Shown here one piece after another: positions 1 through 57,373 of a stretch of DNA of 57,373 nucleotides (position 1 is its first letter; every line of letters starts with the position of its first letter). The notes beneath the pieces are model-generated. The model did no database searches. It was not told the origin of the DNA and saw only the letters and a program-made list of their open reading frames with translations. The translations under genes were made by a program, and so were the position numbers. This stretch comes from Litchfieldia alkalitelluris (lineage in GTDB: Bacteria > Bacillota > Bacilli > Bacillales > Salisediminibacteriaceae), in assembly GCF_002153425.1 (NCBI RefSeq), contig NZ_KZ119600.1:4417384-4474756 (forward strand), read 5' to 3'.

Positions 1-659
<659 letters not shown>

Positions 660-831
660 GTGTTTGATGTCTAGCTGCAGATTTTCATCTGGCTAATTTT
701 GTAATTCATTGACGGGATATTCTTCATTACTTCATATAATATGAAATAACTTCTTATCCCACTTCGCTTGGCTTTTTGTTTAGTTTTCAAAGGTCAATTT
801 TCTTATAGTGTCGTTTGATGGCGACTTGATT

Positions 832-861
832 ATCATACCATAAACCCACAATCAATGTCAA
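832..861 (-). promoter_or_regulatory. Strong sigma-A promoter of the rRNA operon
   Basis: On the minus strand TTGACA (856-861) and TATGAT (832-837) are separated by 18 bp, roughly 170 nt upstream of the mature 16S 5' end. The leader contains TTTGAAAACTAAAC (778-791), a sequence typical of Bacillus rRNA leaders ahead of 16S. Together these support a functional rrn promoter. Spacing is one base over optimal. Confidence 0.8.
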
Positions 862-1730
862 CACTTTTTTAAATTTGTTTTTTCGTCACTCGTTTCAGCG
901 ACAAATATTAATTTAACATATCTCCCATCTCAATGCAAGAACTTTTTTTAAATATAATTTTGCTTATTTGAGATGCACCGTTTATTTAGCGGCGAGATCT
1001 AATATACCATAATACAATCTAACGATCAAGCAAGTTTTTAAAAAAAGATATATCTTAGTTAATAGTAATAATGAGTTTCTATTAAAATCAATTAATCATT
1101 TGAATCGCTACACATATTCTACACATATCCACGATTGCTATTATAGCTGGTAAATTCACCAGGTATAAATTCACTACAGAATTCCATTATGTTTTTAAAA
1201 GCCTAAAGAAACTTAAAATCTCTATTCGAGTTGTATATATAATCACAACAATAAAAGTTTCTTCACCGCGAATGCTGCAAGTTGTCTCGACGTACGTGTA
1301 TTCTCATAGGAAGAGACAGTTACCTCGCTTGCTCCGTTCTTATCAACAAATCTACTCAAATATTAGAGTACTATACTGAGCAACAGGGATAATCATTTAC
1401 TTAAAAAAGAAATTGAATCACTAAATAAGCAGACAAACTACTCCCTCCTAACACACCACTAATGAAAAACATACTTAACTTCACTCTTCAATTTACATAC
1501 ACACCATAATAGAAAATTCACACCTATTATCCCATTCCACAACAAAACACAACAAAAGGAATGGAGTAGTCCCCATTCCTCAATCATCACTTATAATAAC
1601 CACAGTGCCAAGATATATATATTTTTCAAACACGCGACCAATATACTATATACTCTATATATGTAGAAACTGTAATTCTGCTAGAGTTTTTTACAGCCAA
1701 TATCAGTAATAGATGTTTTAACTCAACCTT
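862..1730. other. AT-rich gene-free region between rrn promoter and epuA-like gene
   Basis: About 870 bp of AT-rich sequence with no credible reading frame on either strand. The only structure I see is the hairpin at 1557-1580. No tRNA or recognised ncRNA was found by eye. Confidence 0.6.
1557..1580 (-). terminator. Weak intrinsic terminator candidate downstream of the flh/epuA genes
   Basis: Perfect 8-bp inverted repeat AGGAATGG/CCATTCCT with an 8-nt loop. On the minus strand it is followed by a T-rich run (TTTTGTTGTGTTTTG). It lies 150 bp past the stop of the epuA-like gene and could end that transcript. Confidence 0.45.
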
Positions 1731-2906
1731 CTACTCAATATTCTGTCTGTCCATTTCAGTATCAGCGAAAATCAAATCATACACATAGTACCATGTCTCT
1801 TTATCTAAAATACTACGAGGATCGCCGTCTCCACCAAGACCAAAGCCTACCATTGCACCAACAACTAAACTACCCGCAAGGAGTGACACAACAACAATCA
1901 CTTTAAGCCAGACTGGTATCAGGCGTATCCTTCCCCTTGGTTTTCGGCTTCTCTTGCTTCTCTTTTCACTTTTTTGTGTTGCTTCCGCTTCCTGCTCTTT
2001 TTCAAGACGAAGTTTCCGCCTACTACGCGTTTCACTCATGTTGTCCGTTTCCTCTTCCTCAGCCACTACTGTTTCCTCCACCAAATCAGACCCGTCAGAC
2101 CTGTTTGATCGGCTAGGAGTAATTTCCGCTTCCTGTTTATCATCTATAAAAACCATCGAATCCGTATCTATAGAAGCATCTGAATGATCAACTTCAGTTT
2201 CATTAGTTTCATTTGGGGTTCTTTCAGTTTGGTTAGATTCACCCATTATAGTCGCCCCATCTTCTTCTGCACCTAGTTCTCCTTCAGTAACTACAGCTTC
2301 TTCAACATCTTCACCATTTTCCGGATGACTCACTGACTCATCTATTATAGTTGTATCCTTGTCAGGTTCATGAGCAAAGTCAGATACAGACGCAGAATCA
2401 GTTTCAAGTGCAGTATCAGATTTAGAACCTTGAGCATAGTCAGATACAAATGCAGAGCCAGCTCCTGTGGAGGAATCACCCTCAGTTGAGGTAGAATCTG
2501 CAACGTTAGCTTGTCCAATGTTTGAATCATGATTCTCTTTTTCATCAAAGGCATGAGCTGTGCCTACCTCATCACTAGCCAAATTTGTTGGCGTATGATC
2601 CTCACCTTCTTGAACATCTGCATCAGCAAAGTCCTCAGATTTAGAGGTATTACCTGAATTTTCAAACTCACCAGATACAAACCCGTTGCCCGATGATTCA
2701 AACTCACCAGATACAGGGGCGCTGTCAGATGAATTAACCCCCTCACTAGACTCAACACTATTTTTTACAGGATCGTCGTTAGCATGGTTTGGTCGTTGAC
2801 TCGCTTCACCAGTTTGCTCATCAAGCTGGTCAGTATTCCGCCCCTCACTGCCACGCCCCTTACTATTTTGTTGTTCGTTCAGATCCAATTCATTATCTTT
2901 ACTCAT
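1731..2906 (-). CDS. EpuA-family membrane protein with a very long acidic N-terminal extension
   Basis: 391 codons. The C-terminal 70 residues match the EpuA family (often annotated DNA-directed RNA polymerase subunit beta): a basic stretch (about 292-328), then RLIPVWLK, one membrane segment (about 331-355) and a short tail with GDGDP. This small protein follows flhO/flhP in many Bacillaceae. Family members are usually about 60-130 residues. Here residues 1-290 are a low-complexity, Ser/Glu/Asp-rich cytoplasmic extension with internal repeats such as VSGEFE (twice) and SDYA/SDFA. The start is ATG at 2906 with GAGGGG ahead. The function of the family is not established; the membrane anchor is clear. 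The extension may be locus-specific repeat expansion. Confidence 0.75.
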   Translation of the reverse strand: MSKDNELDLNEQQNSKGRGSEGRNTDQLDEQTGEASQRPNHANDDPVKNSVESSEGVNSSDSAPVSGEFESSGNGFVSGEFENSGNTSKSEDFADADVQEGEDHTPTNLASDEVGTAHAFDEKENHDSNIGQANVADSTSTEGDSSTGAGSAFVSDYAQGSKSDTALETDSASVSDFAHEPDKDTTIIDESVSHPENGEDVEEAVVTEGELGAEEDGATIMGESNQTERTPNETNETEVDHSDASIDTDSMVFIDDKQEAEITPSRSNRSDGSDLVEETVVAEEEETDNMSETRSRRKLRLEKEQEAEATQKSEKRSKRSRKPRGRIRLIPVWLKVIVVVSLLAGSLVVGAMVGFGLGGDGDPRSILDKETWYYVYDLIFADTEMDRQNIE

Positions 2907-2929
2907 GATAACCCCTCGTTTATCTGGCT

Positions 2930-3062
2930 TACCTCACAACATTACATTACATCACATTCATCACAGTACGCACAATTACATCACGGCACATCGACGCACA
3001 TCGACGCACATCGCATTAAATCCACGGCACATCGCAGCACAAATTTATTTCACGTAATCGCA
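2930..3062. repeat. Short degenerate CA-rich repeats between flhP and epuA-like gene
   Basis: The spacer is made of imperfect short repeats: ACATCGACGC twice in tandem near 2990-3010, and CACGGCACATCG twice about 38 bp apart. No gene or terminator is apparent. Confidence 0.5.
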
Positions 3063-3089
3063 ATAAAATTGAAATACGAATTCATTTCA

Positions 3090-3929
3090 TTAACGTAGAT
3101 TATTAACAAGTCCCATCATCTGATCTGTTATGGAGATAGCTTGGGAATTAAACTGATAATTCCTTTGAGCTAAGAGCATTTCTGTCATTTCACGGCCCAT
3201 GTCTACGTTTGACATTTCAAGAGCACGCTGTTGAATGACTTCAGCTCCAGCTGCACCTACACCTTCGACTAGCACATCAGCAAAACCTAGCTCAAGCTCC
3301 TCTAGGTTAGGAAAAATAAAGTTATTTTCACCAGAAGCTAGCATTAATTGCGGCTTTGTCACTTGTACAATTTGCAGTTGTGAAACTTGTTCTGTATTTC
3401 CGTTTTGGTCAGTCACTAATATCGTACCTGATTCTGTGATTGTAATGTCTTGGTAGCCAGCAGGTAAAGTTATCGGTGTTCCTGCTTGAGATAACACATA
3501 GTCACCATTTTGATTGACAAGATGATTCTCGCCCTCTACATCAGGGTTCGGACTCAAGTAAAAAGCCCCGTCCCTTGTAAAACGACGTGTCCCATCTTCA
3601 GAGGGAGCGATTTCAAAGAAAAACCCACGTTCTGTTAAGGCAAGGTCAAGTGGACGATCTGTGTTTTGTATAGCACCTTGCTCAAGGCGCATTGCCGTCT
3701 GAGCTACTGCCGCACCTGAACCAACACGAATGCCATTTGGCGTCGTTCGGCCAACTTCATGAGCTGCTACTGTTTGATTGTTTACTTGCTGAAAAAGCAG
3801 GTCAGCAAACGTTACTTCACGACGTTTGTATCCTGTTGTGTTCATATTCGCAAGGTTGTTACTCGTTACGTCTAATTTATTCTGAAGCTGCCCCATCGTT
3901 GTGGCAGAGGTTATCATCGACTGGATCAT
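3090..3929 (-). CDS. flhP: Flagellar hook-basal body (distal rod) protein FlhP
   Basis: A flagellar rod protein of the FlgG/FlgF family, exported by the flagellar type III apparatus. It has the N-terminal Flg_bb_rod motif (LDVTSNNLANMNTTGYK), a middle hook-basal region and the C-terminal Flg_bbr_C heptad region ending MLLAQRNYQFNSQAI. The start chosen is ATG at 3929 (MIQSMITSATT) because GGAAGTAGGTGA sits at the right distance. A start 10 codons upstream lacks a good site. It is 279 codons, normal for FlhP. It lies downstream of flhO on the same strand, as in B. subtilis mbl-flhO-flhP. Confidence 0.93.
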   Translation of the reverse strand: MIQSMITSATTMGQLQNKLDVTSNNLANMNTTGYKRREVTFADLLFQQVNNQTVAAHEVGRTTPNGIRVGSGAAVAQTAMRLEQGAIQNTDRPLDLALTERGFFFEIAPSEDGTRRFTRDGAFYLSPNPDVEGENHLVNQNGDYVLSQAGTPITLPAGYQDITITESGTILVTDQNGNTEQVSQLQIVQVTKPQLMLASGENNFIFPNLEELELGFADVLVEGVGAAGAEVIQQRALEMSNVDMGREMTEMLLAQRNYQFNSQAISITDQMMGLVNNLR

Positions 3930-4047
3930 ACTGTCACCTACTTCCATATATATAACCAAAAATCAACTTACTGATAAAACAGGAGCCTTCTGAGGATCAC
4001 GCTACCTGTTAGTCATACTGTCACGTGAGTTTTCCCAGAGCTATTGT

Positions 4048-4872
4048 TTATCCTATACGGCCGATATCGTTCACGGTCCGCTCCAGGCTTCGATCATATG
4101 CTTGCAGGACCCGTTGGTTTGCTTCGAAGTTCCGCAATGCTGTCATCATCTGGGTCACGGTCTGGGCTGCGTCCACATTAGAGCGCTCCAGGAATCCCTG
4201 CTGCAACTGAAATGTCACGCCTCCGTTACCGATCGCTGTCTGGATTTCTCCATCGCCATCATACCGAAGGAACCCATTCCCTACCTTCACAAGCTGGTCT
4301 GGATCCATCACAAGGGCCACGTTAATTTGACCTACCGGCTGTTCGGTCAAGGCATTCACAACTTGTCCATCTGCCGTCACAGTAAAGTTCTCGGACCCTA
4401 CGTTCAAGCGCTCACCCGCTGCATCAAGGACATAATTCCCTTGTGCTGTTGTGAGGAATCCCGCTCCGTCCACTGTGAAATTCCCGTTTCGCGTATAGCG
4501 AACTTCCCCGTCGCCGTTTTCAACAGTGTAAAACAGCATGCCTTCCTGGCCGTTATCTCCAGCAGGCACCACACCTTGCAGCAACGCTAAGTCCGTCGTA
4601 TTGAACGTTTCATAAATATCACCTTGGCGGAAATTAGGCGTACGCTCTTGCATGTATACACCAGTGGACAACTCACCCACGTGAGTCGTCCCATGTCTTT
4701 GGAGATGGTCCGTACCCATTGCCCTGATCAACTGATTCGGAAACGCCCTCATCGACGCCTGGTCCGCCTTGTATCCTGGCGTGTTCGCATTAGCCATATT
4801 GTCCGTAAGCATTTCCTGTCTGCGCTGCTGAGTAATCATCCCAGCACCCGCCGTGTACAATCCGCGAATCAT
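4048..4872 (-). CDS. flhO: Flagellar hook-basal body (rod) protein FlhO
   Basis: Paralogue of the next gene and a member of the FlgF/FlgG rod family. The N-terminus MIRGLYTAGAGMITQQ and the motif LTDNMANANTPGYKAD are diagnostic, and the C-terminus ends in the MTALRNFEANQRVLQAYD helix shared by rod and hook proteins. A GTG 9 nt upstream is possible. ATG at 4872 is preferred because AGGGGTG stands 6 nt before it, and homologues begin MIRGLY. About 119 bp separate it from flhP, and about 570 bp separate it from mbl, which is wider than in B. subtilis. Confidence 0.93.
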   Translation of the reverse strand: MIRGLYTAGAGMITQQRRQEMLTDNMANANTPGYKADQASMRAFPNQLIRAMGTDHLQRHGTTHVGELSTGVYMQERTPNFRQGDIYETFNTTDLALLQGVVPAGDNGQEGMLFYTVENGDGEVRYTRNGNFTVDGAGFLTTAQGNYVLDAAGERLNVGSENFTVTADGQVVNALTEQPVGQINVALVMDPDQLVKVGNGFLRYDGDGEIQTAIGNGGVTFQLQQGFLERSNVDAAQTVTQMMTALRNFEANQRVLQAYDRSLERTVNDIGRIG

Positions 4873-5444
4873 CGTCTTCACCCCTACAACCCTTTTGGGA
4901 AAAATCTCGTAATCTTATAACCAATCACGCCCTGTTTTCGACAGTGAGGTACGTGATGGTTGGAATTAGTCAACTATGCATGTCCTACGAATAAATCGAG
5001 TGACATCTGTTAAATAAAACTAGTTCAGTGCTGTAACCATTATGGAAGTTACGTCTACATTTATACGGTTACGGCACTGAATATAAGTTCTAGTTTTAGC
5101 TCTCGACCCGCACAAAAGTTGACCCCTTTATTTTATATATCTTCAAATCATTTTCTCTCTATGTAGTGTACCTAAATTTTGCCCTACACTTCTATATTTC
5201 GGCACGACAAAACAAACTATTTACACACTATATAAAAAACATATAGGAAACCTTCCATTTTTGCAATATGAAACCTTTGGGAATCTTCTTTATCTGATTT
5301 CCAACTATATAATTGTAACTTTTGCTGTAGCGCGTTTGTTATTGATTATTTTGATTACCTTTTCCTCACGGTAACCTTATCTTTAGTTTGGTGCTGTCTT
5401 TCATAACGTGTTTTAAAGTTTGATGCTATTTCTCATAGCGTGTT
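4873..5444. other. Gap between mbl and flhO holding a large inverted repeat and a duplicated mbl end
   Basis: About 570 bp without a gene. It contains the 5018-5101 inverted repeat and the copies of the mbl 3' end at 5375-5470. The rest is AT-rich sequence with no recognised feature. Confidence 0.6.
5018..5101 (-). terminator. Long imperfect inverted repeat, possible mbl terminator
   Basis: The 13-nt arms CAGTGCTGTAACC (5026-5038) and GGTTACGGCACTG (5067-5079) pair with one T/G position. Outer arms AAAACTAG and CTAGTTTT extend the fold after a bulge. On the minus strand the structure ends CTAGTTTTATTT, so it could terminate mbl. The 28-nt loop is long for an intrinsic terminator, so a small mobile palindrome is an alternative. 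Confidence 0.45.
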
Positions 5445-5470
5445 TTAAAGTTTGATGCTATTTCTCATAG
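5375..5470 (-). repeat. 32-bp tandem copies of the mbl 3' end
   Basis: The last codons of mbl plus its stop (coding RNSIKL then TAA) are repeated with a 32-bp period at 5439-5470 and 5407-5438. A third, diverged copy lies near 5375-5406. Only the first copy is translated, because each copy carries its own stop. Confidence 0.8.
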
Positions 5471-6449
5471 CGCGATCCAAGTTTTCCAGCATGATGCCTG
5501 TCCCAATCGCTACACAGTTCATCGGCTCTTCCGCCACAAGTACTGGAACTTTGAGTTCTTCTGAAAGGAGGGCTTCAATCCCGTGCAAGTACGCTCCACC
5601 ACCAGTAATGATAATGCCACGATCAATAATATCGGCAGAAAGCTCTGGAGGAGTTTTCTCTAAAACATTTTTTGCGGCCTGTACTATATGGAAGATTGAT
5701 TCTTCTAAAGCTTCACGAACTTCTTCAGAATGTACTGTAATTGTGCGAGGCAATCCACTCACCATATCGCGACCACGAATATCCATTTCTTCACTGCGGG
5801 AACCAGGAAAAACAGTTCCTACTGACTTTTTAATATCTTCTGCCGTACGTTCACCAATTAACAGCTTGTACTTTTTCTTTATATATTGAAGGATGTCACT
5901 ATCGAATCGGTCACCAGCAACTTTGATCGAAGAGGCGGTGACAATGTCTCCCATGGAGAGTACGGCTACATCCGTCGTCCCACCGCCTATATCTACGACC
6001 ATATTACCACTTGGCTGATAAATGTCCATCCCTGCACCTACAGCAGCTACTTTCGGCTCTTCTTCAAGATAAATATTTTTGCCACCACTTTTTTCAGCAG
6101 CCTCTTTAATGGCTTTCTGTTCCACAGAGGTGATATTCGTCGGACAACAAATTAATATTCTTGGTTTAGAGAACATGCCTTTCACACGTATTTTTTGCAA
6201 AAAGTGTTTGAGCATTGCTTCCGTTGTATCAAAATCTGCAATTACACCATCCCTCAATGGGCGGATGGCCACAATATTCCCAGGAGTTCGACCTACCATA
6301 CGAAAAGCCTCATCCCCAACTGCAAGAACGCGGTTAGAACTAGTGTCAATCGCAACGACAGAAGGCTCATCTAGTACGATGCCTTTTCCTTTCACGTGTA
6401 TCAACACATTTGCAGTACCTAAATCAATTCCTATGTCCCTTCCAAACAT
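5445..6449 (-). CDS. mbl: Rod-shape determining actin homologue Mbl
   Basis: MreB/Mbl family actin-like ATPase that forms membrane-associated filaments guiding cylindrical wall synthesis. It is 334 codons (B. subtilis Mbl 333). It begins MFGRDIGIDLGTANVL with the phosphate-1 motif DLGTAN. VVDIGGGTTDVAVLS is the phosphate-2 motif and GIIITGGGAYL the adenosine motif. ATG at 6449 is preceded by GGGAGGAAAATGGG. Placement directly after spoIIID and ahead of flhO identifies Mbl rather than MreB. The 3' end is duplicated downstream. Confidence 0.96.
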   Translation of the reverse strand: MFGRDIGIDLGTANVLIHVKGKGIVLDEPSVVAIDTSSNRVLAVGDEAFRMVGRTPGNIVAIRPLRDGVIADFDTTEAMLKHFLQKIRVKGMFSKPRILICCPTNITSVEQKAIKEAAEKSGGKNIYLEEEPKVAAVGAGMDIYQPSGNMVVDIGGGTTDVAVLSMGDIVTASSIKVAGDRFDSDILQYIKKKYKLLIGERTAEDIKKSVGTVFPGSRSEEMDIRGRDMVSGLPRTITVHSEEVREALEESIFHIVQAAKNVLEKTPPELSADIIDRGIIITGGGAYLHGIEALLSEELKVPVLVAEEPMNCVAIGTGIMLENLDRAMRNSIKL

Positions 6450-6667
6450 CCCATTTTCCTCCCTGATCCATTATGATATGTGGCATTTACCATTCACCGA
6501 TGTTGGCAGTGGTAGTCATCGAATTCCTCATTTTATGGGCGAATTTACGATAACTCATTTATTTTTCCACTACCATAGTCCGTTTCTACTTCTAGTAATG
6601 TGTCCATTGTATCATTTTATCATAATTTGTAGGAAAAAGTGGGAGGATTATGCAATATTTTTTAGTC

Positions 6668-6949
6668 TTAAGTTTTCACTACTGGGGCTTCTTCCTCAGA
6701 ATCGTTTTTACGATACTTAACTTTTGTCGCTTCCCCTCCTCGCAAATGTCGAATTGACTTATGATAATCAAGTATTTCCTTAACCTCATTTGCCAGTTCC
6801 GGATTAATATCCGGCAGTCTTTCGGTCAAATCCTTGTGTACTGTACTTTTGGAAACGCCAAACTCCTTTGCAATTGTTCGAACTGTTTTTCTCGTCTCTA
6901 CGATGTACCTTCCAATCTTGATTGTTCTCTCCTTGATGTAATCGTGCAC
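6668..6949 (-). CDS. spoIIID: Sporulation transcriptional regulator SpoIIID
   Basis: Small DNA-binding protein acting in the mother cell with sigma-E to switch genes on and off during sporulation. It is 93 codons and nearly identical to B. subtilis SpoIIID over the first 80 residues. MHDYIKERTIKIGRYIVE leads into the helix-turn-helix EFGVSKSTVHKDL, followed by the basic C-terminal helix HKSIRHLRGGEATK. The start is GTG with GGAGGCGAGAGAT upstream. It sits immediately upstream of mbl, the conserved order. Confidence 0.97.
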   Translation of the reverse strand: MHDYIKERTIKIGRYIVETRKTVRTIAKEFGVSKSTVHKDLTERLPDINPELANEVKEILDYHKSIRHLRGGEATKVKYRKNDSEEEAPVVKT

Positions 6950-7188
6950 ATCTCTCGCCTCCCTAGAGTGTTTCTGGAGTTCAAAAAGACGAAGAAAAGC
7001 AGTACCCCCTAGCGTGATGATCTTGATGTCTGAGCTGCGTCCCCCGGTGGAAGCAGGTAGTCTGCCAATGATCCTCCATACTTTCTGAACGACCTATCAT
7101 TTGTGGTAAGGTTTGTTAAATTTTATTAGAGTAGGCCCTGATATATGCATAAAATAACGGAAGAGTGTTTATCCGACGAAAAACAGCA

Positions 7189-7227
7189 AAAAAAGTGCGG
7201 GACCAGGTCCCGCACTTTTTTGTGAAC
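7189..7227 (-). repeat. REP-like palindrome, family B copy 1
   Basis: Perfect 33-bp palindrome (7189-7221) centred on GGACC-A-GGTCC, with AAAAAA/TTTTTT ends. On the minus strand GTTC (7224-7227) precedes the 11-nt core by exactly 13 nt. It could also act as a bidirectional terminator. Confidence 0.75.
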
Positions 7228-7235
7228 TTTTTGGA

Positions 7236-7272
7236 AAATGTCGGGGACCAGGTCCCCGACATTTTTAAGAAT
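7236..7272 (-). repeat. REP-like palindrome, family B copy 2
   Basis: Perfect palindrome (7236-7264) built on CGGGGACC-A-GGTCCCCG with ATGT/ACAT flanks. On the minus strand ATTC (7269-7272) stands 13 nt before the core, a one-base variant of the GTTC seen at copy 1. It lies 15 bp from copy 1 in the same orientation. Confidence 0.75.
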
Positions 7273-7566
7273 TGACTTGATTTTCAGGTGGATGTGCGCT
7301 TTTCTTCTCACGAATTGATTCTTTTGATTTCAATACTTTACAAAACATTGACTTCGACAATAGTTTTTTCAGAGAATGTTAATCTTGAAGCATCAAGTAG
7401 ATTCACAGATGAATGTTGAATCCTCTCTGAACTTACAATTCTCACATAGCTTTTTCACAACACTGTTTTCTCAAACCTGTTAGCAAGCTATGCTTCACAA
7501 TCACCTTCACACCTTAACATATAGAAGAATTTAACTTGTTTTTTCAAATGTAGATTTATTGTTAAA

Positions 7567-8364
7567 TTATGATTCTTCCATTTGTACGTCTTCAGGCGCT
7601 TCTTCTGGCCCTCTTGACTCTGGTGCTTCTTCAGGATCCGTTGTTGGTAAAGCAGACATTGGCTGATCCATGTAGTTCATTGGATTTACTGGATGGCCAT
7701 CTTTTCTAATCTCAAAGTGAACGTGTACACCAGCTTCACTGTTGTAGAGATTTCTTCCTGCTTGTCCAAGTAAGTCTCCTTGTTTTACAGTTTGACCAAC
7801 TTCAACTTTCAAATCTTCTAACGCTTGATAGATTGTTACTACATCTTCATCGTGCTCAATGTGTACAACGTGTCCAAACAGTGCATCTTCTTCCGCTTTT
7901 GTAACTGTACCGCTCATGGCAGCACTTACGTCAAAGCTCTCTCCATCTTCATTTGAGATATCGATACCTGTGTTTTGGTGGTACGAATTGTTATAGCGAA
8001 TTAACGCATTTGCACGATCTTCTTCAGAAGATTCATAGTCAAAGAATGTCCCTACTACTGCTACTTCATTTTCATCAAGCACTGGCAGTTGGAAAACTTC
8101 ATTTGTTGACGTTACAGGAACGGCATCTTCATCAGTGTCACCCATTGGTTCTTCAAGATCCCCAGAATATTCTATATCAAACTCTGAGTCTCTTTCTTCC
8201 GCAAGGTCCTCACCTGAACCTGCTAGCCAAATAAATGTAGTTATTACAACTGCAGCTAATCCTAGATACAATGCAGGCACTGCCCAACGTTTTTTCATTA
8301 GGCGCTTTAATTTAGCTTGCATTGGCTCCCTTTTGGAAGCTTGTTTCTCCTCATGATTACTCAT
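7567..8364 (-). CDS. spoIIQ: Stage II sporulation protein SpoIIQ (degenerate M23 domain)
   Basis: Forespore membrane protein that, in characterised Bacillus, forms the channel with SpoIIIAH during engulfment. 265 codons: a basic cytoplasmic N-terminus, one membrane segment (about 28-48), an acidic linker (50-90) and a LytM/M23 domain (about 105-233). The active-site pattern is incomplete. In NTGID the position where active enzymes have the first zinc histidine is Asn131, while Asp135 and HVH (214-216) are kept. This agrees with SpoIIQ being non-catalytic. The acidic C-terminal tail (TDPEEAPESRGPEE) is typical of alkaliphile extracytoplasmic proteins. ATG at 8364 has AGGTGATGATCAA upstream. 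Confidence 0.93.
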   Translation of the reverse strand: MSNHEEKQASKREPMQAKLKRLMKKRWAVPALYLGLAAVVITTFIWLAGSGEDLAEERDSEFDIEYSGDLEEPMGDTDEDAVPVTSTNEVFQLPVLDENEVAVVGTFFDYESSEEDRANALIRYNNSYHQNTGIDISNEDGESFDVSAAMSGTVTKAEEDALFGHVVHIEHDEDVVTIYQALEDLKVEVGQTVKQGDLLGQAGRNLYNSEAGVHVHFEIRKDGHPVNPMNYMDQPMSALPTTDPEEAPESRGPEEAPEDVQMEES

Positions 8365-8520
8365 TTGATCATCACCTCAGCAATCATTTTGATCAAATTG
8401 TCTAGACTTTATACATTATTAAGAAAATTTTTTGTTAAATGGTAACTTTGCACGAGGGCAACATTCAAAAAACGTTGATTTCAAGGCGTTTACGAGGTTT
8501 TGCAAGAGGAGTAGAGTGTG

Positions 8521-8535
8521 AGTTACCTGGTAACT
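8521..8535. repeat. REP-like palindrome, family A copy upstream of the transposase
   Basis: Perfect palindrome AGTTACCTGGTAACT, 125 bp upstream of the transposase start. No GTTC is present at the usual 13-nt distance on either side. Confidence 0.65.
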
Positions 8536-8659
8536 TAAAAGGTAGCGAAAATGCGTAAAAATAGTGGATTACTAGAAAAAAATGCTATATAATGAGATTA
8601 ACAACCAGAATATACGTTCTATTTCCGTAGTTAGAGTTTACTAAAGGAGGACTAAACAA

Positions 8660-9301
8660 TTGGGTAAAAGACGGGTTTGGATCCCACTTAACTATCATCA
8701 TGTTTCCAATCGTGGAAATAGGCGCGAAGCAATTTTTCAATCCGCTGCTGATTACATCTATTTTCTCAATCTCATTGAAAACGCGCACGAAAAGTTTTCC
8801 ATCAAGCTTTGCTCCTACTGCCTCATGACTAACCACTATCATCTGCAACTTCTATCAACCGACACACCCATTTCCAAAGTTATGTTTTACATCAACAAGA
8901 AATACGCGAATTATTACAATAGGAAATACAAGTACACTGGTCATTTGTTTGAAAAGCCGTTTTTCTCGCGGCCTGTTTATGACGATTATGACATCTTGGC
9001 CTTAAGCCGCTACATACATTTAAACCCAGTAAAGGCCACCATGGTGCATCTTCCTGAGGAATATCGCTGGAGTAGTTACTCTTATTTTTTGTCTTCTGAG
9101 GCTGCACAACCACCTTCCTTCTTCACCTTCGACCCCATTCTTTCTCAGTTTTCAGGTAACACTCAAGATAAGAAAAAGAAGTATTTGAAGTGGATGATGA
9201 AAGCTCACAGTTATGAGGAAAGCATGGATTATTTAGAGAAATTTGTGATGATGGATACTGATATGAAGCAGTTAGCTGCGGAAAAAAAGAGTGATTACTG
9301 A
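8660..9301 (+). CDS. REP-associated tyrosine transposase (RAYT, Y1_Tnp family)
   Basis: 213 codons. Single-strand DNA transposase of the IS200-like Y1 superfamily. The HUH motif is H59-Y60-H61 in CLMTNHYHL. The nucleophile should be one of the tyrosines in YANYYNRK (82-89), followed by GHLFEKPF, LSRYIHLNPVKA and YRWSSY, which are hallmarks of the RAYT clade rather than mobile IS200. The start is TTG at 8660 with AAAGGAGG 9 nt before it. The gene is monocistronic on the plus strand between spoIIQ and spoIID. It is flanked by GTTACCTGGTAAC palindromes at 8522, 9386 and 9462, with related copies elsewhere. RAYTs are known to bind and cleave REP hairpins, which is the inferred role here. Confidence 0.92.
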   Translation: MGKRRVWIPLNYHHVSNRGNRREAIFQSAADYIYFLNLIENAHEKFSIKLCSYCLMTNHYHLQLLSTDTPISKVMFYINKKYANYYNRKYKYTGHLFEKPFFSRPVYDDYDILALSRYIHLNPVKATMVHLPEEYRWSSYSYFLSSEAAQPPSFFTFDPILSQFSGNTQDKKKKYLKWMMKAHSYEESMDYLEKFVMMDTDMKQLAAEKKSDY

Positions 9302-9368
9302 TGTTCGATGAAAGTGGAAGTAAGTAAATGATTTAACGAGTTAGCGTGAAGTTTGTGCATATATGTGC

Positions 9369-9398
9369 GTTCGTTAAATGAGTCGGTTACCTGGTAAC
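9369..9398 (+). repeat. REP, family A, right flank of transposase
   Basis: GTTC (9369-9372), 13 nt, then the perfect palindrome GTTACCTGGTAAC (9386-9398). It lies 67 bp after the transposase stop. Confidence 0.8.
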
Positions 9399-9405
9399 TA
9401 GAATG

Positions 9406-9441
9406 AAAAGAAGCCCAACTTTCAAAAGTTGGGCTTCTTTT
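9406..9441. terminator. Bidirectional terminator between transposase and spoIID
   Basis: Near-perfect 16-bp stem: AAAGAAGCCCAACTTT (9407-9422) pairs with AAAGTTGGGCTTCTTT (9425-9440) across a 2-nt loop. T-runs lie on both strands. It separates the convergent transposase gene and spoIID. Confidence 0.85.
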
Positions 9442-9444
9442 CTT

Positions 9445-9474
9445 GTTCGATATAATGTTATGTTACCAGTTAAA
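9445..9474 (+). repeat. REP, family A, adjacent to the spoIID 3' end
   Basis: GTTC (9445-9448), 13 nt, then an imperfect hairpin GTTACCAGTTAAA (9462-9474). It has the same orientation as the copy at 9369, with the terminator between them. Confidence 0.7.
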
Positions 9475-9481
9475 GAGAGGG

Positions 9482-10519
9482 TTAACCGGAGGCCATCAAT
9501 GAACGCATCACTTGGTTAGCCTCTGTAATTTCTACACCTTGATAATAATGGTGAATAATATCGCGGAAGTCGTGACCTTCTTGTGCCATACCATTGGCAC
9601 CAAATTGGCTCATTCCTACACCATGACCCCAGCCTCGTGTTTCGATATGAATCGTGTCACCACGGCGCTCCCACGTAAAGTCACTTGAAGCAATTATATC
9701 CCTTCCAAGCTTTTCTTCACGTACTTGACGACCAGTATACTCCACATCACCAAATGCAACCTTAGCCACATTCCCACCTGTTGTCCTTCCAACAATTTCA
9801 CCTAAACCTGTTTCCGCTACGTTAATTCCGAGTTTTTCCTCAAACTCTGCCACTGACATTGTTACTTCATTGTAATATCGTGGACTCTCCAGATCCCATG
9901 GACTTTCTACACTACGTAAGTATGGGAATTCATATGAGTAGTACTCTTCTGAGTTTTCCGTGTACCCATTGCTCGTCGAGAAATAAAGGGCATCTATAGG
10001 TGCTCCATCATAGGTAATAATCATTCCCTCTGTAGCCTTTACCGCTTCCTGAATACGTGCAATTCTCCACTCATAATCTGATCCCCACTCTTCTTGTAGT
10101 TCCTCTGCACTTGCATATACCTGATGACTCTCTGTATCGGTTATGTCAGCTCCATGTGGAATTTCTAAATTTCCCATAGTCATTAATTGTATTAAATACG
10201 TTCGAGCTGTCAAGGCCTGTGCCTTTAATGCTTCTAACTCATAGCTTGCTGGCATTTCCCTTGCCACTACACCCACAATATACTCCTCAAACGGAACGTG
10301 CTCTACCGCTTCTGCTTCTGTTCTAAAAACCGCTACCGTCTCTTGATTCTCCACAACAGTCTCATCAATCCACACTTCTTCAACATCTGGATCGGACTCG
10401 TTGGGGCTCTCCATATCAATTTGAGACGCTTCCTCCTTGTTGAATCCTAAAACTAGTATAGTAGGTAGTACTAGAATTAATCCCATAAGTACTAATCCAA
10501 TTATCATTAACTGCTTCAT
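9482..10519 (-). CDS. spoIID: Stage II sporulation protein SpoIID (peptidoglycan lytic enzyme)
   Basis: Lytic transglycosylase of the SpoIID/LytB family that drives engulfment together with SpoIIP and SpoIIM in Bacillus. It has an N-terminal membrane anchor (MKQLMIIGLVLMG...), an acidic linker, then EEYIVGVVAREMP containing the conserved catalytic Glu. ALKAQALTARTY and the C-terminal GHGVGMSQFGANGMA motif follow. The start at 10519 is chosen because homologues begin MKQ and GGAGAGGAG lies 10 nt before. The frame stays open a further 16 codons upstream. In other Bacillaceae spoIID follows murA directly; here a sigma/anti-sigma module lies between them. Confidence 0.95.
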   Translation of the reverse strand: MKQLMIIGLVLMGLILVLPTILVLGFNKEEASQIDMESPNESDPDVEEVWIDETVVENQETVAVFRTEAEAVEHVPFEEYIVGVVAREMPASYELEALKAQALTARTYLIQLMTMGNLEIPHGADITDTESHQVYASAEELQEEWGSDYEWRIARIQEAVKATEGMIITYDGAPIDALYFSTSNGYTENSEEYYSYEFPYLRSVESPWDLESPRYYNEVTMSVAEFEEKLGINVAETGLGEIVGRTTGGNVAKVAFGDVEYTGRQVREEKLGRDIIASSDFTWERRGDTIHIETRGWGHGVGMSQFGANGMAQEGHDFRDIIHHYYQGVEITEANQVMRSLMASG

Positions 10520-10629
10520 AAACCCCAGTCTCCTCTCCATCATCACTTCTATTTTTCTATATTGCATATCTATGAAATCATATTACTAGTTAGAACAACT
10601 TTAATAGAAAATATACTAGATTCCTTTAG

Positions 10630-10659
10630 GTTACCAGTTAACCGACTCATATATAGAAC
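10630..10659 (-). repeat. REP, family A, upstream of spoIID
   Basis: Minus-strand element: GTTC (10656-10659), 13 nt containing TATATA, then hairpin GTTAACTGGTAAC (10630-10642). Confidence 0.78.
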
Positions 10660-10871
10660 ACCCTATCCGCCTTAGAACCACGCTAAATTTGGGGGATTTC
10701 GTTATTTTTACTAGTAAAAAAGCAGTTAGTTAGTAGGCAACAAATGGGTTAGTTTAACTCTATATCGAACGAACTTAAACTAGTACTAGCTCTATCACTA
10801 TCACCATCACCTTCACGCTGTGTCATTATATGTTAAGCTATTGTAAAAATGCTAATTAACGTTACCTTAAC

Positions 10872-10901
10872 GTTACCAGCTAACCGACCCATATATAGAA
10901 C
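10872..10901 (-). repeat. REP, family A, between spoIID and sigma gene
   Basis: Minus-strand element: GTTC (10898-10901), 13 nt containing TATATA and ending GTCG, then hairpin GTTAGCTGGTAAC (10872-10884). Confidence 0.78.
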
Positions 10902-11019
10902 GGACTTTTTCACTTTTCACTGCAACATTTTCGCCTTTTTTGCGTTGTAATCAGTGATTATGGTGATTGGAAATAAAAAGAGGTAGATGGTGGGCTGAGT
11001 GTTGCTGTTAAAACGAACG

Positions 11020-11034
11020 AGTTACCAGGTAACT
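11020..11034. repeat. REP-like palindrome, family A, without guide tetranucleotide
   Basis: Perfect palindrome AGTTACCAGGTAACT, about 140 bp upstream of the first sigma gene. A GAAC lies only 2 nt from it, not at the usual 13 nt, so it may be a decayed copy. Confidence 0.6.
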
Positions 11035-11171
11035 TTGAGAGAGATGTTGAGGATACTTTGAAGTGCCCAGAGCATAGAGAGAGACATAGATGAGCTGAGA
11101 TTGCACTGGATCGAATGAGGCACTAGAGAAGGAAAAGGTAGTAGATCATTTCGGAGAGGGGTGAGGGGCAG

Positions 11172-11702
11172 TTGGGACGGGGGCATGATGAGGTGAAGGA
11201 ACGAATTAATAATTTGTATCACGAGCACAGTGATGATATTTATCAATACATTTTTTTCATGATAAGGGATCATGGGCAGGCAAAGGATCTCATGCAGGAT
11301 ACGTTTCTTAGGGCGTACGATAACTTTCATCGTTTTGATGGGGATAATCCTCGGGGTTGGTTGTTTCGGATTGCAAGGAACATCACGATTGATTATATCC
11401 GTCGTAAGAAGCCAATCACTTATTTTTTTGACATCGGCTCCATCAACACACAGCACGAAGTATCTGCTGAGCATGTGGCAACGTTAAATGAATCTGAGAG
11501 AGAATTGTATGAAGCTATCGGTAATTTGAAGGTATCGTACCGTGATGTCATCTTACTACGGCGCATTGAAGGGTTTTCCACGGAAGAAACGGCTGACATT
11601 CTTGAATGGGATGAAAGTAAGGTGCGCGTCACTTTATCCCGAGCTATGAAGGCTTTGAAGAAACAACTTGGTAAGGAGGACTCAAATCATGAAGCGATTT
11701 GA
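11172..11702 (+). CDS. ECF RNA polymerase sigma factor (copy 1)
   Basis: 176 codons. Sigma-70 family, extracytoplasmic-function type. Region 2 spans about 18-80, with DIYQYIFFMIRD, AKDLMQDTFLRAYDNF and WLFRIARNITIDYIRR. Region 4 spans about 115-172, with YRDVILLRRIEGFSTEE and a helix-turn-helix ending LSRAMKALKKQL. The start is TTG with GAGGGGTGAGG 4-7 nt before; a GTG 8 codons in is an alternative. The last 14 bases overlap the start of the next gene, a strong sign that the partner is its anti-sigma factor. It is paralogous to the gene at 29712-30233, which also starts with TTG. The target regulon is unknown. Confidence 0.9.
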   Translation: MGRGHDEVKERINNLYHEHSDDIYQYIFFMIRDHGQAKDLMQDTFLRAYDNFHRFDGDNPRGWLFRIARNITIDYIRRKKPITYFFDIGSINTQHEVSAEHVATLNESERELYEAIGNLKVSYRDVILLRRIEGFSTEETADILEWDESKVRVTLSRAMKALKKQLGKEDSNHEAI

Positions 11703-13038
11703 TGAAAATGGTCCGTTGGATAATAATTCTACTGAGTATGACCAGTTTGAGAAGGAGCAACCCGAGAAAAATCAGTTTGGCAATGACTCGGTTGAGAACG
11801 GGCAACTCGAAAAGGACCAATTTGAAAAAGACTTTCAGGCCTTGAAAAACAAAGTTACCCCTTTGGAAAAAGAGAAGTATGATATTTTTCACCAAATGAA
11901 CTCGAAAATGGAGGAACGAGTCCATGCTAGAGAGCTTCGTCCATCAGAGGAGTCAGAGAGTCAGCAAACTCCATGGAAATATTATGCCTCACTCGGAATC
12001 GCAGCTGTCATCGTGTTGCTATTGTTTATTCCAGGTTTGTTCCCGTTTTCTGATGAAGGGGGCTTCGTGACTTCTGATGATAGGGGTGACGGTACTGAAC
12101 AAAACTCGGAGGATGACACCACGCAGCTTGGGTCAGATGAAGAGGACAAGGTCGAAGGCGAAACCTATTTATTAAAGGAAATCATCGATCTTGAAGATAT
12201 ATCATGGTTAGAAATGAGAACAAAAAGCGAGGATGAATCACTATATTTTTACACTGATACAACTGACAACGCCACAGATAAATTGCTACAAGATCTGAGC
12301 CAATTACAAGTTGAGGAAACATTTACCGGCACTTTTGGTTTGGAGGATGAGTGTGATTTTTGGATCAAAGTATCCAAGGATGGGGGCATATATAATACAA
12401 CTAATGTATATATCATGAGTGAGGCTGGGATATATATTCAAACTTCAGGTAACGGTTTATATGTGGTTAGCAGTGATGTTTCTGGCGAGTTTTCCAATAG
12501 GCTTCAGTCCATGTTTTCTGAAAATGTTGAAGTTAATTCTATGCTCGGTGGAGTTTGCGGGTATGAAGAGAGTTCAAGCAGGTCCTATCGGTTCCGTTTT
12601 GATCTGAGGAACGGGGAAGCCATTCATCCAATACCATGCATTCAGCCTATTTTTAATGAAGACACATATATTTATGCAGGAAGTTCACCTATGAATCCGA
12701 GTGCACTGAACGCATGGGAAAACCTCGGTTTCTCTTATTGGGAATCTGTCATTGACCACGAGTACCAAGATGTCTCAATTATGTTAATTGATAATGATAT
12801 AGATACTACAGATGGAACACCTGAGAAATTAATAAAGGCCGGAGATAACTATTCCATTTATGTAGAGAATCGATACAAGGGAGCGCACGGTGAGATTACT
12901 ACTTATTTGGCAGATGGTGTGTTTAATGATGAAATGACTTTTTATATTACCATTAACGACAAGGGTGAGTGGTTTACAGAAGCAGAAGCTATCGCTTTGA
13001 TTGAAGAGCAACTTATTCCTGATATACTTGGTGAATAA
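11689..13038 (+). CDS. Probable transmembrane anti-sigma factor for ECF sigma copy 1
   Basis: 449 codons. Cytoplasmic N-terminus (1-95) rich in acidic and Gln/Asn residues, the motif PWKYYASLG, one membrane segment (about 100-117), then a roughly 330-residue acidic extracellular domain without a recognised family. The ATG at 11689 has AAGGAGGA upstream and lies inside the sigma gene's last codons. The N-terminal domain contains no cysteine, so it is not a zinc-binding ZAS anti-sigma. Assignment rests on gene overlap, topology and the matching architecture of 28640-29725 (both start MKRF and have PWKYYA before the membrane segment). Confidence 0.7.
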   Translation: MKRFDENGPLDNNSTEYDQFEKEQPEKNQFGNDSVENGQLEKDQFEKDFQALKNKVTPLEKEKYDIFHQMNSKMEERVHARELRPSEESESQQTPWKYYASLGIAAVIVLLLFIPGLFPFSDEGGFVTSDDRGDGTEQNSEDDTTQLGSDEEDKVEGETYLLKEIIDLEDISWLEMRTKSEDESLYFYTDTTDNATDKLLQDLSQLQVEETFTGTFGLEDECDFWIKVSKDGGIYNTTNVYIMSEAGIYIQTSGNGLYVVSSDVSGEFSNRLQSMFSENVEVNSMLGGVCGYEESSSRSYRFRFDLRNGEAIHPIPCIQPIFNEDTYIYAGSSPMNPSALNAWENLGFSYWESVIDHEYQDVSIMLIDNDIDTTDGTPEKLIKAGDNYSIYVENRYKGAHGEITTYLADGVFNDEMTFYITINDKGEWFTEAEAIALIEEQLIPDILGE

Positions 13039-13084
13039 AAAAATGGAGTCAAATTTTGAAATTGAATGGGAATGGTTTTGGTGG

Positions 13085-13275
13085 GGGATCGCTCGGTAGC
13101 TTTCTCTTTTTTACGAATACCATATTAAACATGTAGGGATCGCTATCGGCTCTTTCCTCATTTCTAGGGTAATGCGTGCGGACTGGATTTCATGCTTCAT
13201 TGGATTCCTGGCCGCATTTTCGCGTTTTGCGGACTAGATTTCATGTTCCACTGGATTTCTGGCCGCATTTCCTCG
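13085..13275. repeat. Decayed 51-bp tandem repeats, two families
   Basis: Two copies of a unit starting GGGATCGCT lie at 13085 and 13136, exactly 51 bp apart. They are followed by two copies of a second unit at 13177 and 13228, also 51 bp apart. Each copy of the second unit carries an imperfect inverted repeat with TGCGG at one end and CCGCA at the other. Similarity between copies is clear but imperfect. The period is one base short of the 52-bp arrays elsewhere in the window. Confidence 0.65.
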
Positions 13276-13582
13276 ATTACAACCATTACCTTCACTATTA
13301 CTAGTTATCTTTGCACTTCCCTTTCCTTATTAAAAGAATTACCAATTCTCTCTACATTAAAATAACCTTAAAAATATTTCATTCTTGTTAAATCTACATA
13401 ATCTTGTTATGTAACACATATTTTGTACAGAATTGGATAAAGTAGTGAGATGAAAAGGACAATATTTCTTTTTACATTTTGCTTAGTAAATGTATATACG
13501 CTAATCAGAAATGCTGTGCCATAATAGCATCAAAAACCATGTGAAGTATAGTTAATGTTAAGTGCACACTAAACATAGTAAA

Positions 13583-13617
13583 AACGTGCTATACACCAGG
13601 CGGGAGTACAGCACGTT
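13583..13617 (-). terminator. Terminator of the ywmB-murA transcript
   Basis: AACGTGCT (13583-13590) pairs with AGCACGTT (13610-13617), with further TAC/GTA pairing. On the minus strand a TTTTTA run follows. It lies 48 bp past the murA stop. Confidence 0.8.
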
Positions 13618-13664
13618 AATGGAATTATCTTGATTTAAATCAACTAAGTGTGAAGCTCAAAAAT

Positions 13665-15002
13665 TTACTTTACTGCGAAGTTGGAGTTTGGTTCCATCTT
13701 CAATGGTGCAGGTGCTTCTAAGTTTTCGAGCTCACTTTCGTTCGGTTCGTAAACTCGCTCAATGTCAGCGCCTATCTGCTTTAGTTTTCCAGCAAGGTCT
13801 ACATAACCACGGTCGATGTGCTTTAATTCCGTGACACGTGTTTGACCTTCTGCTACAAGGCCTGCTAAAACGAGGGCAGCGCCAGCACGTAAGTCCGTTG
13901 AGGCAACCTCTGCACCTTGTAGTTTGTTAGGACCAGTAACAATAGCTGAGCGTCCTTCAATCTTAATGTCACCATTCATGCGACGGAATTCTTCCACATG
14001 CATGAAGCGGTTCTCAAATACTGTTTCAGTAATTACGCCAGTTCCTTCAGAACAAAGAAGCAGCGTCATCATTTGAGCTTGCATATCTGTTGGAAAACCA
14101 GGGTGCGGCATTGTTTTAATATCGACTGCCTGAAGCTTTTCTGGTCCAATTACACGTAGACCATTGCTTTCTTCGATGATAATAACGCCCATTTCATTCA
14201 TTTTAGCGATGAGTGGACGAAGGTGTTCAGATAAGACGTTCTCAATGAGTACATTTCCACCTGAAATAGCAGCAGCCACCATAAACGTTCCTGCTTCAAT
14301 TCGATCAGGAATAATAGTATGGTCTGCACCTGTTAATTCATCTACACCTTGAATGCGAATGGTACCTGTTCCAGCACCGCGAACTTTAGCGCCCATGGCG
14401 TTTAAATAGTTCGCTAAGCAGACGATTTCAGGCTCTTCTGCAGCGTTCTCGATAATCGTTGTTCCCTTTGCCATTGTTGCTGCCATCATAATATTTTCTG
14501 TGGCTCCAACGCTTGGGAAGTCTAAATAAATTTTGTCACCAATAAGTTGATCTTCCACTTTTGCTTCGATAAATCCATTACCAATTTCAACTGTTGCTCC
14601 CATTGCTTCAAAACCTTTGAGGTGTTGATCAATTGGTCGTGAACCAATTGCACATCCTCCTGGTAATGCAATGCGTGCATGCCCAACACGAGCTAATAAC
14701 GGGCCCATTACTAAGAAAGAAGCTCTCATTTTTCGCACATACTCAAATGGTGCTTCCGTCCCTAATGTTCCTTCCGCATTAACTGTGATGTGTCCATCTT
14801 CGTAACTGACATCTGCATTTAGGTTCCTTAACACTTCATTAATCGTGTATACATCAGCAAGCGCTGGTACATCATAAATGTTGCTCTTGCCTTTGCTGGC
14901 CAAAATGGATGCAGCGATGACCGGCAAAACGGCGTTCTTCGCTCCTTCGACTCGGACAGTGCCGTTTAAGCTCCTGCCACCGCGGACGATAATTTTTTCC
15001 AA
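13665..15002 (-). CDS. murA: UDP-N-acetylglucosamine 1-carboxyvinyltransferase MurA
   Basis: First committed step of peptidoglycan synthesis: transfers enolpyruvate from PEP to UDP-GlcNAc in the cytoplasm. EPSP-synthase fold, 445 codons with a 25-residue C-terminal tail beyond the usual end. The substrate motif is K22-N23 in GAKNAVLP. The catalytic Cys117 lies in [13 protein letters not shown], so a fosfomycin-type active-site cysteine is present. [15 protein letters not shown] and [13 protein letters not shown] near the end are standard. Position with ywmB upstream and spoIID downstream matches murAA of B. subtilis. Confidence 0.96.
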
Positions 15003-15035
15003 CGTATTCCCCTCCGCGTCCAGATTTCTATATTA

Positions 15036-15839
15036 TTAATATTCAGTAGTTATAAGTGGTGTGCCAATTGTAACGGTTGTTTTTCCGCCCAATCCTTCAT
15101 TGTAATCTAATTGTCGTACTGCAGCCTGTAAGTTCATTTCCTGGCCGTTAGTGATTAGCTTATTGTTCCAATGAGGCGTGAGTGCTGATAAGGATACGAA
15201 ATTATCTTCCTGTACTTCTTCAACTACTTGAGCTGAAAAAGTATCCATCAACTTTTGCCCCATCTGTTGAACATTTAATGCATCATTTTCAGAAACTGTT
15301 CCTTCTATCCGTAAAAAAATATCTGCTGGATCATAATTGTTGAGCAAGGCATTCTTGCTAAACAGATGAAACGCGGTATCCTTCGTGGATATGGGAAGGA
15401 AAGATGCCTCATAAATGGTGTAAACTTCATATTGATCTTTGCTAGAAGTCATAGGTTGAATGAAAATTGATGTCTTCTTAGTATATGACGATTTTTGCTC
15501 AGAAAAAGTTCCGTTCCATTTTTTGCTGCTGTTTACTTTGTTTCTGATTGTGTTCATGTCATCATCTGTCAAGTTCCAGTTTTCCAGATATTTCATCATT
15601 TCATCATATGATTCAAAACCCGTTTGGTGACTTCGTGCATAAATGTGAGCACGGTTTGTCATTACACCAATATCTGAGAGTTTTTTATCCATTAATGTTA
15701 TTATATGCTGTGGTGATTGCTGCGATTTAACAGTTGAATGACTTAAACTTCCTTCTGCTTCCTTAAACCCCGACAACAATGTTGTAATCATAAATATAAC
15801 AGTACAAGCTACTGCTAGACTTTGCCAATTTCTCCCCAT
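15036..15839 (-). CDS. ywmB: YwmB family secreted protein
   Basis: Member of the YwmB family, found next to murA in Bacillaceae; biochemical role unknown. It has a hydrophobic N-terminal signal or anchor (SLAVACTVIFMITTLLSG) and then a soluble domain. The GLGGKTTVTIGTPLITTEY region at the end is characteristic. The ATG at 15839 (MGRNWQS) is preferred: GGGAGAGGA lies 5 nt before it, whereas the TTG nine codons upstream has none. It lies 33 bp upstream of murA and is probably cotranscribed. Confidence 0.85.
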   Translation of the reverse strand: MGRNWQSLAVACTVIFMITTLLSGFKEAEGSLSHSTVKSQQSPQHIITLMDKKLSDIGVMTNRAHIYARSHQTGFESYDEMMKYLENWNLTDDDMNTIRNKVNSSKKWNGTFSEQKSSYTKKTSIFIQPMTSSKDQYEVYTIYEASFLPISTKDTAFHLFSKNALLNNYDPADIFLRIEGTVSENDALNVQQMGQKLMDTFSAQVVEEVQEDNFVSLSALTPHWNNKLITNGQEMNLQAAVRQLDYNEGLGGKTTVTIGTPLITTEY

Positions 15840-15992
15840 GTAAATCCTCTCCCGTAACCCGTTCAATTGAACGATTTCTCCTTACTAGCATTGTTGCCTA
15901 GTGAGAGAAAGACATACATGGAATTATCCGCTAAATCCCGACATAACTTGCCTTAGCCACACTTTCGATTTTATACATTTTGTCGATTTCCC

Positions 15993-16226
15993 TTAGAATA
16001 AAAACCGAAGCATCGTTGACCAGTTCAAATAACTCAAAATAAAGCTGCTCACCATCTCGGTTAAACCTAAAGTGATCAGGATCATTAACACCTTCGCTTT
16101 GATCCCATCTGGATTTTTCAAAAACAAATCAAATTTAAATGATTGCAATGACCACCAGACGAACACCAGAACTGTTAGATATATTAAAATATTTAATAAT
16201 GCCTGTTGTCCCAAGGGCTCCGGCAT
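15993..16226 (-). CDS. ywzB: DUF1146 small membrane protein YwzB
   Basis: 77 codons with two predicted membrane helices (about 9-27 and 44-68) separated by a basic loop (FKFDLFLKNPDGIKAK). This matches the DUF1146/YwzB family that lies between the atp or nuo operons and ywmB in Bacillaceae. GGTGGAGGG precedes ATG at 16226. Function unknown. Confidence 0.88.
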   Translation of the reverse strand: MPEPLGQQALLNILIYLTVLVFVWWSLQSFKFDLFLKNPDGIKAKVLMILITLGLTEMVSSFILSYLNWSTMLRFLF

Positions 16227-16734
16227 AATATCCCTCCACCTTAAACCTTCTAATTCTAACTAATTATACTCTCGTCCGCCTATAAAAATTTAGCTTAAAT
16301 TCTTGCAAATAGACGGTCACAATGATAATAATAACTGGTTTCAATGTAAAATGCTATGCTTATTTTTTCCTTTTTGACAAATTTTTCGTTGTAAACGTTT
16401 TTAGTAATTAAAAGTGACTTAAGGGGAGTTTTATTTAAGAAGTTAAGTAATTTTAATTTGAAATATCCCTTCACCTCTGAGTGATTGCTATTATTATGAA
16501 ATATTATTGTCATTGATGAGATCTGCATGAACTTTCTACGAGCGAGCAAATGCCAATAATAAATTTTTCTAAGCAAAGGGGTTTCTATAATTTAATTAAT
16601 AAGTATTTAATATCCGTTTCTAAAATATATAAACTACATTTCTTACGTCCACTTATACTTTTTTATAGTCATTAAATTTCCTGACAGCCGTTACCTACTT
16701 TTTAGAATTTGCAACCCATAATTCCTAAAAAAAA

Positions 16735-16776
16735 TCCCCCTTCGACTGCAGTACTATTTTGTACGTTGAAGGGGGA
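16735..16776. terminator. Strong hairpin terminator with no obvious gene
   Basis: CCCCCTTCGAC (16736-16746) pairs with GTTGAAGGGGG (16765-16775), with one T/G position. On the minus strand it is followed by ATTTTTTTT, and on the plus strand by ACTCTTTTT, so it could work both ways. It lies 300 bp past the nuo terminator and is not explained by a known gene. Confidence 0.75.
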
Positions 16777-17076
16777 CTCTTTTTGACCGTTGCGCCTGTT
16801 TAAAAAACTGTTTTTAAACTGTAAAGCTGCTTTACACATTAGATACAGTGCAAATGAAATTTACCTCTTTGTTATTTTTTATTCAAAATTATGTACGTTT
16901 ATGCTAATGATTTTTTGATTAGGTATTGGACTGTAACGCTCACCATACATCTACAAAAGGGGGACGCCACAATAAACAATAAATATTGTTCCGTCGGTGC
17001 ATTTTAAGTAAAATACCACCCGTCTGCAATGTCCACCACAATCAAACTCCCTTTCCAGTGGAAGCCTCATAAAAAA

Positions 17077-17116
17077 AGTGCCTTAACAGCTATGTTTTAA
17101 CAGCTGTCAAAGCACT
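17077..17116 (-). terminator. Terminator of the nuo operon
   Basis: AGTGCTTTGACAGCT pairs with AGCTGTTAAGGCACT (minus strand, G/T pairs allowed) across a 10-nt loop. It is followed by seven Ts. It lies about 100 bp after the nuoN stop. Confidence 0.88.
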
Positions 17117-17214
17117 CTTTAAACATTTTCATCATGAGCTGAGACGCGACACTCTTTGAACCTGATCGTATTACAAAGAATACATGATCCAGGTTTTATA
17201 AGTGATGAATAAAC

Positions 17215-18669
17215 TTAAAAGAACCAGTTAAAGCTGTTGAAGTAGCTTGTTATGATACCTGGAATGACTCCAAGTATGACCGTAGCCGCTACAGCAACTG
17301 TAACTATTGTTGTAATACCAAGTGGCGCTTTAAGTTCTCCATCATTTGGATTAGGCTCAGACATGAACATCTGTCTGATAATCCCAAAATAATAGTAAAA
17401 GCTTACGATACTTGTTGCAAACATGATGATAGCAAGCCATAGCATTTCGCCTACGATAGCACCAATGAAGATATATGCCTTTCCGACGAATCCAGCAGTT
17501 CCAGGTAAACCTGCTAGACCTAATAGGAACACAGCCATCACAATTGCCATATACGGGTTTCGGTAAAATAAGCCTTTGAAAGAGGTTAGGTCCTCTTTTC
17601 CAGAGCTCTCCGTTACCCAAGTGATTATGGCAAAGGCACCTAAAGTCATAAATACATATGCCACACCATAGAAAGCAATTATACTCATTGTAGCATTTTC
17701 ATGTACCGTTGCGGCAAGTGGAACAAGAAGATAACCTGCTTGCGCGATACCAGAATAAGCCATAAGACGCTTCACATTTTTTTGCGTAAGGGCAATGAAG
17801 TTACCGACGATCATCGTCACTGCAGCAAACGCCGCAAGAATAAATGCCCACTCATTGAATGTGCTGTGGAAAGCAACGATGAATACTCGTAACACAAGAC
17901 CAAACGCAGCGAGCTTTGAAACAACGGATAAGAAGGCTGTAACCGGTGTTGGTGCCCCTTCATAAACATCTGGTGCCCACATATGGAATGGTACGATGGA
18001 AATCTTAAATCCGAAACCAACAAGCATGAACAACAAGCTCATCATGATGATGTAAGGATAGTCCACATAAAGCTGTGGAAGTTCTCTACCGATCGTAATA
18101 ATCCCAGTTGTTCCTGTTAAACCATATAGGAACGACATTCCATAAAGGATAAAGGCAGAAGCTACTCCACCGAGAACAACATACTTGATGGCTGCCTCAG
18201 ACGACTTTTTACTTTTCCTTTTAAATCCAGCTAAACAGTAAGATGAGATACTCAGTAGCTCAAGACCAACAAACAGTGTAATGAGGTCTACTGATGAAAC
18301 CATGATCATTGCACCTAAAGTCGCAAAGAGGATGAGTGAATAAAACTCCCCTTGATAGACATCTGGATTTTTCTCCAGATAGTGCATGCTTATGGTTATC
18401 ACAAGAGCTACACCGACTAATATAATCAGTTTAAAAATCATGGCGAATTTATCTACAACAAATATCTCTCCAATAAATCCGCTCGAATTATTTGTAAAGA
18501 CAACAAGCACGGCCGTGATTAACAAGGAAACGACGCTCAAACGTCCAAGGAATGGCTTGCTCCCTTTTATCCCAGTCATGAAGTCAATGGTGAAGATCAA
18601 CAGAGCTAGGACTAATAATACGATTTCCGGAGTCATTAAAGACCAGTTGGCATCAAAAGCTGACAGCAT
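17215..18669 (-). CDS. nuoN: NADH-quinone oxidoreductase-like subunit N
   Basis: Membrane-arm antiporter-like subunit of complex I, 484 codons with about 14 helices. The proton-conducting motif region ISSYCLAGFKRKSKKSSEAAIKY contains the conserved helix lysines. KLAAFGLVLRVF and LMAYSGIAQAGYLL are further signatures of this Mrp/NuoN class. GGGGG precedes the ATG. It is the last gene of the operon, 4 bp after nuoM. Confidence 0.95.
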   Translation of the reverse strand: MLSAFDANWSLMTPEIVLLVLALLIFTIDFMTGIKGSKPFLGRLSVVSLLITAVLVVFTNNSSGFIGEIFVVDKFAMIFKLIILVGVALVITISMHYLEKNPDVYQGEFYSLILFATLGAMIMVSSVDLITLFVGLELLSISSYCLAGFKRKSKKSSEAAIKYVVLGGVASAFILYGMSFLYGLTGTTGIITIGRELPQLYVDYPYIIMMSLLFMLVGFGFKISIVPFHMWAPDVYEGAPTPVTAFLSVVSKLAAFGLVLRVFIVAFHSTFNEWAFILAAFAAVTMIVGNFIALTQKNVKRLMAYSGIAQAGYLLVPLAATVHENATMSIIAFYGVAYVFMTLGAFAIITWVTESSGKEDLTSFKGLFYRNPYMAIVMAVFLLGLAGLPGTAGFVGKAYIFIGAIVGEMLWLAIIMFATSIVSFYYYFGIIRQMFMSEPNPNDGELKAPLGITTIVTVAVAATVILGVIPGIITSYFNSFNWFF

Positions 18670-18673
18670 GTCT

Positions 18674-20206
18674 TTAACCCCCTATCTTCGACAAGATGTC
18701 GATTACTGTAATGTTGATTACGTCGCTTAGGATGTTCGGATATACACCGATGAGAATACTAAATCCTAATAGACCAATCATCGGGATATATTCCATTGGA
18801 CGGGCATCCGGTAACCCGCTATATTTTTCATCCATCGGTCCGAAAGTAGTGCGCTGTAGTGCCCAAAGGAGGTAGGCAGCTGTTAAAATAATTCCAAGAC
18901 CTGCAATAACACCAATTGTTTTCGCAGCTGGAAGGATCTCTGCTGATGCTCCGAACACACCAATAAAGGCAAGCAATTCACTAACGAAACCTGATAGACC
19001 AGGCAGTCCTACAGAAGCCATCGCAGCAGCTATTGTAAAACCGGCTAATATTGGAACTGTCTTGGATAGACCACCAAGCTCGGAAATCGTTCTTGTCTTC
19101 GTCCGTTCATAAATGGCTCCAACCATAAAGAACAGAAGGGCTGAGATGAAACCGTGAGACACTAGTTGGAAGATTGCTCCTTGCATACCTGAAGCAGTAA
19201 AGGAAGCAATACCAATGAGAACGATACCCATATGACTGATACTTGAATAAGCAACAAGTCGCTTTAAGTCTGTTTGTACGAGTGCCAGTAACGCACCATA
19301 AATGATGTTTACAAGGCCAAGAATTGCAATGAGCAGGGCAAATCTCTGTGCTTGGTCAGGGAAAATCCCAATACCTACACGGATTAAACCATAACCACCC
19401 ATTTTTAACAGAACACCAGCAAGGATCATACTAGCTGCAGTCGGCGCTTCCACGTGTGCGTTAGGAAGCCACGTATGGAATGGAAAAATTGGTAGCTTTA
19501 CTGCAAATGCAATAAACAGTGCTAAAAATAATCCTGCCCGTAAGCCTGAGGTTAAGATTTCAGGGTTTGCTGGGTTCGCAAAGATTTGAGCAAGTTCTAT
19601 AATGCTAAAAGTTAGTTGCGTCTGACCTGAAGCAAGGAACCCTTGGTAGAAAATGGTGATGAACGTTAAGAACATGACCGCACTACCTAGTCCTGTATAA
19701 ATCAGAAACTTAAACGATGCATAAATCTTTTCCTTTCCTCCCCAGATCCCAATGATGAAAAACATTGGAATGAGAGTTAATTCAAAGAAAAGGAAGAACA
19801 GGAACATATCTAGTGCTACGAATACACCGAGCATTCCCGTAAGCAATACCATCGTCCATACGTAAAATTCTTTCACACGCGTTTGAATGGTAAAGGATGC
19901 GAAGATCGCTAACGTCGTTACTACAGTTGTTAAAACGAGTAACGGCATGGATAAACCATCAATTCCTATTTCATAATTAATTTGTAGAAAGAAAAGCTCG
20001 ATCCAAGGAACGGTTTGAGCAAACTGTAATCCTGAAGCTCCCCTGTCAAACATTCCCCATATAACAAGAGATATGAGTAATGCTACGATTGCTGTTGCAG
20101 TTGCAATCGATCGAATGACGTTCTTGTGCTCCTTTGGAATTGTTAAGATTAACAACGCCCCGGCTAATGGTAAGAAGACGAGTACCGATAGAATATTTGA
20201 CATCAT
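18674..20206 (-). CDS. nuoM: NADH-quinone oxidoreductase-like subunit M
   Basis: Antiporter-like membrane subunit of complex I, 510 codons. The conserved glutamate is in FFFELTLIPMFFIIGIWGG. Channel lysines occur around FKFLIYTGLGSA and FAVKLPIFPFHTWLPNAH, followed by LKRLVAYSSISHMG. The start is ATG-ATG at 20206; the first ATG overlaps the nuoL stop in ATGA, so the genes are translationally coupled. Confidence 0.96.
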   Translation of the reverse strand: MMSNILSVLVFLPLAGALLILTIPKEHKNVIRSIATATAIVALLISLVIWGMFDRGASGLQFAQTVPWIELFFLQINYEIGIDGLSMPLLVLTTVVTTLAIFASFTIQTRVKEFYVWTMVLLTGMLGVFVALDMFLFFLFFELTLIPMFFIIGIWGGKEKIYASFKFLIYTGLGSAVMFLTFITIFYQGFLASGQTQLTFSIIELAQIFANPANPEILTSGLRAGLFLALFIAFAVKLPIFPFHTWLPNAHVEAPTAASMILAGVLLKMGGYGLIRVGIGIFPDQAQRFALLIAILGLVNIIYGALLALVQTDLKRLVAYSSISHMGIVLIGIASFTASGMQGAIFQLVSHGFISALLFFMVGAIYERTKTRTISELGGLSKTVPILAGFTIAAAMASVGLPGLSGFVSELLAFIGVFGASAEILPAAKTIGVIAGLGIILTAAYLLWALQRTTFGPMDEKYSGLPDARPMEYIPMIGLLGFSILIGVYPNILSDVINITVIDILSKIGG

Positions 20207-22065
20207 CCGAAATACCCCCTTACCACGAAGGCTAATGCGATGACGGCAAGTCCTCCGATAATTGTTACGAGACCGTAAGTCTGCAATTGGCCGTCATGGC
20301 GTTTCGCAAACGTACGTCCTGATGAGCGCGTTGCACGTCCGATAAAGTTGACGATACCGTCCACAACTCCTTTGTCCACTTCCCAGAAGAATTTCCCAAT
20401 AGCAACTGTTGGGCGGACAAAAACAGCTTGGTATAACTCATCAATATAATATTTGTTTAACAGGAGTTTATGTACTCCTGATACATTACTTGTATCCGTA
20501 GCTGGAACTGTACCTTTTTTACCATACATGAAGTATGCAAGCCCAATCCCACCTAGTGCGATGACGATAGAAAGTCCCGCAAGCCATAATTCACCATGCG
20601 CTTGAGCACCAAGAGTTAGGCCTTGTAGCAGGAAATCTTCCAGCCAGAATCCAAATGGTGTGTTCACAAAGCCTGCAGCTATTGCAAACACTGCTAAAAC
20701 AACAAGAGGTATAGTCATCCACTTTTTGTTTTCACCATGTGGTTCATGGTCTCCCCTAAATTCTCCAGTGAAGGCTGTAAAGAAGAGGCGGAACATATAG
20801 AATGCGGTCATGAAAGCCGTAATGACAGCTAGAATGAATAAGAAAATGTCTCCACCTTCCCAAACCGCAGCTAGAATTCCTTCCTTACTCCAGAACCCTG
20901 CTAACGGAGGAACCCCTGCAATGGCAAGTGCACCAATCATGAAGGTAATGGAAGTAATTCTCATGCGACTCCATAGACCACCCATCTTGCGGATATCTTG
21001 GCGGTGATGTAATGCGAAAATGACACTACCAGCACCTAAGAAGAGTAGGGCTTTGAAGAAAGCATGTGTTGTCAGGTGGAATAAACCTGCAACATAGCCA
21101 CCAGTCCCTAATGCTAGGATCATAAATCCGAGCTGACTGACAGTGGAATAGGCTAAGATTCGTTTAATATCCGTATTCACAAGGGCTATTGACCCTGCGA
21201 AAAATGCAGTGATTGCACCTACATAAGCAACGATAGTCATTGCTGTCGACGATGCTACGAATAATGGATACATCACACCAACTAAGTACACACCTGCTGC
21301 AACCATCGTAGCGGCGTGGATTAAAGCTGAAACTGGTGTTGGACCTTCCATCGCATCTGGTAACCACACATGAAGCGGGAATTGAGCGGATTTACCCACT
21401 GCTCCAAGGAAGATGGCGATCGCGATAATCGTAATCATCGTATCATTCACAAGTCCTGCTTCAACATGGGCAAATACTTCAGCATATTCAAAGCTGCCTG
21501 TAGCGTTGAATAGAAGAATGATACCGATTAAAAGCCCGACGTCCCCAATTCTAGTAGTTAAAAATGCTTTTTTCGCCGCAGCAGCTGCTTCTGGCTTGAA
21601 ATACCAGAATCCAACTAGCAAGAACGAACAAAGTCCTACTAACTCCCAGAATATAAATAACTGCAACACGTTCGGCGCGAGGACTAAGCCGAGCATGGAA
21701 AATGAAAATAGTCCTAAGTATGAGTAGAATACATTAATTCGTTTGTCTTCGTGCATGTATTCTCTGGAGAAAATGTGTACGAGTAAGCTGACGAGTGTAA
21801 CAACGATAAGCATTATCGCATTTAACGGTGTCACTTCGTAACCCATGGTGATCGTACTGTCTCCAAATGTGATCCAATTTACTGTAAATGAATAGGTTTC
21901 TCCACCAATCCGTTCAAATAGTACGATGACTGATAAGATGAACGACAGGGCCATTGCTGTTATTCCTACGTAGGAGGACTTCTCCTTCAGGGTGTTTCCT
22001 AAGAATAACAGGATGATGAAGGCGATAAGCGGAAAAACCGGGATTAACCAGGCATTTTGTATCAT
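20203..22065 (-). CDS. nuoL: NADH-quinone oxidoreductase-like subunit L
   Basis: Largest antiporter-like membrane subunit, 620 codons. It has FWELVGLCSFLLVGFWY with the conserved Glu, KKAFLTTRIGDVG, KSAQFPLHVWLPDAMEGPTPVSALIHAATMV (shown across positions about 220-250) and the C-terminal amphipathic lateral helix region expected for NuoL. It is coupled to nuoM by an ATGA overlap. A 122-bp spacer separates it from nuoK upstream, the widest gap in the operon. Confidence 0.96.
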   Translation of the reverse strand: MIQNAWLIPVFPLIAFIILLFLGNTLKEKSSYVGITAMALSFILSVIVLFERIGGETYSFTVNWITFGDSTITMGYEVTPLNAIMLIVVTLVSLLVHIFSREYMHEDKRINVFYSYLGLFSFSMLGLVLAPNVLQLFIFWELVGLCSFLLVGFWYFKPEAAAAAKKAFLTTRIGDVGLLIGIILLFNATGSFEYAEVFAHVEAGLVNDTMITIIAIAIFLGAVGKSAQFPLHVWLPDAMEGPTPVSALIHAATMVAAGVYLVGVMYPLFVASSTAMTIVAYVGAITAFFAGSIALVNTDIKRILAYSTVSQLGFMILALGTGGYVAGLFHLTTHAFFKALLFLGAGSVIFALHHRQDIRKMGGLWSRMRITSITFMIGALAIAGVPPLAGFWSKEGILAAVWEGGDIFLFILAVITAFMTAFYMFRLFFTAFTGEFRGDHEPHGENKKWMTIPLVVLAVFAIAAGFVNTPFGFWLEDFLLQGLTLGAQAHGELWLAGLSIVIALGGIGLAYFMYGKKGTVPATDTSNVSGVHKLLLNKYYIDELYQAVFVRPTVAIGKFFWEVDKGVVDGIVNFIGRATRSSGRTFAKRHDGQLQTYGLVTIIGGLAVIALAFVVRGYFG

Positions 22066-22187
22066 ACCATCACCTTTTCCTCAATTAATCTCTTACTCTT
22101 GCGATTTCTTCGCATGTCTTTACGGGTAGTTTCAGTTTCATAGAAAAGGTCTCACTGTATTGAGTCAATTCCCTTTTCATAATCTAA

Positions 22188-22496
22188 CTACCAACGTAGT
22201 AAGTCTTGTTTGATAGCGTCAATAGATTCTCGGTTACGGTAAAGAGCGATTAAGATCGCCAGCCCTACAGCAGCTTCAGCTGCAGCGAGAGTAATGACGA
22301 ATAATGTGAAAACTTGGCCTGTTATATTGGCAAATGGCCCGATACTAGAGAAAGCGACTAAATTGATGTTGACTGAGTTCAACATTAATTCAATACAGAC
22401 AAGGACGATCACAAGGTGTCTTCTTGTCAAAACTCCGTATAGTCCGATGCAAAACAAAATGGCTCCGAGGGCTAAAACTAACTCAATAGGGACCAT
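22188..22496 (-). CDS. nuoK: NADH-quinone oxidoreductase-like subunit K
   Basis: Small three-helix membrane subunit of complex I, 102 codons. It has both conserved membrane glutamates, in [12 protein letters not shown] and in [15 protein letters not shown] at 22496 follows GGAAGGAGGCGGAA. It starts 2 bp after the nuoJ stop. Confidence 0.96.
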
Positions 22497-22497
22497 A

Positions 22498-23001
22498 TTA
22501 TTCCGCCTCCTTCCGCGCTAGTACGATAGCTCCAATGAGTGCAGCCAATAGAAGGATACCAGCGGCTTGGAGTGCGATAACATAATTCCCGTACAGTTCT
22601 ACACCAATCGCTTCTGCGGAACCAATGAATTGTTCATTGTTTGAAGGGAGATTCATTCCCATTATTCCGTAAAGCATGAATCCAAGAAGTGTTCCAACAC
22701 CAATAAATGCTAGGAACTTATGCACTTTTTTCCGTTCAGGGCCGAAGCCAACATTCTTGTGGTCGGTCATCATCATACCGAAGACGAACAAGATCGATAG
22801 TGCTCCAACGTAAACCATGATTTGAATGATCCCTATAAATTCCGCTCGCAGTAGGAAATATAGTCCTGCTACGGCGAAGAAACAGAATGCCATCGATAAA
22901 ACTCGATGAGAAATTTTTTTCAAGGCGAGTACAAGCACTGCACAAACAATGGCTATCACAGCCAATATGAGAAAAAAGACTATGTGGGTGTTTATGTTCA
23001 C
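22498..23001 (-). CDS. nuoJ: NADH-quinone oxidoreductase-like subunit J
   Basis: Five-helix membrane subunit of complex I, 167 codons. [21 protein letters not shown] is the conserved helix with its kink (about residues 54-74). The start is GTG at 23001, overlapping the nuoI stop, with AGAGGTGAA ahead. Confidence 0.94.
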
Positions 23002-23453
23002 TTCACTTCACCCCTGCTTCCTGCCTCTGGGCCTGCTTCTGACTCTTCGTAATACCCATATGCATGGTTGTTCGTTAACCATTCCATATCTTTGAAATGC
23101 GTTGAGCGATTGTATGAACTCAAGTTTTCAAAGCGGGCCGTCATTACGATTGCGTCTGTGGGACAAACCTCTGTACAAAAGTCACAGAGAATACATCCCT
23201 GGAAATCAATATTATAAGTATCTATTATTTTTTTCTTTGGATTTTCTTCACTTTTCTTACCAGTAAGAGTGATAACATCTGTCGGACATACTTTTACACA
23301 TAGGTCACAGACGATACACTTGTCTGGAAAAAATCGGTGAATACCGCGAAAACGTTCCGGCATTGCTACCTTTTCTTCAGGGTATTGGATGGTGACCTTT
23401 CTTTTCCTGAAGTAATTCAGAGTTATACCGAAGCCTTTAAGTAATCGAAACAT
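22998..23453 (-). CDS. nuoI: NADH-quinone oxidoreductase-like subunit I (2x 4Fe-4S)
   Basis: Ferredoxin-like subunit passing electrons to NuoB near the quinone site, 151 codons. Two 4Fe-4S motifs are complete: C46-x2-C49-x2-C52-x3-C56P and C87-x2-C90-x2-C93-x3-C97P. ATG at 23453 follows GGTGATAAA. The C-terminus is slightly extended and Gly/Glu-rich. Confidence 0.96.
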   Translation of the reverse strand: MFRLLKGFGITLNYFRKRKVTIQYPEEKVAMPERFRGIHRFFPDKCIVCDLCVKVCPTDVITLTGKKSEENPKKKIIDTYNIDFQGCILCDFCTEVCPTDAIVMTARFENLSSYNRSTHFKDMEWLTNNHAYGYYEESEAGPEAGSRGEVK

Positions 23454-23457
23454 TTTA

Positions 23458-24417
23458 TCACCCCATCCACACTTTAATGATCGCTGTTATTACAATGTTC
23501 AATAATGCTAACGGGATGAGCACTTTCCATCCGAAGCCCATCAAATGGTCCACACGGGCACGCGGTAATGTTGCGCGCAGCCAGAACCAGAAGAACATGA
23601 AAAAGCACATCTTAAGCAGGAACCACAAGATTCCAGGTAAGAAGGCTGGTCCTAACCAACCACCGAGGAATAAAGTTGTTGCCAATGCTGAAATGGCGAT
23701 GGCATACACGTATTCCGCCAGCATGAAGAACGCGAAACGGAAGCCTGAATATTCCGTATGATAACCGGATACGAGCTCCGATTCTGCCTCAGGTAAGTCA
23801 AACGGAGAACGGTTCAATTCCGCAATTGCTGAAATCATGTAAACTATGAAAGCTAAGAACTGTGGAATGATTAACCACATGCCAATGCTTTCTTGATAAA
23901 GTACAATTTCTCTGAAATTGAGGGAGCCTACAAGAATAACTACCCCAATGATAGAAAGAACAAGTGGAATTTCATAGCTGATAACTTGTGCTACTCCACG
24001 AATTGCTCCTAATAATGAATACTTGTTATTTGAACTCCAACCACCCATTAATACACCAAGCGTTGTGATGGAGGAAATCCCAATAAAGTAGAGGACACCG
24101 ATGTTCAGGTCAGCACCTACAATATTTTCACTCCAGGCAATCGTTGCAAATATAGCAAAGGAAGGAACGAATGCAAGAACTGGCGCAATGATGAAAATCT
24201 TTTTGTCTGCTGCTGTTGGAATAATATCCTCTTTCATCAGAAGCTTCATAACGTCGGCAATGGTTTGGAACAATCCCCAAGGTCCGTGTCTATTCGGACC
24301 TGGCCGAAGCTGCATGTATCCAATTACTTTTCTTTCAAAAAGTATAGCGTAGGTTACTGCACCTAGGAGTGCACCCAGAATAATGACTGCATATAGTATC
24401 ATCGTGAGAAGATCCAT
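23458..24417 (-). CDS. nuoH: NADH-quinone oxidoreductase-like subunit H
   Basis: Membrane subunit forming the quinone chamber with NuoB and NuoD, 319 codons with about 8 helices. It has FERKVIGYMQLRPGPNRHGPWGL, the signature near residues 28-50, and later SPFDLPEAESELVSGYHTEYSG. ATG at 24417 overlaps the nuoD stop in TAATG. Confidence 0.97.
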   Translation of the reverse strand: MDLLTMILYAVIILGALLGAVTYAILFERKVIGYMQLRPGPNRHGPWGLFQTIADVMKLLMKEDIIPTAADKKIFIIAPVLAFVPSFAIFATIAWSENIVGADLNIGVLYFIGISSITTLGVLMGGWSSNNKYSLLGAIRGVAQVISYEIPLVLSIIGVVILVGSLNFREIVLYQESIGMWLIIPQFLAFIVYMISAIAELNRSPFDLPEAESELVSGYHTEYSGFRFAFFMLAEYVYAIAISALATTLFLGGWLGPAFLPGILWFLLKMCFFMFFWFWLRATLPRARVDHLMGFGWKVLIPLALLNIVITAIIKVWMG

Positions 24418-25529
24418 TATGCATCAACCTCCCCGAGTACAACATCGAGACTACCGAAAATAGCAACCACATTTTGAATAGATTCACCTACGAGCATATC
24501 TTGTAAGATAGAAACATTGACAAAAGAAGGCCTTCGAAGTTTTACACGGTAAGGCTTAGTCTTCCCGTTACTTACTACATAAACTCCAATTTCGCCCTTA
24601 GATGCTTCTGCACGAGTATACGCCTCTGCTGCTGGCGGTTTAATCATCATGATTCTAGCACCTTTTTTATGGATGATATCCCCTTCAGCTGGTATCTGCT
24701 CACATGCTTGCTCAATGATATTTAACGATTGGTGCAATTCAGCGATTCTGACTTTATATCTCGCGTATGCATCCCCTTTTGTTTCTACAGGTACTTCAAA
24801 GTCAAAGCGGTCATAAATCGAATACGGTTCTGTTTTACGTATATCAATGTCTACTCCACTACCACGAGCAATTGGGCCACTCAAGCCCCAGTTGATCACT
24901 TGCTCTTTTGTAAGCGTTCCCACATTCATGGTTCTCGCTTGGAAAATTTCATTTCCTGTAACAAGTTCATCATATTCTGCTATATTTTCTCGAAGTACTT
25001 TTACAGATTCCTTCACTTTTTCAATCCAACCATCTGGTGCATCCCACTTCACGCCACCGATGCGCATGTAGTTAAACGTCATTCGAGCACCACTGATTTC
25101 ATTTAAACGGTCTAATACCGTTTCACGATCACGCAATGCGTACAAGAACGGACTCAGTGCACCAATATCAAGTAAGTATGTGCCCCACCATAACTGGTGA
25201 CTGGCGATTCGGTTTAATTCCATCGTAATGATACGAAGGTACTCCGCTCGCTCTGGAATCTCCCAATCTAGCAACTTCTCCACTCCAGCACAATAGATAT
25301 AGTTATTTGTCATGGCGTTCATATAATCTAGTCTGTCTGTATATGGAATAAATTGCGTATAAATAAATCCTTCTGCTAGTTTTTCAGATCCACGATGTAA
25401 GTAACCCATCACTGGTTCAGCCTTTGTGATTGTTTCCCCATTCACATGGAGCTTTAAGCGGAATACCCCGTGAGTACTGGGATGTTGTGGACCCATGTTC
25501 AAAATCATTTCTTCCGTATTTATCGACAT
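24417..25529 (-). CDS. nuoD: NADH-quinone oxidoreductase-like subunit D (49 kDa)
   Basis: Peripheral-arm subunit lining the quinone pocket, 370 codons. It has MGPQHPSTHGVFRL near the N-terminus and LHRGSEKLAEG; the conserved His/Tyr quinone-binding region is retained. It ends GSLDVVLGEVDA, rather than with the extra residues of proteobacterial forms. ATG at 25529 follows GAAGGGGGTG. It is the normal size for stand-alone NuoD, not a NuoCD fusion. Confidence 0.97.
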   Translation of the reverse strand: MSINTEEMILNMGPQHPSTHGVFRLKLHVNGETITKAEPVMGYLHRGSEKLAEGFIYTQFIPYTDRLDYMNAMTNNYIYCAGVEKLLDWEIPERAEYLRIITMELNRIASHQLWWGTYLLDIGALSPFLYALRDRETVLDRLNEISGARMTFNYMRIGGVKWDAPDGWIEKVKESVKVLRENIAEYDELVTGNEIFQARTMNVGTLTKEQVINWGLSGPIARGSGVDIDIRKTEPYSIYDRFDFEVPVETKGDAYARYKVRIAELHQSLNIIEQACEQIPAEGDIIHKKGARIMMIKPPAAEAYTRAEASKGEIGVYVVSNGKTKPYRVKLRRPSFVNVSILQDMLVGESIQNVVAIFGSLDVVLGEVDA

Positions 25530-25559
25530 TCAAGTAGCACCCCCTTCAATCCAAGCCTA

Positions 25560-26129
25560 TTAATCTAAGCCTAGCGCTTTCTTGTCCGTGACGTAATCTT
25601 TCCTAAGTGGGTGACCTTCCCATTCATCTTGAAGGAGAATTCTCTTCATATTCCAGTGACCTGGGAAGTCAATTCCTAGCAAATCATACACTTCACGTTC
25701 CATGTAATCTGCTGCCTTCCATAGTGGCTCTATTGAGGCAACGGACGGGTTGTCACGAGGTGTTTTGATCTTCACTCCAAGGTAGTAATCCTTTACTGTT
25801 GAGTAAAAATTGTAGATTACCTCCATGTGTTCATCATAGTCAACACCAGTCACACAAGAAAGGAAGTCAAATTGTAGCTCTTCATCATCGCGAAGCATTT
25901 TTGCAAGCTCCACAGACCATTTATCACTGTCCAGAATAATCATAGGACGCCCAAAGTTAAGATCAGCTGGCCTTTCAATCTTCGGCTCAGGCTTCTTTCT
26001 TCGCTTAGGTTTCTCATCCTCTTTCGGTTCTTCTTCTGGTTCTGGTTCAGGCTCTTCAAATGCTAATACCTCTTCTCCCAGAAAACCATGAACCTTCTCA
26101 ACTACTAAGTCTAGTACCTCTTGGCTCAT
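25560..26129 (-). CDS. nuoC: NADH-quinone oxidoreductase-like subunit C with charged N-terminal linker
   Basis: 189 codons. The C-terminal 130 residues are the 30-kDa complex I domain ([41 protein letters not shown]). Residues about 24-50 are a Glu/Pro/Lys-rich low-complexity linker ([20 protein letters not shown]) after a short N-terminal helix, not part of the core fold. The start overlaps the nuoB stop in ATGA. Some Bacillaceae have such linkers; its role is unknown. Confidence 0.94.
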
Positions 26130-26653
26130 GCATCCGTCACCTTCTCTCCTTTTGCTTCTGCTCGAATCTTTTTACGAAGCAAATCTACACCATCAAGTAA
26201 TGCCGGAGGAGTTGGCGGGCATCCTGGGACATACACGTCAACTGGTACGATTTTATCCACACCATTTAACACGCTGTATGCTTCTTTATAAGGTCCGCCA
26301 CATGTTGCACAAGATCCCATGGAAATTACCCATTTTGGCTCAGGCATTTGGTCATAAAGCGTGCGTAATACAGGCGCCATCTTAGCCGTAACTGTACCTG
26401 CAACAATCATGACATCTGAATGACGCGGTGAAGCCCGGAAAATAACTCCAAAACGGTCAAAGTCATAACGTGCAGCACCAGTACCCATCATTTCAATTGC
26501 ACAGCAAGCGAGACCAAAAGTAAGTGGCCACAGTGACCTTGTACGGGACCAAGCTTTTAATTGTTCTACTTTTGTAAAAAATACACTTCTGTTGATGTCC
26601 TGCATAACGCGAGGATCATACTGTTCAGATTCTTGAAAACCTTTTAGTTCCAT
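26126..26653 (-). CDS. nuoB: NADH-quinone oxidoreductase-like subunit B (N2 cluster)
   Basis: Carries the terminal 4Fe-4S cluster N2. The tandem cysteines C50-C51 ([10 protein letters not shown]), C114 (MGSCATCGG) and C144 ([10 protein letters not shown]) are all present. The start at 26653 (MELKGFQ) is preferred because AAGAAGGTG precedes it at the right distance. An ATG 7 codons upstream lies deeper inside nuoA. It overlaps the 3' end of nuoA by 10 nt. Confidence 0.96.
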
Positions 26654-27012
26654 TCTAGCACCTTCTTTTTCCAAGAATATGCAAGTCCTAACGCTAAGAT
26701 CGCGATAAAGATCAATCCGCCATTAAGACCTACCCACCCCAGCTCACCTAGAGCCATGGCCCAAGGGTATAAGAAAACGGTTTCAACGTCAAAAATGACA
26801 AACTCGAGCGCAACAATGTAATACGCCGCATGAAACCTAACTTGAGCATCTCCCGTTGGTTCAATACCACTTTCATATGTAGAAAGCTTCTTGTCGTACG
26901 GGTTTTTTGGCCTAAGTAACCGACCAAATGTGAGAGCTCCAACTGGAAGTGCAACCCCTAACAAAATAAAGACGATAACGAAAATATAACTGTCAAAATA
27001 CCCCAGCTCCAT
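26644..27012 (-). CDS. nuoA: NADH-quinone oxidoreductase-like subunit A
   Basis: Three-helix membrane subunit of complex I, 122 codons. [21 protein letters not shown] is the loop signature (about 44-64) and [17 protein letters not shown] carries the conserved acidic helix. The start at 27012 (MELGYFDSY) has GGAGGGGAG upstream. It is the first gene of the 11-gene operon nuoABCDHIJKLMN. A perfect TATAAT on the minus strand at 27074-27079 could be its -10 box, but I see no convincing -35. Confidence 0.95.
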
Positions 27013-27514
27013 ATGTTCACTCCCCTCCATAATAGTTAAACTATGAAACTTGTATAACATAACTTCAGTTCAAATTATAACAAAGTGGTGACAATTTTGC
27101 TATATTATTCTAAATTCTCAGATTAGTATGTTACACACTATACAAATAGTGTTTAACTAGTTTGTAACCTGTGTTTATCGCTTAGAACGTTGTTGTGAAA
27201 GCGTTTTATTGGTTGGTCTGTTGGTTGGTTAGATTATAATAATTATTATTTGATAAAAAATAAATTAAAACTAGCTAAAAATGTGTTATTGTTAAAAAAG
27301 TTTTCTGTTTTGATCGTCTGGAAGAAAAAAACATTTGTGTCTGATGAGTGGAATTAAATGTGATACAAGTAGATTCCCTCGAATTATTCATTTTCTGTTT
27401 TATTGTGTATTGCTGAATCTTCGTTCGATTGACTACAACAGTTTTTAATGCCGGACAATAACAGAGTGACTTTTTAAACAAAGTTGTTTAGTATGTTGCG
27501 GTTGTGCGGGGGTT

Positions 27515-27574
27515 GTGCGGGGCCTGGTCCCCGAACTATTTGTCGGGGACCAGGCCCCGCACAAATTTGTGAAC
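27515..27574 (-). repeat. REP-like inverted pair, family B
   Basis: Two 20-bp arms, 27515-27534 and 27543-27562, are perfect reverse complements (GTGCGGGGCCTGGTCCCCGA and its complement). Each contains the CCTGGT/ACCAGG core. After the right arm, GTTC on the minus strand (27571-27574) stands 13 nt from the core, as at 7189-7227. The layout resembles a REPIN (two REPs head to head). Confidence 0.78.
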
Positions 27575-27843
27575 CTCCTTTCTGCATTGCAAAGCACTGA
27601 AATGCACTGCAATAGCGTGCTTCGGATAGCTATCCATAGCTATCTTTGCTATCCATAGCCAACTTTTGCTTTCCTTCACACACGCTTGCTTTGCTAGGAT
27701 TCGTTGCTACTTAAACGATTTTGATTAACTTGATTATCCCCTCACTATTAGTCCATTCATCGTGTCACGAAATTATTCTTGTTTTATATGATTTTATAAG
27801 AAAAGCGCAAACGACTATGATCACAAGCGTAGGGCAGTGGAGG

Positions 27844-27960
27844 AATGACAACAACTAGAGGACGAAAATCACTGCCTCTTCCTTTAATAGCTTAGCTCTG
27901 TTGGTTATATGTCGAGGCAACTTATAGCAGATTCATGAAGAACAGCTCGTTGTTGTCATT
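27844..27960. mobile_element. 117-bp element with 12-bp terminal inverted repeats (MITE-like or structured RNA)
   Basis: AATGACAACAAC (27844-27855) and GTTGTTGTCATT (27949-27960) are perfect inverted repeats. A second inverted pair, GGCAGTG (27833-27839) and CACTGCC (27870-27876), overlaps the left end. No reading frame is present. The size and ends fit a MITE, but a folded RNA cannot be excluded and no target-site duplication is obvious. Confidence 0.4.
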
Positions 27961-28040
27961 TCGAAGTGCCTTGTAGGAAGTAGGCGCTGAAGCTAGACAT
28001 GAATTCGAAGAGACGTAAAAATTCTTATCTTTAATCAAAA

Positions 28041-28066
28041 AGTCCCGATTACAATTAATCGGAACT
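28041..28066 (-). terminator. Terminator downstream of the GNAT gene
   Basis: On the minus strand AGTTCCGATT pairs with AATCGGGACT across a 6-nt loop, followed by TTTTT. It lies about 125 bp after the GNAT stop and probably ends the sigma/anti-sigma/GNAT transcript. Confidence 0.8.
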
Positions 28067-28189
28067 CTCCTTTATCATTAGTAACTATTAAACTAAAACT
28101 TTACTATTTTCAAACTATCACTATATTCTTCTCCCAGTCACTCAACCTCATATAATTACAACCGACTACCCAGCTATCTACTTTGCTTC

Positions 28190-28597
28190 CTAACCTTTCC
28201 CTGATTGATTTTGATAGTTTCGAATCATCATCCCAGTGGCTTTAATCATGCTTTGTTTTTCATAATAAGGTTGTAACTCCTCGTCACACAATAAGTCCAC
28301 CATATACAATCCATCTAATTTCTGAAGCATCTGTTTTACTAGTTCATTACCAATCCCCTGACCTTGGAATTCTGGCACCACTTCCAACAATGGAATATAG
28401 GCCGACAACACCCCGTCACTAATGGCAGTAATAAATCCAACCACTTGCCCTGACTCTTCCTCCACTGCCAAAACAATATGACTGCTATTTTCCAACAGCT
28501 TCATATGTGTCTCTGGAGAAGGTGGGTTTGGCCACCCCACAAAAAATCCAGTAAGCTTATCTTTAGTTACACTATCTAATTTGTCTGTGTATCTCAT
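28190..28597 (-). CDS. GNAT family N-acetyltransferase
   Basis: 135 codons. Acetyl-CoA-dependent acetyltransferase fold: motif A is LLEVVPEFQGQGIGNELVKQM (about residues 69-89) with the Q-x-x-G-x-G acetyl-CoA loop. IVLAVEEESGQVVGFITA forms the preceding beta strands. The C-terminal YYEKQSM is typical. The substrate cannot be told. It follows the second sigma/anti-sigma pair on the same strand, with a REP hairpin between them, so cotranscription is uncertain. Confidence 0.88.
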   Translation of the reverse strand: MRYTDKLDSVTKDKLTGFFVGWPNPPSPETHMKLLENSSHIVLAVEEESGQVVGFITAISDGVLSAYIPLLEVVPEFQGQGIGNELVKQMLQKLDGLYMVDLLCDEELQPYYEKQSMIKATGMMIRNYQNQSGKG

Positions 28598-28621
28598 GTC
28601 ATTCTCCCCCTTTCAGTGTTT

Positions 28622-28651
28622 GTTCGATATAACAGTCGGTTACCTGGTAAC
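28622..28651 (+). repeat. REP, family A, overlapping the end of anti-sigma gene 2
   Basis: GTTC (28622-28625), 13 nt, then the perfect palindrome GTTACCTGGTAAC (28639-28651). On the minus strand the palindrome supplies the last codons (V-T-R) and the TAA stop of the anti-sigma gene. Confidence 0.82.
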
Positions 28652-29725
28652 GTTAATCACATCCACAATTTCCTCCATTAATTCATCGTCCAATTCTCCA
28701 GATATCATAATTTCTTCTGTTTGAATTGACATATTTACCTTAGGAGCGGTGATCATTTCCCCTTTAAAATAAAACGGTACTGTTTCCCCGATGTGGTTAC
28801 TCGTAAAGGCATAAACAAAACCATTTTGCACAAAACGAAACGTGACTACCGCCCCAGTTTCCTGCTCCCTTATCTGTGCAGATCCCGGTTCAATGTCCGA
28901 CAAATCTGCGATCAATCTGCCATCTTCACTGCGAATCTCCAGCACCTCCGCTCCATCAACCGTTTCCGCCTCGTCTTTGTACTCAAACGCAACCTCATCA
29001 ATTGCAGAATCATCATTGTGCCAACTAGTTTCCTTATCCCTTTCCTCCAAAACGATTCCTTTCATCTTCTCGAAAAAATCAACCTTCCCCTCACTCCGAT
29101 AAATATCCGCGGGTCCATCCATTGTGGCGTGCTCAAAAATATGCACGGTGCCTTCCTCATTAACAGTAACTGCTGTTGAAATATTCATCGCTTCATCGTG
29201 AACCATATTCACTAAATAACTGTCTGGCCTAGCAAAGTCTGGCTCATATTCTTCCGTTTTCATCTGCTCAACATCCATAGTCCGGATCTCACTCACTAAT
29301 TCCTTCAGCCTTTCATCATCAGGTGCTAGCTGAGAACTGCCACTAGAAACATTCGGCTCATCATACCAGTTAAAAAAAGCAAACTCGAAATCTTCCAGAT
29401 CATTTATATCACCAAACAGAAGCGTATCTCCAGTTTGTTCGCCACCTATCCCAGATCCCGAACCACTCTGTCCGAAATCGGTCAATACTGGCACCAACAA
29501 CAGTAGCATTATAACCGCTGCTCCCGCTACCGCCGCGTAATATTTCCACGGACTCTTCCCCTTCATTAAACTCACATCCTTTTCATTGTTCTCCAACTTT
29601 CGTGCCTCTAGTTTATCCGAAAACTGACGGTCCACATCTGCCTGCTCTCCGTCTGTTAACTCTAGCTTTATTTCAAGACCTGCAAAATCCTGGTCCAACA
29701 CACGCTTCTCCTCAAATCGTTTCAT
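28640..29725 (-). CDS. Probable transmembrane anti-sigma factor for ECF sigma copy 2
   Basis: 361 codons: a cytoplasmic N-terminus (1-57), PWKYYAAVAG, a membrane segment (about 62-82), a Gly/Ser-rich linker and a roughly 270-residue acidic extracellular domain of no recognised family. There is no zinc-binding Cys/His motif. The ATG overlaps the sigma gene's last 14 bases, with GGAGGGATACC nearby. The N-terminus MKRFEEK and the PWKYYA motif match the first pair's partner; the outer domains diverge more. The stop codon is inside a REP palindrome, so the original C-terminus may have been different. Confidence 0.7.
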   Translation of the reverse strand: MKRFEEKRVLDQDFAGLEIKLELTDGEQADVDRQFSDKLEARKLENNEKDVSLMKGKSPWKYYAAVAGAAVIMLLLLVPVLTDFGQSGSGSGIGGEQTGDTLLFGDINDLEDFEFAFFNWYDEPNVSSGSSQLAPDDERLKELVSEIRTMDVEQMKTEEYEPDFARPDSYLVNMVHDEAMNISTAVTVNEEGTVHIFEHATMDGPADIYRSEGKVDFFEKMKGIVLEERDKETSWHNDDSAIDEVAFEYKDEAETVDGAEVLEIRSEDGRLIADLSDIEPGSAQIREQETGAVVTFRFVQNGFVYAFTSNHIGETVPFYFKGEMITAPKVNMSIQTEEIMISGELDDELMEEIVDVINVTR

Positions 29726-30233
29726 GCTGGTATCCCTCCTTTTCCAGCTGCAACTTTAGTGCCTTCATTCCTCTAAACAATGTACTTTTCACTTTACCCT
29801 CCGACCAGTCAAGAACTTCAGACACTTCCTTTATGGAAAAACCCTTTAGTTTTCTCAGCACAATAACATCACGATATGTTCTCTTCAATTTGCCTAGTGC
29901 ATGATACAATTCCCTTTCAGTCTCATTTAGCGTAACAATTTTTTCTGGCGATCCAACATTGTCCACTGCCTTTGGTAATCGATCGAACAAATAGGCCACT
30001 GGTTTTTCCTTCCGAATCGTATCAATCGTGATATTACGAGCAATACGAAATAACCACCCTTTCACAGTACCCCCATCAAAAGACGAAAAATTATCATAGG
30101 CACGAAGGAACGTTTCCTGCATCAAATCCTTTGCTTTTTCATGATCCCCACACAAAAAGAGTACATATTGATAAATATCTCTATTATATTCGTTGTACCA
30201 TTTCTTCACTTTCTGTTTGTTTTCATTCTCCAA
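29712..30233 (-). CDS. ECF RNA polymerase sigma factor (copy 2)
   Basis: 173 codons, closely similar to 11172-11702. Region 2: DIYQYVLFLCGDHEKAKDLMQETFLRAYDNF (about 16-46), then WLFRIARNITIDTIRKEKP. Region 4: TYRDVIVLRKLKGFSIKEVSEVLDWSEGKVKSTLFRGMKALKLQL. The start is TTG at 30233 behind GGAGAAGGGACC, the same start codon as its paralogue. The 3' end overlaps the anti-sigma start by 14 nt. Two REP copies lie upstream, between it and the divergent gene at 30516. Confidence 0.9.
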   Translation of the reverse strand: MENENKQKVKKWYNEYNRDIYQYVLFLCGDHEKAKDLMQETFLRAYDNFSSFDGGTVKGWLFRIARNITIDTIRKEKPVAYLFDRLPKAVDNVGSPEKIVTLNETERELYHALGKLKRTYRDVIVLRKLKGFSIKEVSEVLDWSEGKVKSTLFRGMKALKLQLEKEGYQHETI

Positions 30234-30391
30234 AGTCCCCGGTCCCTTCTCCTCTAGAGTTATCTTCTCTCATCAACAAATCATTTTACTAAAATGATCT
30301 CTATCAAGCTCTTACACTATCAACGGATTTTTATCTATAAAGTTTCGAAAATGATTCATTTTCTTGGTGCATTATTTTTATAAACTGCTGC

Positions 30392-30421
30392 GTTCTCTAT
30401 ATAAGTCGATTACCAGCTAAC
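30392..30421 (+). repeat. REP, family A, first of a direct pair upstream of sigma copy 2
   Basis: GTTC (30392-30395), 13 nt with TATATA and ending GTCG, then imperfect hairpin ATTACCAGCTAAC (30409-30421). Confidence 0.75.
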
Positions 30422-30427
30422 ATAATA

Positions 30428-30457
30428 GCTCTTTATATAAGTCGGTTACCAGCTAAC
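30428..30457 (+). repeat. REP, family A, second of a direct pair
   Basis: GCTC (30428-30431, one base from GTTC), 13 nt, then GTTACCAGCTAAC (30445-30457). Copy-to-copy distance is exactly 36 bp, so this is a tandem duplication of the element. Confidence 0.75.
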
Positions 30458-30515
30458 ATAATATTGCTCCTCGCCTACTATACATGTGGAGACAACTTAT
30501 ATTAGAGGTGAGTAA

Positions 30516-30827
30516 ATGATAAATACAACTAGTGGTCGGAATGACCGATATACTAGCACTAACAATACGTACAATTCTAAAGCAACTGCTACTCTCGTAC
30601 TTGGCGTTTTGTCGCTCCTGTTATCGATCTTCGCATTTCTTGGATTCCCACTTGCTGTCATCGGCCTTGTCGTTGGGGTGGTCAGCCTTTTAGAAATAAA
30701 AAAAGAACCGCAGCCCGGAAAAGGTTTTGCTCTATTAGGTATTCTACTTTGCTGCCTTGCATTCCTTTACCCTATTATTCTGCTTATCCTAACCTATCCA
30801 CTTTTTACAACATTAAGCATTGCATGA
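30516..30827 (+). CDS. DUF4190-type small membrane protein
   Basis: 103 codons. A polar Asn/Thr-rich N-terminus (1-22) is followed by two hydrophobic hairpins (about 24-62 and 73-98), separated by a basic stretch with KKEPQPGKGFALLGILL. The ATATLVLGVLSLL opening and the GKGFA turn fit the DUF4190 family of unknown function. ATG at 30516 follows AGAGGTGAG. It is divergent from the sigma gene and shares a 282-bp upstream region containing two REPs. A regulatory link is possible but unproven. Confidence 0.7.
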   Translation: MINTTSGRNDRYTSTNNTYNSKATATLVLGVLSLLLSIFAFLGFPLAVIGLVVGVVSLLEIKKEPQPGKGFALLGILLCCLAFLYPIILLILTYPLFTTLSIA

Positions 30828-30947
30828 GACTGCCACTGTCTTTTTCGTTAAAATCCTGAATGGTAGCTAGAACTAGAGCAAGCGTCCATAGGGAAGGGAA
30901 TCGCCCGATGTGAAAATCAACTTCAAACGAAAACAGTCCCAACAAAA

Positions 30948-30986
30948 AACACCTCCATAACCTAAGTTTTAGGCCATAGAGGTGTT
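30948..30986. terminator. Bidirectional terminator between DUF4190 gene and sspH
   Basis: AACACCTC (30948-30955) pairs with GAGGTGTT (30979-30986), with inner CCTAA/TTAGG pairing. On the minus strand TTTTTTG follows and on the plus strand TTTTC. It lies just past the stop of the sspH-type gene and between convergent genes. Confidence 0.88.
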
Positions 30987-30994
30987 TTCACTTC

Positions 30995-31177
30995 TTATTG
31001 CTGCTCTTGTAAACTGTCTATAGACACGCTCTGCTTACTATTCGGCTCGTCTACTGGATGAATCGTCGCCATCCCGTTTGACTGATCTACATGTTCAATG
31101 TAAACCTGCTGCCCATTATACATGACATTCGCCATCGTTTGCGAGTTTGAAATTTCTTGTGCTCGTTGTGCATCCAT
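30995..31177 (-). CDS. sspH: Small acid-soluble spore protein, SspH family
   Basis: 60 codons. It matches the H-type minor SASP family found in the spore core: MDAQRAQEIS, then ANVMYNGQQVYIEHVD, then a region with AT-IHP-DEP, ending in a Leu/Gln-rich tail. ATG at 31177 has a near-perfect GGAGGTG. An in-frame start 17 codons further upstream has no site. Expression in the forespore is expected from the family; I did not identify its promoter. Confidence 0.9.
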   Translation of the reverse strand: MDAQRAQEISNSQTMANVMYNGQQVYIEHVDQSNGMATIHPVDEPNSKQSVSIDSLQEQQ

Positions 31178-31452
31178 TATGTAGCACCTCCTCTTGAAAA
31201 GTAAGCCGCATATGCTGAAAGGGAGCATGATAGCGACTTACAATATCCTTCATGCAATGAAAGTTAAATCATTGCGCCAGTTATACTATTTGTAAAATAA
31301 TCCATTACTATACATTTTTAATCAATTTTTTACAAAAGAGAACTACTATAACGGAAGAAGAGATAGGCGCTACAGAGCTTCTATTCCTGTGGAAAATGAA
31401 TAGCCTGCAGCTAACACCAGCACAATATTTGAATTTTGCCTACTTGGATATT

Positions 31453-32100
31453 TTAATTTAATGCCGAATCTACCAAAGCTTTTTTATACATACGCCGAAG
31501 TAACAAGTAAATGAGTAGATATACCACTAAATAACCAAACAAATACAGCGTGGAAAAAGTAGATATACCACTAAATCGAATGATATGAAGAATGTATGAC
31601 CCAAGGGGGAGTACAAGCAGAATTAACATAAAAACCTTTGTATAACGTAGAACCTTATATCTTAATGGATCAAACTTGAACCAAAAAAAACCGACAATGA
31701 CAGCGCCCGCAATAAGGAATTTTACTAGATTTGAAATCATTAGGGTTGCTATGTTTTCCGCAACCTCACCATAATAAATCGGTAAACTCATCAGGGAAAG
31801 AGCTCCAAGTAAAAACCCCAGTGCAAGCTGAAAACCAACGTTTCCCCCTTTATAGTTCAAGTCAAATTCTCTGTTATATTGGTCAACGATCTGCTTCCCA
31901 AGCTCCTGCGATGGTAGAAAGGACGCCACAGCCTGCCGCTCCGCCTCTTCCTTACTACAACTTTCCTGCTCCATCAATTCTTCTGCCGTCGAAACGAGAT
32001 CATCTTTTACTTCATTTATATGTCCTATCCTTTGTTTTTCGGGCAAAAACCTGAGTTTTACCTCAAGCTGAGCAAGATAATCCTTCAGCGGTTCACTCAT
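31453..32100 (-). CDS. HAAS-domain membrane protein paired with PadR regulator
   Basis: 215 codons. The N-terminal 80 residues are an alpha-helical HAAS-like domain (PLKDYLAQLEVKLRFLP, EEAERQAVASFLPSQELGKQI), then four predicted helices (about 90-205). Such proteins are commonly the second gene of PadR operons and resemble DUF1700/DUF1129 membrane proteins. ATG at 32100 has AGGAAGGTG upstream and overlaps the PadR stop by 8 nt, indicating translational coupling. Specific function unknown. Confidence 0.8.
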   Translation of the reverse strand: MSEPLKDYLAQLEVKLRFLPEKQRIGHINEVKDDLVSTAEELMEQESCSKEEAERQAVASFLPSQELGKQIVDQYNREFDLNYKGGNVGFQLALGFLLGALSLMSLPIYYGEVAENIATLMISNLVKFLIAGAVIVGFFWFKFDPLRYKVLRYTKVFMLILLVLPLGSYILHIIRFSGISTFSTLYLFGYLVVYLLIYLLLRRMYKKALVDSALN

Positions 32101-32437
32101 CCGTATCACCTTCCTTTAGGGACACAAGAAAACCGTTCAGTCTTTGAAAATAATCGTAACGCTCCTTCAAAACCTGGTCGCCCTCCTTCGTTGAATGATA
32201 ATACTTCCTACTCCTTCCTTCATGTTCTTCCTGGTAAAACTTGATCCAGCCGTTGTTCGTTAGCCGTCTTAAAATGGGGTAAATGGATCCGCTCGCTAGA
32301 TTAACAACGCCACCCTGTTGTAGCTCCTTCGTAATTTCATACCCATACATTGGCTTCTTACTAACTAAAAGTAAAATTGCCAATTCAAACATTCCCTTTG
32401 ACAACTGATTATTCCAATCTAAATTTTTACTATTCAT
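32093..32437 (-). CDS. PadR family transcriptional regulator
   Basis: 114 codons. Winged-helix PadR repressor: FELAILLLVSKKPMYGYEI, the recognition region LASGSIYPILRRLTNNGWI and the wing EGRSRKYYHSTKEG, ending in a short dimerisation helix. The ATG at 32437 is chosen because the predicted transcription start lies 1-2 nt before it; the ATG 3 codons upstream would be outside the mRNA. No ribosome-binding site is present, so the message may be leaderless. Operator-like sequences overlap its promoter, suggesting autorepression. Confidence 0.9.
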   Translation of the reverse strand: MNSKNLDWNNQLSKGMFELAILLLVSKKPMYGYEITKELQQGGVVNLASGSIYPILRRLTNNGWIKFYQEEHEGRSRKYYHSTKEGDQVLKERYDYFQRLNGFLVSLKEGDTDE

Positions 32438-32444
32438 ACTACAC

Positions 32445-32473
32445 AATATATCTTACACAACTATATGTGTCAA
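32445..32473 (-). promoter_or_regulatory. Sigma-A promoter of the padR-HAAS operon
   Basis: TTGACA (32468-32473) and TATATT (32445-32450) on the minus strand, exactly 17 bp apart. Transcription would begin about 7 nt after the -10, at or next to the ATG at 32437. Confidence 0.75.
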
Positions 32474-32488
32474 TCAACTATATAGTTG
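32455..32488. promoter_or_regulatory. Probable PadR operator
   Basis: The perfect palindrome CAACTATATAGTTG (32475-32488) lies just upstream of the -35. ACACAACTATATGTGT (32455-32470) covers the spacer between -35 and -10. Both share AACTATAT. Location and symmetry fit binding by the PadR protein encoded downstream; this is inferred. Confidence 0.6.
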
Positions 32489-32626
32489 TTATACACCTAT
32501 TCTATATAAGAAAAAGAGGCTGGTTGTCCTCATCAAGGTGGAATGAACACTGCACTGTATTAACTCCCAGAAATTTGGTTGCGTGTGTTATTATTAGAAT
32601 ATTACATAATTTTGGAGGCTACATTC

Positions 32627-33004
32627 ATGAATGATCCTATGTTAGTAACACTGATTATTATTTTAGTCGTCTATTTATTTACAGATCTTTTACTGCGTAA
32701 AAAGAAAGGTCATAAGCTCAGCAAATCGTTTATCAAGAATGTTTTTCATAATCGAAACAAACTCTTCATTGCAATTGATATCTTATTAGTTATTGCATTT
32801 TTAGGTGTTGCAGCTTATGCCTCTACCAGATTTCCTCCAACATATTCTCCCCTTTTACTATTTACTTTTCTAGCATTTATCAATTTTTTGCGTGGCTTAG
32901 AGGAGTGGTTATACAAGCGAGAGGAAAAGGAGTATCAGCATAGCTGGTTAGCAGTGGGGTTTCTTTTAGTCTTTCTCACAGTTGGTTTTGTGTACATTCC
33001 TTAG
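32627..33004 (+). CDS. DUF4181-like membrane protein
   Basis: 125 codons, four predicted membrane helices (about 5-20, 45-62, 70-85, 104-123). A basic segment follows helix 1 (RKKKGHKLSKSF) and LRGLEEWLYKREEKEY precedes the last helix. The pattern resembles DUF4181 proteins of Bacillaceae, but the match is weak. The ATG at 32627 has TTGGAGG at the right distance. Monocistronic, divergent from padR. Confidence 0.6.
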   Translation: MNDPMLVTLIIILVVYLFTDLLLRKKKGHKLSKSFIKNVFHNRNKLFIAIDILLVIAFLGVAAYASTRFPPTYSPLLLFTFLAFINFLRGLEEWLYKREEKEYQHSWLAVGFLLVFLTVGFVYIP

Positions 33005-33045
33005 ACATTTTTAGTGCTCCTCCTTTGAGATAAACAAAAACGGAA

Positions 33046-33084
33046 AGAACCTGCTGTGGGACAAAGTCACCACGAACAGGTTCT
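33046..33084 (-). terminator. Terminator of the SGNH hydrolase gene
   Basis: AGAACCTG (33046-33053) pairs with CAGGTTCT (33077-33084), with inner GTGG/CCAC. On the minus strand TTCCGTTTTTG follows. It lies about 50 bp past the gene at 33135. Confidence 0.7.
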
Positions 33085-33134
33085 AGCTCCGTTCAATAAT
33101 ATTAGCTATGTTTTCCCAAAAGGGAAGTAAATGT

Positions 33135-33794
33135 TTAAGCTTTGTTCCAGTCGAAACCCACTGTTTTCAAGAATGCGCGTGTAATTGTCATATGGCCAGC
33201 AGCGCTTGGGTGTACGCGATCCCACGCCAATGTTGCTGGATAGAGCTCTTTCAGCTGCTCGTTGAATGCGGCTTGGGTATCGACAATCTGGCAATTGTAT
33301 TTTTCTGCGATTTCCTTCACAGCTCGTCCGTACTCGTCCATCGTCTTCCGCATAGCATCTGCCTCATTCGTTTCAAGATAGAATGGTGTCATAAGGACAA
33401 GGCCACCGTTAAGTTTCGGTTTCGTCACTGTCACGAGCTCCTCTAATGTCTCCTTGTATTCTTTCAGTTGGACGTGCTTCTCTGGTTGAGTCGGCAGGTC
33501 GTACTGGCGCCAAACATCGTTAATTCCAATCATGATCACTAGCCAATCTGGACTTGGTTTTATGACGTCCGTCTCCCATCTTGCCTTTAGATTGCGCACG
33601 GTATGGCCGTTAATTCCTTTGTTCACCACACGAATGCCAAGCTCTGGATAGACTGATTGGAGGAGTGCATCCACTTGGGAAACATATCCTGTTCCAAGTG
33701 CTCCAAAATTCCCTTCTCCTTCTGGCTTTGCGCGATCACAATCTGTAATGGAGTCTCCGATAAAAAGTAGTTTTTGTCCTTTTTCAAGCTTCAT
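33135..33794 (-). CDS. SGNH/GDSL hydrolase
   Basis: 219 codons, cytoplasmic (no signal peptide). All four SGNH blocks are present: FIGDSITD (Ser nucleophile), NKGINGHT (Gly), MIGINDVWR (Asn) and WDRVHPSAAGHM (Asp and His). These lipase/esterase-fold enzymes often deacetylate sugars or cleave esters, but the substrate is not readable. ATG at 33794 follows ACCAACG-type sequence without a strong Shine-Dalgarno. The gene lies 32 bp after the polysaccharide deacetylase on the same strand, so the two are likely cotranscribed and may act on related acetylated carbohydrates. Confidence 0.9.
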   Translation of the reverse strand: MKLEKGQKLLFIGDSITDCDRAKPEGEGNFGALGTGYVSQVDALLQSVYPELGIRVVNKGINGHTVRNLKARWETDVIKPSPDWLVIMIGINDVWRQYDLPTQPEKHVQLKEYKETLEELVTVTKPKLNGGLVLMTPFYLETNEADAMRKTMDEYGRAVKEIAEKYNCQIVDTQAAFNEQLKELYPATLAWDRVHPSAAGHMTITRAFLKTVGFDWNKA

Positions 33795-33826
33795 CGTTGG
33801 TTCCGCCTTTCCATTATGTAAAGTGT

Positions 33827-34477
33827 TTAGGTCGTTGTGGTTGCCAATTTAAGTAGTTCACTGACAGTTACGAGTTCGTACCCTTCTTCGGTAAGCTCCT
33901 TGACTAGCATTTTAACGGCCTCAATCGTTTGTGATCTGTCGTTATAGCCGTCGTGAAAAAGGAGGACGCTTCCGTTAACTAAGCTTTCTTTCGTTTTCGT
34001 ATAAATGTGATCCACGCCAGGCATCTCCCAGTCGAGTGCTTCCGGGTTCCCTGCACCAATCATTTTGTAGTTAAATTCTTGGGTGATTGCAACCGTTTCT
34101 TCATTAAAATCAAAGTATGGTGCCCTGAATGTAGTCGGTGCCTGACCAGTTATCTCTGTTATTGTTTCATGTGCTTTATCAATTTCTTGGCGATGGTCTG
34201 CTGTGGAGTTTGATTTTGTCAACATCGGATGGGTGTAGGTATGATTCCCAATTTCGTGTCCCTCTTCTACCACTTTTTTTGCTAGCTCAGGATATTGCGT
34301 CATATGTTCTCCTATCATGTAGAACGTTGCTTTGCCTCCAGCTTGGCGAAATATATCCAGCACTTGTGGTGTATAGATTGGATTCGGCCCATCGTCGAAA
34401 GTGAATGCAACCGCTTTCCGATCTCCTTTTATATGTACTGCATGAATGTTTGGGTCATTTGCATTTGCTGCTGTCAT
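33827..34477 (-). CDS. Polysaccharide deacetylase (NodB, CE4 family)
   Basis: 216 codons. NodB homology domain: TFDDGPNP (catalytic base and metal Asp), GHEIGNHTYTHP (two metal His), RAPYFDFNEET and LLFHDGYND (catalytic His). No signal peptide or membrane anchor, unusual for enzymes that deacetylate wall polymers; a cytoplasmic substrate or non-classical export is possible. GGAGAGGTAAATTCTC precedes ATG at 34477. It is upstream partner of the SGNH hydrolase. Confidence 0.92.
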   Translation of the reverse strand: MTAANANDPNIHAVHIKGDRKAVAFTFDDGPNPIYTPQVLDIFRQAGGKATFYMIGEHMTQYPELAKKVVEEGHEIGNHTYTHPMLTKSNSTADHRQEIDKAHETITEITGQAPTTFRAPYFDFNEETVAITQEFNYKMIGAGNPEALDWEMPGVDHIYTKTKESLVNGSVLLFHDGYNDRSQTIEAVKMLVKELTEEGYELVTVSELLKLATTTT

Positions 34478-34818
34478 GAGAATTTACCTCTCCTTTTATT
34501 TGAAGTATATGATAAATTATCTCATTACTTTTTGAATTGCGCTATATTTTTACTTGCATTAATTTTGATAGTCAAGGCGTGGTTGTGGGCGTGGATTTTG
34601 GCGTTTCTCGCAGTTTCATCTTAACGGTGCTGTTCTATTATTTTTCATGTGAAAAATCCCGACTGTGGCGATGACATATTTCTAACCTCATTTTTATGCA
34701 ATTTAGTTTTAGATATCATCAATAACATAGCTTGATTGAATATTGTCGACACTAAATCTATTAATCTGCATAACAAGTGAGGTTCCCCTTACAGAGCTTT
34801 ATTACAATCTTTGTATTT
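34478..34818. other. Gene-free gap between deacetylase and His-rich protein gene
   Basis: 341 bp. I see no gene, no strong hairpin and no repeat here. Confidence 0.5.
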
Positions 34819-35316
34819 TCAATCTGTTACTGTTACCTCTGTTTTGAAGGCGATTTCCTTACCTTCTAGTGTGAAAACTTCGTGGTTATGACCATTTAAT
34901 GAGATTTTAATTTCGTATGTACCAGGTGCTAGACTTGGTAAAGTTATTTTCTGTTCAAAAATCGATCCTATTTTTTCCCCATTAATGTATAAGTGAGCAT
35001 GTCCTTCATCTAGCCTTTGCTCAACTCCAGTTAAACCTGCCTTCTCAGGAGTGAATGTGAAATTTGATGTTTTTAAGGTAACTTGCCACACTCCATCACG
35101 TCGTTCATGAATCACTCCTTCAATGGTTGGCGCGTCTTCAGCTTGCTCCTCAGGGATATCAATAGATCCAAGGCCATGTGCCATGACATCTTGAGTATGA
35201 GGGTGATCGTGTGGGTTCGGGTTTGGGTGCGAATGATGATGACGGCTTTCCTGATAAAAATAAAGAGTGGTTGCAACAAAGGAAAATATAACAAAGAAGC
35301 TGATTATCCTATACAT
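34819..35316 (-). CDS. Membrane-anchored or secreted histidine-rich protein, probable metal binder
   Basis: 165 codons. A hydrophobic N-terminal segment (about 3-20) is followed by a His-rich stretch (25-48: SRHHHSHPNPNPHDHPHTQD) and a beta-rich domain. The latter has GHAHLYINGEKIG, SLAPGTYEIKISLNGHNHEVF and several further His. The domain resembles copper- or metal-handling extracytoplasmic domains, but I cannot name a family. AAAAGGAGG precedes ATG at 35316, 23 nt after the DUF2243 stop, so the two are an operon. Confidence 0.65.
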   Translation of the reverse strand: MYRIISFFVIFSFVATTLYFYQESRHHHSHPNPNPHDHPHTQDVMAHGLGSIDIPEEQAEDAPTIEGVIHERRDGVWQVTLKTSNFTFTPEKAGLTGVEQRLDEGHAHLYINGEKIGSIFEQKITLPSLAPGTYEIKISLNGHNHEVFTLEGKEIAFKTEVTVTD

Positions 35317-35339
35317 TATGCTCTACCTCCTTTTTCCAA

Positions 35340-35807
35340 TTATCCCGTGATTGTAGTAGGTGTCGTTCTTCTACCTCGTTTTATCAGCAAACCTACAACA
35401 ATCAAAATAACCCCTGAAGCCAAAAATGCTAAGTCATACATTAATGGATTAGCAGCGTCAGGCCTCACTCTATGTATCTCTAAAATGTGATGGTTGATGA
35501 TGCCTTCAATGAGGTTAAAAGTTCCACCACCAATCATGAAATATCCTACAAGCAATCGCACACCTTTGGACAAGTCAGTCGGATTTCCTGCGAGCCACAA
35601 AATCACACCTCCAGCTACAAGTGTTATCGTTGTGGCAAAATGAAAGATTCCATCGCTCATAATTTGTCCCGTTCGATCCGTATCCATGACTACACTATGC
35701 CATTGTAAAATCTGATGAAACATGATTCCGTCCATGGCGCCTAAAAAACCAAACCCTAATATAAAGCTACCAATTACAATTAGTTTCCTTTTCGTTTTTA
35801 CGCTCAA
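35340..35807 (-). CDS. DUF2243 membrane protein
   Basis: 155 codons with four predicted helices. GFLGAMDGIMFHQILQWHSV is the DUF2243 signature (about 20-39), and His residues recur in the helices (IFHFATT, INHHILEIHRVRPDA). The start is TTG at 35807 behind GGAGGG. Function unknown. It is linked to the downstream His-rich protein, which suggests a shared role with a metal or haem, by inference only. Confidence 0.85.
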   Translation of the reverse strand: MSVKTKRKLIVIGSFILGFGFLGAMDGIMFHQILQWHSVVMDTDRTGQIMSDGIFHFATTITLVAGGVILWLAGNPTDLSKGVRLLVGYFMIGGGTFNLIEGIINHHILEIHRVRPDAANPLMYDLAFLASGVILIVVGLLIKRGRRTTPTTITG

Positions 35808-36196
35808 TTTTTTCCCTCCTAAATGGATTATCAGTTATTGGACTATTCTTTGTTTAACGCGAACTTTGTGTGTTGCACGACACTTTGTAAATCTCGTGGA
35901 GTTTTTATTGGATATGGATCTTTTTATTTACCACGAAATTTTGTCTATTTTGCGAACTTATTACTGCTTTGTCGAGTCTTCGGCTACGAGATTGTCAATT
36001 TATTGACTCTAGCATCGGCAAAATTTAATAGATTTATACAATAATGGATTGATAGATAGGGAAATTAGAGTGTTATTGTTCAGCTCTCCGATTCTCATGT
36101 CGAAAGTATTCAAATTTCCAGGGAAATATTTGTTTTTTTTTGACAACCGTTGTATATTTAAGATGCTCCTCAAAAAAAATAGAATGGAAGTGTGCT
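35808..36196. other. Gap between DUF2243 and NERD genes
   Basis: About 390 bp, AT-rich, shared divergent upstream region. Two stretches near 35876 and 35932 (56 bp apart) are weakly similar, and CACGA/TCGTG forms a short inverted repeat. I do not see a clear element. Confidence 0.45.
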
Positions 36197-37156
36197 ATGG
36201 CTACTATTCTCAAACCTCGAAGCCCCTCTCTAGAACTTCTCATCATGAATTCCTTGAGTTTAAGAATGAAATTCACAAAGGAACTTGAACAACGATTGTA
36301 TGCAATTAATAGTGGATATGAAGGTGAGGTGAAATTTGATACGTTTTACGAAAATTGTCCTGATAATTGGGTAATTTTGAATGACATTTGGCTCAAGATT
36401 GATAACTTTACATTCCAGATAGACAGTTTGTTAATCACTACTGGAACTAACTATTTGTTTGATGTAAAAAACTTTTTGAATGAATATGAATATAGGAATG
36501 GTCGTTTTTATAGGAAGGACCAGGAAACAAGAAGTAATCCTCTAAAACAATTAGAACGTTGCGACACCTCATATCGCTACCTCTTGAAGCAACTAGGTCT
36601 AAATTTCCCAGTCGTATCTAACTTAGCATTTGTTAATGAAAAATTTACATTGTTTGGTGCAACCCGTGATTTGCCTATCATTTTGCCAACTCAAATGGAA
36701 CAATTTTTTCAACAGCTTAAAACAACCGAAGCAAAGACGAGTAAACGCTCCGAACAGCCTTCTCAACATCAAATGCACTTAGCAAATCAAATCTTATCTT
36801 TACATGTTAACCAATCACCATACAAAGACTTGCCAGACTATTCATTTGAGATTCTTGAAAAGGGGCTAGTTTGTGGGAAGTGTGGTACTTTTTTTGCACC
36901 GCCTGGGAAGTTGCAAAGGACATTGCTTTGTCATAAATGCGGGTGTGAAGAATCAGTTGAAAATGCTATTTTAAGGTGTATTGAGGAGTACAGACTGCTC
37001 TTTCCAAATGACAGAATAACCACTAAAAGGATTCAGGAATGGTGTAGGGTTATTACGTGTGAAAGAAGGATTAGAAGATCTCTAAACAAATATTTCCAAA
37101 GAATCGGACACAGTACTTCTTCTTATTTTGTCGAACGGAGTGCCCAAAGTATTTAG
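36197..37156 (+). CDS. NERD domain protein with C-terminal zinc ribbon
   Basis: 319 codons. A nuclease-related NERD domain lies at about 35-150 (GYEGEVKFDTF, then FQIDSLLITTGTNYLFDVKNF with the D...VK pattern of the restriction-like fold). A linker is followed by a C4 zinc ribbon (LVCGKCGTFF ... LCHKCGCEE, about 225-255) and a helical C-terminus. NERD proteins are thought to process DNA, but the function is not established. ATG at 36197 with GGAAG ahead is preferred; the frame stays open 19 codons upstream. The gene is alone on the plus strand and is followed by the 52-bp array. Confidence 0.85.
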   Translation: MATILKPRSPSLELLIMNSLSLRMKFTKELEQRLYAINSGYEGEVKFDTFYENCPDNWVILNDIWLKIDNFTFQIDSLLITTGTNYLFDVKNFLNEYEYRNGRFYRKDQETRSNPLKQLERCDTSYRYLLKQLGLNFPVVSNLAFVNEKFTLFGATRDLPIILPTQMEQFFQQLKTTEAKTSKRSEQPSQHQMHLANQILSLHVNQSPYKDLPDYSFEILEKGLVCGKCGTFFAPPGKLQRTLLCHKCGCEESVENAILRCIEEYRLLFPNDRITTKRIQEWCRVITCERRIRRSLNKYFQRIGHSTSSYFVERSAQSI

Positions 37157-37344
37157 TTATTCTTGGACGCTTACCTTCCATGTAGTACTACTAAATCAAC
37201 GCTTTTGTTGGTATCTGTTGGCTCAGAGCTCAGTCTCAGGCTCGGAATCTTAATCGTAATCGGGATCAGGATCGAGCTACTTAATTAATCACTATATGAA
37301 TTCGTTATTTATGTCGTTAGAGCCTACTAATATAGGCGATGGCG

Positions 37345-39190
37345 ACATATTTTTTATCCTTTTGCGGACATTTTTTTCTTGTTTCTTGATGGTTTTGTCC
37401 GCTGACCCTTCGTCTGCGGACATTTCATACCTTCTTCTTGTTTATTTTGTCCGCTGCGTCATCAGCTGCGGACATTTCACACCTGCTTCTTGTTTGTTTT
37501 GTCCGCTGCGTCTTCGTCTGCGGACATTTCACACCTTCTTCTTGTTTGTTTTGTCCGCTGCGTCTTCGTCTGCGGACATTTCACACCTTCTTCTTGTTTG
37601 TTTTGTCCGCTGCGTCTTCGTCTGCGGACATTTCACACCTTCTTCTTGTTTGTTTTGTCCGCTGCGTCTTCGTCTGCGGACATTTCACACCTTCTTCTTG
37701 TTTGTTTTGTCCGCTGCGTCTTCGTCTGCGGACATTTCACACCTTCTTCTTGTTTGTTTTGTCCGCTGCGTCTTCGTCTGCGGACATTTCACACCTTCTT
37801 CTTGTTTGTTTTGTCCGCTGCGTCTTCGTCTGCGGACATTTCACACCTTCTTCTTGTTTGTTTTGTCCGCTGCGTCTTCGTCTGCGGACATTTCACACCT
37901 TCTTCTTGTTTGTTTTGTCCGCTGCGTCTTCGTCTGCGGACATTTCACACCTTCTTCTTGTTTGTTTTGTCCGCTGCGTCTTCGTCTGCGGACATTTCAC
38001 ACCTTCTTCTTGTTTGTTTTGTCCGCTGCGTCTTCGTCTGCGGACATTTCACACCTTCTTCTTGTTTGTTTTGTCCGCTGCGTCTTCGTCTGCGGACATT
38101 TCACACCTTCTTCTTGTTTGTTTTGTCCGCTGCGTCTTCGTCTGCGGACATTTCACACCTTCTTCTTGTTTGTTTTGTCCGCTGCGTCTTCGTCTGCGGA
38201 CATTTCACACCTTCTTCTTGTTTGTTTTGTCCGCTGCGTCTTCGTCTGCGGACATTTCACACCTTCTTCTTGTTTGTTTTGTCCGCTGCGTCTTCGTCTG
38301 CGGACATTTCACACCTTCTTCTTGTTTGTTTTGTCCGCTGCGTCTTCGTCTGCGGACATTTCACACCTTCTTCTTGTTTGTTTTGTCCGCTGCGTCTTCG
38401 TCTGCGGACATTTCACACCTTCTTCTTGTTTGTTTTGTCCGCTGCGTCTTCGTCTGCGGACATTTCACACCTTCTTCTTGTTTGTTTTGTCCGCTGCGTC
38501 TTCGTCTGCGGACATTTCACACCTTCTTCTTGTTTGTTTTGTCCGCTGCGTCTTCGTCTGCGGACATTTCACACCTTCTTCTTGTTTGTTTTGTCCGCTG
38601 CGTCTTCGTCTGCGGACATTTCACACCTTCTTCTTGTTTGTTTTGTCCGCTGCGTCTTCGTCTGCGGACATTTCACACCTTCTTCTTGTTTGTTTTGTCC
38701 GCTGCGTCTTCGTCTGCGGACATTTCACACCTTCTTCTTGTTTGTTTTGTCCGCTGCGTCTTCGTCTGCGGACATTTCACACCTTCTTCTTGTTTGTTTT
38801 GTCCGCTGCGCCTTCGTCTGCGGACATTTCATCCTTTCTTCTTGTTTGTTTTGTCCGCTGACCCTTCAGCTGCGGACATTTCATCCTTTCTTCTTGTTTG
38901 TTTTGTCCGCTGCGCCTTCTTCTGCGGACATTTCACACCTGCTTCTTGTTTGTTTTGTCCGCTGCGTCTTCGTCTGCGGACATTTCATACCTTCTTCCTG
39001 TGTGTTTTGTCCGCTGACCCTTCAGCTGCGGACATTTCTTACCTTCTTCTTGGGGATTTTGTCCACTGCGTCTTCGTCTGCGAACATTTCACACCTTATT
39101 ATTGTTTGTTTTGTCCGCCGACCCTTCTTCTGCGGACATTTCAACCTTTCTTCACGTCAGTTTTGTCCGCAGCACTTTATTTTGCTTCTA
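37345..39190. repeat. 52-bp tandem array 1 (TGTCCGC hairpin family), about 34 units
   Basis: Unit starts fall at 37397 + 52n with no slip up to 39165, plus half-units at both ends. The 25 units from 37501 to 38800 are identical; the outer ones diverge. Each unit has TGTCCGC and GCGGACA arms separated by 13 nt (hairpin span 27 nt), then a T/C-rich linker of about 25 nt. No unit carries a stop codon on the plus strand in any frame. Because 52 is 3n+1, three overlapping frames of 521-588 codons arise; none has a ribosome-binding site and I treat them as artefacts. It lies between the convergent NERD and atpC genes. Confidence 0.95.
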
Positions 39191-39202
39191 TCACAATAAA
39201 AT

Positions 39203-39280
39203 AAAAAAAACGCCCAGGTTCCCTCACCTCGCATCTTCCCCCAACCAAGGGAGAAGAAATCAAAGTGATTCACCTGAACG
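39203..39280 (-). terminator. Terminator of the atp operon
   Basis: On the minus strand CGTTCAGGT and ACCTGGGCG pair as an outer 9-bp stem (two G/T pairs). An internal hairpin CTTCTCCC/GGGGGAAG is enclosed and TTTTTTTT follows. It lies 48-125 bp after the atpC stop, next to array 1. Confidence 0.7.
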
Positions 39281-39327
39281 TTCACGTTCCCATTCCTCAT
39301 AAATAAATGAAACATTTTTCAAACTTA

Positions 39328-39729
39328 TTAACTGCCAGCTACTTCAAGACGGTTTATAGCTCGTTTTAAAGCAAGCTCGGCACGTTTGAAATCAATATGT
39401 TCTTTTTTCGCTCGCTCAAGACGGCGTTCAGCACGTTCCTTCGCTGCCCGTGCCCTCGCTACGTCAATGTCTGACGGTAACTCAGCTGATTCAGCTAAAA
39501 TACTTACTTCGTCTGGGCGAACTTCCATAAAACCGCCACTGACAGCGACGAGCTGAATATTTGAATCATTTTTAAGGCGAACGATACCGATAGTTAGTGG
39601 TGCAACTAGCGGTAAGTGCCCCGCCATGATACCTAGGGAGCCTTCCGTTGTTTTCACCGTAACCATTTCGATCTGTCCTTCAAATACGCTGCCATCAGGA
39701 GTGACGACATTGGCCTGCATCGTCTTCAC
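39328..39729 (-). CDS. atpC: ATP synthase F1 epsilon subunit
   Basis: 133 codons. Regulatory and coupling subunit of F1. N-terminal beta sandwich ([36 protein letters not shown]) and C-terminal two-helix domain ([21 protein letters not shown]). The start is GTG at 39729 after GGAGGGTGAACC; ATG three codons in is an alternative. It is the last gene of the operon, separated from atpD by an unusually long 281-bp spacer with repeats. Confidence 0.95.
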
Positions 39730-39765
39730 GGTTCACCCTCCTTTTCGAAGCCATCCCATTTTCTT

Positions 39766-39940
39766 CAAAAACCTTAATTAGTTTTTTATAGAAAAACCAT
39801 CTGATTACCTTAAAACCTTAATTAGTTTTTTTCAGAAAAACCATCTGTTTATCTCAAATACATCAAGTAGATTTGAGAAAATCCGTGTCACTATCTTAAA
39901 AACCCTAATAAGTTTTTTCAGAAAAACCTCAGTGAGTACG
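39766..39940 (-). repeat. Imperfect repeats in the atpD-atpC spacer
   Basis: Three copies of a roughly 44-bp unit begin at about 39766, 39811 and 39898. Each has AACCTTAATTAG (or CCCTAATAAG), then GTTTTTT, a short loop and GAAAAAC, so each can form a small A/T hairpin. It is inside an operon where spacers are normally short. Confidence 0.65.
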
Positions 39941-40010
39941 TCCTAAGTTTCATTTAGAAACAAACTTGAACTCAAATGAGATTTTTCCACAGAAAATGGG
40001 CTAGTGCTTC

Positions 40011-42518
<2,508 letters not shown>

Positions 42519-42554
42519 TCACCACCTTTACTTACGAACTAGTTCATCGTTTCA

Positions 42555-44622
<2,068 letters not shown>

Positions 44623-44626
<4 letters not shown>

Positions 44627-45126
44627 AGTTCTTCGCCAACTTCTTTAAGAGTTTCTTGAATGAGCTTTTCTTGTTCTTGCTCATCTAATTCTCTCTCAAT
44701 TACTTTTGAGGCCACAAGAATGGACAAGGTAGAAACTTGCTCACGAAGCGCGGAGATCGCTTGTTCTTTTTCTTGATTAATTTGGGCAATGGCAGCTTCG
44801 ATTCTACGGTCTGCCTCACGTTTAGCTTCGGCTTTTAATTCTTCCGCTTGCTGCTCGCTCATTCTTCTCGTGTTTTCCACGATTTCTTTTGCTTCTAAAC
44901 GGGCCTGTTGGATCGCTTCCCGTTGTTCTTCTAAATATTTTTCAGCATCTTGACGATTTTTCTCAGCTGAGGAAATTTGCTCGGCAATGTGGTTTTCCCG
45001 TTTTTCCATCATATCCATTACAGGACCAAGGGCATAGCGCTTTAATAGCCACATTAGCACTAGGAATCCTAAGATCTGAAATATAGCATCACCGAAAGTA
45101 AATGTTTCACCAAACAGTGCTTCCAA
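44623..45126 (-). CDS. atpF: ATP synthase Fo b subunit
   Basis: 167 codons from TTG at 45126, chosen because AAGGAGG is 8 nt before it; a TTG 8 codons further upstream has no site. One N-terminal membrane helix (AIFQILGFLVLMWLLKRYALGPV) and a long charged coiled coil (EKRENHIAEQISSAEKNRQDAEKYLEE ... about 42-150). Peripheral stalk. Confidence 0.95.
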
Positions 45127-45308
45127 CTTATTCGCCTCCTTCACTTCCAAGTCCTATCATAAGGAATGGCGAAGACTAGCATTCTCCGCCATTTAGATTG
45201 TTGTTACAAGAAGATGTGGATGCAATTTTAGGATATTAGATCACGAAGTGACTGACGTTCTAAAATTTATGTAACATCCTTTTCTTGTGTAAGACTTAAA
45301 AACTATTC

Positions 45309-45524
45309 TTACAGTGATCCGTATAGCATGAAGGCAATAACGATAGCAAGGATTGGAATCGCCTCTACTAGTGGTGCACCAATGAATAGAAGTAATTGAA
45401 TTGGTCCACGCATTTCTGGCTGACGGCTAATCCCTTGAACTACACTTCGTACTACGATTGCTACACCAAACGCACCTGCTAGTGCAGCGATACTTGCAAC
45501 TAATGCTACTGAAAAGAATTCCAT
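45309..45524 (-). CDS. atpE: ATP synthase Fo c subunit with alkaliphile-type motifs
   Basis: 71 codons, two helices. The ion-binding site in helix 2 is P51-x-x-E54-x-x-P57 (APLVEAIPILA). Proline at 51 is the feature described in alkaliphilic Bacillus, where most others have another residue. Helix 1 has A16-G17-A18-F-G20-V-A22, a variant of the AxAxAxA packing motif associated with larger rings. ATG at 45524 follows GGAGGATATTTATC. A 158-bp spacer with an inverted repeat (AATGGCG/CGCCATT) separates it from atpF. Confidence 0.96.
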   Translation of the reverse strand: MEFFSVALVASIAALAGAFGVAIVVRSVVQGISRQPEMRGPIQLLLFIGAPLVEAIPILAIVIAFMLYGSL

Positions 45525-45609
45525 GATAAATATCCTCCTTTAAATTATAAGACAATAATTTTATTTTTATTTTGTAACGCCCTAAAAAGAAAGAGCATAA
45601 TTACTACTT

Positions 45610-46353
<744 letters not shown>

Positions 46354-46383
46354 TCACCTCTTTTCTGTAATCTGGTGTTGACA

Positions 46384-46764
46384 TCATTTGGTTTTCAAAT
46401 GATGTCTCATGTAAATGATAGGTTCTATTAATATTAAAACATAGGTAACCATTAAACCTATGATAACCCCCATTAAGTCAAAGTACTCAGGGAACCTCAT
46501 TGCAATAATCACAGCTAACACTGCGTAAATCACCCGCGCTAAACTTCCAAAAGACCACTTAGCAGTGCCCCCATCAAGTATATTTCCAATAGCCTTAACT
46601 TGTTTATACATACTTAATAAGTTAAATAAACTAAATACTGCTCCAAGTGTTAAGCCGAGGAAAAATTGGGTGTTAGTGAAAAATAGAGCAATGACCATAA
46701 AAATTATTATAAGTATTACCGTATACATTATGTATCGTTTCGCAACAACATGAAAATCATTCAC
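46384..46764 (-). CDS. atpI: ATP synthase subunit I
   Basis: 126 codons, four hydrophobic helices, basic C-terminus (MRHHLKTK). AtpI assists c-ring assembly in related species. The start is GTG at 46764 with AGGAGGCAG, overlapping the end of atpZ by 8 nt. Confidence 0.88.
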   Translation of the reverse strand: MNDFHVVAKRYIMYTVILIIIFMVIALFFTNTQFFLGLTLGAVFSLFNLLSMYKQVKAIGNILDGGTAKWSFGSLARVIYAVLAVIIAMRFPEYFDLMGVIIGLMVTYVLILIEPIIYMRHHLKTK

Positions 46765-46996
46765 GGGAACTGCCTCCTAAAAAGCGCCTTATTGCAATAA
46801 TTATCCCCGTCACTGCTACTCCGAGACCAAGCAGTAAGCCTGTTACGAGAAATGCTACTTCCGTATGAAACTGCTTGTCTAACCATCGTCCAATAAAGAT
46901 CCCCAGCAAAACAGACCCTACAAAGTATGAGCTGATCGTTGTCATCAAAGCGAAAGCCTTCAAGAATCCTTGGAATTTCGATGGTTCTGCTGACAT
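46757..46996 (-). CDS. atpZ: AtpZ/AtpI-type membrane protein, first gene of atp operon
   Basis: 79 codons, two helices (about 13-37 and 47-70), with SYFVGSVLLGIFIGRWLD in the first and GLGVAVTGIIIAIR in the second. It matches the AtpZ/AtpI putative F0F1-ATPase subunit family. AtpZ in alkaliphiles has been linked to magnesium supply and synthase assembly. ATG at 46996 is chosen over one 7 codons upstream because AGGGTGGGG precedes it. Confidence 0.85.
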   Translation of the reverse strand: MSAEPSKFQGFLKAFALMTTISSYFVGSVLLGIFIGRWLDKQFHTEVAFLVTGLLLGLGVAVTGIIIAIRRFLGGSSRE

Positions 46997-47666
46997 TTGC
47001 CCCACCCTAATCTTCATATATGTACTTTAGAAAACGCTTAAGGTAACAGGTGTTCTATCTAACTACAAATCAGCATTTTAGCGATGTTTAAATACCCCTT
47101 GTAATCGTACAATAGAGGGATTCTTACTGTCAAACATATGTAGTGAGAATTGAAAAACACAAAAAAAATTTCAAAAAATCTGAAGCGCTTCCAATGTGGC
47201 TGATATGCTTTTTCACTAAATTGTCACAATTACTATTATACATAAAATATTCACAACTGTCTTTGATATTATTTAAGAAAAATAATGTTTGAATTTTCAA
47301 TTTATTCTACGGGAAATGATATTGTTTATTCCTTATATTTGTGGAGAGCGAATTAACTTGTTATTCGTTCTAGTCAGTTTTAACAAGCACTAATAATAAT
47401 AACATCATTATTACCTTATTTATACTATTTTCTTCAAGTTATTTTAAAGAAATTTTCAATCTATATTGGGGTGGCGAAGAGAGCACACCATTTATAGAAA
47501 AACTACAGTGTTGTTGTTTTTTTGGGGGAAGGGCCTCGCCTCGGAGCGAGTAGGTAGTCGGTGATTGGTGGGTACTGGTGGTGGTAAGTCGTGAGGCTAG
47601 TCTACTATTAAAAAAATTATCTTACAGCTTTGCTTGATAAGAAAAAGAGAAGAGGAAGAAAGCAAT
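46997..47666. other. Upstream region of the atp operon
   Basis: About 670 bp. It contains the candidate atp promoter (47104-47133) and, at its far end, the terminator of the subtilase gene. The rest is AT-rich with no gene. A short G-rich stretch lies near 47520-47590. Confidence 0.6.
47104..47133 (-). promoter_or_regulatory. Candidate sigma-A promoter of the atp operon
   Basis: TTGACA (47128-47133) and TACGAT (47104-47109) on the minus strand with 18-bp spacing, about 100 bp upstream of the atpZ start. Confidence 0.6.
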
Positions 47667-47681
47667 TTAGCTTCCTTCCTC
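47652..47681 (-). terminator. Terminator overlapping the subtilase stop codon
   Basis: On the minus strand GAGGAAGGAAGC and GCTTTCTTCCTC pair (one G/T) across a 6-nt loop that includes part of the stop TAA. TTCTCTTTTTC follows. Confidence 0.75.
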
Positions 47682-50051
47682 CCAAGTACCAATAAATAAT
47701 TCTCTTTCTATGACATCTTCGTGACCTTGTTTTTTCGCAAAAATGATCGCTTTATAAACACCTGGCTCAAGGCCTTGAATTTCAATGTCCTGTTCAAACA
47801 TCCCGCGCTCTAAATTTGATTGTACATCAATATAGTCTATAAAACGGAAGGTGTCAGGATCATATAAGGCAATCCCGAATTTATCGGCACCACCAGGTAA
47901 GTAAACTTCATAGTGATATTCTTCTGGATTCGATTTTTGTTCAAACATAAAAGCCATCAGTCGAGGATACTCAGGTTCTTCCACGAAAAACAGGAATGGA
48001 ACTGTAATCGTCTCACTACCACTTCTCACTACTATCTCATCATGGAATATACCTTCTTGGAAAACAGCAGGAAAGACGTCCATAGTAACTGGGACCGTTT
48101 TCTTTTCACCAGGAGATAAGTACATTGAAAAAGGCACTTTCCATTGTATACCGTCCGGAACACTAAACGGTGGCTCTACCGTATATCGCTTTCTTTCATC
48201 AGATAAATTTTCGATAGTCAGCTCTACTGTTTTTTCTAAGCGACTGTCCGTACGAAGCCACTTCCCGAAGGAAACAGATCCTGGATAAACAAGCGTTTCC
48301 GTATTAAGGGCTTCATTTAATTGAATTCTACCTGTCCCTTGTACGTGAGGAGGATAAATCTCTCCTTCCTTATCTACAATTGGTTTAGCAGTATTCATTA
48401 ATGCGGCTTTTATCTGGTCAGGTGTCCAGTCTGGATGCTTTTGCTTTATTAAAGCTGCAGCACCTGCAACGTGTGGAGCTGCCATGCTAGTTCCATTCAG
48501 GTCTAAATACCCTCTTGGAACAGTACTATCAATTGCTACACCAGGAGCCACTAAATCAGGTTTAATATCCCAAGTGTGTGTCACAGGGCCTCTTGAACTA
48601 AAAGGTGCCATGAGATCTTCTTCGTGTCTATAAACCGTTCGAATATATACTGACTCTTTCATGATTTGCTCCTTTAAAGCTTCACCTGCCTCTTTTGATA
48701 TTCCAATTACTGGTATATCGACAGGTTGTTCGAGCATTCCAGTAAATTCACCATCTGTATGATTATAGACGATGAGTCCTTCTGCTCCTGCTTGCTGTGC
48801 AAGATTAGCTTTTATTGTAAAACTAATTTGTCCCCTTTCAGCTAAAACAATTTTCCCACGAACATCTTGTTGGTAATAATTCTCTTCACTTCCCAAGCCT
48901 ACATATTGGAGAGGATATTCCTTTTTCAAATCCCATTCCAAGGAGTTTTTCATAGGCTGGATTGAAATTTCCTCATCTTCATCTCCATATATATCTGCTG
49001 TAATGTAAGGTATTTTCATCGGAGGCGTAGAAGCACCAACAGATATTGCTCTTGACGAAGTACCCGGAGATCCAACTGTCCACAAGTTAGGCCCACTATT
49101 TCCATTTGAAGTAACTGCAACAACACCTTGTTCTACAGCTTTATCCAGCGCAACGCTAGTAGGCCAGTCTGGTCCATTTACTGTATTACCAAGGGATAGG
49201 TTAATGATATCAACCTCATCTTCCACGGCTTTTTCAATCGCCTCAATCACTTGCTCTGTTGTCCCCATGCCAGTTGGGCCAAGTGTCCTATAGCCATATA
49301 TTTCAGCTTCTGGCGCTACCCCTTGCAATCGACCGTTTGCTGCAATAATTCCAGCAACATGGGTTCCATGAAGGGTCGGCATTCCTTCTTCTTTACGGGT
49401 TTCCATCGGATCGTCATCGTTATCTACTACATCGTATCCACCTTTGAAATTATCTTTTAGATCAGGGTGGTTATAATCTATCCCCGTATCAATCACTGCA
49501 ACTTTTACACCTTTTCCAGTGAGTTTTTCTCCATTTGCATCTAATACATTTCGTATTTCGTCCCCTCCAATGAAGGGTACACTCACATCTAAGGAAGGTT
49601 CGTAGTATGCAATTTCGTCAACACGCTTTATGCCGTCTACCTCATGCAGCTTTGTTATACTTTTTCTAACTGTTTCTATTGAAAAACCATTATAAAGCTT
49701 TGTAAAAACTTTTCTAATTTCCACAGACGGGATTATTTCCTTGACTCGCTTTACTGTTTCTTCAGGGTGATCATTCGATTCAATTATAAAAATCGCTGAT
49801 TCATCACCATTGTTCGGGAATTCTGGACGTTCCGGGTAAAAAACATCTTTGATTGAAATAGCTATTTCATCATCTTGTTTTTTCGAATTGTTTTGCATAA
49901 TGGATATTCCGTCACTGCTATTATCGCTGTTATTACTGCTATTGCTGCTATTATCCACGGCATGCCCCACTGTTGTTGGGACCATAAAGCAGAGTAGAAT
50001 GATCCATATGACGACTTTTTGTAGCCTAAACATTTTCGTCATCCTGTTCAA
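47667..50051 (-). CDS. Secreted S8 subtilase, Vpr-like
   Basis: About 794 codons from TTG at 50051, chosen for GGAGGG 7 nt before; the frame is open 18 codons further without a usable site. Order: signal peptide (WIILLCFMVPTTVGHA), Ser/Asn linker, I9-type propeptide, peptidase S8. The triad is Asp in AVIDTGIDYNHPDL, His in HGTHVAGIIA and Ser in NGTSMAAPHVAGA, with an inserted PA domain (YVGLG...AEGLIVYNHTDG) between His and Ser. A C-terminal beta-rich region of about 190 residues follows. The architecture matches Vpr extracellular proteases. A hairpin overlaps the stop. Confidence 0.93.
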   Translation of the reverse strand: MNRMTKMFRLQKVVIWIILLCFMVPTTVGHAVDNSSNSSNNSDNSSDGISIMQNNSKKQDDEIAISIKDVFYPERPEFPNNGDESAIFIIESNDHPEETVKRVKEIIPSVEIRKVFTKLYNGFSIETVRKSITKLHEVDGIKRVDEIAYYEPSLDVSVPFIGGDEIRNVLDANGEKLTGKGVKVAVIDTGIDYNHPDLKDNFKGGYDVVDNDDDPMETRKEEGMPTLHGTHVAGIIAANGRLQGVAPEAEIYGYRTLGPTGMGTTEQVIEAIEKAVEDEVDIINLSLGNTVNGPDWPTSVALDKAVEQGVVAVTSNGNSGPNLWTVGSPGTSSRAISVGASTPPMKIPYITADIYGDEDEEISIQPMKNSLEWDLKKEYPLQYVGLGSEENYYQQDVRGKIVLAERGQISFTIKANLAQQAGAEGLIVYNHTDGEFTGMLEQPVDIPVIGISKEAGEALKEQIMKESVYIRTVYRHEEDLMAPFSSRGPVTHTWDIKPDLVAPGVAIDSTVPRGYLDLNGTSMAAPHVAGAAALIKQKHPDWTPDQIKAALMNTAKPIVDKEGEIYPPHVQGTGRIQLNEALNTETLVYPGSVSFGKWLRTDSRLEKTVELTIENLSDERKRYTVEPPFSVPDGIQWKVPFSMYLSPGEKKTVPVTMDVFPAVFQEGIFHDEIVVRSGSETITVPFLFFVEEPEYPRLMAFMFEQKSNPEEYHYEVYLPGGADKFGIALYDPDTFRFIDYIDVQSNLERGMFEQDIEIQGLEPGVYKAIIFAKKQGHEDVIERELFIGTWEEGS

Positions 50052-50596
50052 CCCGACTCCCTCCAGTATAGACTTAAAAAACATGGACTGATTTTCCTTT
50101 ATCATTCCAAGGAGGTAGCTATTTCATGCAAAGGGATTGAAGAGAATGAAGAAAAACTATCTAGTTGGTTTTTGATGGAGAGCGTTGGGTGGGTTGGTGA
50201 TGCGGGATTTGTGCGAGGTTTGTGGAAAAAGCTAATTGTGAGTTTTTATGCGGGTTGTGGAAGAACTAATACCGAGATTTTCTTGCGGGTGTGGAGTTGT
50301 TCTTTATTCGGGTTGCGGATTATTCGGGTTGCTGAAGTGCAAGAACTAATAGTGGCTTTTTATGGTGAGTATGTAGTGGGTTGGTGGAATTACGTCTTGT
50401 CTTGTGGGTTTGTGGATTTACGGTTAGTGGGTTTTTGAAATAATCTATAGTGGACATGGACATCTGTATCAACCTCTATTAGGCTTAGTGATTTCTAATT
50501 TTTCTGTTTTTTATTAGAGGGTTGGCGCAGGATCACTATAGGGGTAAAAAACTTGGTTTATTTGACTGAAGCAATGGGACAGTTTCTGTAAAAGGT
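50052..50596. other. G/T-rich region upstream of the subtilase
   Basis: From about 50160 to 50440 the plus strand is strikingly G/T-rich with recurring GGGTTG, TGCGGG and AAGAACTAAT. An 88-codon frame here is Gly/Val/Trp-rich chance sequence. No convincing gene or promoter. Confidence 0.5.
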
Positions 50597-50796
50597 AATT
50601 AAACCTGATTTGTTTTACCGAAGACTTGGTGTTACCTCCCTTTCGGGGAATTAAAACTGATTTATTTTACCGAAGGCTTGGCGCTGAATTCCTTTCGGGG
50701 AATTAAACTTGATTTATTTTACCGAAGGCTTGGTGCTACCTCCCTTTCGGGGAATTAAAACTGATTTATTTTACCGAAGGCTTGGTGCCTTGCTTC
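50597..50796. repeat. 52-bp tandem array 2a (CCGAAGG hairpin family)
   Basis: Four units begin at 50597, 50649, 50701 and 50753, each 52 bp. Each begins AATTAAA and contains CCGAAGG (CCGAAGA in the first), a 15-nt loop and CTTTCGG (one G/T pair). The fourth runs into array 2b at a shared CTTCGGG sequence, with no spacer. Confidence 0.88.
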
Positions 50797-52010
50797 GGGC
50801 ACTATCAACGACTCTTAGTGCCCCAAACACGATTCCACCCCTCGCTTCGGGCACTATCCACTCTTCTTAGTGCCCCAAACACGATTCCAACCCTCGCTTC
50901 GGGCACTATCCACTCTTCTTAGTGCCCCAAACACGATTCCAACCCTCGCTCCGGGCACTATCAACGACTCTTAGTGCCCCAAACACGAGTGCAACCCTTG
51001 CTTCGAGCACTATCCACTCTTCTTAGTGCCCCAAACACGATTCCAACCCTCGCTCCGGGCACTATCTACTCTTCTTAGTGCCCCAAACACAAATCCAAGC
51101 CTTGCTTCAGGCACTATCAACGACTCTTAGTGCCCCAAACACGATTCCAACCCTCGCTTCGGGCACTATCAACGACTCTTAGTGCCCCAAACACGATTCC
51201 AACTCGTGCTTCGGGCACTATCCACGACTCTTAGTGCCCCAAACACAAATCCAACTCTCGCTTCGGGCACTATCAACGACTCTTAGTGCCCCAAACACGA
51301 TTCCAACCCTCGCTTCGGGCACTATCCACGACTCTTAGTGCCCCAAACACAAATCCAACTCTCGCTTCGGGCACTATCAACGACTCTTAGTGCCCCAAAC
51401 ACGATTCCAACCCTCGCTCCGGGCACTATCAACGACTCTTAGTGCCCCAAACACGATTCCAACCCTCGCTTCGGGCACTATCCACGACTCTTAGTGCCCC
51501 AAACACGTGTGCAGCCCTTGCTTCGGGCACTATCTACTCTTCTTAGTGCCCCAAACACGAGTCCAACTCTTGCTTCGGGCACTATCTACTCTTCTTAGTG
51601 CCCCAAACACGAGTCCAACTCTTGCTTCGGGCACTATCCACGACTCTTAGTGCCCTGAACACAAATCCAACTCTTGCTTCGGGCACTATCAACGACTCTT
51701 AGTGCCCCAAACACGATTCCACCCCTCGCTTCGGGCACTATCCACGACTCTTAGTGCCCCAAACACAAATCCAAGCCTTGCTTCGGGCACTATCAACGAC
51801 TCTTAGTGCCCCAAACACGATTCCACCCCTCGCTTCGGGCACTATCCACGACTCTTAGTGCCCCAAACACAAATCCAAGCCTTGCTTCGGGCACTATCAA
51901 CGACTCTTAGTGCCCCAAACACGATTCCACCCCTCGCTTCGGGCACTATCCACGACTCTTAGTGCCCCAAACACAATAGCAACTCGTGCTTCGGGCACTA
52001 TCCATATCCA
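50797..52010. repeat. 52-bp tandem array 2b (GGGCACTA hairpin family), 24 units
   Basis: Unit starts fall at 50797 + 52n up to 51993 with no slip. Each has GGGCACTA, an 11-nt loop and TAGTGCCC (27-nt span), then a variable 25-nt linker CCAAACAC-(GATTCC or AAATCC)-CTTGCTTC type. Loops alternate between TCAACGACTCT and TCCACTCTTCT or TCCACGACTCT. Unlike array 1, units vary. It lies downstream of upp and upstream of the subtilase gene. Confidence 0.95.
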
Positions 52011-52103
52011 CTCTTCTCTGAATGTCCCACGGCTACGGCTATTAACACAACCTCTATAATAGGATTAATAAAGGAGCAGCGCGCATCCCAAGGAACTTAA
52101 AAA

Positions 52104-52141
52104 GAGTGCACCCCAAAAGTTATTACTTTTGAGACGCACTC
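52104..52141 (-). terminator. Terminator of upp
   Basis: GAGTGC (52104-52109) and GCACTC (52136-52141) plus CAAAAGT/ACTTTTG around a 4-nt loop. On the minus strand TTTTTAAG follows. It lies 70 bp past the upp stop. Confidence 0.85.
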
Positions 52142-52211
52142 CATAACACTCCATAAATGATGTTTTTGCTAAAAAAGAAATTTAGTAAGCCCGCTAAATA
52201 AATGCTTAAAT

Positions 52212-52841
52212 TTACTTTGTTCCGTACAAGCGGTCACCAGCGTCTCCAAGACCCGGAACAATGTAGCCTTTAGAATTAAGCTTTTCATCCATTGCCGCTA
52301 AGTAGATATCCACTTCTGGGTGATACTTTTGAACTTCTTCTACGCCTTCAGGAGCAGCAACTAAACACATTAGCTTGATGTTCTTTGCCCCACGTTTTTT
52401 TACAGAGTTAATTGCTTCTACAGCAGATCCACCTGTTGCTAACATTGGGTCAATGACAATGAATTCGCGTACTTCCACATCAGAAGGTAACTTGATGTAG
52501 TACTCGACTGGCTTTAGTGTTTCTGGATCACGATATAAACCAACATGTCCAACTTTAGCCGCTGGAATTAACTTTAGAATTCCATCAACCATGCCTAATC
52601 CTGCACGGAGAATAGGGACTAAACCTAATTTTTTACCAGCAATTACTTTACTATTGGCTGTAGCAACAGGAGTTTCCACTTGTACATCTTGAAGTGGTAA
52701 ATCTCGTGTAATTTCAAAAGCCATCAAACTCGCTACTTCGTCAATCAACTCTCTGAATTCTTTTGTTCCAGTATTTTTATCGCGAATGTACGTTAACTTA
52801 TGTTGAATGAGGGGGTGATCAAATACATAAACTTTACCCAT
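52212..52841 (-). CDS. upp: Uracil phosphoribosyltransferase
   Basis: 209 codons. Salvages uracil to UMP using PRPP. The PRPP-binding loop is [14 protein letters not shown] (131-140) and the uracil-binding end is [17 protein letters not shown]. The N-terminus [21 protein letters not shown] is standard. ATG at 52841 follows AAAGGAGCGG. Confidence 0.98.
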
Positions 52842-52895
52842 GGTTCCGCTCCTTTATAGTAAGTATCTACTTAATTTAATTGAACTCCTTTGAAA

Positions 52896-52924
52896 ATTCT
52901 ACATAAAAAGACACGCCGATTCAA
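52896..52924 (-). promoter_or_regulatory. Candidate sigma-A promoter of upp
   Basis: TTGAAT (52919-52924) and TAGAAT (52896-52901) on the minus strand, 17 bp apart, about 55 bp upstream of the upp start. Confidence 0.55.
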
Positions 52925-53030
52925 GAACTATTAAAACTTTTCATTAAAATTACATGAAGTTGTCGTAAATAGCACCCATTAAGAGACTCATGATATACTC
53001 AGGACAATTATCCTAGAAGCAGGTGTCATA

Positions 53031-53330
53031 ATGTCTGTATTATTATATTTTCTGGTGTATATATTACCTATTTCCCTTTCGACTGCAATTGGGTACTATT
53101 CGAGTGACAATCGCCAGGAAGAGCTTATTATCCCTAAATTAATCGGTTTTTATTTTCTCGGTACACTCATTTTTTGGTATGGCATAATTCCACTTCCCTT
53201 TGGTTTTGGTGTAGGGTACGGACTGATACATTATTGGTCAAAAGAAAAGAAATTCGTTAATGCCCCTGGAAAAAAACGTGTGTTAATTGCTGGACTGATC
53301 GTTAGTTTCATTAGTCATATACTTTTTTAA
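53031..53330 (+). CDS. Small hypothetical membrane protein
   Basis: 99 codons, three predicted helices (about 3-22, 36-66 and 84-98). A glycine/aromatic-rich middle (PLPFGFGVGYGLIHYW) is followed by a basic loop (SKEKKFVNAPGKKRV). The ATG at 53031 follows AGCAGGTG. Monocistronic and divergent from upp. No family recognised; its codon pattern and ribosome-binding site favour a real gene. Confidence 0.6.
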   Translation: MSVLLYFLVYILPISLSTAIGYYSSDNRQEELIIPKLIGFYFLGTLIFWYGIIPLPFGFGVGYGLIHYWSKEKKFVNAPGKKRVLIAGLIVSFISHILF

Positions 53331-53339
53331 AGGCTACCG

Positions 53340-53480
53340 TCGAAATGATTTGTTGGAAAAAACTGCGGTTTACTCCCTTTCCGTGGAGAAGCCGGCAAGC
53401 CGCTTCATGAGCAGCTTAGCTCTGCAGGGGCTTGTCCTGCCTTCCTTTTCCGCGGGTGTCTGGGTCGGCTACTCACTTTC
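53340..53480. repeat. Candidate interspersed GC-rich structured repeat
   Basis: A GC-rich island in an AT-rich genome. TTTCCGTGG opens and TTTCCGCGGG closes it. CAAGCC (about 53395) pairs with GGCTTG (about 53430), enclosing GAGC-agctta-GCTC. It resembles the structured intergenic repeats with TTTCCGTGG and CCGCGGG ends that I recall from Bacillaceae genomes; not confirmed. Confidence 0.45.
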
Positions 53481-53491
53481 ATATAAAAAGA

Positions 53492-53545
53492 AAGAGGTTC
53501 TCCCTTCCGTATTCACTATGAAGTGACATTCTGGGACAACCTCTT
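53492..53545 (-). terminator. Terminator of glyA
   Basis: AAGAGGTT (53492-53499) pairs with AACCTCTT (53538-53545), with an inner TCACT/AGTGA stem. On the minus strand TCTTTTTAT follows, right after the glyA stop. Confidence 0.75.
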
Positions 53546-53553
53546 ATGACTAT

Positions 53554-54822
53554 TTATCCTAAGTCTTCGTACAACGGAACCTTAGATGTTAGTGTTTCTA
53601 CCTCTTTTTTCGCCTCAGCTAATACGCTCTCGTCATCTACTGCTTTCAATACTTTCGCAATGATCTTTCCAGTTTCCTTCATGTCCTCTTCTCCAAAACC
53701 ACGGCTAGTAACTGCAGCAGTACCAATACGAAGACCACTTGTTACAAATGGGCTTTCTGGATCATAAGGAATCGTGTTTTTATTTGTTGTTATTCCAACA
53801 CTATCCAATGCCTCTTCCGCTACTTTCCCAGTTATGCCAAGACCTCGCAAGTCAAGTAAAACGAGGTGATTATCCGTTCCACCAGAAACAAGATCAATTC
53901 CTTCGTCCAACAATGTAGCGGCTAAAACTACAGCGTTTTTCTTCACCTGTTCAGAATAAGCTTTGAATTCTTCCCCTAATGCCTCACCAAGAGCAACTGC
54001 TTTTGCGGAGATGACATGCATTAATGGACCACCTTGTAATCCTGGAAAAATTGCTTTATCAATTTTTTTCGCAAATTCTTCTTTACAAAGAATCATTCCC
54101 CCACGTGGACCACGTAGAGTCTTATGCGTTGTTGTCGTTACAAAGTCTGCAAAAGGAACTGGAGACGGATGGTGACCTGTCGCAACAAGTCCTGCGATGT
54201 GAGCCATATCCACCATTAAGTAAGCTCCCACTTCATCAGCTATCTCACGAAATACTTTGAAATCAATTTCCCTTGGGTATGCACTGGCACCTGCTACAAT
54301 TAGCTTAGGTTTATGCTCTTGTGCCTTCGCACGGACATCTTCATAATCTAGAATTCCAGTTTTTTCATCAACACCGTATTCAACGAAGTTATATTGTTTT
54401 CCACTAAAATTAACTGGGCTACCATGTGTTAAGTGGCCACCATGTGATAAATTCATACCGAGAACTGTATCGCCATGCTCAAGGATCGTGAAGTAAACAG
54501 CCATATTAGCCTGAGCACCGGAGTGTGGCTGAACATTAACGTGCTCTGCACCAAATAGTTCTTTTGCACGGTTTCTCGCAATGTCTTCTACTACGTCTAC
54601 ATGCTCACAACCGCCATAATACCGTTTATTCGGGTAACCCTCTGCGTATTTATTCGTTAGAACTGAGCCTTGCGCTTCCATTACAGCATTTGAAACAAAG
54701 TTTTCTGAAGCAATTAATTCAATGTTTGAACGTTGTCTCCCAAGCTCTGCTTCCATTGCCTTAAAAACTTCCTCGTCTTGAATCCTTACGTTTGCTAATG
54801 TGTCTGTCCCCATTGTCGTCAT
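53554..54822 (-). CDS. glyA: Serine hydroxymethyltransferase
   Basis: PLP enzyme interconverting serine and glycine and charging tetrahydrofolate. The Schiff-base Lys234 is in [43 protein letters not shown] and [11 protein letters not shown] are also present. The start at 54822 is preferred because AGGAGG is 9 nt upstream; ATG at 54828 is only 3 nt from it. It is 422 codons, upstream of upp as in B. subtilis. Confidence 0.97.
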
Positions 54823-54866
54823 CTCCATAAACCTCCTAATAATAACCCAGTTATTTTATTTTTTTG

Positions 54867-55442
54867 CTAATCACATGTCTCATCCCTATGTACAACTTTG
54901 TAGACCGCTCGTTCTCCACCAATTAGCTTTGGTCGAGTTCTAGCCATCGTTACATGTGCTTCCCCTACTGATTTCACCGTGCTACGGACTGGTACTGCTA
55001 CTTTTTTTAAATGCATTCCTATCAGTGTATCTCCAATATCAATACCTGCATCAGCTTTCACTTCTTCTACCATCACAGCACCCTTCATTTTTTTAAAAGC
55101 CAGTGCTGCCATTGCTCCCCCAGCACTCCCCACTGGTACAACAGATACTTGCTCTAGCTGTTGAACAAAACTGTAGTCACTTTCTACAACTAGGGCTCTA
55201 TTTAAATGTTCACAGCACTGGAATGCATAGGAAATATCTGTTTTTTGTTGAAAGTTGTAAAGTACCTCCCAAAGTGCTTCTGCTACCTCTTTCGTTCCTG
55301 CACTCCCAATATGCTTCCCTGCCACTTCACTAGTGCTAGCCCCTACCACAACAAGTTGCTTCGGTTTTAAGTCAGCAGCTTGATTCAAGTCGTCCAATGC
55401 TGTTGCCAACGCTTGCTGTATAGCCTTTAAGTCTAACGCCAT
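54867..55442 (-). CDS. ywlG: UPF0340/TIGR01440 family protein YwlG
   Basis: 191 codons. Conserved family of unknown function always near glyA and rpiB in Bacilli. QLVVVGASTSEVAGKHIGSAGT is the signature (about 29-50), with CCEHLNRALV and VVPVGSAGGAMAALAF. The C-terminus has MARTRPKLIGGERAVY. ATG at 55442 follows AAGGGTGATT. Confidence 0.9.
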   Translation of the reverse strand: MALDLKAIQQALATALDDLNQAADLKPKQLVVVGASTSEVAGKHIGSAGTKEVAEALWEVLYNFQQKTDISYAFQCCEHLNRALVVESDYSFVQQLEQVSVVPVGSAGGAMAALAFKKMKGAVMVEEVKADAGIDIGDTLIGMHLKKVAVPVRSTVKSVGEAHVTMARTRPKLIGGERAVYKVVHRDETCD

Positions 55443-55468
55443 ACTAGAATCACCCTTAATTAAATTAA

Positions 55469-55909
55469 TTAAGACCCCTCATACTCCGTAATTTTTCCTA
55501 CTCTTGTCGCATGACGACCACCCTCGAATTCCGTTGATAACCAAACTCGAGCTATTTCTGTTGCCAATCCAGGCCCAATAACTCTTTCACCCATCGCTAA
55601 AATATTTGTGTCATTATGTTCCCTTGTTACTTTTGCTGTAAAAAGGTCATGGACTAGGGCACAACGAATTCCCTTCACTTTGTTTGCTGCAATAGACATA
55701 CCAATGCCAGTGCCACAAATTAGGATTCCCCTATCTACTTCACCGTTAGCTACCTTTTCTGCAACAGGAATCCCATAATCTGGGTAGTCAACAGAGTCTG
55801 TACAGTCACAACCAACATCCTCATATTCAATTCCCATTTCTTGTAATAAGTTAGTGATTTCACGCTTTAAATTTAAACCACCATGATCTGAACCAATTGC
55901 TACTTTCAT
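55469..55909 (-). CDS. rpiB: Ribose-5-phosphate isomerase B
   Basis: 146 codons. Interconverts ribulose-5-phosphate and ribose-5-phosphate. The LacAB/RpiB motifs are IGSDHGGLNLK, DVGCDCTDSVDYPDYG and ILICGTGIGMSIAANK with the catalytic Cys, followed by HDLFTAKVTREHND. ATG at 55909 has AAAGGCGGCAG upstream. It is cotranscribed with ywlG and glyA by short spacing. Confidence 0.95.
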   Translation of the reverse strand: MKVAIGSDHGGLNLKREITNLLQEMGIEYEDVGCDCTDSVDYPDYGIPVAEKVANGEVDRGILICGTGIGMSIAANKVKGIRCALVHDLFTAKVTREHNDTNILAMGERVIGPGLATEIARVWLSTEFEGGRHATRVGKITEYEGS

Positions 55910-56151
55910 TTCAAACTGCCGCCTTTCTCATTTCCTTTAATATATGGCTAGTTAATCATCTACCAGCTGAAAGGGAGTACCTGTAACAAAAATTTAGCCT
56001 CAAGGTTTAACATAGCCAATTATAAAAATCGAAGTCCCTGTTCGTATTTTAACAAGGTAATGCCATTTCAAACAGTAGCTTTTGACAAAAAACTCAAATT
56101 ATTTTTTAAAATGTCAAATGAAAAGGTTTACATTGTCCATAACCTAACCTT

Positions 56152-56802
56152 TTACTGTTCTTCAAACTTTTTTAAAAGTTTTTTCACTGATTCCTCGAGC
56201 TCTTTAAACGTTTGATCATACACTTCCACACTAGCCATGTATGGATCTGCTATGTCGAAGGATGGCAGTTCGGCCATTAACTTTGCGATTGCTTCCTGCT
56301 CCGGTTGAAGCTCTTTAAGCAGTGCTTGCTCAAGCTCCTGTTGTTTAGAAATATCTTTCGTTTTATTATATCTTTCCACTTGATCTTGATTGTTTGCTAA
56401 AAAGCTAGCTCGTTTTAATTCCAACTGAGCCATATGGTGCTTCAGTTTATCGATCTTTTCTATCGTTTCAGGGTCGTCCAGAATATATTCTTTCAATGTA
56501 TATATTTTCTCATGGTTTTCAGGATATAGTTCTATCACTGAGCGTCTATGATTTTCTGTCATCGTTAACACTACATCAGCCCAATCAATGAGATCTCTAC
56601 TCAGAACTGATGACTTATGATTATCTATCATATTCCTATTTGATAAAACGGTTTGTGCTCCTTCAGACATGGGCATACCTTCTATCGCATGAATCCCAGC
56701 AGATTTCACTTCGAATTTACCACTTTGTTCTTTCAAAAAGATAGCTTCTGCCATGGGGCTTCTACATGTATTTCCTGTACATACAAATAATATATTTTTC
56801 AT
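56152..56802 (-). CDS. ywlE: Low-molecular-weight protein phosphatase, YwlE-like, with insertion
   Basis: 216 codons against about 150 for B. subtilis YwlE, the protein-arginine phosphatase. The P-loop is C8-T-G-N-T12-C-R14-SPMAE; threonine at 12 is the residue linked to phosphoarginine selectivity in YwlE. The general acid is in DIADPYMAS (Asp186). Between the LKEYILDD strand (about 110) and DIADP (about 184) is a roughly 70-residue charged, probably coiled-coil segment (KLKHHMAQLELKRASF, QQELEQALLKELQPEQE) absent from typical YwlE. Start ATG at 56802. Confidence 0.88.
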   Translation of the reverse strand: MKNILFVCTGNTCRSPMAEAIFLKEQSGKFEVKSAGIHAIEGMPMSEGAQTVLSNRNMIDNHKSSVLSRDLIDWADVVLTMTENHRRSVIELYPENHEKIYTLKEYILDDPETIEKIDKLKHHMAQLELKRASFLANNQDQVERYNKTKDISKQQELEQALLKELQPEQEAIAKLMAELPSFDIADPYMASVEVYDQTFKELEESVKKLLKKFEEQ

Positions 56803-56949
56803 TAAGCCACATCCCTTCTACCTTCCAATTTCCCTTGTTCCTATTATTTTATGCTTCAATTATTTTCCAAAAGTTGCTTTCGTTATGTCGGAGTTCATTA
56901 TTATATTTTATCACATAAGCACCACTCAAGTGTTGCTTGGGGATTTTAT

Positions 56950-57020
56950 GGGAGGGGGGGAGGGTGTGGGATAGGGGGTGGTTTGAGTTTGGGGGCGGGG
57001 GTTGGATGGTGGGTTGGGGT
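56950..57020 (+). other. G-quadruplex-forming sequence candidate
   Basis: Runs GGG (56950), GGGGGGG (56954), GGG (56962), GGG (56968) and GGGGG (56974) are separated by 1-3 nt, and more runs follow to 57019. This satisfies the usual G3+N1-7 pattern with several alternatives, in an otherwise AT-rich genome. Confidence 0.7.
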
Positions 57021-57045
57021 CCGAGATGCTTTATTTAATCATTCT

Positions 57046-57058
57046 CATACCTGGTAAC
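57046..57058. repeat. Degenerate family A REP-like hairpin
   Basis: CATACCTGGTAAC keeps the ACCTGGTAAC half, but its left arm is changed. No guide GTTC is present at 13 nt. Confidence 0.4.
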
Positions 57059-57066
57059 ATTGCTAT

Positions 57067-57373
57067 ATTGACAGATTTAGGTTCGATTACATCAAATCTG
57101 CCTTTATTACCTTGTTTTATCGACAGATTTGATGCTGATATATTCAAATCTGTCGGTATTACCTTGTTTTATCGGCAGTTTTGCTTCTAAAAGATTCAAA
57201 TCTGCCGGTATTACCTTCTCTTATCGACAGTTTTGCTGCTAATAAATTCAAATCTGTCGGTATTACCTTGTCTTATCGACAGTTTTGATGCTAATAAATT
57301 CAAATCTGTCGGTATTACCTTCTCTTATCGACAATTTTGCTGCTAATAAATTCAAATCTGTCGGTATTACCTT
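57067..57373. repeat. 52-bp tandem array 3 (CGACAG hairpin family), six units to the window end
   Basis: Units begin at 57067, 57119, 57171, 57223, 57275 and 57327, exactly 52 bp apart; the last is cut by the window edge. Each has CGACAG(A/T)TTTG and TTCAAATCTGTCG arms (up to 12 bp) around an 11-nt loop, then GTATTACCTTGT-type linker. The unit at 57171 has CGGCAG paired with CTGCCG, a compensating double change. Confidence 0.93.

Follow-up and report, generated by a model that had tools for sequence, protein, structure and literature searches.

Half-site spacing in 52-bp tandem arrays of Evansella and other Bacillales

The four arrays and the published satellite class

Tandem repeats of 52 nucleotides that combine constant length with variable sequence have been published for Bacillus (Subirana and Messeguer, 2021; PMC8161180). 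The same study lists 52-nt repeats for B. cellulosilyticus, now placed in Evansella, poses as an open question why some bacterial satellites keep their length while their sequence changes, and puts forward a hairpin-bearing RNA as one option. Transcription of such arrays, seen as RNA-seq reads, is reported for B. coagulans only (PMC8161180; PMC8625621).

Here, we analysed a stretch of 57,373 nucleotides (the window) from a host of the genus Evansella, a Firmicute like the carriers of the 52-nt Bacillus repeats. Tandem Repeats Finder detected four 52-bp arrays in the window, with 34.4, 3.7, 23.4 and 5.4 copies (A to D).

~13177-13267, strand not given: two-unit element of a 51-bp family (TGCGGAC..GGCCGCA), copies 51 bp apart
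37383-39170, minus strand: array A, 52 bp x 34.4, TGTC-N19-GACA class, dyad TGTCCGC..GCGGACA
39328-39729, minus strand: atpC, whose 3′ side is a recurrent array site across species
50597-50788, minus strand: array B, 52 bp x 3.7, GGTAAAATAAA..TTTAATTCCCC class, weak dyad
50788-52004, minus strand: array C, 52 bp x 23.4, GGGC-N19-GCCC class, dyad GGGCACTA..TAGTGCCC
57092-57373, minus strand: array D, 52 bp x 5.4, truncated where the window stops, TGTC-N19-GACA class, dyad TGTCG..CGACA

An initial annotation of the window had described four arrays with an exact 52-bp period, and its intervals differ from ours by no more than some tens of bases; its interval beginning at 13085 also takes in the 51-bp two-unit element. 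Alignment of the units to each consensus revealed zero indels in arrays A to D, in agreement with that annotation. An inverted repeat had been ascribed to every array. It is clear in A, C and D, but ambiguous in array B, where 7 of 10 pairs form within a 27-nt window, and in another member of the array B family (L037) the best unconstrained hairpin spans only 13 nt. Arrays related to array B lie elsewhere in the genome (718, 833 and 946 kb). The register is kept within each array as proposed, but it does not continue from array B into the neighbouring array C, their centres at 50762 and 50810 being 48 bp apart. Array A begins 158 bp after atpC, and its purine-rich strand is the minus strand, which is leading; array C lies 208 bp after upp, past a predicted terminator. 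Loops and linkers vary from array to array. In the genome sample the arms of array A had 328 matches (both strands) inside arrays and 0 outside, and array A DNA matched only 1 of 40 genomes, its own, i.e. it is species-specific.

The four arrays belong to the published, unexplained class of 52-bp bacterial satellites (PMC8161180), and the suggestion that they represent an undescribed system therefore does not hold. Like the 52-nt Bacillus repeats, they have a length of 51-53, several copies and several families per genome, are species-specific and non-coding, and carry short signals together with their reverse within one repeat (weakly in array B). The Bacillus repeats are reportedly also treated in a J Bacteriol paper of 2020 by Subirana and Messeguer. 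The main text of PMC8161180 is without the TGTC/GACA spacing, the 27+25 layout, the strand polarity and the atpC site. The 20-21-nt Bacillus repeats of that study resemble the arrays in being non-coding and species-specific, but their unit is shorter, at about two helical turns; repeats of 20-21 nt and multiples are present at the atpC 3′ site in other genomes. REP palindromes with RAYT (Y1) transposases likewise form intergenic hairpins in several families per genome; however, the arrays here are tandem, have one period and do not place their stems beside the Y1 genes found. CRISPR arrays also alternate a palindromic part with a spacer at regular distance, whereas the spacers here are repeated tandem copies rather than unique sequences and the arrays occur at many loci; PMC8161180 likewise separates 52-nt repeats from CRISPR.

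Period and half-site spacing across genomes

The four arrays had raised the question of a genome-wide excess at 52 bp, and this excess was observed. The sample covered 17.6% of the host genome (40 stretches plus the window, arrays counted at three or more copies); stretches L031, L032, L036, L038 and L047 had been picked for earlier hits and the other 35 were evenly spaced. Periods of 51, 52 or 102 bp accounted for 36 of 44 tandem arrays in the whole sample (28 of 52, 7 of 51, 1 of 102) and for 21 of 25 in the evenly spaced stretches alone (14, 6 and 1, respectively). Over all DNA fetched, and counting only arrays of 50-54 bp, the period was exactly 52 bp in 72 of 85. The host genome contains several families that differ in sequence but not in length, and at least eight arm sequences occur in one genome; two-unit and solo hairpins also exist, and array placement in the host is origin-rich.

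We find that a TGTC-N19-GACA-N25 layout (a 27-base inverted repeat followed by a 25-base spacer) is common to many arrays that had been thought unrelated. Within the window the sequences do differ while the period is common, as annotated, but arrays A and D have one skeleton. Two consecutive units of this skeleton, the layout of A and D, gave 442 matches in the host genome and were present in 52 of the 299 genomes examined from the order, representing 27 of 117 genera (0-1 for the reversed control pattern), and in 0 of 118 genomes from the rest of the phylum sample. GGGC/GCCC ends at identical spacing, as in array C, occurred in 7 of the 299 genomes (6 genera).

The spacing was also tabulated as TGTC-g1-GACA-g2-TGTC. 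In the 35 even stretches of the host, 48 of 93 occurrences fell in the cell (19,25), the next cell holding 2; with the chosen stretches and the window added, the figures were 228 of 307 and 8. The same cell held 51 of 94 in 19 even stretches of a second genus (next cell 1) and 6 of 47 in 18 even stretches of a third (next cell 1), the latter becoming 32 of 86 when two chosen stretches are included. Stems and spacers change among genera while the spacing stays; kin resembling E. cellulosilytica depart from it (13,31). The earlier suggestion of a shared ligand or machinery becomes likelier because one skeleton recurs in 27 genera. A single period is not the rule at the orthologous atpC site, which holds arrays with other periods.

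Families outside the TGTC and GGGC classes mostly contain odd-centred dyads of varied length. The best hairpin was odd-centred in 22 of 24 independent even-period families (loci fetched by skeleton patterns left out), compared with 444 odd and 396 even centres in shuffled sequences. Choosing the centre on a 27-nt window is circular, and an unconstrained search still held 14 pattern-fetched families, which the final count omits. In the 28 families obtained without use of the patterns, the span of the best hairpin was 29 nt in 6, 35 nt in 5, 27 nt in 3 and 13-44 nt in the rest.

A putative duplex DNA platform

Starting from the observed skeleton, period, odd centre, distribution and position among genes, we propose, with a probability of roughly 0.4, that the arrays are duplex-DNA binding platforms phased at about five helical turns. 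According to this proposal, the arrays would be chromosomal satellite DNA acting as duplex DNA, and the functional unit of the largest class would be the odd-centred 27-bp dyad, its half-sites TGTC and GACA centred 23 bp apart, plus the 25-bp spacer. Because a period of 51-53 bp approximates five helical turns, every dyad would face the same side of the helix. A conserved Bacillales DNA-binding protein may read this geometry and bind cooperatively along the array; the intergenic array would then probably be a platform that organises the nucleoid.

The fixed spacing and odd centres count for a duplex platform, since a hairpin formed in RNA would require neither; the recurrence of the TGTC/GACA and GGGC/GCCC layouts across genomes and the confinement of the array A arms to arrays in the sample are also in its favour, as are the terminator and G-U counts over 27 arrays and 13 genomes given below. 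The helical phasing put forward in the initial annotation is compatible with the period and its constancy. Predicted intrinsic curvature, calculated from wedge parameters, was not raised relative to shuffles (mean z -0.01 over 55 arrays). Against the platform, a search of proteins confined to Y1 transposases found no cognate binding protein, and one sequence-specific protein would not obviously read the eight or more arm sequences of one genome. We also counted against it the varied dyad length, the unraised curvature, the out-of-register neighbours and the 82-103-bp arrays at atpC, together with the 13,31 spacing of kin, the weak polarity in other genera, the 15 of 27 arrays without a detected terminator before them, the GT lean of host arrays and the reported transcription in B. 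coagulans.

A broader version of the platform proposal holds that many 'unrelated' Bacillales 52-bp satellites are one superfamily with a single skeleton, read and polymerised along by a conserved Bacillales protein, as a bacterial analogue of centromere-type satellite DNA. This is unlikely, and slightly more so because dyads vary in length once the TGTC and GGGC classes are set aside; if it were true, sequence would turn over while geometry is kept. The shared skeleton turns the question of constant length into a direct one, namely what factor would require half-sites at a distance of 23 bp in each 52-bp period. Any genome can be scanned for arrays of the largest class with a simple pattern, TGTC-N19-GACA-N25 taken twice, and the skeleton offers a handle for finding the binder or copier and a probe for pull-downs.

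Copying, transcription and strand polarity

A possible but doubtful alternative is a selfish satellite whose skeleton would be the target of amplification, whether by replication slippage, by unequal recombination at hairpins or by a site-specific recombinase, so that units are copied precisely. There would be no gain to the host, and arrays would come to lie where intergenic DNA tolerates them, for example after atpC. The patchy distribution (52 of 299 genomes) and the turnover at individual sites are consistent with this. The atpC 3′ side recurrently carries arrays, but with other periods in other species (82-103 bp, and also 20-21-nt repeats and their multiples); the 3′ sides of rex and tkt in the fetched relatives carried no array of three or more copies within a 1.5 kb flank. 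Conservation at orthologous sites thus fails for rex and tkt, bar one two-copy 52-bp repeat that follows a tkt of 65% identity in genome G004 (L112). Indels are few at any period: five arrays of period 42-103 had 175 substitutions and 1 indel. Their rarity is thus not special to 52-bp arrays and becomes a weaker argument for selection on length, because other periods show the same freedom from indels. The two-unit and solo hairpins also fit a copying process, as does the leading-strand polarity in the host, where the purine-rich strand was leading in 31 of 36 arrays. As a general rule this polarity is weak: two other genera gave 9 to 5 and 7 to 2 (8 to 5 and 4 to 1 without hit-chosen stretches).

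Slippage alone, however, leaves unexplained why one spacing persists over 27 genera despite changing stems and spacers. Flanking direct repeats were not in excess (mean longest match 6.8 versus 6.8; 27 arrays, 495 controls), giving no sign of insertion with target-site duplication or of a transposable element. Array stems did not flank the five Y1_Tnp genes found, beyond single short matches near two of them (L103, L104), and a RAYT/REP origin was rejected. The skeleton pattern returned 19 viral stretches, which look like chance matches because each has only a single match place; a phage origin was likewise rejected.

Quite unlikely is that the arrays act as transcribed, hairpin-bearing RNAs (a sponge, a 3′ end or small RNAs). 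The RNA-seq reads in B. coagulans point this way, and the purine-rich strand is in most cases the one that continues the reading direction of the upstream gene; for 15 of the 27 arrays with a co-oriented upstream gene, array A among them, no terminator was detected before the array. In contrast, 12 of the 27 lie past a predicted terminator that follows this gene, and a terminator in the 250 bp beyond the array was predicted for only 2. Stem G-U asymmetry gave conflicting results: host arrays lean towards GT (84 to 51 AC), whereas the purine strand over 13 genomes has no G-U excess (44 GT versus 70 AC, with strand assignment uncertain at some loci, L135 and L137). In addition, the array at 4517002 sits between two lagging-strand genes yet follows replication polarity, as does that at 4345487, whose left neighbour is 3.5 kb away across masked bases, and transcription gives no reason for a fixed period and odd centre. 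A role of structure in single-stranded or supercoiled DNA is very unlikely; here units would form cruciforms, or hairpins on the template of the lagging strand, and would absorb supercoils or pause forks. Inverted repeats are stronger than in shuffles (mean score 7.6 versus 4.5) and the host arrays show strand polarity and origin-rich placement, but the array A consensus keeps a stem mismatch (TGTCCGCAG/CAGCGGACA), stem pair 6/22 is paired in only 53% and polarity elsewhere is weak.

Three short sequences, GAGAAGGG, GAAGAAG and AGCGG, are presumably segregation and recombination motifs. AGCGG within arrays favoured the leading strand by 200 to 5, a bias that we ascribe, without a count, to the TGTCCGC class.

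Period and length of the tandem arrays

Tandem Repeats Finder (TRF) confirmed the four 52-bp arrays that the initial annotation had placed in the window:

37383..39170, array A, the longest of the four at 34.4 copies
50597..50788, array B
50788..52004, array C
57092..57373, array D

Alignment to consensus revealed no indels in any of them, in agreement with the claim that units repeat without slip. The inverted repeat attributed to every unit was clear in arrays A, C and D and weak in array B.

A genome-wide scan had been proposed to look for an excess at 52 bp. The host genome (4.88 Mb; window G000:C1:4417384-4474756) was sampled as 40 stretches of 20 kb which, with the window, make up 17.6% of it; five (L031, L032, L036, L038, L047) were picked for earlier matches and the remaining 35 were evenly spaced. 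Counting arrays of at least three copies and a period of at least 10, a peak was indeed found at 51–52: 36 of 44 arrays had a period of 52 (28 arrays), 51 (seven) or 102 (one). The even stretches alone held 25 arrays, with period 52 in 14, 51 in six and 102 in one. When origin and terminus were positioned from GC skew, 18 of these 51/52/102-bp arrays fell in the 19 origin-nearest stretches and three in the 16 terminus-nearest. Across 27,858 bp of host arrays, substitutions numbered 2343 and indels 13. In relatives, five arrays of 52–53 bp had 326 substitutions and no indel, and five arrays of period 42–103 had 175 substitutions and one indel; indels are thus equally few at other periods, and their rarity is not specific to 52 bp.

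The arrays had been put forward as an undescribed system; they are instead members of a published class of 52-nt tandem repeats, constant in length and variable in sequence, found in ~30% of studied Bacillus species, B. cellulosilyticus among them, and proposed to act through nucleoid proteins or small RNAs (PMC8161180). A second source describes B. coagulans sequencing reads derived from 52-nt-type repeats (PMC8625621), and a literature search returned no further account of these repeats among the matches listed.

A common skeleton within dissimilar units

Nor are the arrays fully unrelated in sequence, as had been supposed: arrays A and D, together with a further family (E), are built on TGTC-N19-GACA followed by 25 nt. 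Array C is GGGC-N19-GCCC, with the spacing of the TGTC class, a pattern present in 7/299 genomes of the order (6 genera). Among TGTC-GACA-TGTC triples in the 35 even host stretches, the spacing pair (19,25) accounted for 48 of 93, the next pair for 2; adding the five picked stretches and the window raised these figures to 228 of 307 and 8. In even stretches of two other genera it accounted for 51/94 (19 stretches) and 6/47 (18 stretches), with 1 for the next pair in both. The leading pairs in Evansella relatives were spread over (19,24) with 12, (13,31) with 12 and (19,25) with 7, indicating that kin species vary in spacing. Two consecutive TGTC-class units occurred in 52/299 genomes of the order and 27/117 genera, the host counted, and in 0/118 remaining genomes of the phylum sample; the reversed-pattern control gave 0 in every genome of the order except one with 1.

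Removing pattern-fetched loci left an independent set of 28 families from nine genomes or species. Parity is defined for even periods, which 24 families have, and in 22 of these the best hairpin was odd-centred. Its outer length over all 28 was 29 nt in six, 35 in five, 27 in three and 13–44 in the rest. Given this variability, the exact 27-nt dyad belongs to the TGTC and GGGC classes; what holds more generally is the odd centre. On the purine strand, the bases 3′ of the 27-nt window, itself chosen by pairing, are AAA or GAA in many families. Because half-site spacing and parity are fixed and the period is narrow, we tentatively read the arrays as duplex DNA recognised by a putative protein of set geometry, with a probability of roughly 40%.

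Chromosomal sites, turnover and strand

Comparison of atpC with named records shows that the host genus is Evansella. Array A lies directly 3′ of atpC, and the arrays at this site in relatives differ from one another, with periods of 52 (E. tamaricis), 91 (G007, probably E. cellulosilytica), 89 (Evansella sp. AB-P1), 82/41 (genome G003) and 82 (E. clarkii); TRF found none there in E. caseinilytica or E. vedderi. Named records gave TRF rows at the site in 8/18 loci, three with only about two copies. Among the 14 of these 18 loci with a definable gap (four were unresolved), five atpC gaps held arrays versus 3/96 other gaps (p 0.0007). Of 28 further genomes, selected because they carry the skeleton, 11 (six in one genus, g68) had arrays at the site, mostly of 20–21 nt and multiples; such repeats were seen 3′ of atpC in other genera (L206-L233), so that both published repeat classes, of 52 nt and of 20–21 nt, have a chromosomal site in common. 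Patchy distribution and turnover fit a selfish satellite, a reading nearly as good as recognition of duplex DNA; we consider it possible, and rank it slightly lower.

The 3′ sides of rex and tkt (transketolase) in fetched relatives had no array of at least three copies. Evansella sp. AB-P1 has a two-copy 52-bp repeat ~310 bp past a tkt (L112 3787-3888), its unit carrying a TTTGCAGG..CCTGCAAA palindrome; this repeat may represent an early or late stage of an array. In the window, ~10 kb (about 27000-37000) separates atpC from nuo-region DNA, and a polysaccharide deacetylase and a gene with a NERD domain lie in this interval; relatives have ~1–3 kb.

The leading strand was the purine-rich one in 31/36 host arrays, with a mean purine content of 0.599 versus 0.539 in leading tandem intergenic DNA. 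Every one of the 211 TGTC-class matches in the host that could be oriented followed this polarity; a D-type array at 839,547, outside this set, is opposite. This polarity was weak in two other genera (9 to 5 and 7 to 2, chosen stretches included), and in genome G136 some arrays lie at sign changes of skew.

Transcription and neighbouring elements

Twenty-seven arrays had a co-oriented upstream gene. A predicted terminator separated gene and array in 12, two of which have one terminator in common; none was predicted before the array in the other 15, array A included. Only 2/27 had one within 250 bp past the array end, and this placement leans against discrete array transcripts. Depletion between divergent genes was not significant (2/24 arrays vs 86/414, p 0.19).

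A transposase gene lies in the window:

8660-9301, + strand, Y1 (HUH) transposase gene, RAYT type

It is flanked by GTTACCTGGTAAC palindromes near 8523 and 9386, with GGGACCAGGTCCC hairpins at about 7189-7265; both are perhaps REP-like sites of this gene itself. IS3-type (rve) transposase genes adjoin arrays at L036 7121-7978 and L016 11575-12420, the latter between two arrays of one family. At L044 (about 965-1425), near-identical terminator hairpins flank a 51-bp array 3′ of rpe, as if it had originated within a duplication. Just ahead of array D is a tract very rich in G, in which runs of at least three G are numerous (window 56955-57030). A 32-bp repeat in almost three copies (window 5385-5472) extends into the 3′ end of a minus-strand mreB-like gene.
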